From positions 186,001-250,000 of the forward strand of contig CP126196.1 in assembly GCA_030272155.1 (NCBI GenBank): a DNA stretch of 64,000 bases, given 5' to 3'. The notes below the pieces were generated by a model. The model searched no databases and was not told the DNA's origin. It saw only the letters and a program-made list of their open reading frames with translations. This stretch comes from Tetradesmus obliquus. Taxonomy: Eukaryota; Chlorophyta; Chlorophyceae; Sphaeropleales; Scenedesmaceae. The translations under genes and the position numbers were made by a program. Below are positions 1-64,000 of this stretch, one piece after another; the stretch's first letter is position 1; each line of letters starts with the position of its first letter.

Positions 1-150
1 CAGGATGCGGCTCAGGCCAATGCCTGCCAGCGCAGCAGCAGCATCCAGCTTGTACGCCTTCTGCAGCAGTGCAAAGAGGCAGCAGCAGCAGCAGCAGCAG
101 CAGCCACACGTAAGGTAAAAACCAGGCACAAACCGCCTCACCAGTACCAC

Positions 151-188
<38 letters not shown>

Positions 189-2316
189 CATGCACATGCA
201 CATTTGTGCAGTTGCAGTCACACAGCCCTGTGTTATGGCAGTACTGTGGGACAGCCATTGCCGCAATGCACCCCGCAGCACACTGTCCACCACCCATGCA
301 GCTGCAGCTGCTGAGCCGCCCCTCAGCACATTGTGCCCTGTTTTACAAACGCACCTGGTCTGGCAGCACAGCCACTGCCACGATTTTGCTGCCCTTGTAA
401 GGCAGCTTGACCGCCCTGAACTGGCCCGCCACCTCAGCCCACTTCACATCAGCCTGGTAGAAGCCCTTGCCCATCATGTCCACCTGCACACACATATAAC
501 AACCTTACTGTGATGGACAGTGCTGCATCCGCATAGCTGGACACAAGCTACAAACAAGCAGGTGAAGCAACATGTATGACATCGACCAGCATGGATTGTG
601 AAACAAACAGCCCAGGCCTCCTGCTGATGCATGGTGGGACTGTTGCACTGCCACCTGCCGCAAGATATGTGCGTTTCATTGTTGTTTTCTTGCAATTTGC
701 AGGCTCACCTGCACTTGCTTGTTGGCTGGCGTGGTGAAGGGCCGCTTGTAGGTGGAGCTGGGGCTGAACTGGTACTGCCACGCACCCTGCAGTCACAGCA
801 ACCAACCACGCAGCAGTGGAAAGCAGCGGGGCAACGCCGTGCGATTGCTACTGTCAGCAGCACAACTGCACTTCTAAGCGACGTAGGGGTTGCAAGTTTG
901 TGTGTGTGGAACGACTGCTACTGGCAGAGCAGGCAGCACAGAGCAACACCAACACATCTACAGCGTTGCAGGAGCCCTGGATGCAGCCAGGCGGGCCCTC
1001 CTGACCTCTGTCACTGCCACTGTTACACCATTTGCAACTACATGTTACATGACAACTACATGTTACTTGAAATCCTGCCGAGGCTCGCCTTGAAGTACAC
1101 CGCGTTGGTGATGACTGCCTTGAACTTGCTGTTGGCTGGCACTGCCGTCTTGATCAGGCTGGTATATGGCAAGTTAACAATACATAACATGTGGCAGACT
1201 GATGTCGAGCCTCACCTTGAAGTACACTGCATTGGTGACAACTGCCTTGAACTTGCTGTTGGCTGGCACTGCCGTCTTGATCAGGCCCCGAGTGGCCTTC
1301 ACAGCCCAGTCATTGATGGGCGCGGCGCTGCTCACAGCAGTAACAGGGGCCTGCAAGGGTGATAGAAAGAAGCAGGCTGAGGACATCATTGCTATCTCTT
1401 ACAGCGCTGCTGCAGTATGCGAGGTGGGTTACGCATGTGGCGCAGCGTGGGAGGCAGCTGCAGTTGCTACCGCAGCATCAGCATGCGCAGCAGGACGTAG
1501 CAGAGGTACCAGCATGTCTGCAGCAACTGCATCGACATCAGCAAGTCGCCAGTAGCAGCTGCAGGGCCCAGCATCCGCAGCAGCAGCAGCAGCTCAATGC
1601 AGCATGCTACTTGCCTGAAACAGCTTCAGCATACTGTCCGAGTAGGGCTTCAGGACATCAGTCTTGTTGGTCCAAACAGCATTTGCAATCGTCAGTTGCG
1701 TGCCGTTGCTGCTAGACTGTGCAGCAAGGGCTTTCATAAGAGCTGAAGCTTCACTGTTGAGTGCTGTCTCTGCTGTGTTGGCTGCTGCCAGTGTGTTGGG
1801 CAGCTGCTTCTGGGTGAGCACTGTCCATAGCTCCCGCTGTGTTGAAGAAAGTGGGCCTGCACGACCATTGGTGACAATTTCATGTATTTAGTACTGCAGC
1901 ACATGGTGTGCTGCATGCAAGTGATGCTGGGTGTTGCATTGGTCAGGAGCAGGGTGGTGCAGCAACACATGCAGGCTGGCTTCTGCTGCTGGTCACTCCT
2001 GCTAGCAGACGTCGTCCGCGAAGGACTCGCCGGGTCAATTGAACGTGATGTACAGCATGCACCCACCTGCCCCATTCAGCGCAAGGATCAGAGCTATGTA
2101 GGCAGAAAGTGGAGAGATGAACAGGCCCCCAGCTGTTCCTGCTCCTAGCTTAGCTAAAGCACTAAATAGATTGAGACCAAACACAGCAGACGCTGGTATT
2201 GACATTTCCACGTGCAAATGCTTGAAGACGCCAGTTCTAGGCCGTGCCGAAAGCAAAAGCGGGGCGAGCAGGCACAGGATAAATGAATGCGAGGCGATCC
2301 TGAACTTTTGCCTCAT
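1..2316 (-). CDS. Serpin-family protease inhibitor, 3' end outside window
   Basis: Exons (minus): 2316-2067, 1820-1615, 1350-1216, 786-709, 483-355 and 60 to beyond base 1. All junctions keep frame. The N-terminus has a hydrophobic leader (FILCLLAPLLLSA), so it is probably secreted or lumenal. The first serpin block follows (FGLNLF then LFISPLSAYIALILALNGAG), then TIANAVW in exon 2 and PINDWAVKATRGLIKTAVP with TNAVYFK in exon 3. Exon 4 starts GAWQYQF, and exon 5 carries AVKLPYKGSKIVAVAVLPDQ (shutter and strand regions). The last visible exon starts KAYKLDAAAALAGIGLSRIL, which precedes the reactive-centre loop in serpins. The loop is off the window, so inhibitory activity and target protease cannot be judged. 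The ATG at 2316 is chosen because the longer frame has only a GTG upstream. Intron 2 appears to use a GC donor (CAG|GCAAGT). Family call is firm; function is inferred. Confidence 0.88.
1079..1158 (-). repeat. Partial copy of serpin exon 3 (3' edge) in the next intron
   Basis: About 80 bp nearly identical to 1206-1285, the 3' end of serpin exon 3 plus the first bases of its intron. The copy would encode LIKTAVPANSKFKAVITNAVYFK-like sequence with one conservative change (VVT to VIT). Its donor dinucleotide is GC where the real exon has GT. It lies 127 bp downstream of the original in gene direction. Including both would duplicate a structural element of the serpin fold, so this is probably a non-used or alternative exon edge. 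Confidence 0.8.
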
Positions 2317-2373
2317 AAACACTTTGAAAATAGGAAGACCGTTTCACCGGTGGTCAAGTTCATATAGCTGCTG

Positions 2374-2505
2374 TTAGCCCTCACCTTCCTGACGTAGGAC
2401 ACGAACCCGGGTGACTAAAGCAGGGTGTCTAAATTGACGCATCTTGGGTGCATCAAAGTAAACCCAGACAATATTGGTTGACGTCCAGATCATCACTAGC
2501 AGGCG
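2374..2505 (-). other. Exon-like open segment, membrane-type, unassigned
   Basis: On the minus strand an open stretch beginning after CAGCAG reads VLRLLVMIWTSTNIVWVYF and then DAPKMRQFRHPALVTRVRVLRQ. It runs into either a GTGAGG donor or a nearby stop. The hydrophobic helix followed by F-x-H-x-x-L-x-TRV vaguely recalls the C-terminal helix of the TMEM231 gene next door, but phases do not let it replace that gene's last exon. It could be a diverged relic or an unrelated exon. I assign no function. Confidence 0.25.
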
Positions 2506-3219
2506 GAGCACCTGCTGATTTACTGGGAGACCAGCACACCCGGTGGGCTGTAGGCCTGATGACTGCACTGCCTGCAGCCAGCTAACCAACAGGCAGGTTG
2601 TGTGCTCTTCTCACCGCTTTGGAACAGGCTCAGCTGTGCAAAAGCTTTTCATGAAGTGGGCGTGGGCACTCTTACACTGTGGCAGAGCATGCAGCTGTAG
2701 GGCCACTGCACAGCGATCAAATAGGTGAACTTCACCATGCGACATGCAGAAACCACCAGCAGATGGTGGTGAGCCAACATAACCATGCCTTAACGAGCAA
2801 AGAGTGCAACGCAGGAGTCGCCCATGAATTTGCCGGCCAATGCTTCACAAAGCATTGTCAGGATTTTAACACGTGTTGACTATCGAACTGCAAGGTGATG
2901 GCCAGCATTCAGCACCATGCAGGACAGCTGTGAACCTGCACACCAAACAAGCACACACAACCATGTCCCAGCCACCAATCAATGGCACAGAACTACTATT
3001 TTATCAGCAGCGCTGAGCACCCAGACATGCCCACAGCACTCTTGACTGCCCACAGGCGCTGCTGCCGCGACAACACAAAACATCCAGAATACGGGTATCC
3101 CAGTGCGCAAGCTGTTACTGTTACCAGCGCCTGACAGGCAAACTCTACTGGGACCCACCACCCAGCTCATCAGCTAAATCAGCAGCCATTGCACAGCCCA
3201 CACAGCAGCCGGCTTACAC
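2506..3219. other. Intergenic, nothing recognised
   Basis: Between the serpin start region and the TMEM231 3' flank I find no exon chain, RNA gene or repeat that I can support. Short open frames here lack splice context. Confidence 0.5.
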
Positions 3220-3500
3220 CCTCGGGCCAGTTTGGTTGCGCTGCTGCCACGGCTGCAGGTCTGCAATACCCTGCACCTCTTACACCCAGCCGCAACCAAC
3301 CAGGCTGCCATTGGTCAGTTGCGCTGCTGGCGCGGCTGCAGGTCTGCACTGCCCCTGCACCTCTAGCACCCAGCTGCAACCAATCAGGCTCCCATTGCTC
3401 AGTAGCGCTGCTGCCGCGGCTGCAGGTCTGCAATGCCTGCATTTTCGGCTCCCAGCAGCAACCAACCAGGGTGCAGTTGCTCAGTAGCGCTGCTTTTGCG
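3220..3500 (-). repeat. Tandem array copying the 3' end of the TMEM231 gene
   Basis: About four units of 82-85 bp. Landmark 'tcagt(a/t)gcgctgctg' starts near 3481, 3399 and 3315, with a more diverged unit near 3230. Each unit carries the coding end of the last TMEM231 exon (ADLQP, then RQQRY or similar), its TGA stop or a diverged form of it, and the start of the 3' flank (TTGGTTGC..TGGG). The functional stop is in the unit at 3481. The array therefore lies in the 3' untranslated or flanking DNA. Confidence 0.8.
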
Positions 3501-4037
3501 GCTGCAGGTCAGCAACCACGCGCGTCTCCAGCACCCTGTGCCCAAACACCAGCCGCTCCAGCCAGCGCAGCAGCCACCACACCGGCCACAGCGCGCACGC
3601 AAACTGCACCCAGCCCCACTTGAGCATCTCGCTGGTGCTGGGCCTGCAGTGCACACATATGGTGGGCAGCGCGGCAAACACTTTTGACACCTTGCACAGC
3701 ACGAGGCACAAGTGGCTGTGTTGCTAACTTGACAATGCTGGTAAAAAAACCCTGGTTTGGCCAGCAAGTCAGGTGTGCGAGACTGACACGGTTGAGCGGC
3801 ACACAACAAGCGTGCTGCAGGCTCCCTGCAAGGGGTCACCAGCTGCTGCCGTTATGCATCTGCCCTTACTGTTACAGCCAAGCGCTATGCTGCTACAAGA
3901 ATGCCTTGTCAAAAAGTGTGCTCAGCTGCGGAACGGCATTGCCTGTCTGAGCCAGTGCGCCTACCTGTACGAGTGCACCTGGTTGGGTGGGATCCTGATC
4001 TTCGCATCCACCACAAACTCCTGGCTGCTGCCCGCCT

Positions 4038-4076
<39 letters not shown>

Positions 4077-6857
4077 CACCGCATGCAAGTAGCAGCTTCA
4101 AAACTGCTTCAGGACCAGCAACACCCATATTGCAACGCATGCTGCTGCTTGGGCAACCACGTAGCTGGCAACAAGCTTGGAGTCACAAAGTCAAGTCCTA
4201 TCCGACCAGTAACGCGCACTTGTAGATATGGTTGCAAGCTGCTGCCACTGCCAAAGAGTGTCAAGGTCTCTGCCATGCCAAACGTGTGCCGCTCACCTTC
4301 CACACAGGGTAGCGGTTGTCAAACACCGTGGTGATGTTGTGCTGCTGGTAGTTGCTCAGCAGGCTGCTCAACTGCAGCACCACATCTCCCTGCAGTTCAT
4401 GGTGTGCCAGACCATGTCAGGTTTGACAAAAGGCACGAGTCCAACTTGCTGAACAGCACACCAACACTTGGTGGCTGCTGCTGTTGTCGCAGTACCTGAA
4501 AGCTGGAATGTGTAGTGCAATGTCATGAAGTGTTTTTGCTGCAACAACAGCAGCAGCAGCCGTGCACCAGCACAGTACTGCCACGGCCACACAATGCACA
4601 TGGCCTTACCTGCACTGCGCTGCCATCCAGCAGCGCTGAGGAGTCCAGCAGCGGCTTCTGCAGCGCAGCGGTGAAGCTGCTGGCTGGCAGCGGCGCAAGC
4701 TGGTGCAGCAGCAGCTGCAGGATAGAACAGCAGTAGCAGCAGCAGCGGCAGCAGGGGTTCGGTTGCAGGACCTTGTCAAGGCACTGGGCTGGGGACAGCG
4801 ACAGCAAGTGACTTTGAGGCAGCAGACATACCAGCGTTTATAAGCTTGTCTCTGTAAGTCCTAGCCACACTAGTGTGAAGTCAGCATGACACAGCATCCC
4901 TGCGCCGCTGCTGCTGCTGCTGCTGCTGCTGCTGCGCTGCAGTCTGCTGATATGTCCGTAACAATCCACCGGCTGCTGTAGCCCACCGCACCCCACCTGG
5001 CCGTCCGCTGAGAAGCTGCTGCCTGGCAGCGGTGAAGCTGCTGTGATGTATGCCAGGCCATACATCTTGAGCCGGGCAGCACCCTGCAGCAGCACAGTTG
5101 ACACCCACACAGAAACAAGGCAAGTTTGTTTCTGCCGGTTTCTTCATGCTTGCAGCTGAGGTTGCTTAGCCCGCCTCAGGTGCCCCAGCAGCAGCAGCAG
5201 CAGCTGCTGCTGTCCCTTGGTGTTTGTGCAGCTGACATGCAATCATGCCTGTAATGTCTAGCAACAACGTGTACAGCAGTTTTCTGCATATTCACCACTC
5301 TGAGAAAACTTAGCAGCATGCTGGCGTGTGTGACTATCCTGTCAAGCATGTGTGTGTGTGCCTTCCTGCAAGCGGGTGGCTTGCAGGAGCATGCTGTTGC
5401 TCTGCAATTGCTGATCAAGCATGCAGCCCCAAAGCACAGCCTGAATGGCTGCGACAGCACTTCAGCACCGCAGCGTGGCTGCTGTGTGTCAAACTGCCCA
5501 GCACTCATGAACTGACTGAAAGCCCCTGCACATGCGTGCTGCAGCCTGCGGCGCACATCCTGTGGCTTTCCTGCAAGCAGCCGCACCTGCGTCGCGTAGC
5601 TGAACTGCAGCAGCAGCTTCATGCTGTGCACAGGAATGGGGCTCTGCACTGATGCCACAAAGCGGATCATGTCCGGCTTGCCGTCAAAGTTGTAGTCCTC
5701 CTCTCCAACCTAGGGCGACAGCAGCAGCGGCAGCAGCAGCGGGGTCCATGGGATGTGGTCACAGCTGTTTCATTTCACAACTCTGACTACAAAGCACTAC
5801 AACACAGAGACATACTTCTCCTCAATGACGCTGTTGTGCTGGATCGGCATGGGCCAGCTGCTGGTGGATGCTTCTGTGTGAGCTGCAGCTGCTGCAGCTG
5901 CTGCTGCAGCTGCTTGCCACTTCGCCAACAGCTGCTGTCCTGATACTGCACACCCACTCGCTTGCTGGCATGCTGCTGGCGGCCGGTACAGTTGATAGAG
6001 AAGCTGCTGCTGCTGGTGCTGACAGACCAAGACTGTCTGCTTCGGTTATTGCCGATGCATGATGGCGCACCTGCACGCTTGCTGACAGGCTGTTGCTGGT
6101 CAGCACTGCTCTCAGGGCTGGAGATGTTGTCCAAACCTGTTCTTGGCCAGGAGTCAGACTCTGCAGACAATACATTTGAAGCACGCTGATGATGGCGGAA
6201 ATCCTGATCGTGCATGATACCCGCTGTGTTGTGCACACGCACATGAAGTGAACAACGAGGTCTTGCCACAGAAATGCCCTAGGCAGCATGCAACGCAGGG
6301 TCAAGATGTGCTGTCACAAGGATTGTCGTACGCTCCAGCACACACTGCTGAAGGCGATTAAGCAATCAGCCTGCACCCAGTTTAAATACATAGGCGCAAC
6401 AGCAGCTGCACACCCGGTGCTGCTGTGCAGACCAGCCACCTGTCATTCATCATTTCTGACTTTGGCCTTCAACCACGTAAAGCATTACGGCAAGAGGCGC
6501 ATGCCAGGGCTGCTCCTGCAAGCATCTTACCTCCAACACCATGAGAGCATCACCGCTGTAGTGCACTGTGGGCTGCACCACATCATGGCTGATCTTCTTC
6601 CAAAACCCTCCAGTAGCGAAAGCAAGCAAGAATGCTAGAACCACTGCCAGTACACGAATCAGCCCTGGGAAAGCAGCAGCCAAGGATGCAAAGCTGGCAT
6701 AGTGCCGCCTGCAGAGCGGCTCATGATACACCTGCAGGCAGAGCAGGGTTGGAACCTAGTGGCATGCCATGACGAGGAAATACTGCCAGGTTTCAATGCT
6801 GTGGTGTTCTGCGATTCATCAACAAAGCTTGCTTCGGTTAAAGCTCACCTGGACCAT
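3481..6857 (-). CDS. TMEM231: TMEM231 homologue, ciliary transition-zone membrane protein
   Basis: Nine exons (minus): 6857-6849, 6731-6531, 6160-6071, 5709-5587, 5083-4997, 4714-4610, 4389-4297, 4035-3965, 3643-3481. They splice in frame to 313 codons plus stop; the human protein is similar in length (about 316). Order of family hallmarks: HEPLCRRHYASF and a first helix (LIRVLAVVLAFLLAFATGGFW), then PTVHYSGDALMVLE, VWTTSPALRAV, EEDYNFDGKPDMIRF with FSYATQ, MYGLAYITAASPLPG, SNYQQHNITTVFDNRYPVW and VVDAKIRIPPNQVHSYRPS. Last is the second helix region EMLKWGWVQFACALWPVWW with ERLVFGHRVLETRV. Each aligns by eye with human TMEM231. The family sits in the MKS/B9 complex at the ciliary transition zone. 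The first exon is only 9 nt (ATG GTC CAG). The acceptor before exon 8 directly follows a long CTG run. Ciliary role here is inferred from the family. Confidence 0.92.
4036..4077 (-). repeat. (CTG)n tract forming the 3' end of a TMEM231 intron
   Basis: About 13 CTG units on the gene strand end in CTGCAG, immediately before exon 8 of the TMEM231 gene. The tract occupies the place of the usual polypyrimidine stretch. Similar but shorter CTG tracts precede acceptors in several other genes of the window. Confidence 0.8.
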
Positions 6858-8757
6858 GCTTCTGTGCTCTCCTCCTTACTGCTGCTGGGTGGTCCAATGA
6901 AGATAGCCAGTACTAGTTATGGCCTACGGCACATCGAACTGAACAGATGTTCGACATCATTGGAACACCATCTGAAGGCAAGTCGGCTCGAGCACCCAAT
7001 TGCAGCAGCACCCAGCGAAGTTTGACTGCGATCTTTCGTGCTCGGCAGCGGGGATCGCGGCGCTTTCAGTACACACAATGTGAGTGCATTGTCAATACAT
7101 ATAACATACAAGCACCACCGTGTCCGTCTTCTTGTTTCTGTCACAGCGAGGTTCCCGCGTGGTGTTCGACTATAACGTCTAGACTGCCACCTCATCACAC
7201 CAAACTCGACCGCAGTTTTACCTGAAGCTACTAAGAGATGTCTGACTGCCCAAGTAACCGCACCACCAAGGAACACAACCACCAACAAACCATGGACTGC
7301 TGCCTCAGTGGAGCACTTCCAGCTCCAGCCCTGAACACAGAAGACCCGCTAAATTGCAAACAACCAAATTGAGATGCAAAATGGTGTAAGCATGATTATA
7401 CAAAAGGCACCCAGGCTTCCTCGCAAACTCCTGGCTTCACCAGCAAAACCCAGTACTGGCTACGTGCACAAATGCAGTTTCAGGGAGGATATGCATGTAT
7501 GCATGTCCCTGCAAACACCATCTCAAGGAACAAGCTAACCAAAGAAGCAAGCTGCTACTGTGATGCCGGCAGGGCACCAGCACAGCCTTCACACAAGAGG
7601 TGCAACCAGCCAGATGCTACACCTGCTGCATGCAAACTGGCAGTGGCTTAGCCACTGACCTGTCAAACGTTGCCTGCTCTGGATGCTGGACAGAATACCA
7701 CAAAGCCACGACCGCCGCCCACGAGAGCAACAACCCCCCCACCCTGCCAACCCCGCTAGCTGGCTATCCACACATGCAGAGGCCCCAGGGTGTGGAGGGC
7801 ACATGGCTAACAAAAACATGGATCAATACGAAGTCAACGCGGCTGTGCCACAATCGTCACAATCAACGAAGTTTTGAACATACAGAGTCAAGCAAGTGTG
7901 TAGTGGAAATTCCATGCATGGATACACACGACACCGCCTACGGTGACGCAAGCCTAATCTACCTAAACCTGCAGGATGAGCTTGAAGAACACTTCATTTC
8001 TGGCAACCTGCTGCCTTCAAGGTCACCTAGACACGCCAAAACCGGCGCTGCTGCTGATGCTGTACGCGACAGTGCCTACTGAGGCTTCTGCGGTACCTAC
8101 TAGCTAGCTATGGCTAGCACAAACACAAGTAAGGTCAAACAAGGCCATGGTGTCGAATGATGCTGCCCGTGCATACAAGGATTGATCGCAGTGCAGGCCT
8201 GCAAACTTCAGCAAAGGCACGAGAGTGAAAATGCTGAAGACCAGGGCAGAGTACAGCATGACAGCTGCCCAGCCTGCAGAATCATTTTGTTGCACCAACA
8301 CAGCACGCTGGTGCACTACGCGATGCCAGCACACCAGGCTGTACCATGCTGCGTCATGCTCCCGCCAGTGGTGTGGTAAAGGTACAACGTTGCCCGCCGC
8401 TTCTATGCTGGCCTATTCCGTGTACTGCGTTCACATTTGCTGCTGCTGCAAACGCAACACTCTGCTGTCACTACTGTTGTAGAATACAACGGGTAGCCCC
8501 GCCCAAGCTGCCCTCTGGCTTGCAGTGCCATGGATAAAATTGGCATACATGTGCAGCAGCAGCAGGGGCGGCAAGCCACCATGCACAGCTGCACAACTGA
8601 AGCCAGGCAAATGCTGCAAGGCTGTCGCCTGACACATGTACCCTTAGCAGAGCAAGGCAAGCGCCGCATGCAGCTGTTATGTGTCCAGAGTCCCATGCCA
8701 CCTATTGTCTGCAGCCAGGCATCCAGCTGTCGCCTGCCATCCTGACCTGCTGCGCCC
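6858..8757. other. Intergenic; some membrane-type open segments on minus strand, unassigned
   Basis: Two minus-strand segments look hydrophobic and exon-like. One near 8200-8290 reads AAVMLYSALVFSIFTLVPLL. The other near 7210-7290 reads LLVVVFLGGAVTWAVRHLL and ends at a possible GTAAAA donor. A short piece near 7976-8015 reads VARNEVFFKLILQ. I could not join them into a phase-consistent gene with start and stop. They may belong to a small membrane protein or be chance frames. Confidence 0.25.
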
Positions 8758-10360
8758 CTATTCCTTGGAGAACTGTGGGTGCACCTTCTCCAGCACGGTG
8801 TACACGATGCGCGCCCACTCCACCACATCATGCGGTGGCACACACAGGTCCTGCATTGCCTGCAGCTCCAGCTGCAAGCGCTCGATGGGGAACCTGCGTA
8901 GAACAGCAAAAGGACCCACAGGTCAACAAAAGACATACAGCACATCTTGTTGCATTGATGGCTAACATAGCTGGCTGCCACATGCATCAATGCACATGCG
9001 CAGTGAATCTAGGCAGTAACAAAGCTGCAAGAAAGCGCACAGGGCACCTCACATCCCGCGACCTGTTCGTCACATCAGTGCCAGCCCCACACTCACCAGG
9101 ACATCTGGCGGTTGAGGTAGCTGTCCACGATCATGCTCACAAAGCCACACCACGCATGCAGGGTGTCATCTGTCACAGGGTTGTCTGCAGGGCAGCGCCA
9201 GAAATGGTAGCAAAGGCAAGCGTGTTAGGTCATGAGGCTGTGCATGATGCTGTGCCAACCAGCACATTATACGTCAGACAATGCTGTGGTGCAAGGCAAA
9301 AAATGAAAGAAGATGAGCACAATGTACAAGTGTCGAAAACCAAGCGATTTGTATATGCTGGCACACTGAACAGCACACTCCATCAGGCTGCAAGGTGCAG
9401 CTGGGATGTAGCTGTGCAGGAGCCACTCACATGCAGCCCAGCGGCGCACGCTGCGCGTCTCCATCAGCGTAATCCACACAATCTTTGCACCCAGCATGCA
9501 GCCGTCCTCATTGAGAGCCTGCGTGGCAGCAGCGGAGAACGTAGCAGCACGGCATGTCATGCAGCTGCGTCATGTCTGCTGACAGCATGATCATGACAAC
9601 AGCTGCAGGCTAGAATCTCTGCAGACCCGCTGCATACAGACCCGCTGCATACAAAAGCAGCTGGTTGTTTACTGCTCGAACTCAACCCCAGTGCTGCAGT
9701 TGGCTGCCGCGCCTCCACACTGCAGTGTGCGACTCTGCACACACCACAAAATTGCAACCCACCATGCCGGGAGGCGCCACCTGCTGCTCAAGGGACTGCT
9801 TGTAGACCTTCAGCTCGTGGCGAAGGGAGTCCTCATTCATGCCACACTCGTATGCCAGGATGGCTGCGTCTACAAACCTCTGCAGCAGCACAGAGAGCAG
9901 CAGCAGAACAGATGAGGTCAACCAGTACAGTCAGCAACCCCAGTCGGCAAGTACAGTCGGCTGCACCTTCGGCCAACAGATCGTTTGGCAAATACCTATT
10001 CTATCCTTCAGGTTCTAGGTGGAGACCCGAGCCCCGTTCTAGGAAGCACAGACGGCCCTAGACCTAGCAACGACACCCAGCTGCCTTTGATCATAAGCTG
10101 CACGCACCAGCAGAGCGTCGCTGTAGCTGGTGTTGAATAACGCGGGGTCCTGGACGACATAGAACGTCTCTGCCACCTGCAGGACGCGAAACAATGCGTC
10201 AGCGTCCCTTGGCAGTGCAGCAACAACGCGGCACGTTCATCAGAATGCCAGCGCGGGCCGCAAAGGGCCCTCAACAGATGTCAAAACATACCTGAGTGGG
10301 CAGCTCCCGCACCAGGGGACTCGTCGGCAAGGCACGGCACCTGCTGCTGTGTCGGGTCAT
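8758..10360 (-). CDS. Conserved-looking 188-aa protein of unknown function
   Basis: Six exons (minus): 10360-10292, 10176-10108, 9879-9763, 9518-9431, 9184-9097, 8893-8758. They join without a frame break to 188 codons plus TAG. After a short basic N-terminus (MTRHSSRCRALPTSPLVREL) come ETFYVVQDPALFNTSYSDAL, FVDAAILAYECGMNEDSLRH, a segment GAKIVWITLMETRSVRRW, LHAWCGFVSMIVDSYLNRQM and a charged end (VVEWARIVYTVLEKVHPQFS). The even codon quality, conserved-type aromatic positions and six clean junctions argue for a real gene. The arginine/serine start could be an organelle presequence. I do not recognise the family with certainty. An upstream exon is possible because GCAG directly precedes the chosen ATG. 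It is divergent from NDUFB8, with 618 bp between the two starts. Confidence 0.72.
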
Positions 10361-10978
10361 GGCCTGCGAAACAGTCAACCAGAAGCGTTCAGAGGCTTGC
10401 TCCAACAGCTGGGCAGCTGTAAAAACTCTTCAAAAGCGCTAAGAGTTCCACACCTTGCATGCAGGGCGTGGACAAGCCAGGACAGGCCGGAGTGCTGCCA
10501 CGCGAGCACCACAGCACATCCTAGAGCTCTGCAGGGCCATGACTGAAGTACAAGAGCGTTCTTAGCAAACTATATGTACTGCAACACCAAGCTGAAGGCG
10601 TTTCGCTAGTATACACGCAGTGTTGACTCGTTTGCAGTTTAAGTTGGACGCTCCAGTACAGTACAGTTTTCAGCTTGTATTTTACTCGCAGAGACAGGTC
10701 TGTCTGAACACAAATGTAGTAGAATGACTCGTGCCGCGCCTGTACTTCAATAGAAACGCCTGAAAGTTGCGAGCCCTATACACTGTTAGATGACATCCTC
10801 ATTGCAGGAGATCTGTGCAGTGGCGCACAACGCAAACTAAAACTTATTATTTTACTTTGAACGTGGACCCAAAAGCACCCCGTGTGGTCTGCCAGTGGTC
10901 GACCTGCATCACGAGCTGTCCCTGCTTGCCCTAACACAGCAGCAGCCAGATCACTTGGTTTAAGCAGAGTATTTAAGC
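10361..10978. promoter_or_regulatory. Divergent intergenic region, probable two-way promoter
   Basis: This 618-bp gap separates the start codons of the unknown 188-aa gene (minus) and NDUFB8 (plus). It is visibly more AT-rich than the genes (for example the stretch around 10560-10860). It must hold both transcription starts unless these lie in unseen 5' exons. I see no unambiguous TATA box. Confidence 0.45.
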
Positions 10979-12419
10979 ATGGCTTTGCGTCAGGGCAGCA
11001 GGGCCTTGGCTCGCAGCCTGACCAAGGGCCTAGCCCCAACACGCGGAGGTGGTGGAGGACCCATCAAGTATGCTCCAGCGCAGGATAAGCCGGTGCGTGC
11101 AGTTCAAAGGATCCTGAGCTTCTCCTTGCGGGCTTGAAGTGCCGCAAGGGCCAATGGACAGCTTCATTCTGCTGGATCAAAGCAGCAGCAGAAGGTGCTC
11201 CTGCAAGCAGGCCTCCTTCATGAGCGCTCCTCGTCAACTGGGTGCTGCATGCTGCTGGATGCAGGTGCCACTTTGGGATGAGCTGTGGTGGCATGATGGC
11301 CTGCTACACTCCCAGCCGGTGCTGGATGGCACCCTGGAGCCTCAGCTGGCAACGCCTGTGAGCAGCAGACAGTAGCAGCGGGCTACTGATGCATTACATG
11401 CCTGCAAGTCTCGTGTGTGTGGGCTTGTTGTAATCCTGTAATCCATCAGAACCAACTGGAACTTTCGTTTTAGTTGCAACAGCACCTGCGTTACAACAGC
11501 ATGATGCGCTGCCTGAAGGTAGCAGTGCATTCAGCAGTGCCGTGTCACCTAATCAGAATGCGCACACACCTCTTCAACAGCAGCAGCAGCAGCAGCAGTG
11601 GTACTTGCTGTTGTGTAACATTATCAGCGGCCAACACACATAACCCAGCCATTTGCCGTGGATCACCCGCTGCTGTTGATGCCTCTATATGAACCCAAGT
11701 TCCCCACATATTGGCTCACGCGTCTCCCGTGTTTGCCACTTTCCTGCAGGGCTCCACGCTGAGGCAGCTGGCAATCGTGCTGACAGCAATCGCTGGCGGC
11801 ATCTGGGCAATTGATGCAACGTGGTCGGAGAAGAAAGACATCCTGGTGGGTTGCCTTGCATGCATCAGCAGCAGCAGCATGTCGAGGATAGCTGCATTGT
11901 TGCACATCAACACAGACAGAGCACTGCTTTGTGCTGGGCAATAGCTTTCTCACAGCAGCAGCAGTACGAAGCAGAAGCAGCAGAAGCTACAAAGGCACAG
12001 CGACTGGTACAGGCAATGTTGGTTTGGCGTGGTGAGGTGTCCTTGACTCAGCAGCAACAGCAGCAGCTGAAGGCAGCAGATGTGAACATGTTATATCTCA
12101 AGCAGCCAGCAGCTGTCATCCTGCACAAAGTGACATGAGCAACATTGGCTTGTCTTTCGCCTCTTACCCTGTGTAGCCAGGTCACCATGCGGGACAGCTG
12201 TTTATTTGGCTCAGCATTGGTTGAACAACAGCGGCAAGTTGCAGTTCAGCAGCAGCACATCCCAGCACAACAGCTCACAACACATGCGGTTTCCTTTTGT
12301 TATGTGCTGTGGTGCTGCAGGTGCCGCACCAGTACCCCCCTGAGGTGTTGGAGACCTTCACATCCCGTGGCAAGGTGGAGTGGGCCCGGCCACCCCTGCG
12401 TGACCTGGAGAAGCACTGA
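10979..12419 (+). CDS. NDUFB8: Mitochondrial complex I accessory subunit NDUFB8/ASHI
   Basis: Exons 10979-11092, 11265-11357, 11474-11518, 11750-11845 and 12321-12419 are all phase 0 and give 148 aa plus TGA. The N-terminus (MALRQGSRALARSLTKGLAP) is a typical mitochondrial presequence. It is followed by GGGGGPIKYAPAQDKP and DELWWHDGLLHSQPVLD, matching the plant ASHI pattern DKPLSVNDELMWDNGT. A single helix (LRQLAIVLTAIAGGIWAI) lies at about residues 88-105, followed by VPHQYPPEVLETFTSRGK, the counterpart of the YPYDNL..E.GG end of ASHI. The subunit belongs to the membrane arm of NADH:ubiquinone oxidoreductase. It helps assembly and stability and is not catalytic. The family call rests on motif order and length, not on a search. 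Confidence 0.82.
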
Positions 12420-12648
12420 GCAGCAGCAGCAGCAGCAGAAGTGTGCAGCAGCACATGCGCAGTACCTGCTGGCGCGCATGCAACTGCGGCAGGTGCAGAC
12501 CCACCAACAGCAGCAGCCACAGCTGGCAGAGCTGTATCGGCCAACAGCAGTGTGTGCTGCTGCGCGCAAAGAGCAAGAGCAAGCGCATGTATAGCAGCAG
12601 TGACTGGCGGCAGCAGCGGGACCTGGCGACAGCTGCGAACATGGAGTT

Positions 12649-12653
12649 TGTAA
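12649..12653 (+). terminator. Candidate TGTAA polyadenylation signal for NDUFB8
   Basis: TGTAA is the usual polyadenylation signal of chlorophycean algae. This one lies 230 nt after the NDUFB8 stop, a normal 3' UTR distance. A five-base match alone is weak evidence. Confidence 0.35.
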
Positions 12654-12659
12654 CATCGT

Positions 12660-14330
12660 GTTGCTGCAGTTTGGCGGCAGCGGCAGCAGCAGCATGTTGC
12701 ACAAAGCAGCCCAGAATCAGCACTTGAATGACGCTGGGAGCGGCAAACATGCCTTGTGGTGAGTCAGCGCTGCTTGTTGCTACGGGTGGCTGTGCGGTCA
12801 GCATCTTGGTGTTGCCGTGGCAGCATGCTGCATTGCCCTGCTGATTGTCATGCAGATGCATGTTGGCGTGCACATGCCACCAGCAGGAGTTATGGTTGTG
12901 GTGTTGATAGCCTTGCTGGCAGATTTGTGCTGCGTAGCTGACAGCATCACAACACGTGAGCTTAACAATGTAGTACATGCGGTGTGTTGCTTGCTTCAAG
13001 TCTCGTGCATGGTCTTAGGTCCACTTTGTGAAGGCCTAGCACGTCACCCCCCTTTGCTCTGCACCAGGATAGTGCCGGCCATGCTGTGATGTTGGTTGCG
13101 GGAGTGTGCCTGCAGCTGATTGTCACACGCTGGTTTCATGCCTGTCGTGCCTGCTTGTGTGTGGCCTTGGTGCAGCACTGTGTGCTGTTGACCACATCAC
13201 TGTCACACTCAGCATGGCGGGCAGCCTTGTTTTAAACACGCAGCACCTGCTACGAGTGAGGAGGGTTTGTGTTGCAGTGGTGCCCCGTGAAATTGTATAA
13301 TAAGGCGGGCCGTATTTGGAGGCACTTGCATAGCTTGAGAAAAGGGTGGTTGCCATGATGTATCTGCCGCTGCCATGCATGCAGTGCCGTGTCTGTGCAT
13401 AGCATCACACGTTTCTGTTACACGGCATCATGCGGATGCCTGTGTGCAGCATGTATCTGCACACCACGTGCCGTGCGCTTGGTTTAGCGTATGCTGCTGC
13501 ATGATGCAGCCGCTGTAGGCGGCCTGTGCTGCATAGCACCTTGTGATGATGATTGCAGGCAATGGCCAACATTCAAAGGCAGACTCCTGCATGGGGGCTG
13601 AGCGGCACATGCATATGCTGGCAGCCTGCGTGCCATGGTAACACCCTGAAGTAATATGTTCAACATCCTATTAACACTCTGCCAGCGCTCATGCTCGTGG
13701 CGTGCTGAAACAGTATTGTAGACACAGATCACACAACCCTGCATGTCACTCGGGTGCAGGGCTTGAAGCCTAGCCTAGCACTTGTGAGCCGACCTGTTCA
13801 GCACTGCCAGGGTACCAGCAGGTGTGTACAGCCTGAAATGAACATATCCAATGCCATCGTGAGTGAGTCGCTCATTACGCAGCTGCTGTTCCTTGCTGAA
13901 CAACACACAAAACACGATGCCATGCCTAAAACTGTCATACTACACAAAACAAACAGCCTCGAACCACAAGCCTATGATACACCTGTGGAAGAGAACGAGC
14001 TTGCACTGTAAGTAGCATGCATGCTGCTACACATACAGCACACACGTTGGGTGGTGCCTCATAACTTATGAGCCGGCGGCTCTGCCAGCCCAGCAGCAGC
14101 TGCTGTGTTAAAACTCACAGGCCTTGCTGCTGATCACTTCGCGCAACAGTTCCGGCTACATGTACAGCACGCACGCTGGGTGGTGCCGCACCAATGGCAC
14201 TGCCAGCCCCGCAGCACCTGCTGCACCACTGACTGAGCTGCCTGGCTGTGAGCCACATGCCACACACTGACACTGCGCAGCAGTGTGTGCGCAGCGCAGG
14301 GGGCTGCTGCACGCCTCGGCATTCTTTGAC
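12660..14330. other. Intergenic, nothing recognised
   Basis: No exon chain or repeat unit I can support. The open frames on both strands are Cys/His-rich translations of CA- and GC-rich DNA without splice context. Confidence 0.5.
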
Positions 14331-15316
14331 TCAAAGCACGATGCTGGCAGCGATGCTAGCGGCGAGCAGCAGCAGCTGTGCTGCTGCTGCTGGGGCCATT
14401 TCAAAGTCTGGCTAGTGGCTGGGCTCGCCTGGCCAGGGGCAGCGCTTGGGGCTGCAAACTGACAAGGAGAGTGCCGTGTTGGTGAAGACGGCTCAACAAG
14501 TGCTGCGCAGCCAGGGCACTGCGCTTGGCACACGCAGCTGGCTGCTGCAGCTGGGCTGGCAGATGTTGTGCTGCTGCTGGCGCCAGCAGCAGCTGCTGGC
14601 ATGGTTGGCCGCAGCACCTGCTGCAGCAAGCCCAGCAGCTGAGCCAAGGCAGCCTCTGCTGTTGTTTGGGGTGGGCTGGCATCAGCTGCTGCAGCAGGTG
14701 CTCTGCAGCGGCAAGCTACTCCTGTACCAGATGTGTTGGTACGGGGGGTTGTGTGGCTGCTTTGTGCAGCCGCTGCTGCTGTCTGTGGTGCTGAGCTGCC
14801 AATGCAGCGTCCAGCCAGCTGCCCCAGGAGCTGCAGCAGCTGCTGTGAGGTGCAAGCTGCACAGCTGCACCTGCCACCTGCTGCTGCTGCTGCTGCAGCT
14901 TGCTTGCTTGCTTTTGCCAGATCACCAGGCTGCTGCACTGCGCACTCAGAAGCACCGGTGCCATCTGTACACAATGCCTCTTGTACCAGCACTCCCTGCA
15001 CATGCCTGCTGGGACTGCTGCTGCTGCAGCAGCAGCAGCATCCTGCATGCTGCTGCATTGGCTGTGCTGCAAGCTGCGGGCAACAACATCTGCTGCTGCA
15101 GCAGCAGCAGCAGATGCCACTGCAAGCAGCTTCACACCTGCCAGGCATGATATGCCTTTGCTGCTGGTGGGCGTGTTGTGCTGTAGCGTGTTTCACCACC
15201 GCTGCTGGTTCTGGGCTGCAGCAACGAACAGCTGCTATATCATCTTGCTGCTGCTGCACCCAGCTACAGCAACAAGAGAGGATACTGCACGACGGCTGGT
15301 TCGCACACGTGCATGT

Positions 15317-15354
<38 letters not shown>

Positions 15355-15412
15355 TGTCAGAACTACAGCAGTACACTGTTGGGCTGGAGCATGTGTCATC
15401 CACCAGCACTTC

Positions 15413-15446
<34 letters not shown>

Positions 15447-15560
15447 GCCTGTGGGGCTGCAGTTGGGCTGCTGCACAGTGGCGCTGCAATGCTGCCAGGC
15501 ATTGCCAGCTGGCGTGGCGCACTGCTCCAGCTGCGCACCACCTCAACAGTGGCCCTGCAG
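14331..15560. repeat. CTG-rich low-complexity block
   Basis: Dense (CTG)n and imperfect CTG/CAG runs, the longest near 15318-15352 and 15413-15446. Several frames on both strands stay open for 200-460 codons because the repeat lacks stops. The minus frame of 461 codons has Q, S, A and C runs and no recognisable domain. The block might be the 3' coding part or UTR of the MATH-domain gene that points into it, but no junction could be proven. Confidence 0.6.
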
Positions 15561-15871
15561 CAGCATAAAATTGAGCTATGTCAAGACGCGCACCAGGAAG
15601 GCGCTGCACTGCCATGGCCTGGTGCACTATACACTATACAGTCGAATATGAACACAGATACACACAAGTGAGCGCAGAAGCACTGCTGAGCAGAAGGCCA
15701 AGGGGCTAACTGTTACCCATGCTGCTTGTGTTGAATGTTAGGCATGGCACTCCCTGCTGAGCACTCTGCGTAGGCCATCCTGCATTGATGCACAGTTCAA
15801 GTCATAGATCATGTGTGCCTGGCCCTGCTTGCGCAGTCGCAGCTGCACCATCGCCCCCAGGTAACACCCAC

Positions 15872-17574
15872 CTGATGACCAGGCTGTCATTCGCCAGGTA
15901 GCGCTTTGCGTGCTTCAGCAGCGTCGCTGACCGCACGAAGCAGGGGTACCCGGCCACCACGCCGCCGCCCTGTGCCAGCTGCAGGCTGGGCCCCTCGCGC
16001 AGCGGCCTGGATGAACGCAGCAGGTGGCGGCCACGCCCGGTCTGCAGCAGCAGCACAAATTCAGCAGCAGGTGTGTTGGCACAGCAGAGCGGTGTCAGAG
16101 ATTATGTGCTGCCGCATCAAAACGCAGCTGTGGCATGGCGTATTCTGTGCATGTTTGGGGCACGCCTGGTCCACCGCTGCCAGCTCGTACAGCATGGATG
16201 AAACGCTGTTGATGGGCATGCGGCATGTGGCTGCTGGAGTCTACTGACTAGAAAAGACAGAAAGCCCAACCCAAAACGCAGCATGTGTCTACTAGACTGT
16301 GTAGTACAGCAACTGCAAGCTAGGTTAGAAAATAGACGAATACACACACCTGGTCCACCACAGCCAGCTCATACAGTATGTGGTCGGCGCTGCTGCCAGC
16401 GCCGCCCGGCGTCGTCAGGAACAGCGACAGGTGCTGGCAGCAGTCTGCGGCCAGGCCTGCAGGGAACACCTCCAGCTGGAAGGCCTGCGCGCCTGCCGTG
16501 AAGGGCTCGCTGCGCAGGCAGGTGCCGGGGCCCAGCGCACGAGCCAGCGCGTACCTGTGCGTGCAGTGCGTTGCATTGCATGTGTGTGGCGTGCAGTTAT
16601 GTTTGTGTCACAAACCACCAGTGGTGAAGCACATGTGGGCTGTTTGTGCTGCATGACACTGCTTGCAGGGCTATCCGGCACTGCGCACTGCTGCTGCATG
16701 CATTGTGGACAGCTGCAAATCACTATAGCAGCTCAGGCTGAGTTGGTCTCACAAAATAACCGGTGCTGTGTGCACTGGACTACAGCAACTGTTGTGCCCA
16801 GTGAGGCCTCTGCTGTGAGGCCACTAGTACTGCTGGCTCACCCGCTGATGGTGTACTGGTGGCAACCGCCCACTGTGGTGAGCTGCCTGTAGCTGCTGGT
16901 GGCTGCCAAGCCAGGGTACCTGCAGCAGCAACAACAGCAGGTCGAGAAAACAGCAGCCGTGCCAGCAGGACCTGTCTGAGCCAGTGCTCGCTGTAAGCAG
17001 CTCTTTGCAGCAGCTGAGCTAGTATAAGGCTTGCGGCTGATTCTAGCAGCTGGCTGACTTGCAAGGCTGCAAAATATCTGCCTTTGGCTGAGTCTGATAC
17101 TGCAGCATGATGATAGATAGTATTGGGGTAGTGGCTGGGCCTGTTCAATCCCAGCCTGGCTGAGCGGGAAAGCTCCAAACAGGCACCAAGGACGCATTGC
17201 TCTAGCACACACCTCCAGGCTTTTATGCCGCTTTGTTTTGTCTGCTTCATCAGTGTTTCACTGTCAGAGACTGCTCCGCTGCTGCTGTCAGAGTCTGCGG
17301 CTGGTCCTGCTCTGTGTCTGCCGCTGCTTTTGATACGTGCTTGACAGGCACTGCTGGGCCTGCTCTGCCCTGCTGTTGCCTGTGTCACATGGTGACATGG
17401 CACAGGGCTGCAGCACTTTGCAGCTGGGATGGCTGCTGGCCGCAACAGGGTGACTGCATCTGCAGCTGATGTGTCTGCTGTAGCGCTGCTGACAGCCGGC
17501 TTTGCTGCTGCAACATCAGGTACTTCTGCTGTTCGCTCCTCCAGCGCAGCTTGCATTACTTCGTGCTCTGCCAT
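15872..17574 (-). CDS. MATH (TRAF-like) domain protein, C-terminus unresolved
   Basis: Exons (minus) 17574-17213, 16554-16350 and 16041-15872 join in frame. Exon 1 encodes a disordered acidic N-terminus from MAEHEVMQAALEERTAEVPD. The MATH fold follows: LRSEPFTAGAQAFQLEVFPA (strand pair typical of MATH), HLSLFLTTPGG, ILYELAVVDQ, then GYPCFVRSATLLKHAKRYLA and NDSLVIR. The last is the usual end of a MATH domain (..F..DDSL.IR). Such domains bind short peptides in receptor, protease or ubiquitin-ligase partners. The frame leaves exon 3 in phase 2 at a GTGGGT donor, and I could not identify the next exon with confidence. No BTB domain is visible. It is divergent from the two-helix membrane protein gene, 521 bp away. 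Confidence 0.75.
16159..16198 (-). repeat. Partial copy of the MATH exon 3' edge
   Basis: Bases 16165-16196 repeat 16349-16380, the 3' end of the second MATH exon (SSMLYELAAVDQ against ADHILYELAVVDQ). The copy ends in a GC dinucleotide where the true exon has a GT donor. It lies about 184 bp downstream in the following intron. Confidence 0.75.
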
Positions 17575-18095
17575 TTCTAGGTATCAAGTGTGGTTCCAGC
17601 ACAAGCTGGTTCTGCTCGCGATTGGCTACATGCTACAGTGCCTATGACAAGCGCACGCGACACCGCTGCTCGTTGCTTTTGAAGGGGTACTGGTTATAAA
17701 CCCATAGTATTAATTTCTATAGTTTCATGTTGCAGGCTGCGGGAATTCTAGTACGGAGAATCAGTCATTTTGCAGAAGCGCGGTAAAAATTGTGTCAGGC
17801 GGTAAATTTGCGCCTCGTAAGCCTGGCCACGAGCAGCAACATAATTCATTTCTGCATGCCTATATTTAGCAACAACAGTGCCGTGTGTAAAGTCTGTGCT
17901 GTCCCTACTACTGCGAGAGTCTTGTGCAGTTCATGCAGTGACAAATTGGCCCCTTTGTGCGTAAGCTTCGTCCAGCTGCACGTCTTGCGATACACGCGTG
18001 TCAACTTGTAAAACTTTCTTTGCACGCCGTTCAGAGCGAGCTGTGGGCAAGCAGCAGGAGCAACAGCACAGTACCATCACACAGCTGCTCCCAAG
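17575..18095. promoter_or_regulatory. Divergent intergenic region, probable two-way promoter
   Basis: The gap separates the ATG of the MATH-domain gene (minus) from that of the membrane protein gene (plus). The left half (17690-17870) is clearly AT-richer than the coding flanks. No specific element is recognised. Confidence 0.4.
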
Positions 18096-19154
18096 ATGGT
18101 GTACTGGGGCTGCGGCACTACCAGGAATCGCTGCATGTGGGCAACCTTTGCCACATCAGCGCTTCTGGGCAGCCTACTGCTCATTGCTGGCGGTGCAAAG
18201 CTGGACATATGCAGCAAGCTGCCGCTGAAAGTGCACGTAGCAGCAGGCGCATGCAGCGCTGGGCCTGTTGCCATGATGGTCATTGGCGCCTTTGTACTGC
18301 TGGGCACCATCCCCAGCCTGCTGTTCTTCAGTGGCTGTGCAAAGGGGCCACCACAGACAAGATATGGCGAGGTGAGCTTTCCTGCAAGTGTATACAAGCA
18401 TGCTTGCACTGTTTGGCAGCTGCTGATGTGTCACTGCTGCAGCCCAGCAAGCCCACACGGAGTGTCCTGCTGTCCGCCGCCACTGCACACCAAACAGCAT
18501 AAACAGCACAACAGCAACTGGCATCTTCGGCTTCAGCAACACATGCAGCCACTTTGCTTCACTCACATCCTCGCTTGTTTGCTGTGTGCTGTTTACGCAT
18601 CGCACACTGCAACTTGGCCCATGGCTGCATGCGTGCAGGGAGTGCAGGCCTCTGGCATCACAGTGGTGCGCCGCACAGCAGATGGGCCGCAGCTGTTCCA
18701 CTACGACTCACACGGCAGGCTCATTGCAGCGCCAGACTGCACCAAGCAGAGCGCCAAGTCTTCCCAGTTTGTGCTCAAAGGCATTAAGACAGGCGTTAAA
18801 GCAGCACCTGCCCTGCCCGGCAGCACCTGCAGCAGCAACAGCGGCACGCCCAGGCACCCGCTGCTTGCAGGAAACAGGGTCAGGCTGTTCAGCAGCGAGA
18901 CTGGTGAAGCTGCAACGGGCGAGGTGTTTGTGTGCGCTGTCATGCCGCAACAGCAGCAGCAGCAGCAGGATGTGGGGCCGCTGGCAGCAGGGCGCATGCT
19001 GGCTGTTCACCACCACCAGGAGCGCGAGCTGCAGCAGCAGCTGGAGCAGCACCGGCAGCGGCAGCAGCAGCTGGAGATGCAGCAGCAGCAGCAGCAGCAG
19101 AGTGAGCAGCAGGAGGCAGATCAGCAGCATCCTGCGCACCTGCAGCAGCACTGA
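18096..19154 (+). CDS. Two-helix membrane protein with glutamine-rich tail
   Basis: Two phase-0 exons, 18096-18371 and 18639-19154, give 263 aa. Residues about 16-36 (TFATSALLGSLLLIAGGAKL) and 52-78 (GPVAMMVIGAFVLLGTIP and on) are two membrane helices. The cytosolic-type part reads GITVVRRTADGPQLFHYDS and NRVRLFSSETGEAATGEVF. The end is a Q/H/E-rich coil with several CAG runs ([24 protein letters not shown]). Helix spacing recalls small TMEM230/TMEM134-type proteins, but no motif proves it. Intron borders are GAG|GTGAGC and GTGCAG|GGA. The poly-Q end may be translated from an expanded repeat and vary between strains. Confidence 0.65.
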   Translation: MVYWGCGTTRNRCMWATFATSALLGSLLLIAGGAKLDICSKLPLKVHVAAGACSAGPVAMMVIGAFVLLGTIPSLLFFSGCAKGPPQTRYGEVSFPASVYKHACTVWQLLMCHCCSPASPHGVSCCPPPLHTKQHKQHNSNWHLRLQQHMQPLCFTHILACLLCAVYASHTATWPMAACVQGVQASGITVVRRTADGPQLFHYDSHGRLIAAPDCTKQSAKSSQFVLKGIKTGVKAAPALPGSTCSSNSGTPRHPLLAGNRVRLFSSETGEAATGEVFVCAVMPQQQQQQQDVGPLAAGRMLAVHHHQERELQQQLEQHRQRQQQLEMQQQQQQQSEQQEADQQHPAHLQQH

Positions 19155-22100
19155 ATCCAATCGATTGAAACTGCTTGACAGTGCCCAACAAAGATTGATC
19201 CGCAGCGCTTGAAGAGTGGCTTGAACACCCTGTCAAGGGAGGGACTAATTTGTAGTACAGGACGTAGCTCTTCAGCAGCACCAGCAGGCACATCCAACAG
19301 CAGCAGCCATTGAAACTTAGCTTGTTAGCTGTGTAGGAGTTGTTCATGGCTCGGCTGACGAGCCTCGCCTTCAAGCCATCAGACTTACAGCCAACTGAGG
19401 CGGTGCAGTGCTTGAGGTATAGAACTCTAGCTGGATATATTGCCTGGTGCCAGGCTTTTAACCGTGTATCTGATGTGTTGGCTTGGCACATGGATTACAT
19501 GCAGACAGTGTTAACGGTTCAAGGAGGGCATACATGCAGTTGTTACAAAGACAGCACCTGTACAGGCCTGTCTCACGAAGGCAAATTCTGCAGCCTGCAG
19601 GCAGCCTGCTTCACTCTGCTGCTGGTCACTTTACTGTGCGGTGACCACATGCAGCAACAGCAGCTGACTGCCAGTGGCTGTGCTCTCCACAGGCTGCACC
19701 GTCACAACTTGCCCACTCACTGGCCACTTGTGACATGTTGGGCCCTCAGTTCTCTGGGGAACTCACATATAAGATGCATCTCTGCAGCACCACGGCAGAG
19801 CCTGAACAGCCGTTTGGGGTGAGCCCAAAGTATAGCCGCTATTTCTTGCGTCGAGGTGCAGCACACAATATAAGGAAAGTTGCCGAATTGCATTCATTAC
19901 ATTGAACACCAGCCGCTGCACTGCCCTTCAACACTCTGTAAGGCGCCATGCGTTGTTGTGACCACAGCTGAGCACTGCTGTTTGAGTGCTGTGCAACTGC
20001 TGCCAGCAGCAGGCATACATTGCGAACAACACTACTGCGACACAGTCTGCGGCAGAAGCATCCGACACAGCGCTGATGCCACTCTTCTGGACAAGCGATA
20101 AGACAGCATGATGCTGAAGACTGGGCAAACCTGGGACCATCCGTTACTGCTCTCATCAAACGGCGCTCCTTACACTGCAGGCAGCAGCTTGCACACACTG
20201 CCTGGGCCAGGTGAATGCCCATGGCATTTGTGCATGCTGCAGCTGCATCGCATGCACGTCGTAGCATGCTCTTGCACGGCCACCTCTCAGTCTGATTCTT
20301 ACTGTACATCTGCAGAACTGCGCAAAGACAATGTGCCGTCACACCAATGAAAGACTGTACATGCACGTGCATACATGCATACACACCAACTCACAGTCAC
20401 CAGGCTGATGGCGGTGCAGCTATGCAAACAGAGCAGCATCGTGCTGCATGTGCACAGGCCAACCTTCAGCCTCCAACAAGCTCCAGCAGCACAACATACG
20501 TACTGTGTGCGTACTGTGCAAATATCATAGTAACTTTGGATGGTTTGTAACACTACATAACAACATCTTAGTATCAGTGTCATAAATAAACAACATGCTT
20601 ATACTCAGTACGTATGCTCCATATAGCATGAGCAACCAACGACACTGCTGCACTGCTTCAAGCAGGCAGCAGCGGCCTCCACCGATTTCCTACCTGACTG
20701 CCAGGCAGCCCACGCACAGCACTCAGCATGCGCAATAGTCAGGCAACAGTCAACCCGTACCTGATCTCGCTCAGCTGTCGCCATACACGCAGCAGGTGTG
20801 CGCCTGTCCAAAGAATGCCGCAACGGTACAACATAACCCGATCTCACTCAGCTGTCGCCATACACGCAGCAGGTGTGCGCCTGCGCGAAGAATGCTAGCT
20901 GGCGCAGCAACCTGCCAGCCAGCAGTGTCTGAAGCTACAGTACGCTTTTGAGCGCAAAAGAGCTGGCAAGAGAGCATGCACGTGTGCAGCTACACAAGAG
21001 CCAGCCAGCCAGCTGCTGGACGAAGGGCGTTACCAAATCCTGGCAATGACGCCTCCTCAAGGCGATCAGTGGCAGCGCACAATCACCTGACAATGGCAAT
21101 GGGGTCGCTGGCAGATGCGCCGGCAGCCGTTATCGCGTCACCAAACTGTCAAAGCTAACACGTGCCATGACAGACAAAAAGTAGCGGACAGGCTGACTGT
21201 CCATCCCATGCCACTAATGCATTGGTGCCTAAACTGACCAAGCACGTCGCAATGTGCTCACCACTCATCTGTCTGCATTTCCTACCATCTAAAGACAGTT
21301 GGGCTAGCTCCCGGCCAATGACAAATGCCTCTGGGGGTCAGGCTAGCACACATTGCTGCTGGTTTTGCACCAGCAGCACGGCGTTTTGCCGGCGCAATGC
21401 ACACCAGAGCTGCTGCTGCTACGCAGAAGCAGCAGCAGGTCTCGTGTGTGCACAAGGCGTGCACACTCCTCTTGCATGCAATCACAAAATGCATGCCTGC
21501 AGTGGGCATTTGAGAGCCCATATGGCTGAGTTGCAGCAGCCGGGACAGAGCAGCGATGCACACCGTCACATGGGAGCAACAGCATGCATCGCTGGCCACT
21601 CACAGTATGCTGGTCTCCTAATTCCTGGATGTGATACTCCAGCAAGCAAGCAAGCAAGCAAGATGCATCAAGCGCACAGCTTGCAATGCATGCACCATGC
21701 TGCACCTAGCAAGGCAGTGCTTGCATCTGTGCAAGTTCAAACAGCTCAAGAAAGGCGATAGCCGGTTGCTGTAGGTGGTCAGATCTGTAATTCGCGGCCC
21801 ATCAACCACTGGCGATGTGCATGCATAGTCAACACGCACACAGTTGTGATGCAGCCTGCTATGCACTGCAGCCGTGCTGTCAGTGCAGCAGCAGGATGGC
21901 CGGCATTGTCTCATGCTGTCATGCTCCTACCAGAGCACAGCACTGCTATGCCCACATTGCAGTGGCAGAGCAGGCTGTGTGGGCGTCAACACATGCTCGT
22001 GCACAAGATCGCCATCCTAATTGCATGCATCCGCATGCAATCCTTCAGACAGTAACAACACTCTGGACAGAGGCCCTAGCTCTCTTAGGAGCACAAGCCC

Positions 22101-25100
22101 CCCAGCTGTATCCATGTGAGCCTCTTTTTTGTGTGTGGATCAGCCGTGCTATCTGCAAATGCCCATCCAGTATCTAACATAACTGACCGGAGCGGAAACA
22201 ACGCTGATCAAACGACCATAGTAAAACCGATCAACCTAAGCATAGGGCCGAGGCAACAGAAGCAGACTTTGGATAACAGAGGCACGCTCCCAAGTCAACA
22301 CATGTGCCTCACAGCATGGCATGCATTGTGCTGCCGTCCTCAGCCGCGCTCGATTGCATGCATTGTGCAGCACAGCCGGACCACTCAACCACCACCAACC
22401 AAACAATATCTCAAAGTGCAGAGCCGTAGGCATGCAACAGCCCAGAGCAGAGCTGCAGGGCAAAGGCTCTCACACACGCACATGCATGTTGCCAGCTGCA
22501 CTGGGGGTCAACTGCCAACGGTGACAACAGCAGCAAGCATGTGCAGTCCTCAGTTGCAGCCTGATCTACCTCCACTGCAAAAGAGATTGCAGTGCAATGC
22601 AGCAGCTCTGAGATGCTGTGCATGTAGCGCATCATGCACGTACAAAGATCAGGACAAGCGTGCTGCTGATCAAGGCACAACTCATGCTCATAATGCGATA
22701 CTAAGCCCCCTGTCGGAGCTACTGGGGTGTCAAGGAAAAACACCTGCTGCGAAAGCTGGACTCAACACCAAGAAACTGCAAAGATTCACAGCATGCCCCT
22801 TGGTAGCATGTCAGCAGCACGGAACAGCTGCTGCATGGCCAGGGCTGCCCATCGGGCTGATGCCGTGCTATGTATGTATTGAAGAGGAGAACAAGAAGAG
22901 AGCTGTTCATGTCTGCAAACAAACACCTTCACCGATTTCAGCAAGCATCGCAAAGGCCAGGCAAGCGAAACACAACACCTACTGCAAAGGTACATGCTGC
23001 GACGTGCAAAGCGTCATACAACGTGCAAAGCGCCAGATACGTATGTTCGCACTGGCAGCTGCAAAACAAAACAGCACACCACATCGCAGCCATGCTGGCA
23101 GCCAGGTTCCTGCAGCATGGCTCTGAAAAGTACAACGGCTTGCTGTAGTAGCAGTTTTATTGGATACGCTGCAACATACAACAGTGTGAGGACTGCGCTC
23201 CATACTGGCCTCACCGCAGCTCATCACCCGGTTTATACATGGTGCGGGCTCAGCTCGAGTAGGTAGGCACTGCCAAGACATCTGCTGCTGCATGGGGTGC
23301 TGCTGCTGCGGCAGACTACTTTAGCATGCTGCTGCTGCTGCTGCAACAGACCACATGCCGCATGCTGCTGTACCAGTGGCAGCACCCAAACCACAAACCC
23401 TAGCTGTAGGAGCCAAGAAACATCCATCCAGCTGAGCCAGCCCACCCGCTGCTAAACACCACCACAACTGACAAAGCACGCTGCAACGCGCTGGCTCAAC
23501 CTCTGCCAGCTCAACAATCAGCAAACACACACAAACACACTGCACACCTGCCTCTTCAGCCTTGCACAGAAGTCCAAGCAAGCTGCATGTGTCACTGCAG
23601 CCGCTGATGAACTCCTGTCAAAACCACACCAGCAATACACCCAGAGTAGGTCAGGTGACACTGCACACATGCACAAGGTTTGAATCAAACGTGCGTCTAT
23701 CACATGAACATGCTCACACACGCCCACCATAATAAAGATGTTCAGCCAGTCTGCTTGTTGCCGTGTCACTTGAACCTGCATGTCACAATCCACACACACA
23801 TACACATACATACACACCATACATAGCTGCAGCAGCAGAAAAGTCAACACCAGTGCTCGTAGCAGCACTGCAAGGAAGAAATAGTAGCAACAAAACATCA
23901 AACACAAGCGGCTGGCGTGTTGGCGCAGCAAAGATGCAACGGTACAGGCCGCAAACCGCTGCCATGGCAATGCCTTCAGGTGACCTATGGGCATGCCATA
24001 GGCGTTCCTGCAAGCGTATCATGGCAGCAATGCTTGCCAGGGCAGTACACGGAGCAATGAAACTGAAGAGGCAAGTAGGGCGATTGGGGCAATCGGGGCC
24101 TTGTGCACACACGTGGCAGCCTCACAGGGGCTCTGGCCATGCGCGCAATGCATCACAGCCTGCTTGCCCCTGCTGCTGCACACCTTCACACACAATCAAA
24201 CGTAGTAGGACCATCCCATCATGGCCAGTTATTTATCACAGGCAGGGTCCAAGCATCCTGCTGCACCAGCATACGAAGAGCAACGGAAGGAAGATCGTTT
24301 GAGGCGGCAATGAAACATGAGCAACCAGCGCAGTGCTAGTGACAGCACACTGAACTTTGTCCTGGACAGCACACCCACACGCGCATGTCTCACTGTCGAT
24401 TGAAGACACACACGCTGGCTGTGCTGCTGATCAACATACCAACATACTACAAGCATCAACAGCAGAAAGCACAGTATGTACATGCTTGACATACACACAA
24501 GTATGCATCATACGCATACACACAACTGCCCACAACGCACAACAAGTACCACACAACCAAAGGGACACTCCAACACTGGCACTGGAGCACAAGATGCAGG
24601 AAGCCAGAAAGCTACCATCACTGCAACACCTGCAAATCTACGACATACAACGCCCTGCAGCAGCCTTACAGGTTATGCTCGCATTCAGCAGCAGAGCTGA
24701 CATGCAGCAGCATGCTGACAGGCAGACCACCCGCTGCTTGCAGGACTTCACATCAAGCACATATGCACAGCGCCTGAGATAAGGCGCACGCCTCCGCACC
24801 ACACAGTATGTTCAACCACACTCCAAGCAACCAACTGCAAACGCTGCTGATACAATTGATACGTAACACTCCCCACACCCTGCTTCCATTTTTATATGTG
24901 GCCGGCTTTACTACTGGCAGCCACAACAACGCCTGGCTGCCTGCGCCACACCGCCACATGTACAAAGACGCCGCACAGCTGCTCATTGTTGCTTTTATCT
25001 GGTGACATACCAGCGAAGTGCACAGCTGCAGTTCTTCACACGCAGCTGCTCTTGCACAACGCCAGCACTGCTCACATAACGTATGCTGCCCGACCACCAG

Positions 25101-25172
25101 GCGCATGCATGCAGCTGTGTGCTGCGGAGTCCAAGCCTTTGGGCACGCAGGTGTGCCTGCCTGCAGCTTTAC
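19155..25172. other. Long stretch without an assignable gene
   Basis: CA-, GCA- and CATG-rich DNA with many chance open frames. The longest, on the plus strand at 22116-23126 (336 codons), has no domain and an amino-acid make-up (C, H, Q, T, A) typical of translated simple sequence. Exon-like hints on the minus strand are a frame near 21250-21330 (AFVIGRELAQLSLDG) and one near 21075-21150 (FGDAITAAGASASDPIAIV). They could not be joined in phase. No RNA gene was recognised. Confidence 0.5.
20761..20899. repeat. Direct tandem duplication, about 80-bp unit
   Basis: The 59 bp at 20761-20819 recur at 20841-20899 with few changes (common core 'cagctgtcgccatacacgca'). On the minus strand the left copy ends at CAG|GTACGG, a possible donor, while the right copy has lost it. 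This resembles the exon-edge duplications elsewhere, but no gene is established here. Confidence 0.7.
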
Positions 25173-25338
25173 CATAAGAAGAAGAGGAGCCCATCATGCA
25201 TCCCACGCCACGCACTGGCTCAGAGCTGCCAGTGGTGCTGGTGTCTCTGGCCGAAAGTGGGCTCTGGTGGAGTGGGCTGTAGGTGTCCAGAGCTGCAGCG
25301 TACTGCTGCTGCGCCTTCTCGTGGATGATGCTTTCACG
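25173..25338 (-). other. Probable coding exon of an unidentified gene
   Basis: A minus-strand segment between a CTGCAG acceptor and a GTAAAG donor encodes RESIIHEKAQQQYAAALDTY, SPLHQSPLSARDTSTTGSS and EPVRGVGCMMGSSSSYG. Composition is that of a soluble, partly disordered protein. The same frame is open upstream to an ATG at about 25490. A following segment near 24890-25000 could supply a Cys-rich end (LCTCGG..RRCCGCQ and stop) in matching phase, which is speculative. No family recognised. Confidence 0.35.
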
Positions 25339-25555
25339 CTGCAGCAGAAAAAGACGTACAGAAGAGCAGTTCACAAGGTTGATGCCACGAGCTGCGACCA
25401 AAATATCGAGCATTTGAATCTGTGGAGCAGACCCACCCCCGCAACACCCGGCGATTGTGCCTTTAGTTGCAAAACATTGAGACATGGTTGAAAGGCTGAT
25501 GATCAAGCCGGCACGGCGACTAATGGTGCAAGAGGCGCAGTGAGCCTTTCAGCAG

Positions 25556-25750
25556 GTGGTTACGCAGGCGCCCTTTCCCCCAATGAAAGCCAAAGACGCA
25601 ACGTTAAGCCAGATCATTGCTCACCCAAAGGAGGTAGTCGCCGACTGCACGGCTCGCTTGGCCGTAGCAGGTGTTCCCACCCTCCAAGGCCAATTGCTGT
25701 TCAAGCGAGCGAGCCACGCTACGGTTCCTGATAATCGACTGCATGTATAA
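25556..25750 (+). other. Small open frame, possible exon
   Basis: A 64-codon plus-strand frame reads APFPPMKAKDATLSQIIAHP, then KEVVADCTARLAVAGVPTLQ, and stops soon after. It is less repetitive than surrounding frames and follows a possible GCAG acceptor, but no partner exon, start context or family was found. Confidence 0.25.
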
Positions 25751-26660
25751 ATACGCTGAGTGAGCGCAAGCTACCGCAGCCACACACATGGCATGCTAGC
25801 AGGTACAGCGGGTACCTTGTCCATGAGCTGATCTCCGTGAGCGCCTGCTTCAACGAGTATTTCTAGTGCTGATGTCCTCACAAACAGCGGCCACAGGGTC
25901 AGATCACGTTCGTCACCGGTGCTTTAGGAAACAAGAGGAGAGAGCTGCCTCAGGATTATACTCAAAGGGAACACTTGTGCAGTCGCTAAAAGTTCTAATA
26001 CGTCATCAAAATGCTTCAGTCATGGTGTTGAGGGCAGGCTGAGCACATTTCAAGCCTCCAGCCGGTTCACTGTTGTCACTGCCAGTGACACTGCCACGTT
26101 TTACGGAGCTGTTACGGTGGCTCGTCGCAACAAATGCGTATACGCGTTCCATTGAGTGTGACAATCATTACACCTGAGGAGCCAGCGGTCTGCGCTGGCG
26201 TAAGGACTCTGGAACACAGCCCCCATCTTTGCTGCAACATGTTCCTGATGCTCCTTGGTGCTTTGTGTTGCGATAGGTAGTGTACAACAAGAAGTCGTTG
26301 CAAGAACGCTAGCAGAATATATACGTCTTGACACACAGTGGCTGGTGCACGTTGCAGCACTGCAATACAACTCTGGACTCAGTCCAGGCCTTGGAGCATG
26401 CTCAGGGTAACTGCCACCACAACATGCAGTACAGCGTCTACAACGCTGAAGGGCCTTGCAAGAATATGCAGCCAACGTAGGCGTGCATCCACTTCCAAGT
26501 TTGGCAGCTGGCGTAGTGCGAAAGTCATTGCGCTGGCACTGCTGCACACGCCCTGCAGCAACTTGCCTTACTAGGATGCACCAGCGTGTGCTGTGGCTGG
26601 CCCACACTGTGGGCCTCTACTGGCAGAAGAGGCTCATCTCCACGCAGCGCCTCCATGCAA

Positions 26661-29262
26661 TCACACCATCTGCTCCACGTGGATGCGCTCCTCAGCCACG
26701 ATCAGCTGGTGCACCAGGCTCAGGTAGCCCAGCTTGTCAGGGCCCAGCAGGCCCAGCAGCTGCCCACTGACAGCCTCCCGGTCATCACCAGGCTCCAGCG
26801 ACTCCATGCGGCGGTACACGCTGCAAGCAGATGGCGAGTGGGGTGGGGTGGGGTGCAGCAGGGACAGGCAGCGGAGCTGTCAGAGCGGCGCTCGTCATGT
26901 GCAGCGAGCACCAGCAGCAGAGCGGTTTAGCAGCACCAGCAAAGAAGCTGAGCGACAGCAGCGTTGTTTGCGCCCTGCATCATGACAGCAGCCCATGCAG
27001 TGCCTCAGCGGCCGCCAGAACTGTGCCCGCGCCTGCCGTGCAGCAGCCGACGCCAGCAACAGCGCCGTCAAAGGCGCCGTCATGATGGCAGCCATCACAG
27101 CTTATCATCAAATTAAGCCGCACCTGAGGCTTAGGAAGGGCCCAGTGCCCAGTGCCTCCTCCAGCAGCAGCCGCAGCGCCTCCACCCTGGCAGCAGTTGC
27201 TGCGACATAACGCCAGTCAGCACACATCAACCAAGCCGCACCTCAGGAAGGGACCAGTGCCCAGGGCCTCCTCCAACAGCAGCCGCAGCGCCTCCACCCG
27301 TGCAGCCAGGCTGTCGCCCTCGCCCACAGGCAGCGACACCGGCTGCCCATCCAGCAGGAAGCGCCCGGCAACCACCTGCAGCGACGCGGCAGCAGCAGCA
27401 GCAGCAGCAACAACAGCAGCAGCGGTGGCGGCGCTCGACCGGTGGTGCTTCGTAGTTCAGTGCCCGTGTGCTAGCCCGTGTGGAAGTGATGCAGCTCAGC
27501 AAGCTGCCTCACTGCTTGGCATGCAAACTTGGCACGGCGCCTGTGCCAGCAACAATCTTGCCAGTACGCACTTGTAACCCTGACCCATGCATCAACAGTT
27601 AACGCACAGAACGGCACACTCACCATCGCCTGTGTGCTGTTGGCATCTTCGTCAGCATAGTCCTCCGACGTCTCCCTGCTCACGCCGCCGCCGCTGCCAC
27701 CACCACCCTCATCGCCACCAGCAGCAGCCGCATCCCCTGCTGCCCCATGCTCTGCAGCCAGCACCAGGTGCTGCATGTCTGCCATCATGGCAGCAAACTC
27801 CTCCTCAGCTTCCTGCTCCGCTGCTGCAGATTCCTGTGCCTCGTTGCCGCCGGCCTGCAGCGCAGGAGCTGCTGCTGCAGCAGCAGGGCCTGCAGGCACT
27901 GCCTGTTGGTTGCCACCCTGCTGTTGCGGATCCTCCGTGTTGATAACGTCTGCTGCTGAGGGCTGCTGCTGCTGCTGCTTGCCAATGCCGAGCTCTCCCA
28001 TCACCTGTGGCAGCCAGTACAGGAGCATTGGGACATGCCTTTTCACATGTTTACAGATGTAGGCCCCAGGGCAGAATTGAGCAGAGAACAGCGCACTAGA
28101 AGCATCATCAGCAGCAGCAGCATGTGGTGCGGCAGCACCTGTGAGTAGAACCAGACTGTAACATACATTGGCAGCATGCACAGCCACACCCTTATCGGCC
28201 TGCCAAGCACAATGAGCCTAACACACACATGCAGCCCCACAGTGGCACACTCCCGCTGCTCACATCCCACAGCACCCCTGCCACCCCACCTGCTGCCTGT
28301 TGCGTGCTGCTGCGGCCTTGACGTCCTGCCAGTGCTGCCGCTGCCACTCGCGCAGCTGCGCGTCGCGCGCCGCCTGCTCGGCCTGCAGCCTGGCCCGCCG
28401 CCGCTCCAGCGGGCTCAAGCCGGCTGCATCTGCTACATCCGCCTCATCTGCGTGCGTTCCAAAGTAAATCAAGGTGCATGACAGCCACGGCATAGGGCTG
28501 TGTTGGGTGGTGAGGATGGGTCGAGTTGGGGCGCCACCAGTGCAAAAGCGGGAGTGACAGCGCTGCTACTGCAAAATGCATAGGCGCGGCACTGCTGCGA
28601 GCTACATGCTGTGCCGCGCCAGCAATACATTGGCGGCGCGTATGATGTGCAAGTCTACTAAGAACGCCTTTGGCGACGGCGCACCTCTGCTGTGATCTAT
28701 GCTTGGTTGGCCTCTGCTGGGCTGCCTGTTGTACTGCTGCCGCTGCTGCTGCTCAGGATCAGGAACAGCTTGTCGCAGTGGCTGCTGCTGCTGCTGCTCA
28801 TCCTGCTGCTGGCTGTCCTCAGCGCCCAGGAATGCTGCGAGCCCTGGCCCCTGTGCTGCCAGCAGCTGCTGCTTGTTGCGCAGCGCTGCAGCCCGCATAT
28901 CCTCCCACACCTGCCGCCTGTAAACACACACATGATGCAGCTGTGACCAGGCAGTTGTGGTAGTAACACTTTGGAGGGTGCCAGGACCCAGTGGCAGCCA
29001 CCACTAACTCCTCATGCAGCAGACATGACCGCTTCCAGCAGCAGCAATTGTTTCTTTCAGGCCAGCCTGTAAGAGGTGTACCACCGTGGCCACCCTGGCG
29101 CAAGTGGCGGCCATTCTGGCCAGCATGCTGATGGCTGTTCATGATCTGCATAACACCCTGCGGCAGTTGCACTTTGTATGCAACCGTCACGAATCAGGTG
29201 CCACCTACCTTAGCTCGGCTGACAGCTCGTCACCAGCAGCAGCTGCACGCCGGCCACCAACC

Positions 29263-29307
<45 letters not shown>

Positions 29308-32300
29308 GCACTCGTCGGCCGCGCAGCTCTGTGGCTGGGCTGCTGCTGCACTGCTGGAGGGTCGTAGCCGTCAACAGCAGCAGACTCATCATTGCCTGAA
29401 TCCCATGCGGGTCGCTGCCGTCGCTGCCTTGCAGGGGCCACATGCACAGGCACCTCTCCAGCAGTAGCAGCAGCAGGTACTTGCTGCCCTGCAGACAGCT
29501 CGTCCTCTGCTCGCCGCCGGTTGGCTGCTGCTGCGCGCTGCCGATCCAGGAACTCCTGTCGCTGCTGCTGCATTGCCTGGTGCATCTGCTCCCGCTCCCG
29601 CTCCTGCAGCAGGCAGCAGCATGGAAAAAGCACAATTCAATGTTGCCCTGGGACAGAGCAGCAGCGGAGCTGTGTGCCGACGCATGCAGGCATTTGACAT
29701 GCTGCTGGCACATGCTTGCTAGGATACTTTCAAGATTGGTGCTGAACAGCCTCGTTGTGTGATAATTGAAATCAAGCCAGACTGAGCTGCAGAAACTTTT
29801 GCAGGAGGCCACGCACCCGCGCCTCTGCTGCAGCCATACGCTTTTGTGCTTCTGCCGCAGCTCGTGCATTGGCCGGTGCTGCCTCATCTGCCTGCCGCTG
29901 TACTGCCACCCTAGCTCTCGCTTCCTCAGCCCCCCGCCTTGCTGCAGCCTCCGACTCTGCTGCCTGCTGCCGCGCCTGTGCCTGCGCCTGCTGCCGCTGC
30001 TGCTCTTGCTGCCTACAGCAGCACCGACAAACAACAGCAGTACACAAGTTTCCAAGCTGTCGCAACAGCACATGCTCAACACAGCCTGCCCTGCTGCAGC
30101 ATGCATATGTGCATGAAAACTCTTGAGCACTGCTGCCCAATTGCAGCTGTACCATGCACAGTGATGCCTCCATCCATCTGCTCCGTTTGCAGCCACCTAC
30201 CTTGCATCATTCTTCCTGCGCTCAGTGTCTGCCCGTGCTGCTGCTGCCGCTGCCGCCCGCTGCTGGTCGTCTGCTCGCATGCGCACGAACTCTGCTGCTG
30301 CCGCTGCTGCTGCGGCCTGGCGCTGCTGGATAGCAAGCTCAGCTGCCTTGCGTGCTGCCTCCGCCTCTGCTGCTCTGCGGCCCTGCAGACAATGGAGACC
30401 AAGCGTAGCAGCAGCACACGCGATTTTTGTATGTCGACGTATTCAGACCTGCGATGTGCATGCGTGATGCACAAACAGCAATCCCATCTTGCCTGTGTCA
30501 GCACCAGGGCCACAGGTATACAGCAGCAGCCAGCATCAAGAGCTGCTCAGCAGGCGCACCCACCTCTGCCTGCTTCTGCAGGGCAAGCCGCTCCTGCTGT
30601 AGCTGCTGCGCTCTCTCACGTGCCGCATCAACAGCAGCAGCAGCAGCAGCAGCAGGAGCAGCGGGGGACTGCCTGCCACCGCGTGGAGAGGGCAGCTTGA
30701 CTGCAGCAGCACCATTGGGTGGCCTGTCCCCTCTGGGAGATGGCAGCTTCACCCCTGCAACACCCAAGCCGTCTCCCCTTGGTGATAGCTTGGGCGGTGG
30801 CAAGGGGCTGCGCTGCTGCTGCTGCTGCTGCCCTGCTGCTGCTGCTGCTGCTGCTGAGGGGCTGGGTGCCCTGCCGGGGATCTTTGCAGGCAGCCCGCCT
30901 GCTGCTGGCCCCTGCAGAAGCTGCTCTCTGCTAGGGGAGCGCAGGTTGGCCCTGGCTGCTGCTGCAGGCGCTGCTGGCTGCTGGCGCAAGGCTGCAGCAG
31001 CATCAACATGTGCAAGCGCTTGGTTGGTGCGCAGGTGCTGAGGTTGTATGCCAACAGAATGACGCGTAGCATAATTTGAGAATGGGTGAGTTGCTGCAGG
31101 TTCTACTGCCTGATTAGGCTGCAGGATTTGCTGTCAGCCCCAACTGCCCTGCCAGCCAGCCTGCTAATAGTCTGTCAGTGCAGTGTCAGCTGCCTCCAAA
31201 CAGCCGCCAACTGCACAACTGTGTGTTATGTTATTGCCAAATGTATCACCTTCAACTCTATTCATAAGTGCAAACTGCACAGCATTGCACTGCTTTCAAG
31301 CCAGCCCCTCACCTGGCCCTGACAGCCTGGGCACAGCAGGCTTTGGCGGCACTGCAGACAGCCGCACAGGCAGGCCAACTGCAGGAGGCGCCGACAGCCG
31401 AATGCGTCCAGCACCACCCCCAGCAGCAGCAGCACCCCCTGCATCTGCCTTGTCTGGGGTGCCGCCAGCACCAGCTTCTGCGCTGCTGCTGCCGCCTGGC
31501 TGCAGCGCCACCACCAGCTGCCCTGGCTGCGGCCTTCCGTGGATGATGGTGTGGCTGAACTCGTGCACCTGCAGGCAAGCCAGCAGCAGCAGCAGCAGCA
31601 GTGGGAGCCGTGAGCCAAGTAAGAGCTGCCCAAACAACGCCCAAGCAAGATGCAGCCATGGTGCTGTCTTCGCATGGAAGTCTGGTTGGGCATGTCATCA
31701 CAGCAACGCCAGTGCCCTTGCTGCGCAACAGAACGACCTCTCAGCTAGCACGCCTGGCAGGAAACAGCTTGATGCCCTACCCCACCTCCAGGCCTCTGGC
31801 CCAGCCAGTAACATACGGCGCCATGGCGCTTGGTGCAGCGCCAGCTGCAGGCACTGCAGTCAACAGCAAGCTTTTCCTCCATCACTGAAGCTTGAAGCTC
31901 CTTGATTAGTGGCTAACGTGTTGGGTCTGCTGTTTCTTACTTGCGTATACGTTTCTTACTTGTGTATACGTTTCACTGTGCGTGCCTGATCGATACACTC
32001 TCACTCCCCACCGCAGAGTCTGGTCCAGGAAGCGCGCAATGCGTGCGTGCAGCAGTGGCGCCGCCAGCAGCAGCTGCCGCAGCTGACAGCAAGCACACAC
32101 CAGCACCCAGTGGCACCAAGCACACACCAGCCCGCAGGTGCGCACTGCTTCTCACCTGCAGCGTCTGGTCCAGGAAGCGCGCGATGCGTGCGCGCAGCAG
32201 CGGCGCCGCCAGCACCTCGTTGATGCTGGGCCGCTTGCGCGCGTCCAGCACCAGCAGGCTGGCAATGAGGCCACGCAGCTCGGGGCTGCGGCTGGGCGGC

Positions 32301-34793
32301 AGCGGGCTGTAGGCGCCGCGGATGATCTTGGTGATCTGGAGGCGTGTGGGTTTGCGTGATGTGCACACATGTTGGTGGTGTGAGGGTGGTGACCACCGTG
32401 TGGTGTGGGGTGCAGTGGAGTGGCAGGGCAGGGGTGTGACTGCACCATGTCGCACAGTGGTCGACCCGGTCAAGCCCTGTCATAGCCAAAGCATGGGGCT
32501 GCGCGCCCATGCCTGCACATATCCAAGCAGCTGAGGCTTGTCAGAGCAGAGGGCGCCAGCTGCGTGCTGATATGCAGGCAGTGCTCGTCATGAAAACTGA
32601 CAGCGTTTTACACAAGAGTCGGACTGTACTGCTGCCGATGTTCGTCAGCATCCAACCGACCCAAGCAAGGCACTGCAGATGTTCTGATTCAGCAGCATCA
32701 CTGCTGCTGGTCATAGCTGTACTACTGAACAGCTGATCAACAGCTCACCAGTGCGCGCATGTTGGGTGCCTCGAAGGCCTGCCGCATGGCTGTCATCTCG
32801 TACAGCATGCAGCCCAGCGACCACATGTCTGACTGCGCACATGGGCAGCAAGGTGTGGCGCAATTCAATATTGAGTTAGATGGGCACCATTCATGGTGGT
32901 GCGCAAGCTCGACATATTCAATCATGGGCAGCTGCTCAGCTGCAGGCATCAGCGCACAAGCCTTGGCAGCGTGCCGCACTCAAAGCCGCTATGCTAAACA
33001 AAGCGTGCGCACGACTCTCACTGCAGGCAGCAACACAGGGCTGCTGCATCACTGCTGGCGCCCATGCACATGTGCACGCATAGTGACCGCTGGTCATGCA
33101 TCTGCACAGGGCCCACCTTCTGGTTGTACTTGCGGTTCTGGCAGATCTCCGGCGACAAGTAGTATGGCGTGCCCACTGCTGTGCTTGCCAGGGCTGCCGT
33201 GCTGCCCAGCACCTTTGAGACGCCAAAGTCACCAAGCTTCAGCAGGCCGCCGGACGAGACAAAGATGTTCTGGGACTTGAGGTCCCTGGGGTTTCAACAT
33301 AGTTTCAATAGATCAAGGTGAATCAGCCACACAAGCAGCAAACAGCCACAAGCCAGCAAGCATGGCCGGGGCGGTGGACAGCTGGCCTGTTGGTATCTAA
33401 ATGGACAGATGGCTCGATGCCACACTCATGGTCTGTGTGTTTGGATGTTGCTGAGCCAGGCTTACAGCAGCCTCGTCCCGCACAAAGGGCAGCACTCGAT
33501 AGCAGCCGCAGCTGCCTGCCAGAGCTTGCCAAGTCTGCTGCCACTGCCAACTACATGGCTGCCAGGAGCAGTTGAGGACTAACCGATGCTGCAGCTGTTA
33601 GTTCGCTGGTTAGAGACACCAGCCCCACCTGTGCAAAATCTTCCTGCAGCACAACACAGTGGCAGCAGCGCAGCAGTAACGTCAGCACGTGAGCTGTGGC
33701 AGCAGGACACTGCAAGACTATGGGCATGCACAGTTGCGCATGTGGCTTGTCCGTTAATCCCGGCGCTACTGGCACGGTCAACATGCTGCTGCTGCTGCTG
33801 CTGCTGCATCGCACCCACAGATAGAACTAACCAGGCTCTGGTGGCACGGCTGCTGCTGGCTGTCTTTCTCCCGCAATTCACTGCCTGTTCAGACAGCTCC
33901 TCCTCCACATGCTGTCTGCCACTGCTGGCTAAGCACCAATCCTGCACGAGCATGCTCCTTTGTCCTGCAGGCTATGTTCTGCTGGTTGTGCCCTCGCACC
34001 TGTCGTGCACGTGTTTGAGCCCGAGGCAGATCTGCACAGACCAGTCCAGCACTGTGTCCTCGGGCAGCAGCTGGCCCTTGCGCTTCTGCAAAATGCTGTA
34101 CAAGTCGCCTGGCCGCACAACACCAGCACCAGCACCAGCAGCAATGTTCAGTCGACTGATCCATTAACTTCATCGTTTACGCCACTGCCTCCGCGCTGGC
34201 TACATCATGCACTGCTACTGCTACTGGTCAAGGTGTGTGCAGCCGCAGGCATGCAGCAGCAGTGCAGCCAGACAGCTTCCTGCAAGCAGCTGCTAGTGCA
34301 AGCAGCTGAGATACTGACGGTGCAGCAGCCCTGCTGCTCACCCTCGCTGCACCAGTCCATGACGATGCACAGCTTGGAGCCTGAAGTGAAGCATTCCTTG
34401 CAGCGCACGATGTTGGGGTGCTTCAGCGCCAGCAGCAGCTGCAGGACAGCATGTGATGCACGCAAGATCGATTGGAACCAACTCATTATTAACAGGTTGC
34501 TTGATTACTACATATGTTGATGATTTGGAAGCTGAAGCAGGCAGCTTTGACCACCTGCCAGCATGCCAGGCTGGGCAGTACGTGTCGGTTGTACTGCTGC
34601 TGATGCGACCGGGTTTGACAGCACAATTTCTCACCTTGGCCTCCTGCTCTGCTGACTCCCGCTCAGCACGTGGCATGCGTGATATGTCCACCTCCTTGAT
34701 GACGTAGTTCTTTGCATCCAGCTTGCTTGTGCAGAGCCATGCTGACCCAAAACTGCCCTTGCCCAGCAGTTTGCCCTTGCTGTAGTTCTCCAT
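26661..34793 (-). CDS. NEK1-type protein kinase (NIMA-related), 17 exons
   Basis: Exons (minus): 34793-34635, 34438-34342, 34108-34000, 33643-33629, 33285-33117, 32832-32749, 32335-32156, 31568-31313, 30991-30564, 30382-30201, 30012-29817, 29603-29209, 28917-28685, 28447-28290, 28004-27624, 27375-27242, 26820-26661. They sum to 3336 nt in one frame, 1111 aa. Kinase domain at residues about 4-270: glycine loop GKGSFGSAW, lysine in VIKEVD, HRDLKSQN at 126-133 (completed only by the 15-nt fourth exon), DFG at 146-148, [22 protein letters not shown] and a NEK-type [11 protein letters not shown] long A/Q/E-rich coiled-coil follows ([32 protein letters not shown]). The end is a conserved C-terminal block ([36 protein letters not shown]) like that of NEK1. 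NEK1 kinases act at basal bodies and cilia. Exact orthology is not proven. Confidence 0.9.
27121..27196 (-). repeat. Partial copy of NEK exon 16 (3' edge)
   Basis: About 70 bp repeating 27236-27310, the 3' half of the penultimate exon ([19 protein letters not shown]). The copy lies in the following intron and keeps the GTGCGG donor. It would need an acceptor to be used, and none with proper phase is obvious. Confidence 0.8.
29264..29305 (-). repeat. (CAG)n run coding poly-Q in the NEK kinase
   Basis: About 14 CAG codons inside exon 12 of the kinase gene, in the linker between kinase and C-terminal block. Likely length-variable. Confidence 0.85.
32018..32085 (-). repeat. Partial copy of NEK exon 7 (3' edge)
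   Basis: About 65 bp corresponding to 32156-32220, the end of the kinase domain ([18 protein letters not shown] becomes [18 protein letters not shown]). It sits about 130 bp downstream in the next intron. The donor is changed (CTG|CGGTGG where the exon has CAG|GTGAGA). Confidence 0.8.
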
Positions 34794-35500
34794 GGTTGCT
34801 GCTGCTATGACCCGCAGGATAGGAACCCAATACAACTATGACCTGGTTACCAAGGGATAAAGCTGCAGTGACACTGCATAGTGTGTCTTCTTCTTGACAG
34901 CATCTGTCTGCTGCGAACGTGTGGCGTGCTGACCAGTCTGTTTGCAACACCTAAGCCTAGAATGGGGATTTGAAAGTCGAAAGAATCACGGAAAGGGACC
35001 TGGCGTGATGCCCTGTACGAACCGCTGTAACACATCAGTCAGAAACCCTTCGGCACTGCGAAGTCCCTGACGAAGGCTGTCAGGGGCCAAACCCTCTACT
35101 ACCTTTTCCTTCGTTAGTTGCTACTACCACACACCCGTATAGGATCGCTGACAGTCGAGTTACCGTACTGTCATTTGCATCAGCTTCTGCTCAGCACTCT
35201 GCTGCTGCTGCTTGCGGTCTTCATGACTGACCCACACCTGTGGTAATCCAGGCTTTAACTGACACTTCCAACACACAAGGTTTACTGACAACCACCAAGC
35301 CTTGGCCAGGCCGTGTCACACAAGAGCAACGAGTAGGGCACTGCCAGCACCGCAACTGTGCTGCCCAGCATCAGCAGGCAGCTGCTACTGCGCCGCTGCA
35401 GTTGATGCTGCTCCCACACATCAGCTAACACCTGGCGTCAGCAGCGGCCCCCAACAGCAGACGCCAGACGCCGCAGCTTCCATAGATCCGCAGGCTCATC
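34794..35500. promoter_or_regulatory. Divergent intergenic region between NEK kinase and TAF7
   Basis: About 700 bp separate the two start codons and should contain both promoters. Base composition is nearly balanced and no known element stands out. Confidence 0.4.
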
Positions 35501-37399
35501 ATGGCAGCCGAGAGCAACCTAGAGCAGCACTTCATCCTGCGAGTGCAGAATGCTGAGCTGGCGAGCAAGCTGCGGGGCTGGCTGAGGGACCAGGCCACTG
35601 TAGATAATATCAGCCTCGTGTTTGACCAGTGTGAGTTGCCAGCTAGCTTGCCATATGGCTGTTGTTGCTGTGGCGCTGCCGTTGTGACTGCTTAAAGCAG
35701 CCCATGCAGCCTGCTGTAGGGGGCGTTGCTAGCCAGGCAACTTCAGACTCAGCAATGCAATGTGTATTGGCCGTCACATATGTTGCTGATGAGCACAGTC
35801 AGGCAGCAATGACCGCACAACTCATGGTACAGCACTTCTGTCCCGTTGTTCAGCACTGTCACCGCAGTTGCTCGGTGCGCAATGCCGGCTGTGTAAGCGT
35901 TTGAAAGCAGCAGCAGCGGTAAGGATGCACACACGTGCAGCGCCATTCGCCAGCACCTGCTAGCAAGCGTCCTGCAAAATGGCTTGCTGCGTGCACACTG
36001 CCAACAGCTGTTTGTGTTGCTGCCTTGCATGCGTGCAGGCGCCAACCCGCGCTTGGGTGCACTCACCTTGGATGGGGTGCAGCACAACGTTGTCCTGCAA
36101 GACCTGCCCACAGTAGTTGAATCCTACAAGACGCTGGATGACGCAAACCTGGTCAAGGTGGCAGACATAGGGCAGGTAAGCAGTGTGGCAGCTGCACTGC
36201 ACTGTTTGGTGCATAGCGCTCATGTGCAGAACATGTTGGTTGACTACAGCGGTGGTGCCGTGTGTTTGCAGGAGTTGTGTGTGTGTGTCGGGGCAGCTGT
36301 TGCTGCTCTTTGCGAGCCTCACACATGCATCACATGTGATACGACACAGAGCATCTTACGCCTGCAGGTGCTGCTGGTGATTAATACCGACTCACGGACT
36401 TGCCGCTGCCCTTCCGAAAGCCTCATACATGCATGGCTTGTGATACGGTATGATCCCACCCAAGTATTTGCGCTGCGGCTGTGCCTGCAGGTGCTGCTGG
36501 TGGTCGAACCCAAGATCAGCGACCAGCCGGTGCCTTCCGAGCGCCCATACATGCATCTTGTATGACAGGGCACACAACAAGATTAGCATGTGTCTTTGCT
36601 GCAAATGCCTGCAGGTGCTGGTGGTGGTCGACCCCCGAGCTCAGTAACCAGCCGGTGCCTTTAAAGCGCCCATACATGCATCTTGTATGATAGGACACAC
36701 AACAGCTTTTGCATGCATACTCGCTGCAATTGCCTGCAGGTGCTGGTGGTGGTCGACCCCGAGCTCGCAGACCAGCCGATGCCGCTTGAATGCCCCGACG
36801 GCGTCACGCCGCCGATGCGCAAGGCGCGCTCGCGCCACTTCCGGCCGCCTATCAACCTGCCCGCCGACATGATGCGCGACGCGGTCAATGACGTGATAGA
36901 GATGCTGAATGGCAGGTGAGGCTGCAGCAGGCGCGCTGATGGCACCCGCACCCTGGAGGAGGGCCGTTTGCTTCAAGAGACACCGGGATGACATGCTTGC
37001 TTGCTTGCTATGTAACACATTGCACACCTGGAGCATTATGCTTTCCGTGACTTCACAGCAGGGAGTGTGATGGCACCCTTGACAGCAGCTTGCTCATCAC
37101 TGCCGCCTCCTTAGCCAGCACCGTTACATGTGTTACAAATGTAACAAACGTAACGCAGGGCGCCTGACGGCTACAGCTTCCATGACGTGGAGGAGGAGTA
37201 TGTGGTGGACCCCATGTCAGGGGAGGGCCGCTGGCAGCAGGTCAAGCCAGGCAAGCAGCGAGCAGCAGCAGTGACAGCAGCAACAGCAGACGCAGGCGGC
37301 GGCAGCGGGCGGCAGCCGCGCGCGGCGAAGCGCAAGCCCAAGGCGGCTGGCAGCGATGACGAGGACGATTACATTGAGGGCATGACTGACAGCGATTGA
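35501..37399 (+). CDS. TAF7: TFIID subunit 7 (TAF7)
   Basis: Exons 35501-35630, 36039-36175, 36740-36915 and 37159-37399 join in phase to 227 aa plus TGA. The N-terminal TAFII55 domain reads LEQHFILRVQNAELASKLRG, then DNISLVFDQ, NPRLGALTLDGVQHNVVLQD and LPTVVESYKTLDDANLVKVA with DIGQ. The last matches the human order [27 protein letters not shown]. Exon 3 gives VLVVVDPELADQP and TPPMRKARSRHFRPPIN, the counterpart of human GITLPLKNVRKRRFRK. The C-terminus is basic then acidic (KRKPKAAGSDDEDDYIEGMT). TAF7 is a core TFIID subunit that contacts TAF1 and restrains its acetyltransferase. It is shorter than the human protein (349 aa), as is common in algae. Intron 2 holds three decoy copies of the exon 3 start. 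Confidence 0.9.
36364..36739 (+). repeat. Three tandem copies of the TAF7 exon 3 start with acceptors
   Basis: Units of about 122-125 bp begin with 'cctgcaggtgctg', with CTGCAG ending just before about 36369, 36491 and 36616. They lead to the true exon start at 36740. Each copy keeps CTGCAG and 20-65 nt resembling exon 3 (VLLVINTD, VLLVVEPKISDQPVPSERP, VLVVVDPRAQ). Copies 2 and 3 reach a stop within about 25 and 11 codons. Copy 1 stays open into copy 2 and then meets the same stop. Confidence 0.85.
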
Positions 37400-38776
37400 G
37401 CGGCGGGTAGTGTAGATGTAGCTTGGCAGAGACAGCACCGCAACCTGGTCACGCATGCACATCTGCGGTGTGCTGAGAGCATGTGCAGATACGCAACCGG
37501 GCGTTCTGAAGGTGCGTGTCACATGCATGCTTCAGTGCCATACCGTTTGGCAGCTGTTGACAGAGAGCTGTGCCAGCACAGCCAGCTGTTACGGCCTTTC
37601 TGCTGCCAGGCCTGTGGCAGTCACAAGGGGTTCAAACCTCATCGCTGCAGTGGTAGGTGCACTGTTTGCAGCACCGACGCCATCGGCTTGCAGCCTGTCA
37701 GGCTCTGCAATCAGTTTTCCAGCGAGCACTCGCATGCTGGTGTCCAGCAGAAGCTCTGCTCGCTCAGCTCAGAGCTTCTAGGTGAATGAACCACTCCGTG
37801 ACTGGCAGGCGGCCTGCATTGGGTAATGTATTGCAGTTGTGTTGATGCGCCTGGTGTCCAGTCCTCATGGTTGTCATGCCACTAATGCATACACATGCCT
37901 GCCTGCTGCTGCGTGTGGCTGCTCACCGTGGCAGGCTGCAGGTATGTGAAGGCCATTGGCAGCAGCAGCGCACAGTGATGTCACTATTGTTGACATTCAA
38001 CGTCTGTCATATGATGTGATGTGACACGCTGCACATGGCATGATATGCAATTTTTGAGGACGCGTCATACACATACATGCCAATAAGCTGGTTGGCAGGA
38101 TGTGCCTGTTGGATGCGATTGCTAGCACAGTATGGTGTGCTCCTTCAACGCTTGTGGTGTACAGCCTCTACTCGTGCCGCTTACTGTTTTCTTTTTGCAC
38201 AATGTGGTTCAGTGCTGAGTTCTAAAAGGGTAGAAAGGGGTTGTGGTGTTGTTCTGCTGCTGTAGCTTGAGCATGACTGCTTTGACAACTTGGTTTGAAA
38301 GCAATGCTTGTCACGCAAAGTGTAGTGCCTGTGTGCACTGTGGCCAAATGTGTGTCGACGCCTGTGGCAGGGAAGGTACTTGGCGTATTTGCCATGATAG
38401 GCTGAAGTGCAGCCTTCAACAGCTGGTTCAGCTGTGTTTGACGCTGCTGACTTGCTCTGGCAGTGATACGCTGGAGTGCAGACGATCTTCTACTGCATCC
38501 ATGTATTTTTGACTTGTAAACGCTAAGAATTCTTTTTGTCGCCTTCAAGAGGCTTTTGTGCAGCCATTTCGGAGGACATTACGCATGTTACTTTGATGAC
38601 TCTCGGGACGCTGTTCCCGGCCAGGCCAACGGCCACACACCCTGCAGCTTCGTGTATAGCTTTCAAGTCCCGTGATCTGCGGCGTGCAGTGGTCGTTCAC
38701 GCATACCAGTGCAGCGATCTGGTGACCACACTGTATTTGGCACTGCAGCACAGTGCAGCCTGAGTAGTAAGCAGCC
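37400..38776. other. TAF7 3' flank and intergenic
   Basis: No coding exon recognised. A TGTAA at 38515-38519 could be a polyadenylation signal for TAF7, which would imply a 1.1-kb 3' UTR, but it could equally be chance. Confidence 0.4.
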
Positions 38777-41454
38777 ATGAGCTTTCTAGGCCGGCTAGCG
38801 CTGGTGGCTGGCAGGGCGCTGTCTACGGGCCAAGTGCAGGTGCAGAGCCAGGTGTGTGCGAGGCAGCCTTACCCTACAGCGCCTGTTTCTGCAGCTAGCA
38901 GCGCAAGCAATGCAGGAGACAGTATTTTAAACCCAGAAAAGTTCTGCAAAAGGCTGGGCAGGCGGCCTGGGGCAGCGCTGCGTGTAGACAAGATCCTGCA
39001 CGGGCAGTGCCTAGGCTTCCAGTCACTGCCGTCAGCTGTGCTTCAATTCAGACTTTGTATGGTGCTTCGTGTATTTTAAAGCTGCGTTGGGGCAACTGGG
39101 TGCTGGGTTGACGCCTGATCTCGCGTCGTGGCGAACTGTGCACTAACGTGCCCTGTTTGCAGGTGCTGCCGGCAGCCAGCACTTTTGCAGCAAGTTGGCT
39201 GAAGAACAGCTACCACTCCAGCGCGTCTAGCTGGCTCAGTGCACCAGCAACTACTGCTGGAGCTGTCACAACGTGAGCAGCAGCAGCAACAGCAGCAGCT
39301 AGGCCACAAAGCACAGCGCAGGCCTAGCAGCTTCTCACAACGTTTATCCTTGCTGTGGATAGGCCCAGGCCAGCAGCTGCAGCATGCTCATTGCTGCTAT
39401 GGGGCCACAGGCGAAGCAGGCACATGCTATCCAACAGAGCAGCACCCGCAGGGCAGCTTGGAAGCATCAATAGCAAATCCAGCGGCAATTCCTCAACATA
39501 CCCTCAACATACGCAGCAGTTTTGACGTGCAGTGTTACTGACGTGCAGTGTTGCTGTCCAGCTTTGGGAAGGCAGCCAGCTGTAAGCAGCATAGGCAAAC
39601 GCACTGCAGGTGGCAGCCGTGTATCACCGGCTTGAAAACCCTACTGTAGTACACATACGGTGCTCCGGAGTTAACACAGGCTCAGCTCATTGCTGTCTAC
39701 AACTCATCTACAGCAGCTTCTGCACATAGCAGCTGCTGAAACACCCACCTTCTGTGGACGCCCTTCCTGGTGCCCCCTATCAAAGCCATAGTCCAGTTCA
39801 TGCACAGCTGTTGTATCCGGCGTTGACTGGCCTGCGCCCTTTCCTGCCTGTCCTGCTACCCCTTTGTTGATGCATGCAGTGCTGATGAGAAGAACGCACA
39901 CCTTGTTGACAAGGACATCTGGGATGAGGCATGGTGAGCAGCAGCTGCAGCGGCACATAGCAGTGTCCTGCAAGCAGCAGCGGCACAGCAGGAGCTGACA
40001 GCGGCAGTCTGTAGCCTTGTAAGGCCGAGCCGCAGTTGGACAGTATTTGGGCTCGCAGGGTACAGCAGCAGGGGCTGCGGCTGATGCAGCAGCCAATAAG
40101 CAGTTGCAGCAGCTTCTTTGCGGCTTTGTTGCTGCCGATGTTGCGGCGCACATCTCATAGCAGCGTGATGTGAAAGCTGCATGGCAGCCGCAGCAGAGGG
40201 CATAACAGTGGCCGCATGAATGAATGAATGAGCTACGCGTGGTGTGTTCACAGTCAACAGCCGCGTAAGTTAAGGAAAGGGACGTGTGTGGGGATGAGGA
40301 TACCTCATGCGCATCGACGCACCACCACTGCCGGTGCGCCGGGCCCACCTGGTCAGCACTATCCAACCAGTGCAGCCACTACTTGGTAGGTGTATGAGTG
40401 GACCATGTTTCTACTTCTACTTCTACCAAGTGGTGGCTGCACTGTGGTTGGATAGTGCTGACCATGTGGGCCCGGCGCACCAGCAGTGGTAGCTGCACTT
40501 AATGCTTGCACGTGCCTGCCACAGCACAACGTGCTTGCCTCAGCACAAGCAAAGTGTGGGTCTCATGCAGCAGCATGCAGCAGCAGCTACGTCAGCGTTG
40601 CTGTGTATGCAGCAATGCACGCCGTTGATTGAAGGGCATAACCACACTGCACACGCCATCCTGCAGCGAAGCACTTTGCAATCCACTTCGCAATCCAACC
40701 AAACATGCAGGGCGTACGAGCCACACCTTGACACAGCAGGCCCATCCAGGTGCCTCCTCTGCGTAACGTGCTGCCACCTGTGCTGACCTGCTGCTGCACA
40801 CCTGTAACCAATCTGTGTTTCAGGGCGTTTGAGCCGCGCTTTGGCACCGCAGACAACCCCATCCAGGTGCCGACGCTGCTTTACCCTGTACACACCCTGC
40901 AAACACGCTGGAAACAACCTTTGCACCATGTGTTTGCTGCATGCCGCAGGGCATACGAGCCGCGCTTTGGCACCGCGGACAACCCCATCCAGGTGCCTGC
41001 GCTGCTGGGTGAGCGCATCATCGGCGTGACCGACCCCGAGGACGACACGCTGGTCATTTGGGGCGTCATCAGGGAGGGCGAGCCGCCCAAGCAGCTGGTG
41101 GCGGGCGGCGAGTTCTTTGTGCTGAAGAAGGTGGAGCGCGTGGAGAAGGTGCGCACAGCTGTTGTTATCTGCTGCTTTTTTGGCGTTGTTTTTGTTGTCA
41201 ATCTGGCGTTGTGTGCTGGTTGTAGCTGTGGTGCAGCATGCTGGATGCAGCGCGAATAGGCGCGGCGGCTGTTCGATGTTGTTGATTGTGTGCAGCACCT
41301 GCGTAATGTGCAGCACTGCCGTAATGTGGTCTTTGGGGGCTGCTTCTGTTCCACCTCACAGCCACATCCATGTTGACAATGTGGTGTGATGTCGTCCCGT
41401 GCTGTGCAGGTTGGCGACAAGCTGGGAATCCCCCTCATGCCGCAAGTGGAGTGA
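38777..41454 (+). CDS. COX5B: Cytochrome c oxidase subunit 5b, mitochondrial
   Basis: Exons 38777-38851, 39163-39272, 40950-41148 and 41410-41454 join in phase to 142 aa plus TGA. The first two exons are a long, Ser/Ala/Arg-rich mitochondrial presequence (MSFLGRLALVAGRALSTGQV). The mature domain reads AYEPRFGTADNPIQVPALLG, ERIIGVTDPEDDTLVIWGVI and EGEPPKQLVAGGEFFVLKKV. It follows the COX5b order (..G..E.P..VPS...RI.G...E....VVW.W...G.......YF.L). COX5b faces the matrix side of complex IV. Two oddities: the paired zinc cysteines of animal and plant COX5b (CPxC) are absent, with no cysteine in the domain, and intron 2 is 1.7 kb. That intron holds a 70-bp inverted repeat and two copies of the exon 3 start. 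The missing cysteines leave some doubt about the name. Confidence 0.78.
40319..40495. repeat. Long near-perfect inverted repeat in COX5b intron 2
   Basis: The left arm 40319-40388 and right arm 40424-40495 pair with only a few mismatches and two small bulges over about 70 bp. The loop is 35 nt and pyrimidine-rich ('ctacttctacttctacc' at its right end). As RNA it would fold into one long hairpin. It could be a pre-miRNA/mirtron-like precursor, a siRNA source or a small inverted-repeat transposon. No flanking target duplication was noticed. Confidence 0.85.
40704..40949 (+). repeat. Two tandem copies of the COX5b exon 3 start with acceptors
   Basis: Units of about 120-126 bp: copy 1 begins near 40706 (AYEPHLDTAGPS, reaching a stop), copy 2 at 40824 (AFEPRFGTADNPIQVPTLL). 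Both follow a CAG acceptor. Copy 2 is exactly 126 bp upstream of the true exon start and its frame stays open into the true exon. Confidence 0.85.
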
Positions 41455-42850
41455 GCAGCAGCAGCACTGCGTTACTGACTGGCCAGCAGCACGCCACCTG
41501 ACAGACGCAGCTAGCGTGCAGCACCACACAGCGCTTGGCAAGCTGTGCCAACTGGAGCAGCTGCAGTCGCGTCTGCAGGGCAGCAAGCTTGCTGGTGAAT
41601 ATGCACTTGGCGGCGGCGCTTCATGCTGGCAGCTGCAGCAGCACTGCCGGCGTGTGAGCAGCAGCAGCAACAGCAGCAGCACCAGGCGATTGGTTGGAGA
41701 GCGGTCGGTGCATCTGTTGCAGGTGCAGAGCTTGTAGTCTGGTAGGATTAGGGGGAGGCTGGGGGCGCCAGCAGCAGCAGCAGCAGCGGAAGCGGAAGCA
41801 GGCATGGGCAGCAGCCAGAGCAGCAGACCTGTCCTGCTGCTGCTGCTGCTGCTGCTGCATCTGTGAGCTGACCCTCAGCTGTGGTTTTTTGGGTGGGTAG
41901 TGTTTGAGAAGTTGACGGGTGGCGGTGGTGGTGGCAACCTGTGGCAGCTGCAGCAGAGCGCAGGCTTGGCTGCGACGTGGGGCTGCAGCAACAGCTGTTG
42001 CTAGGGGGCTGCGAGCTTGGCAACCAGATTTCTGCGTGATGGAGCTGAGGAAACCCATGCATATTGAAATGTTGTGGCAGCCATGACCTGGCATACACTG
42101 CTGCAGATGCCGCGCAGTCATAGCCGCTGGAACGCCGAGCCAGCTGCAGCTCTGGCTTTGCAGCTGCTAGGCGTGCATGGCTGTTACAGATGCACAGCTC
42201 GGCATGCTAGAACGCTGCCGTGCTGATGTGGTTTGCGGATTGCACTCGCCATTGCAGCATAGAGCTGTGATGTGCAGCCAGCCGCATACTTGCTATATGC
42301 CCTCCTGTTCATTGGCGCTAGCCCTGTGGCATTTGCGTGTGCTGAAAGGGTGAGAGGGGGCCTAAGGCTGCCCTTGTGTCTGTGGCATTCCATCATATGT
42401 TCTTTCTCTGGCAATGGTCCAGCAGAAGTTCCCGTTGCACCCCAAGAAGGGGGACCCTTTCTGCAGGTGACGGTCGCAGCAGTTGATGCTCAGCAGCAGC
42501 AGTGCCAGCAGTTCTACGAACGTTCGTATGCTGCTGCTTGTCACCTCAGCACTGCAGTGCTGCTGCTGCTGCCCCTGTTGAGGGCGGGATTGAGGCGTTC
42601 GTGTACTTTACTCGTGTGTAGCAGCAGCGCATTTCACTTATTGAGCCGGGATCACGTTGCATGCATGGCGGCTGAGATCATGTGAAAGCGGTAACCGAGA
42701 TAAACGTTGTGTTGTGGCGGCATTTTGTCTGCCGTCAGCAGAAGCTGAAGCACGCTTATGTGCCCTTGATCAACGCCATGGATATGGGGGTCTGCACTTC
42801 GAAACAGTAACCGTTACTGGCAGCCGGCTTTTTACAAGTACGTATTTGCA
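41455..42850. other. COX5b 3' flank and intergenic
   Basis: CAG/CTG-rich at first (41640-41860), then ordinary. A plus-strand frame at 42272-42685 begins with a hydrophobic stretch (YLLYALLFIGASPVAFACAE). It has no family match and no splice partners, so I leave it unassigned. Confidence 0.4.
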
Positions 42851-43760
42851 CAATCATATATGTGGATGTGATATTGTTCACAAACATTTCACATAAGCAA
42901 AACCAAAACTGTCATAGCCGATCATCACAACATCATCCAGTTAACATGACGTTCGTGTTAGATACTCACCACATGCAACTCACCATACAATGTACTTGAG
43001 ATTTTTTCACACCTACACGTTACACCTGACATTTTCCATGTACTGATGCACTCATGAACTAGGAGTTATTGTTATATAATAAGGAACTAACACATGCCTA
43101 TACTGTCAAGGGAAGAGTAGGTGCTCATACACCAAGGAGGTATCCTCAATGCATACAACACATCCCATACGATCACTCGCACGTGACGATGGGGAGCGCT
43201 GAGCGCCCGTCGTCTGATAAAGGACGACAAAATTTACAACATGCCATACATGGCCATTAGGACAGTCAACTTTGAATGACAGTAGTACGATACGGTAAAG
43301 CAGGCATACACATTCTTCCATTACATGCAATTTACACTACTGCCACTCCTGCTTCTTGCGAGGAAAACTTCGACTTCAATCTGAGCTACGGTGTCAACCA
43401 AGTGGCGTCACTGACAAGGTGTCACCACCCAGGCTACCAAGGAGTACAAGAGGATGGAAGACTGTCAGTGCCGTTGCCCCCGAAGGGCATCGTGGCTCTT
43501 CGGGACGGCGCTGACCAGGTGTTGTTATGGTTGCAGGTAATACTAGACGACATAGGAGCAGAAGCAGGAGCTGCACATGCTAATCTGAGGTTCAGCAGCC
43601 ATGGTGGCCTTTCGGGGGACCACTTCTTGCCATGTGAGTACGCATTATGTTGCATCATGCTTATGCTTGTAATGAATGCAATCGGCAACTTTCTTTATAT
43701 GTTGGGAATGCAGAGCGGACAATGGACTCAAAATACTGCAACGCACAACCAAGCAAACTG
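42850..43760. other. AT-rich island, origin unknown
   Basis: Composition shifts to clearly AT-rich with few CAG repeats ('ttgttatataataaggaac' near 43070). A plus-strand frame to 43761 includes GVQEDGRLSVPLPPKGIVAL and VLLWLQVILDDIGAEAGAAH, less repetitive than other frames in the window. It may be an inserted element or a recently acquired piece. I found no terminal repeats or target duplication. Confidence 0.35.
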
Positions 43761-43761
43761 A

Positions 43762-46350
43762 AGGTCATCCACTGACAGCCAGTCATCAACACTGAGGAGG
43801 TCAGTGACCTCCTAACCGTGCAGGCCGACCCTCAGTGAACACACATGTGTGTGACATGTGCATGTCACCTGCAACAGCATGCTGCTCCTAGCGAGCAGCC
43901 AAAAACCGCCTCCTTTGGTACACAGCAAAGCCAACAAAGTGCAACATGCAAAACACGGACACGGCAGACGCCCTGTTCCTGCATGCAGCGCCGCCAGCAC
44001 CAGTGCCACAAGATGGCTTCAGCGCACCAGGCATGGCCCAGGCGCTACACGAAATGCTCTGATGCTCCAGCTGCCTCCTCAACAGCCACACACACGAATG
44101 GTCAGCTCATCCCTGAAACACTTGTCAAACCTGCCACTTCAGACAGTCACTTGCAAAACTCAGCTTGCACAGCAATGCTGTTGAGCAGGCCCCTACTTCA
44201 CAATTCACAAGGACCTGCCACATATGACAGCGCCACCCTTGGGAAATGTTCAGGGGTGCGCTTCCCATGCAAATACCTAACAACTGCTCTGGCTGTACAG
44301 AGAGCAGGACGGATGGACGCTGTCAAAGAAGCAACCGCCACACTCCACCACGTTCGCCACCCAACGGCAGATGTGCCTGCATCTTGTACGCAAACCCCTT
44401 ATGTAAGCAGCACCCACAGGGGGAACGCACACACAGTCAGCAAATCTGCCCTTTGGCCTCAGGGCTCGTGCGGCGTCCACAGACACACACAAGTTTGTGC
44501 ACGCATCGAGTGCCGCACATACTCTTTGCTGCATACACAGCAATTCTGCAAACTCCATGTTCACAGCATGGCTGCTGCTCAGCTGCCTCAAGCCCTCCAC
44601 AGCTGCGCTTGACGAACCTGGCGCCTGAAAGTGAGCAATTCAGTCTTGCCGTTCCACCCAACATCAAGTGAGTGGCATGTGTAGTACTAACAAGGCTGTA
44701 ACACACACAACTGTACTGAAGCATGAAGCGGCAAAACCTGTACACACACAAGTTCAGCAATGCAATGTTTAGTCTATACACACATGCAATACCTTGCCTA
44801 CAGTAGTCGCAGTGCATGCGTTGGAATGCACGGCACAGCATATGCAGCCATCAAGAGGCATATTGCAGAGTGAGCAGAACCGCCAACTGATGCAGCACAA
44901 CACAACGCTGCCCGGCAGCCTATCAAAGCCCCGCACCAGGGTTGGTTATGGCCTGCTTCAGCTTTGATTTGAGATGGCACCTGCAGAAGCTGTTTGGCAG
45001 CCGCACAAAACAGGCCCACGTACGCAAGTAATCCTACCAAGCCTGATACAACACCTGTTGTAATGCATGGATGCAGCCCACCCCTGCTTGCAGCGCGCGT
45101 CACCCTCAGCACATACAGATACACTACAAACACACTATACACATGTTCATGACAGCATGACCGCACTGTACAAAACCCACACTTGCGACCAGCAGCAGCT
45201 GCTGCCACACGCCCGGCTGCAGCTGCACATGCAGAGGACGCAGCCGCGGCCCACACTACTTGGTGCACCAGCAGAGCCGTGGCATCTCAGCTTTATGCTG
45301 CACTCCCTGCTGCCTGTTGGCCACACCTCTCTCCCTAGCAGCCCCAAACATCTGAGTTAAAACTCCTTCATTCCCATTAATATCAACAACCATCATTGAC
45401 ACCGCCAGCTTCAGATGGCGCCACGTGCCAAAGACAACAACTGCTCGCAAATACCACGACTGCTACACTTGCATGCAGCGCTGTGGTGGAGGACAGCAGC
45501 ACCCTCAGCCAACCACTCCCCTAAGCTAGCACAACTTGGCACTGCCAGCAGGGCCACCAGCCAGCACACTTCTAGCACAACTTGGCACCCCCAGCACAAC
45601 TTGGCACTGCCAGCAGGGCCACCAGCCAGCACACTTCTAGCACAACTTGGCACCCCCAGCACAACTTGGCACTGCCAGCAGGGCCACCAGCTAGCACAAC
45701 TTGGCACTGCCAGCAGGGCCATCAGCCAGCACAGCAGCCAGATCCACTTCGCCACCTGCCATGAGCCATCCGCAGAACCTCACATGACAACGGCACGGAG
45801 GTACAAGTGAGTGGACTGCCACAGCAGCAGCGCTGCCTTCACACTGCGGCCAAAATCCCGCAATGCGTATGCTGGCAGCCAAACAGCGCATGCAGCAGTG
45901 ACTGCGTGCACCTGTCGCCACCCATATCCTGACCCGCCAACCATTCACTCCTTGCCTTGCTGCTCCTTCACCCAGCACTGTTCACAGAGCACACGCCCCC
46001 CGCAACATTCAAACAACCTCTCACAGCCCCTGCTGTCCCAATGAGAAAGCCTCAACCATTCCCGCCCTGCATGCGCCAATGGCCAAACATGCACGCACTC
46101 GGCGGCTTGCCCCATGACCCCTGCGCAGCACCACCTGTTAACACGCTCAAGCCTCCAGCCCTGTTCAACATACCACCCACACCATGACTCTCTGCGCTGC
46201 CTTGTTGTTGGTGTTTGAGCACCAGCATCACACATTGCAACATGCAGCACACTCCTGTGTTGCATCCAGGGGCAGCCGCACCCCACCCTCAAGCTTGCCC
46301 AGCCCACTTGCACAATGTATACAAACCAAAATCCCGCAGAACCCGCAGCC
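43762..46350. other. Gene-poor CA-rich intergenic DNA
   Basis: Many overlapping open frames on both strands with Cys/His/Thr-rich composition and no domain. Apart from the minisatellite at 45530-45735, I see no supported feature. Confidence 0.45.
45530..45735. repeat. Minisatellite, nested 62-bp and shorter units
   Basis: 'ctagcacaacttggcactgc' followed by 'cagcagggccaccagcc' recurs at least four times. A shorter variant (CTAGCACAACTTGGCACCCC) is interleaved. The last unit is shortened. There is no coding context. Confidence 0.85.
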
Positions 46351-49258
46351 CTAGTGCTTGCGGTTGTACACGTGCCGGTAGCCTGCAGTCTGCCCGCCCA
46401 CCATCAGCTTGCACTCGAGCACCAGCCGCCCCTCCTCATCTAGCTTGAACTCATCCACGCCGCGCCCCGCATGTGGGGCGCCCCACTCGTACTCGATCAC
46501 CACGCTGCCCCAGGGAGTCAGCCGTGCCACGTTGGTGCTGCGGCCTGCAGGAAGAAACAAAAAGCAAGAGTGTTGCCAGTCGCAGCCTTAGACCATGCAA
46601 CGTGTTACAGTGATGACACAAAACGGCATGAGACAGTACATGTGAGCGAACGAAGGAAACAGCAAGCCCCAGGCAGTGCGCAGCAGGGGTCAGGGAAGGG
46701 ACGAGGTTGTAGACACAAGTTGCAGCCTCAGGAGGGGTGGGCTGCTTGTCGCAACAATCGCTCCAAGACACAAAGGGAAGGCATCTAGCGACACTTCACC
46801 CGGCTCATGAGCTAATTGTTAGCAGTGAAACAGCTGCGCCCTGGCCATGTCACATGGCCCATGTGGGGACGAGCTCCAAGCAAGCCGCCATCACACATCA
46901 AGGGACCTTGGGCGGGGGGTCTCCTGGTCCAGCAATGCTTGAAGGTGCGCAGATTTGCTTTTTTCCTGTTAGACTGTCCATCTATACACATCACACGAGC
47001 AGCAGCGCCGCACCTCGCCGCAGGTCGCGCCGCCTGTGCTGGCAGGTAAGGTAAGGCGTCATCACACATCAGAGCTCAGGTAAGGCAAGGCGTCATCACA
47101 CATCACACCAGCAGCAGCCCTAAACTCTCAGGTGGTGGCGTGCCCTGCCCTGTAGCAAGCCTCAGCACAGCGCCGCACCTCGCCGCAGGTCGCGCCGCCT
47201 GTGCTGGCAGGGCTGGCCCAGCACGTATCGCTCGGTGATCTTGAACCAGCTGATGACGCTGAACACGCCAAACGCAAAGTGGCTGTCATCCAGGCTGAGC
47301 TTCATGCCCTTGATCAAGCGCACTGCGGTGCGCGTGATGCCGTTGAGGTGCACCAGCGCCACGGCCGCCTCCATGCTGTCACTGGCTGCGTTGTCCTGCA
47401 AGCACGTAGTGGCAGATTGCCACATAATTCAAAACACGACGCTACTGAGGTGGATCAGCGCCACGGCCGCCTCCATGCTGTCGCTGACTGCGTTGTCCTG
47501 CAATCACAAAAAAGTACAAAGCAGTTCTATAATGACGCTGTTGAGGTGGACCAGCGCCACGGCCGCCTCCATGCTGTCGCTGGCTGCGTTGTCCTGCAAG
47601 CAGAACAGTACAAAGCATTTCTGTATTGAAGCTGTTGAGGTGGATCAGCGCCACGGCCGCCTCCATGCTGTCGCTGGCTGCGTTGTCCTGCAAGCAACAA
47701 AGTGCAAAGCATTTCTATATTGACGCTGTTGAGGTGAGTCAGCGCCACGGCCGGCTCCATGCTGTCGCTGGCTGCGTTGTCCTGCAGGCACATAAGTGCA
47801 GATAATGCAAAACATGACGCTGTTGAGGTGGATCAGCGCCATGGCCGGCTCCATGCTGTCGCTGGCTGCGTTGTCCTGCAAGCAACATCGGAGGTATGGC
47901 AGCATCCAGTTGCCACTGCTGTGTACTGCAAGCCCTGTGCACAAAGTCGCAGCAAGCTGCTGCTGCTGCTGCTGCTGCCAAAGTCTGACATCACCAAATC
48001 AGCTGCAGCCTACCTGCATACGCTGGCTACAGGCGCTGCAAACGCTGCCGCTGCTGCCGCTGCTGTCGCTGCCTACGCTGCAGTGGTGGTGGCGCCAACA
48101 ACGCCCCTACACAGTCATGCTATGCCAATACACATGCCAATACAAACCGCAGCACCACGCACGGCTCCTGCACCAGCTGCCTCCTCCAGTATCACTAGGC
48201 ATGCCCTATCTGTGCCACTGCAGACGCTGCTGCTGGTAGTACCGTGCACTGCCAGCTCCCCCTTCACACCAAGGACTTCAATCGCTTCGCAACAATGTCA
48301 CCAGCTATCTCCTTCGCTGCTGCTGCTGCTGCTGCTGTGTCTGCATCGTTGCTGCAGCAGGGCCTCACCTTGATCCATGTGCCGCTCAAGTCTGGCAGCT
48401 TGGCTGGCTCAGCATCCACCAACTCCACCTGAGCATCCGCCTCCACCAGCTCAACGACGCTGCTGCTGCTGCTGCTGCTGCTCGTGCGGCGCTGCAGCAC
48501 CTGCAGGAGCAAGGGCAGTGGCTTCAGCGCACGCAAGCTTGAAAGAGACAGGCGGGTGCAGCAAGGCCAGCTATGATGCAACACTGCTTCAAACAACAGC
48601 TGACCACCGCTGAATGAGCAGTAGCAGCGGTGTGTAGCACAAAAATGCCGCTTGCTCCACAAGTGGAGCTGCATGAAGAAGCCAACTCGGTCAAAGAAGC
48701 TGGCGTACGTGGAATGCACTGAGGACGGCGATTGTATGCTGCACACAAGCAGCACATGCTACATGGGGCTGTGCCTGGCTGAGTCCAGCACGCTGAAAAT
48801 ATGCTGCCTAAAAAGCAGCATGCCAGCTGAGCAGTGGCACAACCATATAGGAGCAAATGGCGCACCCACTCCAGCCTGCTGCTTCCTACCTGGGACAGCA
48901 GCACCAGCAGCCAGGCACCTGCCACAGCTCCCGCGAGGTCCCACTGCGCTCTCAGTGCGGCTACTCCAGCTGCTGCTATCAAAAGCAGGGTCGCCAACAG
49001 CATCACCAGGCCACTGTTGAGAGCTGCGCTGCTGCTGGTTGGGTCTGTTGTTGGACTGCCTGCTTCTGACAGCGACGGCGACAGCGAGGTAGACTGAAAC
49101 GCATGCACAACTGCAGAGGATTTGGGGGTAGACTCTGGTCGCGGCCGGCTGCGATGTCGCGACTCCCCACTACTCCCCCTCAGCACTTTCCGAGCAACAT
49201 GAACGGCCACGGCAGCCCCTGCCAGGGCCAGAAAACGTGCAGGAATCGGAGAATTCAT
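46351..49258 (-). CDS. Membrane-anchored lipocalin/FABP-like domain protein
   Basis: Exons (minus) 49258-48890, 48500-48369, 47395-47179 and 46544-46351 sum to 304 codons including TAG, all in phase. Exon 1: basic N-terminus (MNSPIPARFLALAGAAVAVH), Ser/Pro-rich stretch, then a hydrophobic helix (LVMLLATLLLIAAAGVAALR) and a second one (AGAVAGAWLLVLLSQ). Exon 2 has poly-Ser then LPDLSGTWIK. Exons 3-4: DNAASDSMEAAVALVHLNGI, VRLIKGMKLSLDD, ITERYVLGQ, then ARLTPWGSVVIEYEWG, VDEFKLDEEGRLVLECKLMV and a terminal TAGYRHVYNRKH. The pattern SGTW.KD..ASDSM..., strands alternating with D/E-G turns and an end in Y..VY.R is that of small beta-barrel proteins related to fatty-acid-binding and lipocalin folds, common in algae. 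It probably binds a hydrophobic ligand at a membrane; the ligand is unknown. Confidence 0.72.
47003..47046 (-). repeat. Copy of the 3' edge of FABP-like exon 3
   Basis: Nearly identical to 47166-47211, the C-terminal edge of exon 3 (QHRRRDLRRG) with its GTGCGG donor. It lies about 165 bp downstream in the next intron. Between the two are two short repeats of 'ggtaaggcgtcatcacacat'. Confidence 0.8.
47400..47890 (-). repeat. Five tandem copies of the FABP-like exon 3 start
   Basis: Units of about 87-105 bp, landmark 'cgccacggcc' in copies near 47460, 47546, 47650, 47743 and 47835. They lie upstream of the real exon in gene direction. Each copies about 66 nt of the exon start (DNAASDSMEAAVALIHLNS) and keeps a TTGCAG- or CTGCAG-type acceptor. 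A stop follows shortly in the copies I read. Confidence 0.85.
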
Positions 49259-50115
49259 CGGCAAACACGCACCAGCACGCACAAACTGGTGCACTTGGGG
49301 TGGGATCAGTGCAGTTGATGACTGTGCGGGTCACCGGTCCCAGATGCAGATGGATATGAAACCAAAGGATGACGGAACCTTGCATCAGCCTACCTCACGA
49401 CGTTCCGACATACTCCTGGCTTGACTGGGACCGCCTGAACCATCTCTCTTGGGCCTGAGCCCTGAACAATGTAACAGGGTGCATTGGGCCGTGATTGGGC
49501 CGGCAGACACCTGCACTTGATTGTGTCGATGACTGGCTGATTTAAGCGCTGGTTTATGACATCACAGCGCCAGTACAGGCGTTCCTCGTCAGCAACCACT
49601 GCCCTTCCTGGACATCAAGTTGCAGCTGAAATCGGGACGCTGGCCCTCAGGGACAGGGCTGCAGTGTCTGAACTAATGCCTCCTGGAGTCGACAAAAGAA
49701 CGAGTCGGGTTATTGCAGCCTTTCACAATGCAACGATTTTGCAGTAGTGCTGGTTTACGTTTAACACGTGGTGCAGCACACTGTGCAGTCACTGCGCATG
49801 CATGCAGTTGGCAACTGGCACCACGGGTGTGTTCTCATCTTTTGGTGAAGCGAGTTGTGTTGCTGGTTGTCAAATAAAGAATTTTTAACTCATGAACTCT
49901 TCGCCTGCCAGCCTTGGTCCCTCAGGAAGCAGGGCCTGGCCCAAATCAGCTCTGTCAAAAAGGCCGCAGCATGCCTGTCATGCTGATCTGCAGGAGGATG
50001 AGGGATCCCTCAGCATGTCTAGACCACCTCCTGCTGCTGTTAACGTTGTTGCACAGAAGGTTTCATTCATTCGGAGCCGTGAACTGTGATGGAAATCACA
50101 ACACGTGTCCAGGCT
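49259..50115. other. Intergenic between FABP-like gene and MITE
   Basis: A minus-strand frame near 49390-49599 (DEERLYWRCDVINQRLNQPV) looks less random than its neighbours but has no partner exons or family. An AATAAA stands at about 49874. No further feature is supported. Confidence 0.35.
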
Positions 50116-50118
50116 TCA

Positions 50119-50871
50119 GGGGGCGGTTTATTTGAGACTGAGACACCGAGTTAATATGAAAGGGGGGTAAGCGGCAAGCGAGCTCGAAATTCATGTGCTC
50201 CAGGGTGGGTAAGCGGGAAGCAAAGTGGTCACTGCCCCTCACCACACTGAACAGGAGGGAAAAGCCTACCAGGGGAGGGAGGGGGGGTAAGCGGCAAGCG
50301 ACTTTGATCAGCGTGTAGGAGAGAGCTTGACCCCCGGTTAGCGGTTGTACCCCTCCACAGATTAACTGGGTGCAGTGTTACCGCGGCTAGCGAATTACCG
50401 CAAATCTAGCGGAATGAGGCCTTGCGGTGGCCGCAGGCCACCGCTAGACACCGCAAGTATATGATAGAAAAGTCAGATTGAGAAAGTAAAAAGCGGACTG
50501 TGTTTAGCTCACTGACAGCAGCAGTTTGGCATTCTCAAAAAGTTTCCTGCACCCCTGGATATACTAGCTACCCTACTAGGCCTCTGCACAGCACTTAGCC
50601 AAATTTGAGTAAAGAGGACTAGAACAAGGGGCCTGCTTGACTGATTTCACTGCTGAAGTGCTTATAGATGCAGTGGAATTGGGCACTGCAACCCTTGAAG
50701 TCTCGCCAGCCCTCTGGGGCTTCGCCCCAAACCCCACCAGGGGGGGCTACCGGCGCCCCCCCTGGACCCCCCGCCGCGCTTTTTCCTACTCCTAAATAAC
50801 AGGTTGCGGAAATCGAAGTCAGTCCCGCGGTAACCCAGACTGGGTGTCTCAGTCTCAAATCAACCGCCCCC
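50119..50871. mobile_element. Non-autonomous DNA transposon (MITE-like), 753 bp
   Basis: Terminal inverted repeats of about 32 bp begin GGGGGCGGTT(T/G)ATTTGAGA at the left end, and the reverse complement ends the element at 50871. They have about two mismatches. The element is flanked by the 3-bp direct repeat TCA at 50116-50118 and 50872-50874. Inside there are repeats of 'ggtaagcggcaagcga' (near 50166 and 50289, a variant near 50212), a perfect 9-bp palindrome with 3-nt loop at 50424-50444, and a C/G-run snapback near 50706-50775. No transposase frame is present, so it depends on another copy. A 3-bp target and G-rich ends are compatible with PIF/Harbinger-like elements, which is only a suggestion. 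Confidence 0.85.
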
Positions 50872-51087
50872 TCATGGAACCCCGTCGTTTGACTAGCCGA
50901 TATCACTAGCACTGAATTTATTACGTACGTAGACAAGAGATTGCCAAATTCAACAGACCGGCTTGTTCTTTTGTATGATACAACGCACGGATGCACGATC
51001 CGCGCTTCAGCCTGTAAGCTGTCCTTGTTCGCAGGCAGCACCCGTGCAACGTCTCCAACGCTTCACGTCGCAGATGTAAAGGGAGAG

Positions 51088-52103
51088 ATGTTTCATGCTT
51101 GCTCTGAAAGTGAACAAGATGAGGAAAATTACCAGGAGGCTATTTGTGCCAAGCTCGCCAAGCTGCATGCTAGGCATAGGACAGCAGCAGCTGGTGCAAA
51201 GCAGACAGAGGCCAGGGCACAAGTGTTGGCATGTGGTTCCCTCACTGAAGAGCTGAGAAGACACCAGAAAAAGCTGCACAGGGCTGTGAGCAAGACTAAG
51301 GCAGCCGAAGCAGCTGCAGCTGATGCACAGCAGGAGTGCAAGCAGCTAGTGTACATCAACAGAAAGCTACAACAGGAGCTCGCTAGCGTGCAGGTGAGCA
51401 TAACCTGGCACTCAAGAAGCAACAGCATGCACCGTTTCATCCATTGACAGCTGTCTTTTCAAGCAGCTTGTGACGATCATATAGGGTTCACACCAACTAC
51501 TACAACATCTGCTCGACTCTATTTGTTGCACCCACTTGTGCAGGTGGCTGCAAAGCTAGCTGCGGACCGCAGCAGCAGATGCATGCACAACCTGCGGGAC
51601 ACGTTGCACACCCTGAGTGTGGACACATGCAGCAAAATGACGAAAGGGCAGCAGCAGGTAAGAGGGGCCTGTTGTGAAGTTCGGATGTGCAGACAACACT
51701 TTGCTTGCAGGCTTACTACTGCAATTCCTGTTCAAAACCATTGTCGCAGACAACGCAACCGTCACATACCACAAGGTCTAAACAGCACATCTTTGCAGCC
51801 ATATGGCACGCTCAAGATACCTAAGGCTGACAGCTCTGTTGCATGCTCCTGCAGGTGCAGCAGCTAATCAGCCTCGCCAAGCGGCTGCAGCAGTCCCTGG
51901 CTGTTAGCAGCAGCAGCAGCCCCTGCCTACACTATCAGCAAATCCAGCCAGGCATGCAGTATTCGGTTCCCACAGGCGCCTCTGCCCATCAGGTGCTGAG
52001 TGAAATGTTCAGGGCACTCGCAGTGCTTGGGGAGGTGCTCAACCCCAGCCCCTCGCTGCTGCTTGAAATCGAGGCTGACCAAGACTCGCCAAACCGTAGC
52101 CCC

Positions 52104-52143
<40 letters not shown>

Positions 52144-54260
52144 GTGGCATGCACAGCTTCACAGGCATGGACGCACTGTTGAAGTCTCCTGCAGCTGCCT
52201 GCCACCACAGCGCCAGCACTGCAGCTGCACACAGCCCTGGCCGCGCAAAACCTGCAGGGGCAGCTGGTGCACCTGACCAATGCTGCAGAGGAAGCACATA
52301 TGTTAGCGGTTGTGGTGACGTACGGCAGCTCACTGTGCAGCTGGAGCAGCAGCAAGCACGCTTGCAGGAAGTGCTGGGTGAAAAGGCAGCGCTGCAGCAG
52401 CTCTGTGACAACTTACAATGGCAGCTGCAGCTGCAGCAGGAAGATAGCGCCGCAGCAGGTTTACGCGGCGGCAGACTATACAATGCACATCATCTGGCAG
52501 AGGTGGCTGAGTTGCAAGGACAGAAGCAGCAACTGCAGCAGGAGGTGCGCAATGGACAGCAGCAGTGATGTCAGCTTCAGTTCAAGCACACCCAATCCTG
52601 CTGTTGACTATATTCACCTCAATGTTTCTGCCATGGCGCGAGGTTGCACCACAGCCTTGCCAACATCTCAAAACACGTGCCTCTGTTGTGCCGCGAAATG
52701 CCCTGCTTGTCAATGATGATGTCAATAAATATGATGCCTGTGTCAAAGCACCTGGCTTTGCAGCATTCGCCTGGCGCTGACTCCGACTCTTTGGATGCTC
52801 ATGGTGCTGCTGCTGGTCTGCAGGTGGATGCACTGCAGAGGACCAGCAAGGCGTCACAGGCAGCACTGCAGCTGCTGCGTGCAGACCACAGCGAGCAGAC
52901 CGGCCGCCTGGCAGCAGCTAATGCAGAGCTGCTGCAGCTGCGGGGCCAGGTCAGAGACTTGCAGGCTGCGCTTCAGCAGCAGCAGCAGGACGTGGCATCA
53001 GCGCTGAGTATCATGTCAAGCAGGGATGTTGCGGCGCCAGCAGGGGCAGGCCACAGGGAGGGTGCTCCAGCAGGTGCAGCCGCAGGTGCAGCAACAGCAG
53101 CAGCAGCAGCAGCAGCTGGTTGGAGGAGTCGAGTAGAGCAAACTGGCGCTGTGTTGCCACAGTATGGACGCAGCATGCAAGGAGAGTGGCAGCAGCTACA
53201 GCAACAGCAGCAGCAGCAGGCAAAAGAGGCATACAGGACCCGCTCTGAGGCGGCAGCAGCAGCAGCTGGGCTGCACTCCAGCACTAGTAGCCCTGTCAGG
53301 ACTAGCACCGCCTTGCACTCTACCACTACTGTCACAGCACAGCAGCAGAGCAAGCTGCCTGGCCGCAGCTGCACGCCGTCCAGTCCTGGCACAGGCATTG
53401 CAGCGGCGGCAGCAGCAGAGGCAGCTGGATGGCAGGACAGACGCTGCTGGGGCAGCGCTGCAGGCTATGCCAGCAGCAGCCACTGCATGCACACTAGTGC
53501 ATCAGACACTGCTGCTGCAAGGCAACTGCCGCTGCGGCCTTTAGCTAGCCCAGCCCACTTCAAGGCCTCAAGCAGTGGCGGGGCCACAAGCAATTTGGTT
53601 GCTGCTGGCATGAAATCGGCGGAGCCAGTGCCACCTGCAGCGAAGCGGTATGCAGCGCTGGTTGCTGGTGCAGATGCTGCACTCAGACGACTAGCAGAGT
53701 GCCGGCAGGCTGCGGCCGCGCACAACACAGGGAGCTACAGCACGACGCTGCGCAGCCGCAGCTTTGATGCAGGCATTCCTGCTCAGCCGCAAGCTCATTC
53801 GTCAGCAGCTGCACAGCAAGAAGCTGCAAAGCCATTCCCTGCTGGGCAGTCCCTGGGTCGCAGCAGCACTGTTAGCAGCAGCAGGCACAGCCTGGCGGGT
53901 GCCGCTGGCACGTCAGCAATGGTAGCAACAGCCAGGCTTGCAGCATCACTGACGCATCAGGCTGATGCAGCAGCAGATGGCCACGCTGGCGCATACGGTT
54001 GCAGCAGCATGCGGGGGGAGGAGCTGCGTGCCGAGCTGCAGGACATGGACGGTGACCTGGATGCAGCGGAGGCAGCGCTCAGCGCTGCCTGCAGGCAGCT
54101 GGCAGGCAACAGCAACAGCAACAGCAACAGCTGGGCAGCGGCAGTAGGTGGTACTGCGGTGCCATGGCACGTCAGGCAAGGCAGCCGCCCCGCGAGTGCT
54201 ATTCTTGATATTGCCATGTACTGCACGCCCAAACGATTTTGCTATGCGGCGGTTGTGTGA
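51088..54260 (+). CDS. Large coiled-coil protein, function unknown
   Basis: Exons 51088-51393, 51544-51657, 51855-52544 and 52824-54260 are all phase 0 and give 848 aa. Exon 1 starts MFHACSESEQDEENYQEAIC and is a coiled coil (TEELRRHQKKLHRAVSKTKA, INRKLQQELASVQ). Exon 3 has QQLISLAKRLQQSLAV, then LSEMFRALAVLGEVLNPSPS, a poly-Ala run from a GCA repeat and QLTVQLEQQQARLQEVLGEK. Exon 4 continues the coil (LLRADHSEQTGRLAAANAEL) into a long low-complexity A/S/Q region, then RYAALVAGADAALRRLAECR and LRAELQDMDGDLDAAEAALS. The architecture suits a centrosome/basal-body or cytoskeletal scaffold, but no signature proves it. An upstream 5' exon is possible because a CAG lies just before the ATG. The end could be spliced further. 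Confidence 0.68.
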
Positions 54261-56016
54261 AGGACGTTTGCAGCATGCCACAACGCGGTTTTCTTGGATA
54301 AATAACAACACGCTGGGCGCTGGAGGCTGTGTGAATGGTGGAATTCTAGGTTTCAGCAGGCGTGATACCAGCGCTGGTAATGTTTCTGAGCTTGGCGGCA
54401 GCCCACCAACAAGTCTGCTGGAGCGAGAGTCGTATTTCCAGCAGTACCTTTTCAGCAATGAATTGCGTACAGCACTGGCTGAAGACATCAGCAGAAAGAC
54501 ACTCGTGTGATTACCTTGGCACGTGTTGCCACCCTGGAAGGCGGACAAACAAACCCTAGCCAGCATCCCTCTGCGGCCCATCTCGCACAGTAGCATGTGG
54601 CTAAGATAGCCACTCAGCAGTACCACACAACGCTAGCAACAGACAAGTCATGTGCAATGGCTGTTCTTCGCATGTTCCAGCGATGCCATGCCATGAGCAG
54701 TCATGGGCAGTACGCCACCCACACTCCCACACCCCTGTTAGCCCAAAGGAGCACCCCTCAGCTCTGTCTGACAGAGTTGTATCCAGATGCAAAGAATGCC
54801 AGCAAAGCTCTGCGAGCTGCTCACTGAGCAGAGCACTGATCCTGTGCATGCATATCACAAAGCACGAGCAAGCAGTTCACCCTGCAGCTGCTATGATGTA
54901 TGTTCATCCAGGCACGGCATGAACATACCCACAGTGCGAGAACTCTGGCTCTCCCATGAATCATGTATGACAACCTAGCATGACAACCTAGCAAGATATG
55001 ACAGATGCTAAAAGCCTGCCAGTTCGTTTGCCGTATACCGGTGCACATACGGCGGCAAAGGCAGCACCCATCCTCCGGACAGTGCGCGTCATGAATCTGC
55101 CCAAGCGTGTTCTGCAAGCAACGCGATTGGCTGCGCTCTGCACTCCACAACAACCTGCTGCACCCTCACAACGAGGCAAGCTGGCAGCAGCAAATAGCAG
55201 CAGCAGTTCATACCAGACTGCATGCCAACACGCCAAATGCCCAACAAGCTATGCCCTGCACAATAAACCTAAGCTCCACAGCACAACAGCAGCACCTCAA
55301 CGCCTGTGAAGCACACACAGCATATGGACATAGCACAAAACAAAGCACACGCCTGGCACAGCCAGGGCAAGTTGAGCGTGCTACACAACAGCAAACACAA
55401 CACATCGCACCAGCACTGGCAAGGCCTGCACTGCTGCGCCCCACTGTGCAAAGAGAAGGACACCCTCCTCCACCCACCAAAGCACACACAAACTCCTAAG
55501 CTCTACACTCATACTAGTTCGAGCAGTCAGTCGTGTGCCGCTCTGATGCGCAACAAACAAACGCACAACACCAACAAACATGGACGAAACGACATACTAC
55601 GTGGCATGAAGAGACTGACCAGGAGATAAACACACCCAGGAAGCATAGTAGCAGGCATCGAAAGGCCACATATACACACACAAACCACCACCTGGTAAAG
55701 CAGAGCACGTACAACGCATGAGCGGGCATGCTCAAGCGCGTGTACAGCAGCAGTAGACCAGCAGGAGGCCTCAGACATCATCATACACTGAAAATGCAAG
55801 CATCCTATCGGCAAACAAGACCGTGCACAGGATAACATCACACAGCTCGAGGCTGTTATGCACGCTGCAGCGTCTCAGCAAGCCCACACGCAGTGAGCTG
55901 CAGCATGACGAGGAGTTTGAAAAGACTGGTGCGCTAGTGATACATGTCATACACGGTGTTATGCGTTTAAACCAATGCGCAGCAGTGCTCAACACACGCG
56001 CGCCATCGAAGCACCT

Positions 56017-56063
<47 letters not shown>

Positions 56064-57046
56064 CACCCACCCGAGCTAGGAAAAAGACGGTATGCGCCAG
56101 GCATAAAGAGCCAGCAGGTCAAACCTGCTGGACTCAGCACCTCTGACATGCACCTATGGCGTTACTGCCAGCAGCACATCACCTAATGCGGCATGATATG
56201 CAAAACTGTAGGAAACGTATCCTGAGAGGTTGTATGATGCACATACGCAAGCAGACCAAGATGCATGTACTGTAGTCAAAATGCGATGATGGATTGTGGA
56301 AACAGCCTAGCCTCAAACCCACAACTCAAGGAGCATGCGAGATTAGCCACAACCACCGCAGCACCAGGTGCTGCAGGATAGACGTGTTTGTATGCCGCTG
56401 CCGCCCGAACACATATTATAGCCTTTTTCATGCATGCTATGCACCACCACCGCTGATGTACTGTACTGCTAAAGCATCGCAGACAGCAGCATAACGTCTG
56501 AGACGCAGCATGGTGTACACACCCAAAGTTAAGACCCGCACGCATGCAATGCGTAAGTGTCCAAGCAACACACCACTTATGGCATGCCTGCGGAAATATG
56601 AGGTGCACGAGGGCGCACCCGCAACAAGCCATAACAAGCCGTATACAGCTCGTGACAAGCTGGCGACAAGCTGATTAACACAAGCCCAAGAGCATCACAG
56701 GCATGATATAACGTAACATATAACACACACGTACACCCCAGGCATCGCTGAAGAGATGCAACGCACCCTACAATGCAGCTGGACCAGTTATTGCACCAAC
56801 GCATCCTTGTTTCTGTGGTCAGTGCCTGTGCATCGCAGAGTGCCAGCGGCACAAGCTGCTGGCACAAGGGGGATGACCTGGCACAGGGCAGGAATGCCAA
56901 GCAACCGCTGCACGCACTGGCAGGAACAGCCTAAGCAGCTGCAGCCCCTGCAGTCCCTGAGAGACATATCAGGTGCGCTGCACTGCTGACCTGGCTGCTT
57001 GCAGGCGCTGCTGCACCTGTTGCTGCTGCAACTGCTGCTGCTCCGC
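54261..57046. other. Intergenic, no gene recognised
   Basis: Chance open frames only. A (GCAC)n/(CA)n microsatellite lies at 56023-56067. The plus-strand 3' flank of the coiled-coil gene and the minus-strand 3' flank of the SnoaL-like gene converge here. Confidence 0.45.
56023..56067. repeat. (GCAC)n then (CA)n microsatellite
   Basis: About seven tetranucleotide units of 'gcac' pass directly into a CA dinucleotide run, indicating stepwise slippage from one motif to the other. Confidence 0.9.
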
Positions 57047-58259
57047 TTAAGCAGTGTCCCAGTCAATCAGCTGCAGCCCTTCCTCGTCCGTAAACCGCTG
57101 CCGCGTCGACTGTATGCTGGTGCAGCGGCCCTGCCGGTCAAACTGGAAGCGGTCAACGCCCTGCACTGTGCTGACGTGGCCGGTTGCAGGCACGCCTTCG
57201 CGGCTAGGCAGCAGGTGTGCTGCTGTTGCCGTGAAGAAGGCTGATGCTGTCCTGCGCTCCTCATCTATGATGAGGTCGTCCTGCGAGCATGCAGCGAAGA
57301 GCAGCAGCAGCAGCAGCAGTAACAGACGCAGAAACAGGTGAGAAGCTGCCTAGAACAAAGCAGGTGTTGTAAGCCCATAAAGCCTGAGTAGCGATGGCAT
57401 TCAGCAGCAGCACGTGCTGCTTGGTATAGAGAATCATCGACACGCATGTACTATGTGTGTGTGTGTGTTGTGAGGAATGATTTTGTCAGCCTAGCTGAAT
57501 GAATGCATTCGCTGGCAGCAACTGCCAGCTGGCAGTTGTTATATAATTAGATTTTTTAGCCTTTCATATTTGTACCACATGGTTTTTTTACTTTCGCAAC
57601 CAGCTGATCAACTGTGTAGAGTTGTTGCATATCTCCAGCAGACATGCTTGGCATGGAGCTGTTGAGTCATGCTGACTATGCATGGCTGCGATGCATGCAT
57701 GCGCCATGGTGGCTGCATCTGATGATGCGTCAGAAACAGCAGCGCACGCGCACAGCTCAAACTGGCATGAACAGCCACTTCTCTACACACAAGCCAGCCA
57801 GGGTCAGCTGCCACTTACCATTAAGGCTTTCAACAGCGGATGTGACGCCTGGAACTCCTGTATTACGTCCTGCAGACCGGATATGCCGAAAGCGTCTTCT
57901 ACCAAGCCCATGGTGTCGCTGTACACCACCCCAGGAGCTGCTAGCTCGTCCAGCAGCTCTACACAGCCATCGTTCCATACGTTTTCGTAATATGAGCGTA
58001 TGGAGGCCTCGTAGCTCCTGCTGCCGGGTGCCCGGAACAGAAGAGGGTGCCAACTTGGCCGCGCGTAGCTGGGGCCGCCCTGCTGCTGTAGCTCCCGGTA
58101 TTGTGAGCCGTCACCAAAGACGTTGCTGTTAGAAGCTGCCTGCACTTTGCAGGAACGTCTGCTTCTGTGCACCAGGGGCTGACGAGAACAGCTGCATGGG
58201 CGCGGAGCCAGCTGCGCAGAACCTATTACTTGCTGATTTGACAAAAGCGACGACTGCAT
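57047..58259 (-). CDS. SnoaL-like domain protein with plastid-type transit peptide
   Basis: Exons (minus) 58259-57819 and 57280-57047 (phase 0) give 224 aa plus TAA. Residues 1-55 are Ser/Arg/Cys-rich without acids (MQSSLLSNQQVIGSAQLAPR, CSCSRQPLVHRSRRSCK), a typical chloroplast transit peptide. The domain starts SYEASIRSYYENVWNDGCVE, LLDELAAPGVVYSD, then LQDVIQEFQASHPLLKALM. Exon 2 gives TASAFFTATAAHL, GVPATGHVSTVQGVDRFQFD and RFTDEEGLQLIDWDTA. The YYE.VWN.G....LDEL.AP..VY.D start and the PATG....G..RF.F....I turn are characteristic of the SnoaL/ester-cyclase branch of the NTF2-like fold. Members may be enzymes or ligand-binding proteins; the substrate here is unknown. Confidence 0.8.
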
Positions 58260-59604
58260 GGCTGGTTTATATCCACACAAGCTGGTGTCGAAGCACACCC
58301 AGATTCTATCTTCTCGCTTTGTACCAGCAGCCTATGTTCATTCGTATATCAAAGCAGTCAAATGTTTCTAGCAAAAGCATGTAATGGCTGCTAGTGCACG
58401 ATCACCGCTTTGTAGCAGACAGCAGAGCAGGGAAGTGTTATAGGTGGGCGGGGGCTTATGAGAGGTTTGCGAATACGTGCAATCAGCGCGGAAACGCTTG
58501 GGAATGCTGGAGTACTAGACACATGTCGAGGCGTTCCTGTACTGGTTAGATCGTAGGATGTTTTGTCTCCGATAGGTCAACATGAGCACCTATAGTGTGG
58601 TGCTCACGCTGCTTCCGTACGACGCTTTAAAGTGGTGAATGCCAAAACAAATTCGCTACTTGAACTTCTAATAGTACCCACGGCCCAATGCGTGGCCAGC
58701 AGAGCCAGCTGGTACCAAAAGTTGACCAGGACACAACAAGGCGTCCAGGCGGATAGCGTGACAAGGGCAAGGCCGATTCAAACACGCCTTGAAAGGTAAA
58801 AATGTTTTCAGCACATCCCTTTTTGCTGCTGTGCTGTGCAGGAATCGTGTTACACAATGTGCTGGGCATGATCAGTGCCTGCAGCAGCCTGCAGCCACCA
58901 GCAGGCGCAAATGCGCAGCCCATGATCCGCTCGGGCGGATTGCTGGATCGAAACCCATAGAGTGCATGAATTGTCATGCAAACATCGGCTATACCTGGCT
59001 GTCACGTCTCAAGCATGCTTGTCTAGCTGGGGTCATGCCGCATAAGTGCAGCTTGGCTGCAGCTGCAGCGCTGAGTCAGCAGCAGCGACTCGGCCATCCA
59101 CCCTCTCAGCCTCCACCCCCAGGCCCTGCCTCACAAGGCAAACCATGCTGCTGCTGGCATGCACCTGGCAGGCTATGCATGCACTTGATGCATGTGTCCT
59201 GAGCACTTCTGCCAGGCTCCGTGTTGCAGCCAACGAAAGAGATGTGCAGCCAATCAGGTGATCAATTGCTGACTATATGCAGTGTACCCTGCTGCTACAG
59301 GCAAGGATGGGCGCCACGACTAAATCTGCAAAGTCATATCTCAATGCATCACAACCCAGCACTGGGGGCCTGCCACAAGCACCAGCACAGCAAGCTGCTC
59401 CTCCGCGACTCTGCTCATGACTCATGAGTGAGTCGGACTCATGACTCATGACTCATGAGTGATCACTGCGCATGACTCATGGCATGACTCATGATCCACG
59501 AGGGTGATAGGACTATCAACGCGCAGTGGCACTGTGCTATGCTGGCATCACAGTCATTGCACAATGTTATGTGGCACATCCATGTCTCGCTCAGCAACAG
59601 GTCA
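58260..59604. other. Intergenic, with TGACTCA repeat cluster
   Basis: No gene found. The left part is the SnoaL gene's upstream region and the right part the 3' flank of the Q/A/S-rich gene. The only distinct structure is the 'actcatg' cluster listed separately. Confidence 0.45.
59405..59500. repeat. Cluster of TGACTCA/ATGAGTCA motifs
   Basis: 'gactcatg' or its complement recurs about nine times in 96 bp, giving at least five TGACTCA heptamers, the classical AP-1/GCN4-type bZIP core. It lies about 100 bp downstream of a minus-strand stop codon and 1.1 kb upstream of the SnoaL-like start, so a regulatory role is unproven. It may be a simple short tandem repeat. Confidence 0.6.
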
Positions 59605-59717
59605 TCAGCTGTCCTGCTGTTGCTGCTGCTGCTGCTGGTGCTTCTTTGCTGCCAAGCGCGCCTTGGCCCGCCCCACTGCAGCACTCAGCCCTGAGCCCCA
59701 CTCCCTGGACGCATCAC

Positions 59718-59774
<57 letters not shown>

Positions 59775-59878
59775 CTCTCTTGCCAAGCCCGACATCAGTA
59801 GCAGTGACATCAATGAACTCCCCTTCCTCCGCCTCCTCTGCTTCTCCCTCCTCATGCTCCTCCTCTGCTTCATCACCC

Positions 59879-59928
<50 letters not shown>

Positions 59929-61489
59929 CTCTGCCTGCTGCTGCCGCTGCAGCTCCTGGATGGACCCAACAATGTCCAACTGAGCCTCTTTGATCATCTC
60001 ATCACTGGGCATAGCAATACCCAGCGCAGCAGCAGCCTCAGGATCCACCTGGATGCCATATGCCACGGCCTGAGCCAGGGTTTTGCCCACATCTAAACCC
60101 TCCTCACGTGCCGTGTCCACCAGCTGCATCAGCTTGCCTTCGTCCAAATATAACGCCTGCTCAGATTCCCCAGGCGCCTCCTCATACTCCTCAAACTCCT
60201 CATCGCCGTCATTGTCATTGTCATATAACGCCCCGTCATCTTCCCCAGCATCTGCCGGCCAGCCGCCGCCAGGCTGGCCACTGCTGCTGCTGCTGCTGCT
60301 GCTGCTGCTATCTGCAACGCCCTGCTGCATCTCCTCGCCCCCTTCCACATCCAGCTCCACTATCCTGCCCCCAGGCAGACCACCCACCACACCAGCTGAC
60401 AGGCCCTGCACCAACGCCTGCTGCTGCGCTGACCGCTGCTTCTGCCACCAACGCTGCTGCTGCTGCTGCTGCTGCCGGCCAGGTGCTTGGTCCTCACTGC
60501 TGCCAGCAGCCGCCGCCTGCTGCTCACTGCCTGCAGCAGCAGCTGGCGCTGTAGCAGACTCCGCTGCCGCCGCCTCTTCCTGCTGCTGCTGCCGCTTGCC
60601 GGCTAGTGTGTAGGGCTTCTTGTATTTGCTGGGCAGCCTGTTCATGTCCACAAACTTGATCTGGTTGTTTTCAAATGCACGCTCAATTTCGGGGCGCAGC
60701 TTCAGCAGCGGGTCATCAGCAGGCGGCGGCGCAGGACCATACGCCTTCTGCTGCTGCTGCTGCTGGGGTGGAGGCCGCAATACAGCAGGCTGCTGCTGCT
60801 GCTGCTTTGCTGCAGTTGCAGCATCTGCCTTCTCCTCGTCTGCCTTGAGCAGCAGATCCACTGGATCAGCAGCGGCAGCGGCAGCAGCAGCAGCATCAAT
60901 CAGCTTCTTCAGCTGCTCTGGGTCCACCCCTGACTGCAGTGCTGCTTGGATTGCAGACAGCACTGAGGGCCCCGCCAGCTCAGCTTCAAGTGCAGCCTCC
61001 TCACTTGCTGCTGCTGCTGCCGCCGCTGCTGCTGCTGCCGAGGCTGAGGAGGGAGCAGCTTGCTGCTGCTGGGATGCGGCTGGCTGCTGCTGCTGCTGCT
61101 GCTGCTGCAGGCCGGCTGTACGTGGGCCGCCTGCCTGCGGCTGCCGCTGGCTCCAGAAGCTGCTGCTGCTGCTGCTGCTGCTGCTGGCAGCTGCTGGTGG
61201 GGGCGCTTCTGGAGGCAGCAGGTCATCCAGTGACAGCGGAAGTTCCTCAGCAGCAGCCGGCTGCTGCTGCTGCTGCTTTTGCTGAGCTGGGAAGCCAGCT
61301 CCTGCTGCTGCTGCTGCCTGGCCATCATCCGCCTCACTCCAGGGAAGCTCCACTGCCTCGCCTGTTGAGGCATCATTAAACCAATCCAACAGCGCTTGCG
61401 TGTCACCGTCCAGCTGCGGTGGCAACCCCGCACCGCTGCTGCTGCCGCTTGAAACAGACTCCTTGCTAGGGCCTTGCTGCTGCTGGGGT

Positions 61490-61529
<40 letters not shown>

Positions 61530-61619
61530 CTGCTGCTGCTGCTTCTGGATCATCTTCCAGCTCCAGCTTCCCCAGGTCCAGCAGCTCAGACAGCTCCAGC
61601 CCCGGTGAGTCGGCAGCCT

Positions 61620-61654
<35 letters not shown>

Positions 61655-62107
61655 CAACAACCAGGCACACGAGTGCTACAAGCATCTCAGCTCCCCCAGG
61701 TCCAGCAGCTCAGACAGCTCCAGCCCTGGTGAGTCAGCAGCCTGCAGCAGCAGCATCAGCAGCAGCGGCGGCGGCAGCAGCAGCAGCAGTCAACAATCAG
61801 GCACACGGTGTGCTACAAGCATCTCAGTTCCCGCAGGTCCAGCAGGTCAGACAGCTCTAGCCCCAGTGAGTCGGCAGCCTGCAGCAGCAGCCGCAGCAGC
61901 AGCAGCAGCAGTCAACAATCAGGCACACGGGTGCTACAAGCATCTCAGTTCCCCTAGGTCTAGCAGCTCAGACAGCTCCAGCCCTGGTGAGTCGGCAGCC
62001 TGCAGCAGCAGCAGCAGTCAACAATCACGCACACGGGTGCTACAAGCATCTCAGCTTCCCCAGGTCCACCAGCTCAGACAGCTCCAGCCCCGGTGAGTCG
62101 GCAGCCT

Positions 62108-62142
<35 letters not shown>

Positions 62143-62504
62143 CAACAACCAGGCACACGAGTGCTACAAGCATCTCAGCTCCCCCAGGTCCAGCAGCTCA
62201 GACAGCTCCAGCCCTGGTGAGTCAGCAGCCTGCAGCAGCAGCATCAGCAGCAGCGGCGGCGGCAGCAGCAGCAGCAGTCAACAATCAGGCACACGGTGTG
62301 CTACAAGCATCTCAGTTCCCGCAGGTCCAGCAGATCAGACAGCTCTAGCCCCAGTGAGTCGGCAGCCTGCAGCAGCAGCCGCAGCAGCAGCAGCCGCAGC
62401 AGTAGCAGCAGCAGTCAACAATCAGGCACACGGGTGCTACAAGCATCTCAGCTCCCCCAGGTCCAGCAGCTCAGACAGCTCCAGACCTGGTGAGTCGGCA
62501 GCCT

Positions 62505-62548
<44 letters not shown>

Positions 62549-62937
62549 CACGCAGCAGGCACATGCATCAGATGCCGGCCACATACGCAACATTGCCAAA
62601 CAATTGGCAACACATTGTTGACGCGAGTGGGCAATCAGATAAGAGGCTATTGATTGGGCGGTGCAACTGGCTTCTTCACTCGGGCAGTACCAGCATGACA
62701 CCGAAGGGCCGTAAACTTCCTATTGCACACAGCGCTCTTCTAAAGGACAGCGTGAAGTTCTCACCCAAGCAGCAGCAGCAGCAGCAGCAGCAGCAGACTT
62801 GCACCGCAGTGCTGTGACTTCTCCCAGTGCACAAAGCGCTCTCAAATAACATTGTATATTCTCACCGTGAGCCGTGCTCGTGCCATCTCTGGCGAGATGA
62901 GGTCCTGCAAACTCTCCAGGCCCTCAGCAGGCACACC

Positions 62938-62975
<38 letters not shown>

Positions 62976-63153
62976 ACTTTTTAGCAAACAGTGGACCCCG
63001 CTTGCCAGGCAGGCCAGACAGGAAAGAAGCCCTGGAGGTGGGGGCACTGCTAGGGAGAGGTGTGCTGCTGCTGCTGCTGCTGCTGTTTGGGGCTGCTTGG
63101 CGTGGCAGCTCCCATGGTGCTGCTGAGGGAGGGGGGCTGCTGGTGCGCTGGGC
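59605..63153 (-). CDS. Q/A/S-rich protein, 5' end outside or unresolved
   Basis: Two exons are clear (minus): 63153-62866 and 61617-59605, both phase 0, giving 766 C-terminal residues plus TGA. Further mini-exons lie to the right (63.3-64.0 kb) and the start is beyond the window. The CAG repeat is read in all three frames within one protein: Q8 runs, A10-15 runs and S10-18 runs. Islands of normal sequence are LPGKRGPLFAKKS, GLESLQDLISPEMARARLT, GLELSELLDLGKLELEDDPE, LLDWFNDASTGEAVELPWSE, LKLRPEIERAFENNQIKFVD and MNRLPSKYKKPYTLAGKR. Later islands are LMQLVDTAREEGLDVGKTLA, PSDEMIKEAQLDIVGSIQEL and EFIDVTATDVGLGKR. The spacing of conserved-looking islands between homopolymers suggests a real but disordered protein. 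I do not recognise the family. Confidence 0.6.
61565..62505 (-). repeat. Seven tandem copies of an exon start with CTG tract and acceptor
   Basis: The start of the long exon at 61617 (AADSPGLELSELLDLGKL) is repeated upstream in gene direction, with 'cagctcagacagctc' landmarks near 61707, 61842, 61967, 62070, 62194, 62327 and 62469. Each unit (103-143 bp) has a (CTG)n run ending in CTGCAG, then about 60 nt of exon-like sequence, then a TAG shortly after (AADSPGLELSELLDLGELRCL-stop in the units I read). Units at 61.6-61.8 and 62.1-62.3 kb share a GGCGGC interruption, so a larger block was duplicated later. Confidence 0.85.
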
Positions 63154-63289
63154 CTGGAAAGAAAGGGACAACAGCGGCAGCGGCAGCACCATGGGACAGC
63201 AATGAGTTGGCAAATGCACTATCAGCAGCATCAGAAAAGCAGCAGGTGGTGTACACTTGCGGCTGCCCATCTGCTGCCTGCCTGTGCAG

Positions 63290-64000
63290 TATACATGGTC
63301 AGGTGCACCGCAGCCGCCAGCAGCTCACCCAGCCTGCTGCCAGCATCTTCCTCCAGCGCCGTGGCCAACCCAATCTGCTGGTGCCCTCCCTCCCAAAACC
63401 CCAACACTCCAAGCCACACCAACCATCACCACACCTGCACCGCAGCCGCCAGCACCTCACCCAGCCTCCTGTTGACGCCTTCTCCCAGCGCCATGGTCAC
63501 CGCATTCCGTCTGTGCCCCGCCTCCCAAAACCCAATCCACATCACCACCGCACCTGCACCGCGGCTGCCAGCCCCTCGACCAGCCGCATGTAGGCCCAGC
63601 ACGCTGACAACCACTGGGCGGTGTGACATGCACGTTAGCTTCACATCTCACCACCGCACCTGCACCGCAGCCGCCAGCACCTCACCCAGCCGCTTGCCAG
63701 CATCTTCCTGCAGCGTCATGGCCAACCCAACCTGCTTGTGCCCTCTCTTTCAACACCCCAACACTCCAAGCCACATCATCACCACCGCACCTGCATCACA
63801 GCCGCCAGCACCTCACCCAGCCGCCTGCCAGCATCTTCCTCCAGCGCCATGGCCACCCCAACCTGCTTGTGCCCTCCCTTTCAACACCCCAGAACCCCAG
63901 AACCTTAAACCGGATCACCACCACACCTGCACCGCAGCCGCCAGCACCTCGCCTAGCTTCCTGTTGGCGTCCTCCCAGCGCGGTGGTCACCGCGATCTGC
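63290..64000 (-). repeat. Array of a 72-nt mini-exon, about six copies
   Basis: Units of 108-139 bp. The copies at 63660-63731 and 63791-63862 are complete: GCAG acceptor, 24 codons (VGVAMALEEDAGRRLGEVLA, ending AAVMQ or AAAVQ), GTGCGG donor, both ends phase 0. Copies near 63308, 63440, 63557 and 63936 are diverged (lost donor, altered frame or truncated). Phase 0-0 fits directly to the next exon at 63153. The encoded unit would be an amphipathic helix. The array reaches the window edge. Confidence 0.75.

Follow-up and report, generated by a model that had tools for sequence, protein, structure and literature searches.

The window, that is the whole stretch of 64,000 nucleotides of Tetradesmus obliquus DNA analysed here, carries genes predicted to encode a serpin, TMEM231, a MATH protein, a NEK kinase, TAF7, COX5b, a FABP-like protein and a Q/A/S-rich protein. 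Pfam matches above the cut-off were obtained for serpin, TM231, MATH, kinase and TAFII55_N; COX5B stayed below it (23.5 bits versus 31), and the Pfam search with the FABP-like gene gave no match. The preliminary description had reported copied exon edges beside these genes, and each of the places it named does have a copy, the MATH copy being weaker (Table 1). All the listed copies lie on the same strand, as had been stated. At TMEM231, the 84-bp array is present, but it sits at the gene's end and is not clearly a splice border. The reported order, in which 5′ copies lie upstream of the exon and 3′ ones downstream, is forced by geometry. In the Q/A/S-rich gene, a group of units recurs as a larger, nested repeat of about 486-488 bp (61559-62547).

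Table 1. Exon-edge copies and related features of the window (positions in the window)
Feature	Position	Strand	Remarks
Serpin 3′-edge copy, 71 bp	1089..1159	-	offset 127; 94% identical to exon edge; donor now GC
Serpin exon with original 3′ border	1216..1350	-	gene model; Pfam Serpin
TMEM231 84-bp tandem array	3235..3548	-	runs into last predicted exon 3481-3643; counted as intergenic
MATH 3′-edge copy (exon 16350-16554)	16166..16197	-	offset 184; 27/36, weaker; ends read by eye
NEK 3′-edge copy (exon 27242-27375)	27130..27186	-	offset 112
Second NEK exon 3′-edge copy (exon 32156-32335)	32013..32073	-	offset 143-145
TAF7 outer 5′-edge copy (exon 36740-36915)	36491..36534	+	offset 249
TAF7 inner 5′-edge copy	36615..36670	+	offset 125; small indels relative to exon
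COX5b 5′-edge copy (exon 40950-41148)	40824..40880	+	offset 126; same-phase AG|GT with exon
COX5b second 5′-edge copy	40711..40762	+	offset 239; small deletion
FABP-like gene exon, copied at both borders	47179..47395	-	gene model
FABP-like exon 5′-edge, five copies	47446..47875	-	47446-47497, 47533-47593, 47627-47687, 47721-47781, 47815-47875
FABP-like exon 3′-border copy	47003..47046	-	offset 165; identical over 33 bp exon + 11 bp intron
Q/A/S-rich gene, seven 5′-edge copies (exon 60829-61617)	61676..62502	-	
131-bp array, several predicted exon edges	63304..64000	-	cut by window end

The window was analysed together with 240 kb from elsewhere in the genome (304 kb in all; seven stretches). 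Gene models were predicted by a gene finder made for this analysis, after a first, unsupervised one had strayed into CAG repeats and been abandoned; the predicted genes have a median exon of 126 bp and a median intron of 230 bp. The gene finder made here called copies as exons. Array offsets were taken from an ungapped scan, which recovered short offsets of 65-93 bp; the lower limit of 93 bp obtained with BLAST is doubtful, as this program probably merges short offsets with the main diagonal. Intron similarity was judged with an anchored aligner, and a free-gap aligner was rejected (background identity.78). A set of 26 borders was picked by hand from the scan, alignment and survey lists. TMEM231 (last exon), MATH, the Q/A/S gene, 63304-64000, A9 27524, A9 28985, C3 26661, A1 19105, A1 22691 (letter and digit denote sampled stretches) and a few weaker survey matches were left out of it as gapped, repeat-rich, weak or unclear at the border; TAF7 is represented by the farther copy, since its nearer copy has indels.

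Copies of an exon edge with its splice site, lying within the adjoining intron, are real, both in the window and in the other genome samples. At a threshold of at least 24/36 identity, 81 of 698 predicted borders had a copy versus 1.2 expected, some arrays being counted twice. The ungapped scan gave a total of 53 arrays in 304 kb, 1 in stretch A7 and 5-15 in each other stretch; presence in 7/7 stretches (sparse in one) and the duplication itself are observed directly. The density in the window (12 arrays per 64 kb) is like that of the remaining sample (41 per 240 kb). The copies are head-to-tail, on the same strand and local, as in tandem repeats. By BLAST, 43 direct arrays were counted versus 2 near inverted ones in 304 kb, the latter number being too low because the inverted-repeat filter missed hairpins aligning through their centre (one was found later). 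Dispersed elements were rejected as a general source, since 35/36 genic units match nowhere else in the 304 kb and the remaining unit has one 40-bp match at 90%. Paralog fragments were likewise rejected: whole-genome searches with two genes, COX15 and a SERAC1-like one, gave local matches only, with no second haplotype or other copy.

Among the 44 arrays with an offset of at least 60, 28 were mixed exon/intron, versus 17.1 ± 3.2 under random placement. The random values for the other classes were 10.1 for intron-only (3 observed), 5.5 for exon-only (5) and 11.4 for intergenic arrays (8). A border was included in 26/30 genic arrays versus 17.5/30 by chance and, ignoring exons inside arrays, in 22/30 versus 11.0/30. 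These data agree with the earlier claim that tandem duplications straddle splice junctions. The density had also been called far above chance: the excess at borders is 1.5-2x random placement, but a visibility bias may lie behind much of it, as the exon part alone stays alignable. Straddling arrays would remain visible longer because pure-intron copies would decay past recognition sooner. A mutational process aimed at borders, as had been suggested, is thus probably not needed.

The copies are direct duplications straddling the border. Offsets fell between 94 and 165 bp in 24/33 mixed or exonic arrays, with a minimum of 94 bp; 4/8 intergenic arrays, the TMEM231 array among them, had offsets of 65-84. 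The filler between copies is homologous along its length to the intron beyond the outer copy (mean z 2.1 versus shuffled, combined 9.1, 19 arrays); three recent-looking arrays lacked clear homology of this kind (A3 2546, z 0.1; A1 19250, 0.9; C3 38295, -0.3). The intron part is therefore also homologous, but badly eroded: its anchored identity was.685 versus.913 for the exon edge (46 non-independent pairs), and unrelated introns gave.52-.53. Compared between copies, exon edges were alike at.92 and intron edges at.72. In several arrays the identical block falls short of the offset and consists of the exon edge with only a few intron bases. The duplications affect donor as well as acceptor borders; 16/26 borders in the hand-picked set are donors, and the proposed slippage at CTGCAG acceptors is accordingly not supported.

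An own AG, GT or GC was kept in 37/42 hand-picked copies, with a mean site score of 3.5 versus 5.8 in the exon. At the inner end, the opposite-type site scored on average -2.2 in the 21 donor-type copies versus -0.5 in random windows, and -0.8 versus 0.1 in the 21 acceptor-type copies; it reached 4.0 in 3/42 copies. The copies are half-exons, with their own splice site and a partner on average no better than chance. Cassette exons were rejected as a general explanation, the copies being mostly devoid of a second splice site. Same-phase AG|GT pairs had a mean of -1.5 in the right roles versus -0.9 when swapped, the right roles being better in 14/42 copies; duplication-born introns were consequently rejected as a general explanation. 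The COX5b copy is an exception, with a strong AG|GT pair (9.1) in either role.

The codon positions of the differences separate two kinds of arrays, labelled single- or multi-copy by hand after the pattern was seen. In 15 hand-picked single-copy arrays, differences from the exon were distributed 5/7/51 by codon position; a dead copy should have about.47 of its differences at third positions, a value that the observed 51/63 rejects (P 4e-8). These differences are as between two functional versions. Multi-copy arrays looked neutral, with 24/48 differences at third positions, and variation among copies within one array (15/14/23) was near neutral. When all 64 aligned copies are pooled, the poor ones among them, third positions take.44 of the differences (248/566), which is the neutral value. 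The duplications themselves look ordinary, but many of the spare edges have, unexpectedly, changed as working coding sequence does. In the single-copy arrays, the scatter of third-position divergence fits one divergence time (chi2 15.6, 14 df), spread ages being disfavoured only at P 0.057 in a weak test.

We tentatively favour, as the leading reading but with less than even confidence, ordinary tandem duplications straddling borders, in which single-copy edges were already diverged alleles joined by unequal exchange and multi-copy arrays were amplified later. Direct duplications, with units mostly of 94-165 bp, would by chance have spanned an exon border. Of the two edges, the one attached to the exon body would remain exon, while the other would be left within the intron as a half-exon whose single splice site usually has no partner, probably to be removed with the intron. 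Straddling arrays would dominate if only the exon edge and a few splice-signal bases stay recognisable. Where there is a single copy, its edge and that of the exon would have been diverged at joining; most simply, unequal exchange may have brought together two alleles from a very diverse or hybrid lineage. Arrays of several copies would have grown later by amplification and then drifted. The allelic step is conjectural, a second haplotype having been seen for neither of the two genes searched. Allele joining leaves the 94 bp offset minimum of the 33 mixed or exonic arrays unexplained.

The best surviving alternative, which we consider unlikely, is that selection preserves the half-exons in the introns, for example because they serve as decoy or regulatory splice sites or in truncated isoforms. 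The third-position excess of the hand-picked single-copy arrays, the retention of own splice sites and the likeness of exon but not intron edges are consistent with it. However, partner sites are on average below random, AG|GT pairs are no better than swapped ones and multi-copy arrays look neutral. Furthermore, an in-frame stop interrupts one copy (A1 21100-21162), and in another a stop lies just beyond the aligned block (A1 15539-15581). Inclusion would also split 4/5 conserved domains tested: the serpin, COX15, ClpP and GTP_EFTU proteins each give one Pfam stretch with copies excluded and break into 2-3 when copies are read as exons, while TAF7 stays one stretch. This test opposes inclusion only by the broken alignments, because total Pfam bits rise in 5/5 proteins with copies included. 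A stronger proposition is less likely still: at about a tenth of exon borders, selection would maintain a half-exon that has one live splice site and keeps to the amino-acid sequence of the exon, although it is unable to make up a full exon, and introns would thus contain a reserve of functional edges acting on splice-site choice.

Between these two in plausibility, and improbable, is the view that two diverged haplotypes or strains were assembled into a mosaic, the copies being false local duplications at joins. Single copies do differ from the exon like coding-exon alleles, with similar third-position divergence, and only one full copy of each of the two genes searched was found. Nevertheless, the shared fillers and near-neutral internal variation of multi-copy arrays point to ordinary tandem-array growth, as does the nested 486-488-bp repeat, and the offsets vary with no single clustering value. 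More doubtful still is a simple tandem duplication after which only the exon was constrained and the copy in the intron decayed neutrally. Filler homology supports duplication of the whole unit, and both the overall third-position share and the variation within one array fit decay. However, the exon identity of.91 predicts about.84 for the intron (simulation with an assumed indel rate), well above the.685 seen, and the chosen single-copy arrays reject it.

A mutational process recognising splice borders, for instance templated repair copying an exon edge beside an intronic GT or AG, appears very improbable. The identical blocks shorter than the offset and the border excess would suit it, but the fillers are homologous along their length, as from whole-unit duplication, the intergenic arrays are not far under the random number, and visibility bias predicts the same excess. 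Concerted evolution by gene conversion from the exon is scarcely credible: exchange seems present in multi-copy arrays (the nested repeat; mosaic copies at A1 22373), but in a toy simulation of conversion with the exon under selection (population 100, one parameter set) none of six rates combined eroded introns with differences at third positions.

Were about a tenth of exon borders to have such duplications, the genome would provide many natural tests of how the spliceosome distinguishes a real border from an almost identical one some 125 bp distant, as well as numerous potential intermediates in the gain of introns by tandem duplication. The arrays would be a record of extreme allelic diversity or hybridity if joined alleles explain the third-position pattern, whereas selection as its cause would mean that half-exons in introns are functional. 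At the least, the arrays are a warning that gene finders will call copies as exons.

Intron gain by tandem duplication has reportedly been treated by Rogers in 1989, Gao and Lynch in 2009 and Hellsten in 2011. Tandemly duplicated or mutually exclusive exons are a known class and resemble the present arrays in that exon sequence is repeated, in direct order, next to an exon present once; here, however, only one edge with one splice site is repeated. Introners are likewise recurrent sequences tied to splice sites in many genes, whereas the units here are locus-specific. In the available portion of PMC3443670, duplication of genomic sequence in tandem is an acknowledged way of gaining introns, and the likeness lies in intragenic tandem duplication with copied splice signals; that model requires a donor and an acceptor at matching places in the two copies, which the 42 copies here on average do not show, COX5b excepted. 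The closest parallel, in the passages available from PMC4974935, is the potato RdRp gene, in which an intron was gained via a tandem duplication crossing an intron-exon boundary and a cryptic donor created a new spliced intron with RNA-seq support. There too, a direct duplication spans an intron's 3′ end and the 5′ edge of the exon that follows, splice signals included; here, in contrast, new-intron sites are on average at chance, donor as well as acceptor borders are hit, and about a tenth of the borders examined are concerned. With these two precedents, the earlier view that no described class matches needs qualifying. A genome-wide class of exon-edge duplications was not named among the titles and abstract openings listed from the literature searched, which lay largely outside subscription journals. 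What the potato RdRp and intron-gain passages leave uncovered is the abundance of the duplications and their codon-position pattern.

A copy of an exon edge was present at each place named in the preliminary description, as seen when the arrays of the window were checked; at TMEM231 the array lies at the gene end and not at a clear splice border. The window (G000:C6:186001-250000, from a genome of 104.66 Mb in 17 contigs) was analyzed with 240 kb from two other contigs, 304 kb in all. The sequence is CAG-rich (GC 57%), which together with the genes present points to a green alga, and CAG/CTG repeats are very common across the window; unmasked, they draw the unsupervised gene finder in. Gene models are predictions from a finder trained unsupervised on all 304 kb, which gave 37 genes and 415 introns; exons have a median length of 126 bp and introns one of 230 bp. 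Nine of 10 predicted proteins or protein parts, read without the copies, had a Pfam match, COX5B below the cut-off; the FABP-like protein had none.

Direct tandem arrays numbered 43 by BLAST and 53 by ungapped scan over the 304 kb, and the scan returned zero matches in block-shuffled sequence. When 36 bp from either end of every usable exon were compared with 450 bp of adjoining sequence, 81 of 698 borders (exon edges with their splice sites) had a copy at an identity of at least 24/36, a figure in which some arrays appear twice, since copies are themselves predicted as exons by the gene finder; the controls gave 1.2 with other genes' introns and 1 with reversed edges. Border copying is not confined to one locality. 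The sampled stretch A7 was poor in arrays (0 by BLAST, 1 by ungapped scan), and a ClpP-like gene carries arrays at several borders, so that arrays cluster by gene. The EFTUD2/Snu114-like GTPase gene of stretch A3 encodes what we take, by homology, to be a splicing factor. These loci and further repeats are tabulated.

Repeats and array-bearing loci outside and inside the window (positions without a prefix are window positions)
Feature	Position	Details
Inverted repeat, hairpin- or MITE-like	arms 40324-40389 and 40423-40490	near-identical arms; intron upstream of COX5b exon; confirmed
34-bp inverted repeat	50118-50151 and 50839-50872	94%
Higher-order repeat, Q/A/S gene	61559-62547	units 106-137 bp; block repeated at ~486-488 bp, 95% identity
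ClpP-like gene (L006 and L007)	A1 19096-22994 (C1:1019096-1022994)	
EFTUD2/Snu114-like GTPase gene (L009)	A3 1-4000	four arrays by BLAST, among them one exon edge copied exactly twice over 54 bp
Tandem duplication, 597 bp, near-identical (L013)	A5 7107-8313	outside predicted genes

Of the 33 mixed or exonic arrays, 24 have an offset between copy and original of 94-165 bp and the other nine a longer one, so that none is below 94 bp; among the eight intergenic-class arrays four are below 94 bp, including that of TMEM231. Copies were 91% identical in the exon part and 68% at the intron edge, against a background of 52-53% between unrelated introns; introns taken from a single gene reach 53%. The intron between copies and that beyond the outermost copy are homologous end to end (combined z 9.1 versus shuffled sequence, 19 arrays), which indicates that whole units were duplicated. 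Among 42 chosen copies, 37 kept the AG or GT/GC of their own border; the opposite site was absent on average from their inner ends, and same-phase site pairs did no better than with roles swapped. Inner sites occur exceptionally at NEK 32013, TAF7 36491 and A1 22238, and a same-phase AG/GT pair in COX5b is a further exception. When copies were read as exons, total Pfam bits rose in all five proteins; the TAF7 domain remained whole, while those of serpin, COX15, ClpP and GTP_EFTU each broke into two to three stretches. The copies are best called half-exons.

A border lay inside a copy in 26 of 30 genic arrays versus 17.5 ± 2.4 by random placement, or in 22 versus 11.0 ± 2.6 if exons wholly within arrays were ignored. 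The 44 arrays of the ungapped scan with an offset of at least 60 bp comprised 28 mixed exon/intron (17.1 ± 3.2 at random), 3 intron-only (10.1), 8 intergenic (11.4) and 5 exon-only arrays (5.5); by our reading of the scan, three of the exon-only arrays are border arrays with a copy called as exon, and two of the intron-only arrays are copy-to-copy matches within a border array. Borders thus show a 1.5-2-fold excess, but short exons and introns account for much of the raw impression. A mutational cause is not needed for the excess: in known arrays the intron portions have decayed nearly to background identity, so equally old duplications lying wholly within introns would escape notice.

Dead copies would be expected to show an intron identity of ~.84 given.91 in exons (simulation) and ~44-48% of differences at third codon positions. 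Third positions held 75 of 111 differences at 26 chosen borders (one copy each). The 15 single-copy arrays contribute 51 of 63 (P 4e-8) and the 11 multi-copy arrays 24 of 48, the two groups differing at Fisher P 0.0009; these P values are only indicative because borders and split were hand-chosen after seeing the data. Over all 64 aligned copies, poor alignments included, the share was 248/566, and variation among copies within one array was 15/14/23 by codon position. Third-position divergence in single-copy arrays was.198, with scatter no greater than under one common divergence time.

Single-copy arrays hold two functional-looking, similarly diverged versions of a border next to each other. 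If the lineage is a hybrid or very diverse, unequal exchange that joined two alleles would give this pattern without selection on the copies, as would an assembly mosaic. Selection on the copies would also give the third-position pattern, but we found no general route of copy use. In a toy model, gene conversion from the exon, which would keep copies alike, did not yield the pattern. The nested repeat of the Q/A/S gene suggests that multi-copy arrays resemble ordinary later amplification.

That introns can be gained by tandem genomic duplication is accepted (PMC3443670). In potato RdRp an intron was created by duplication across an intron-exon boundary (PMC4974935). The kind of mutation is the same here; unlike the potato case, most of the present arrays show no sign of a new intron, and they are frequent.
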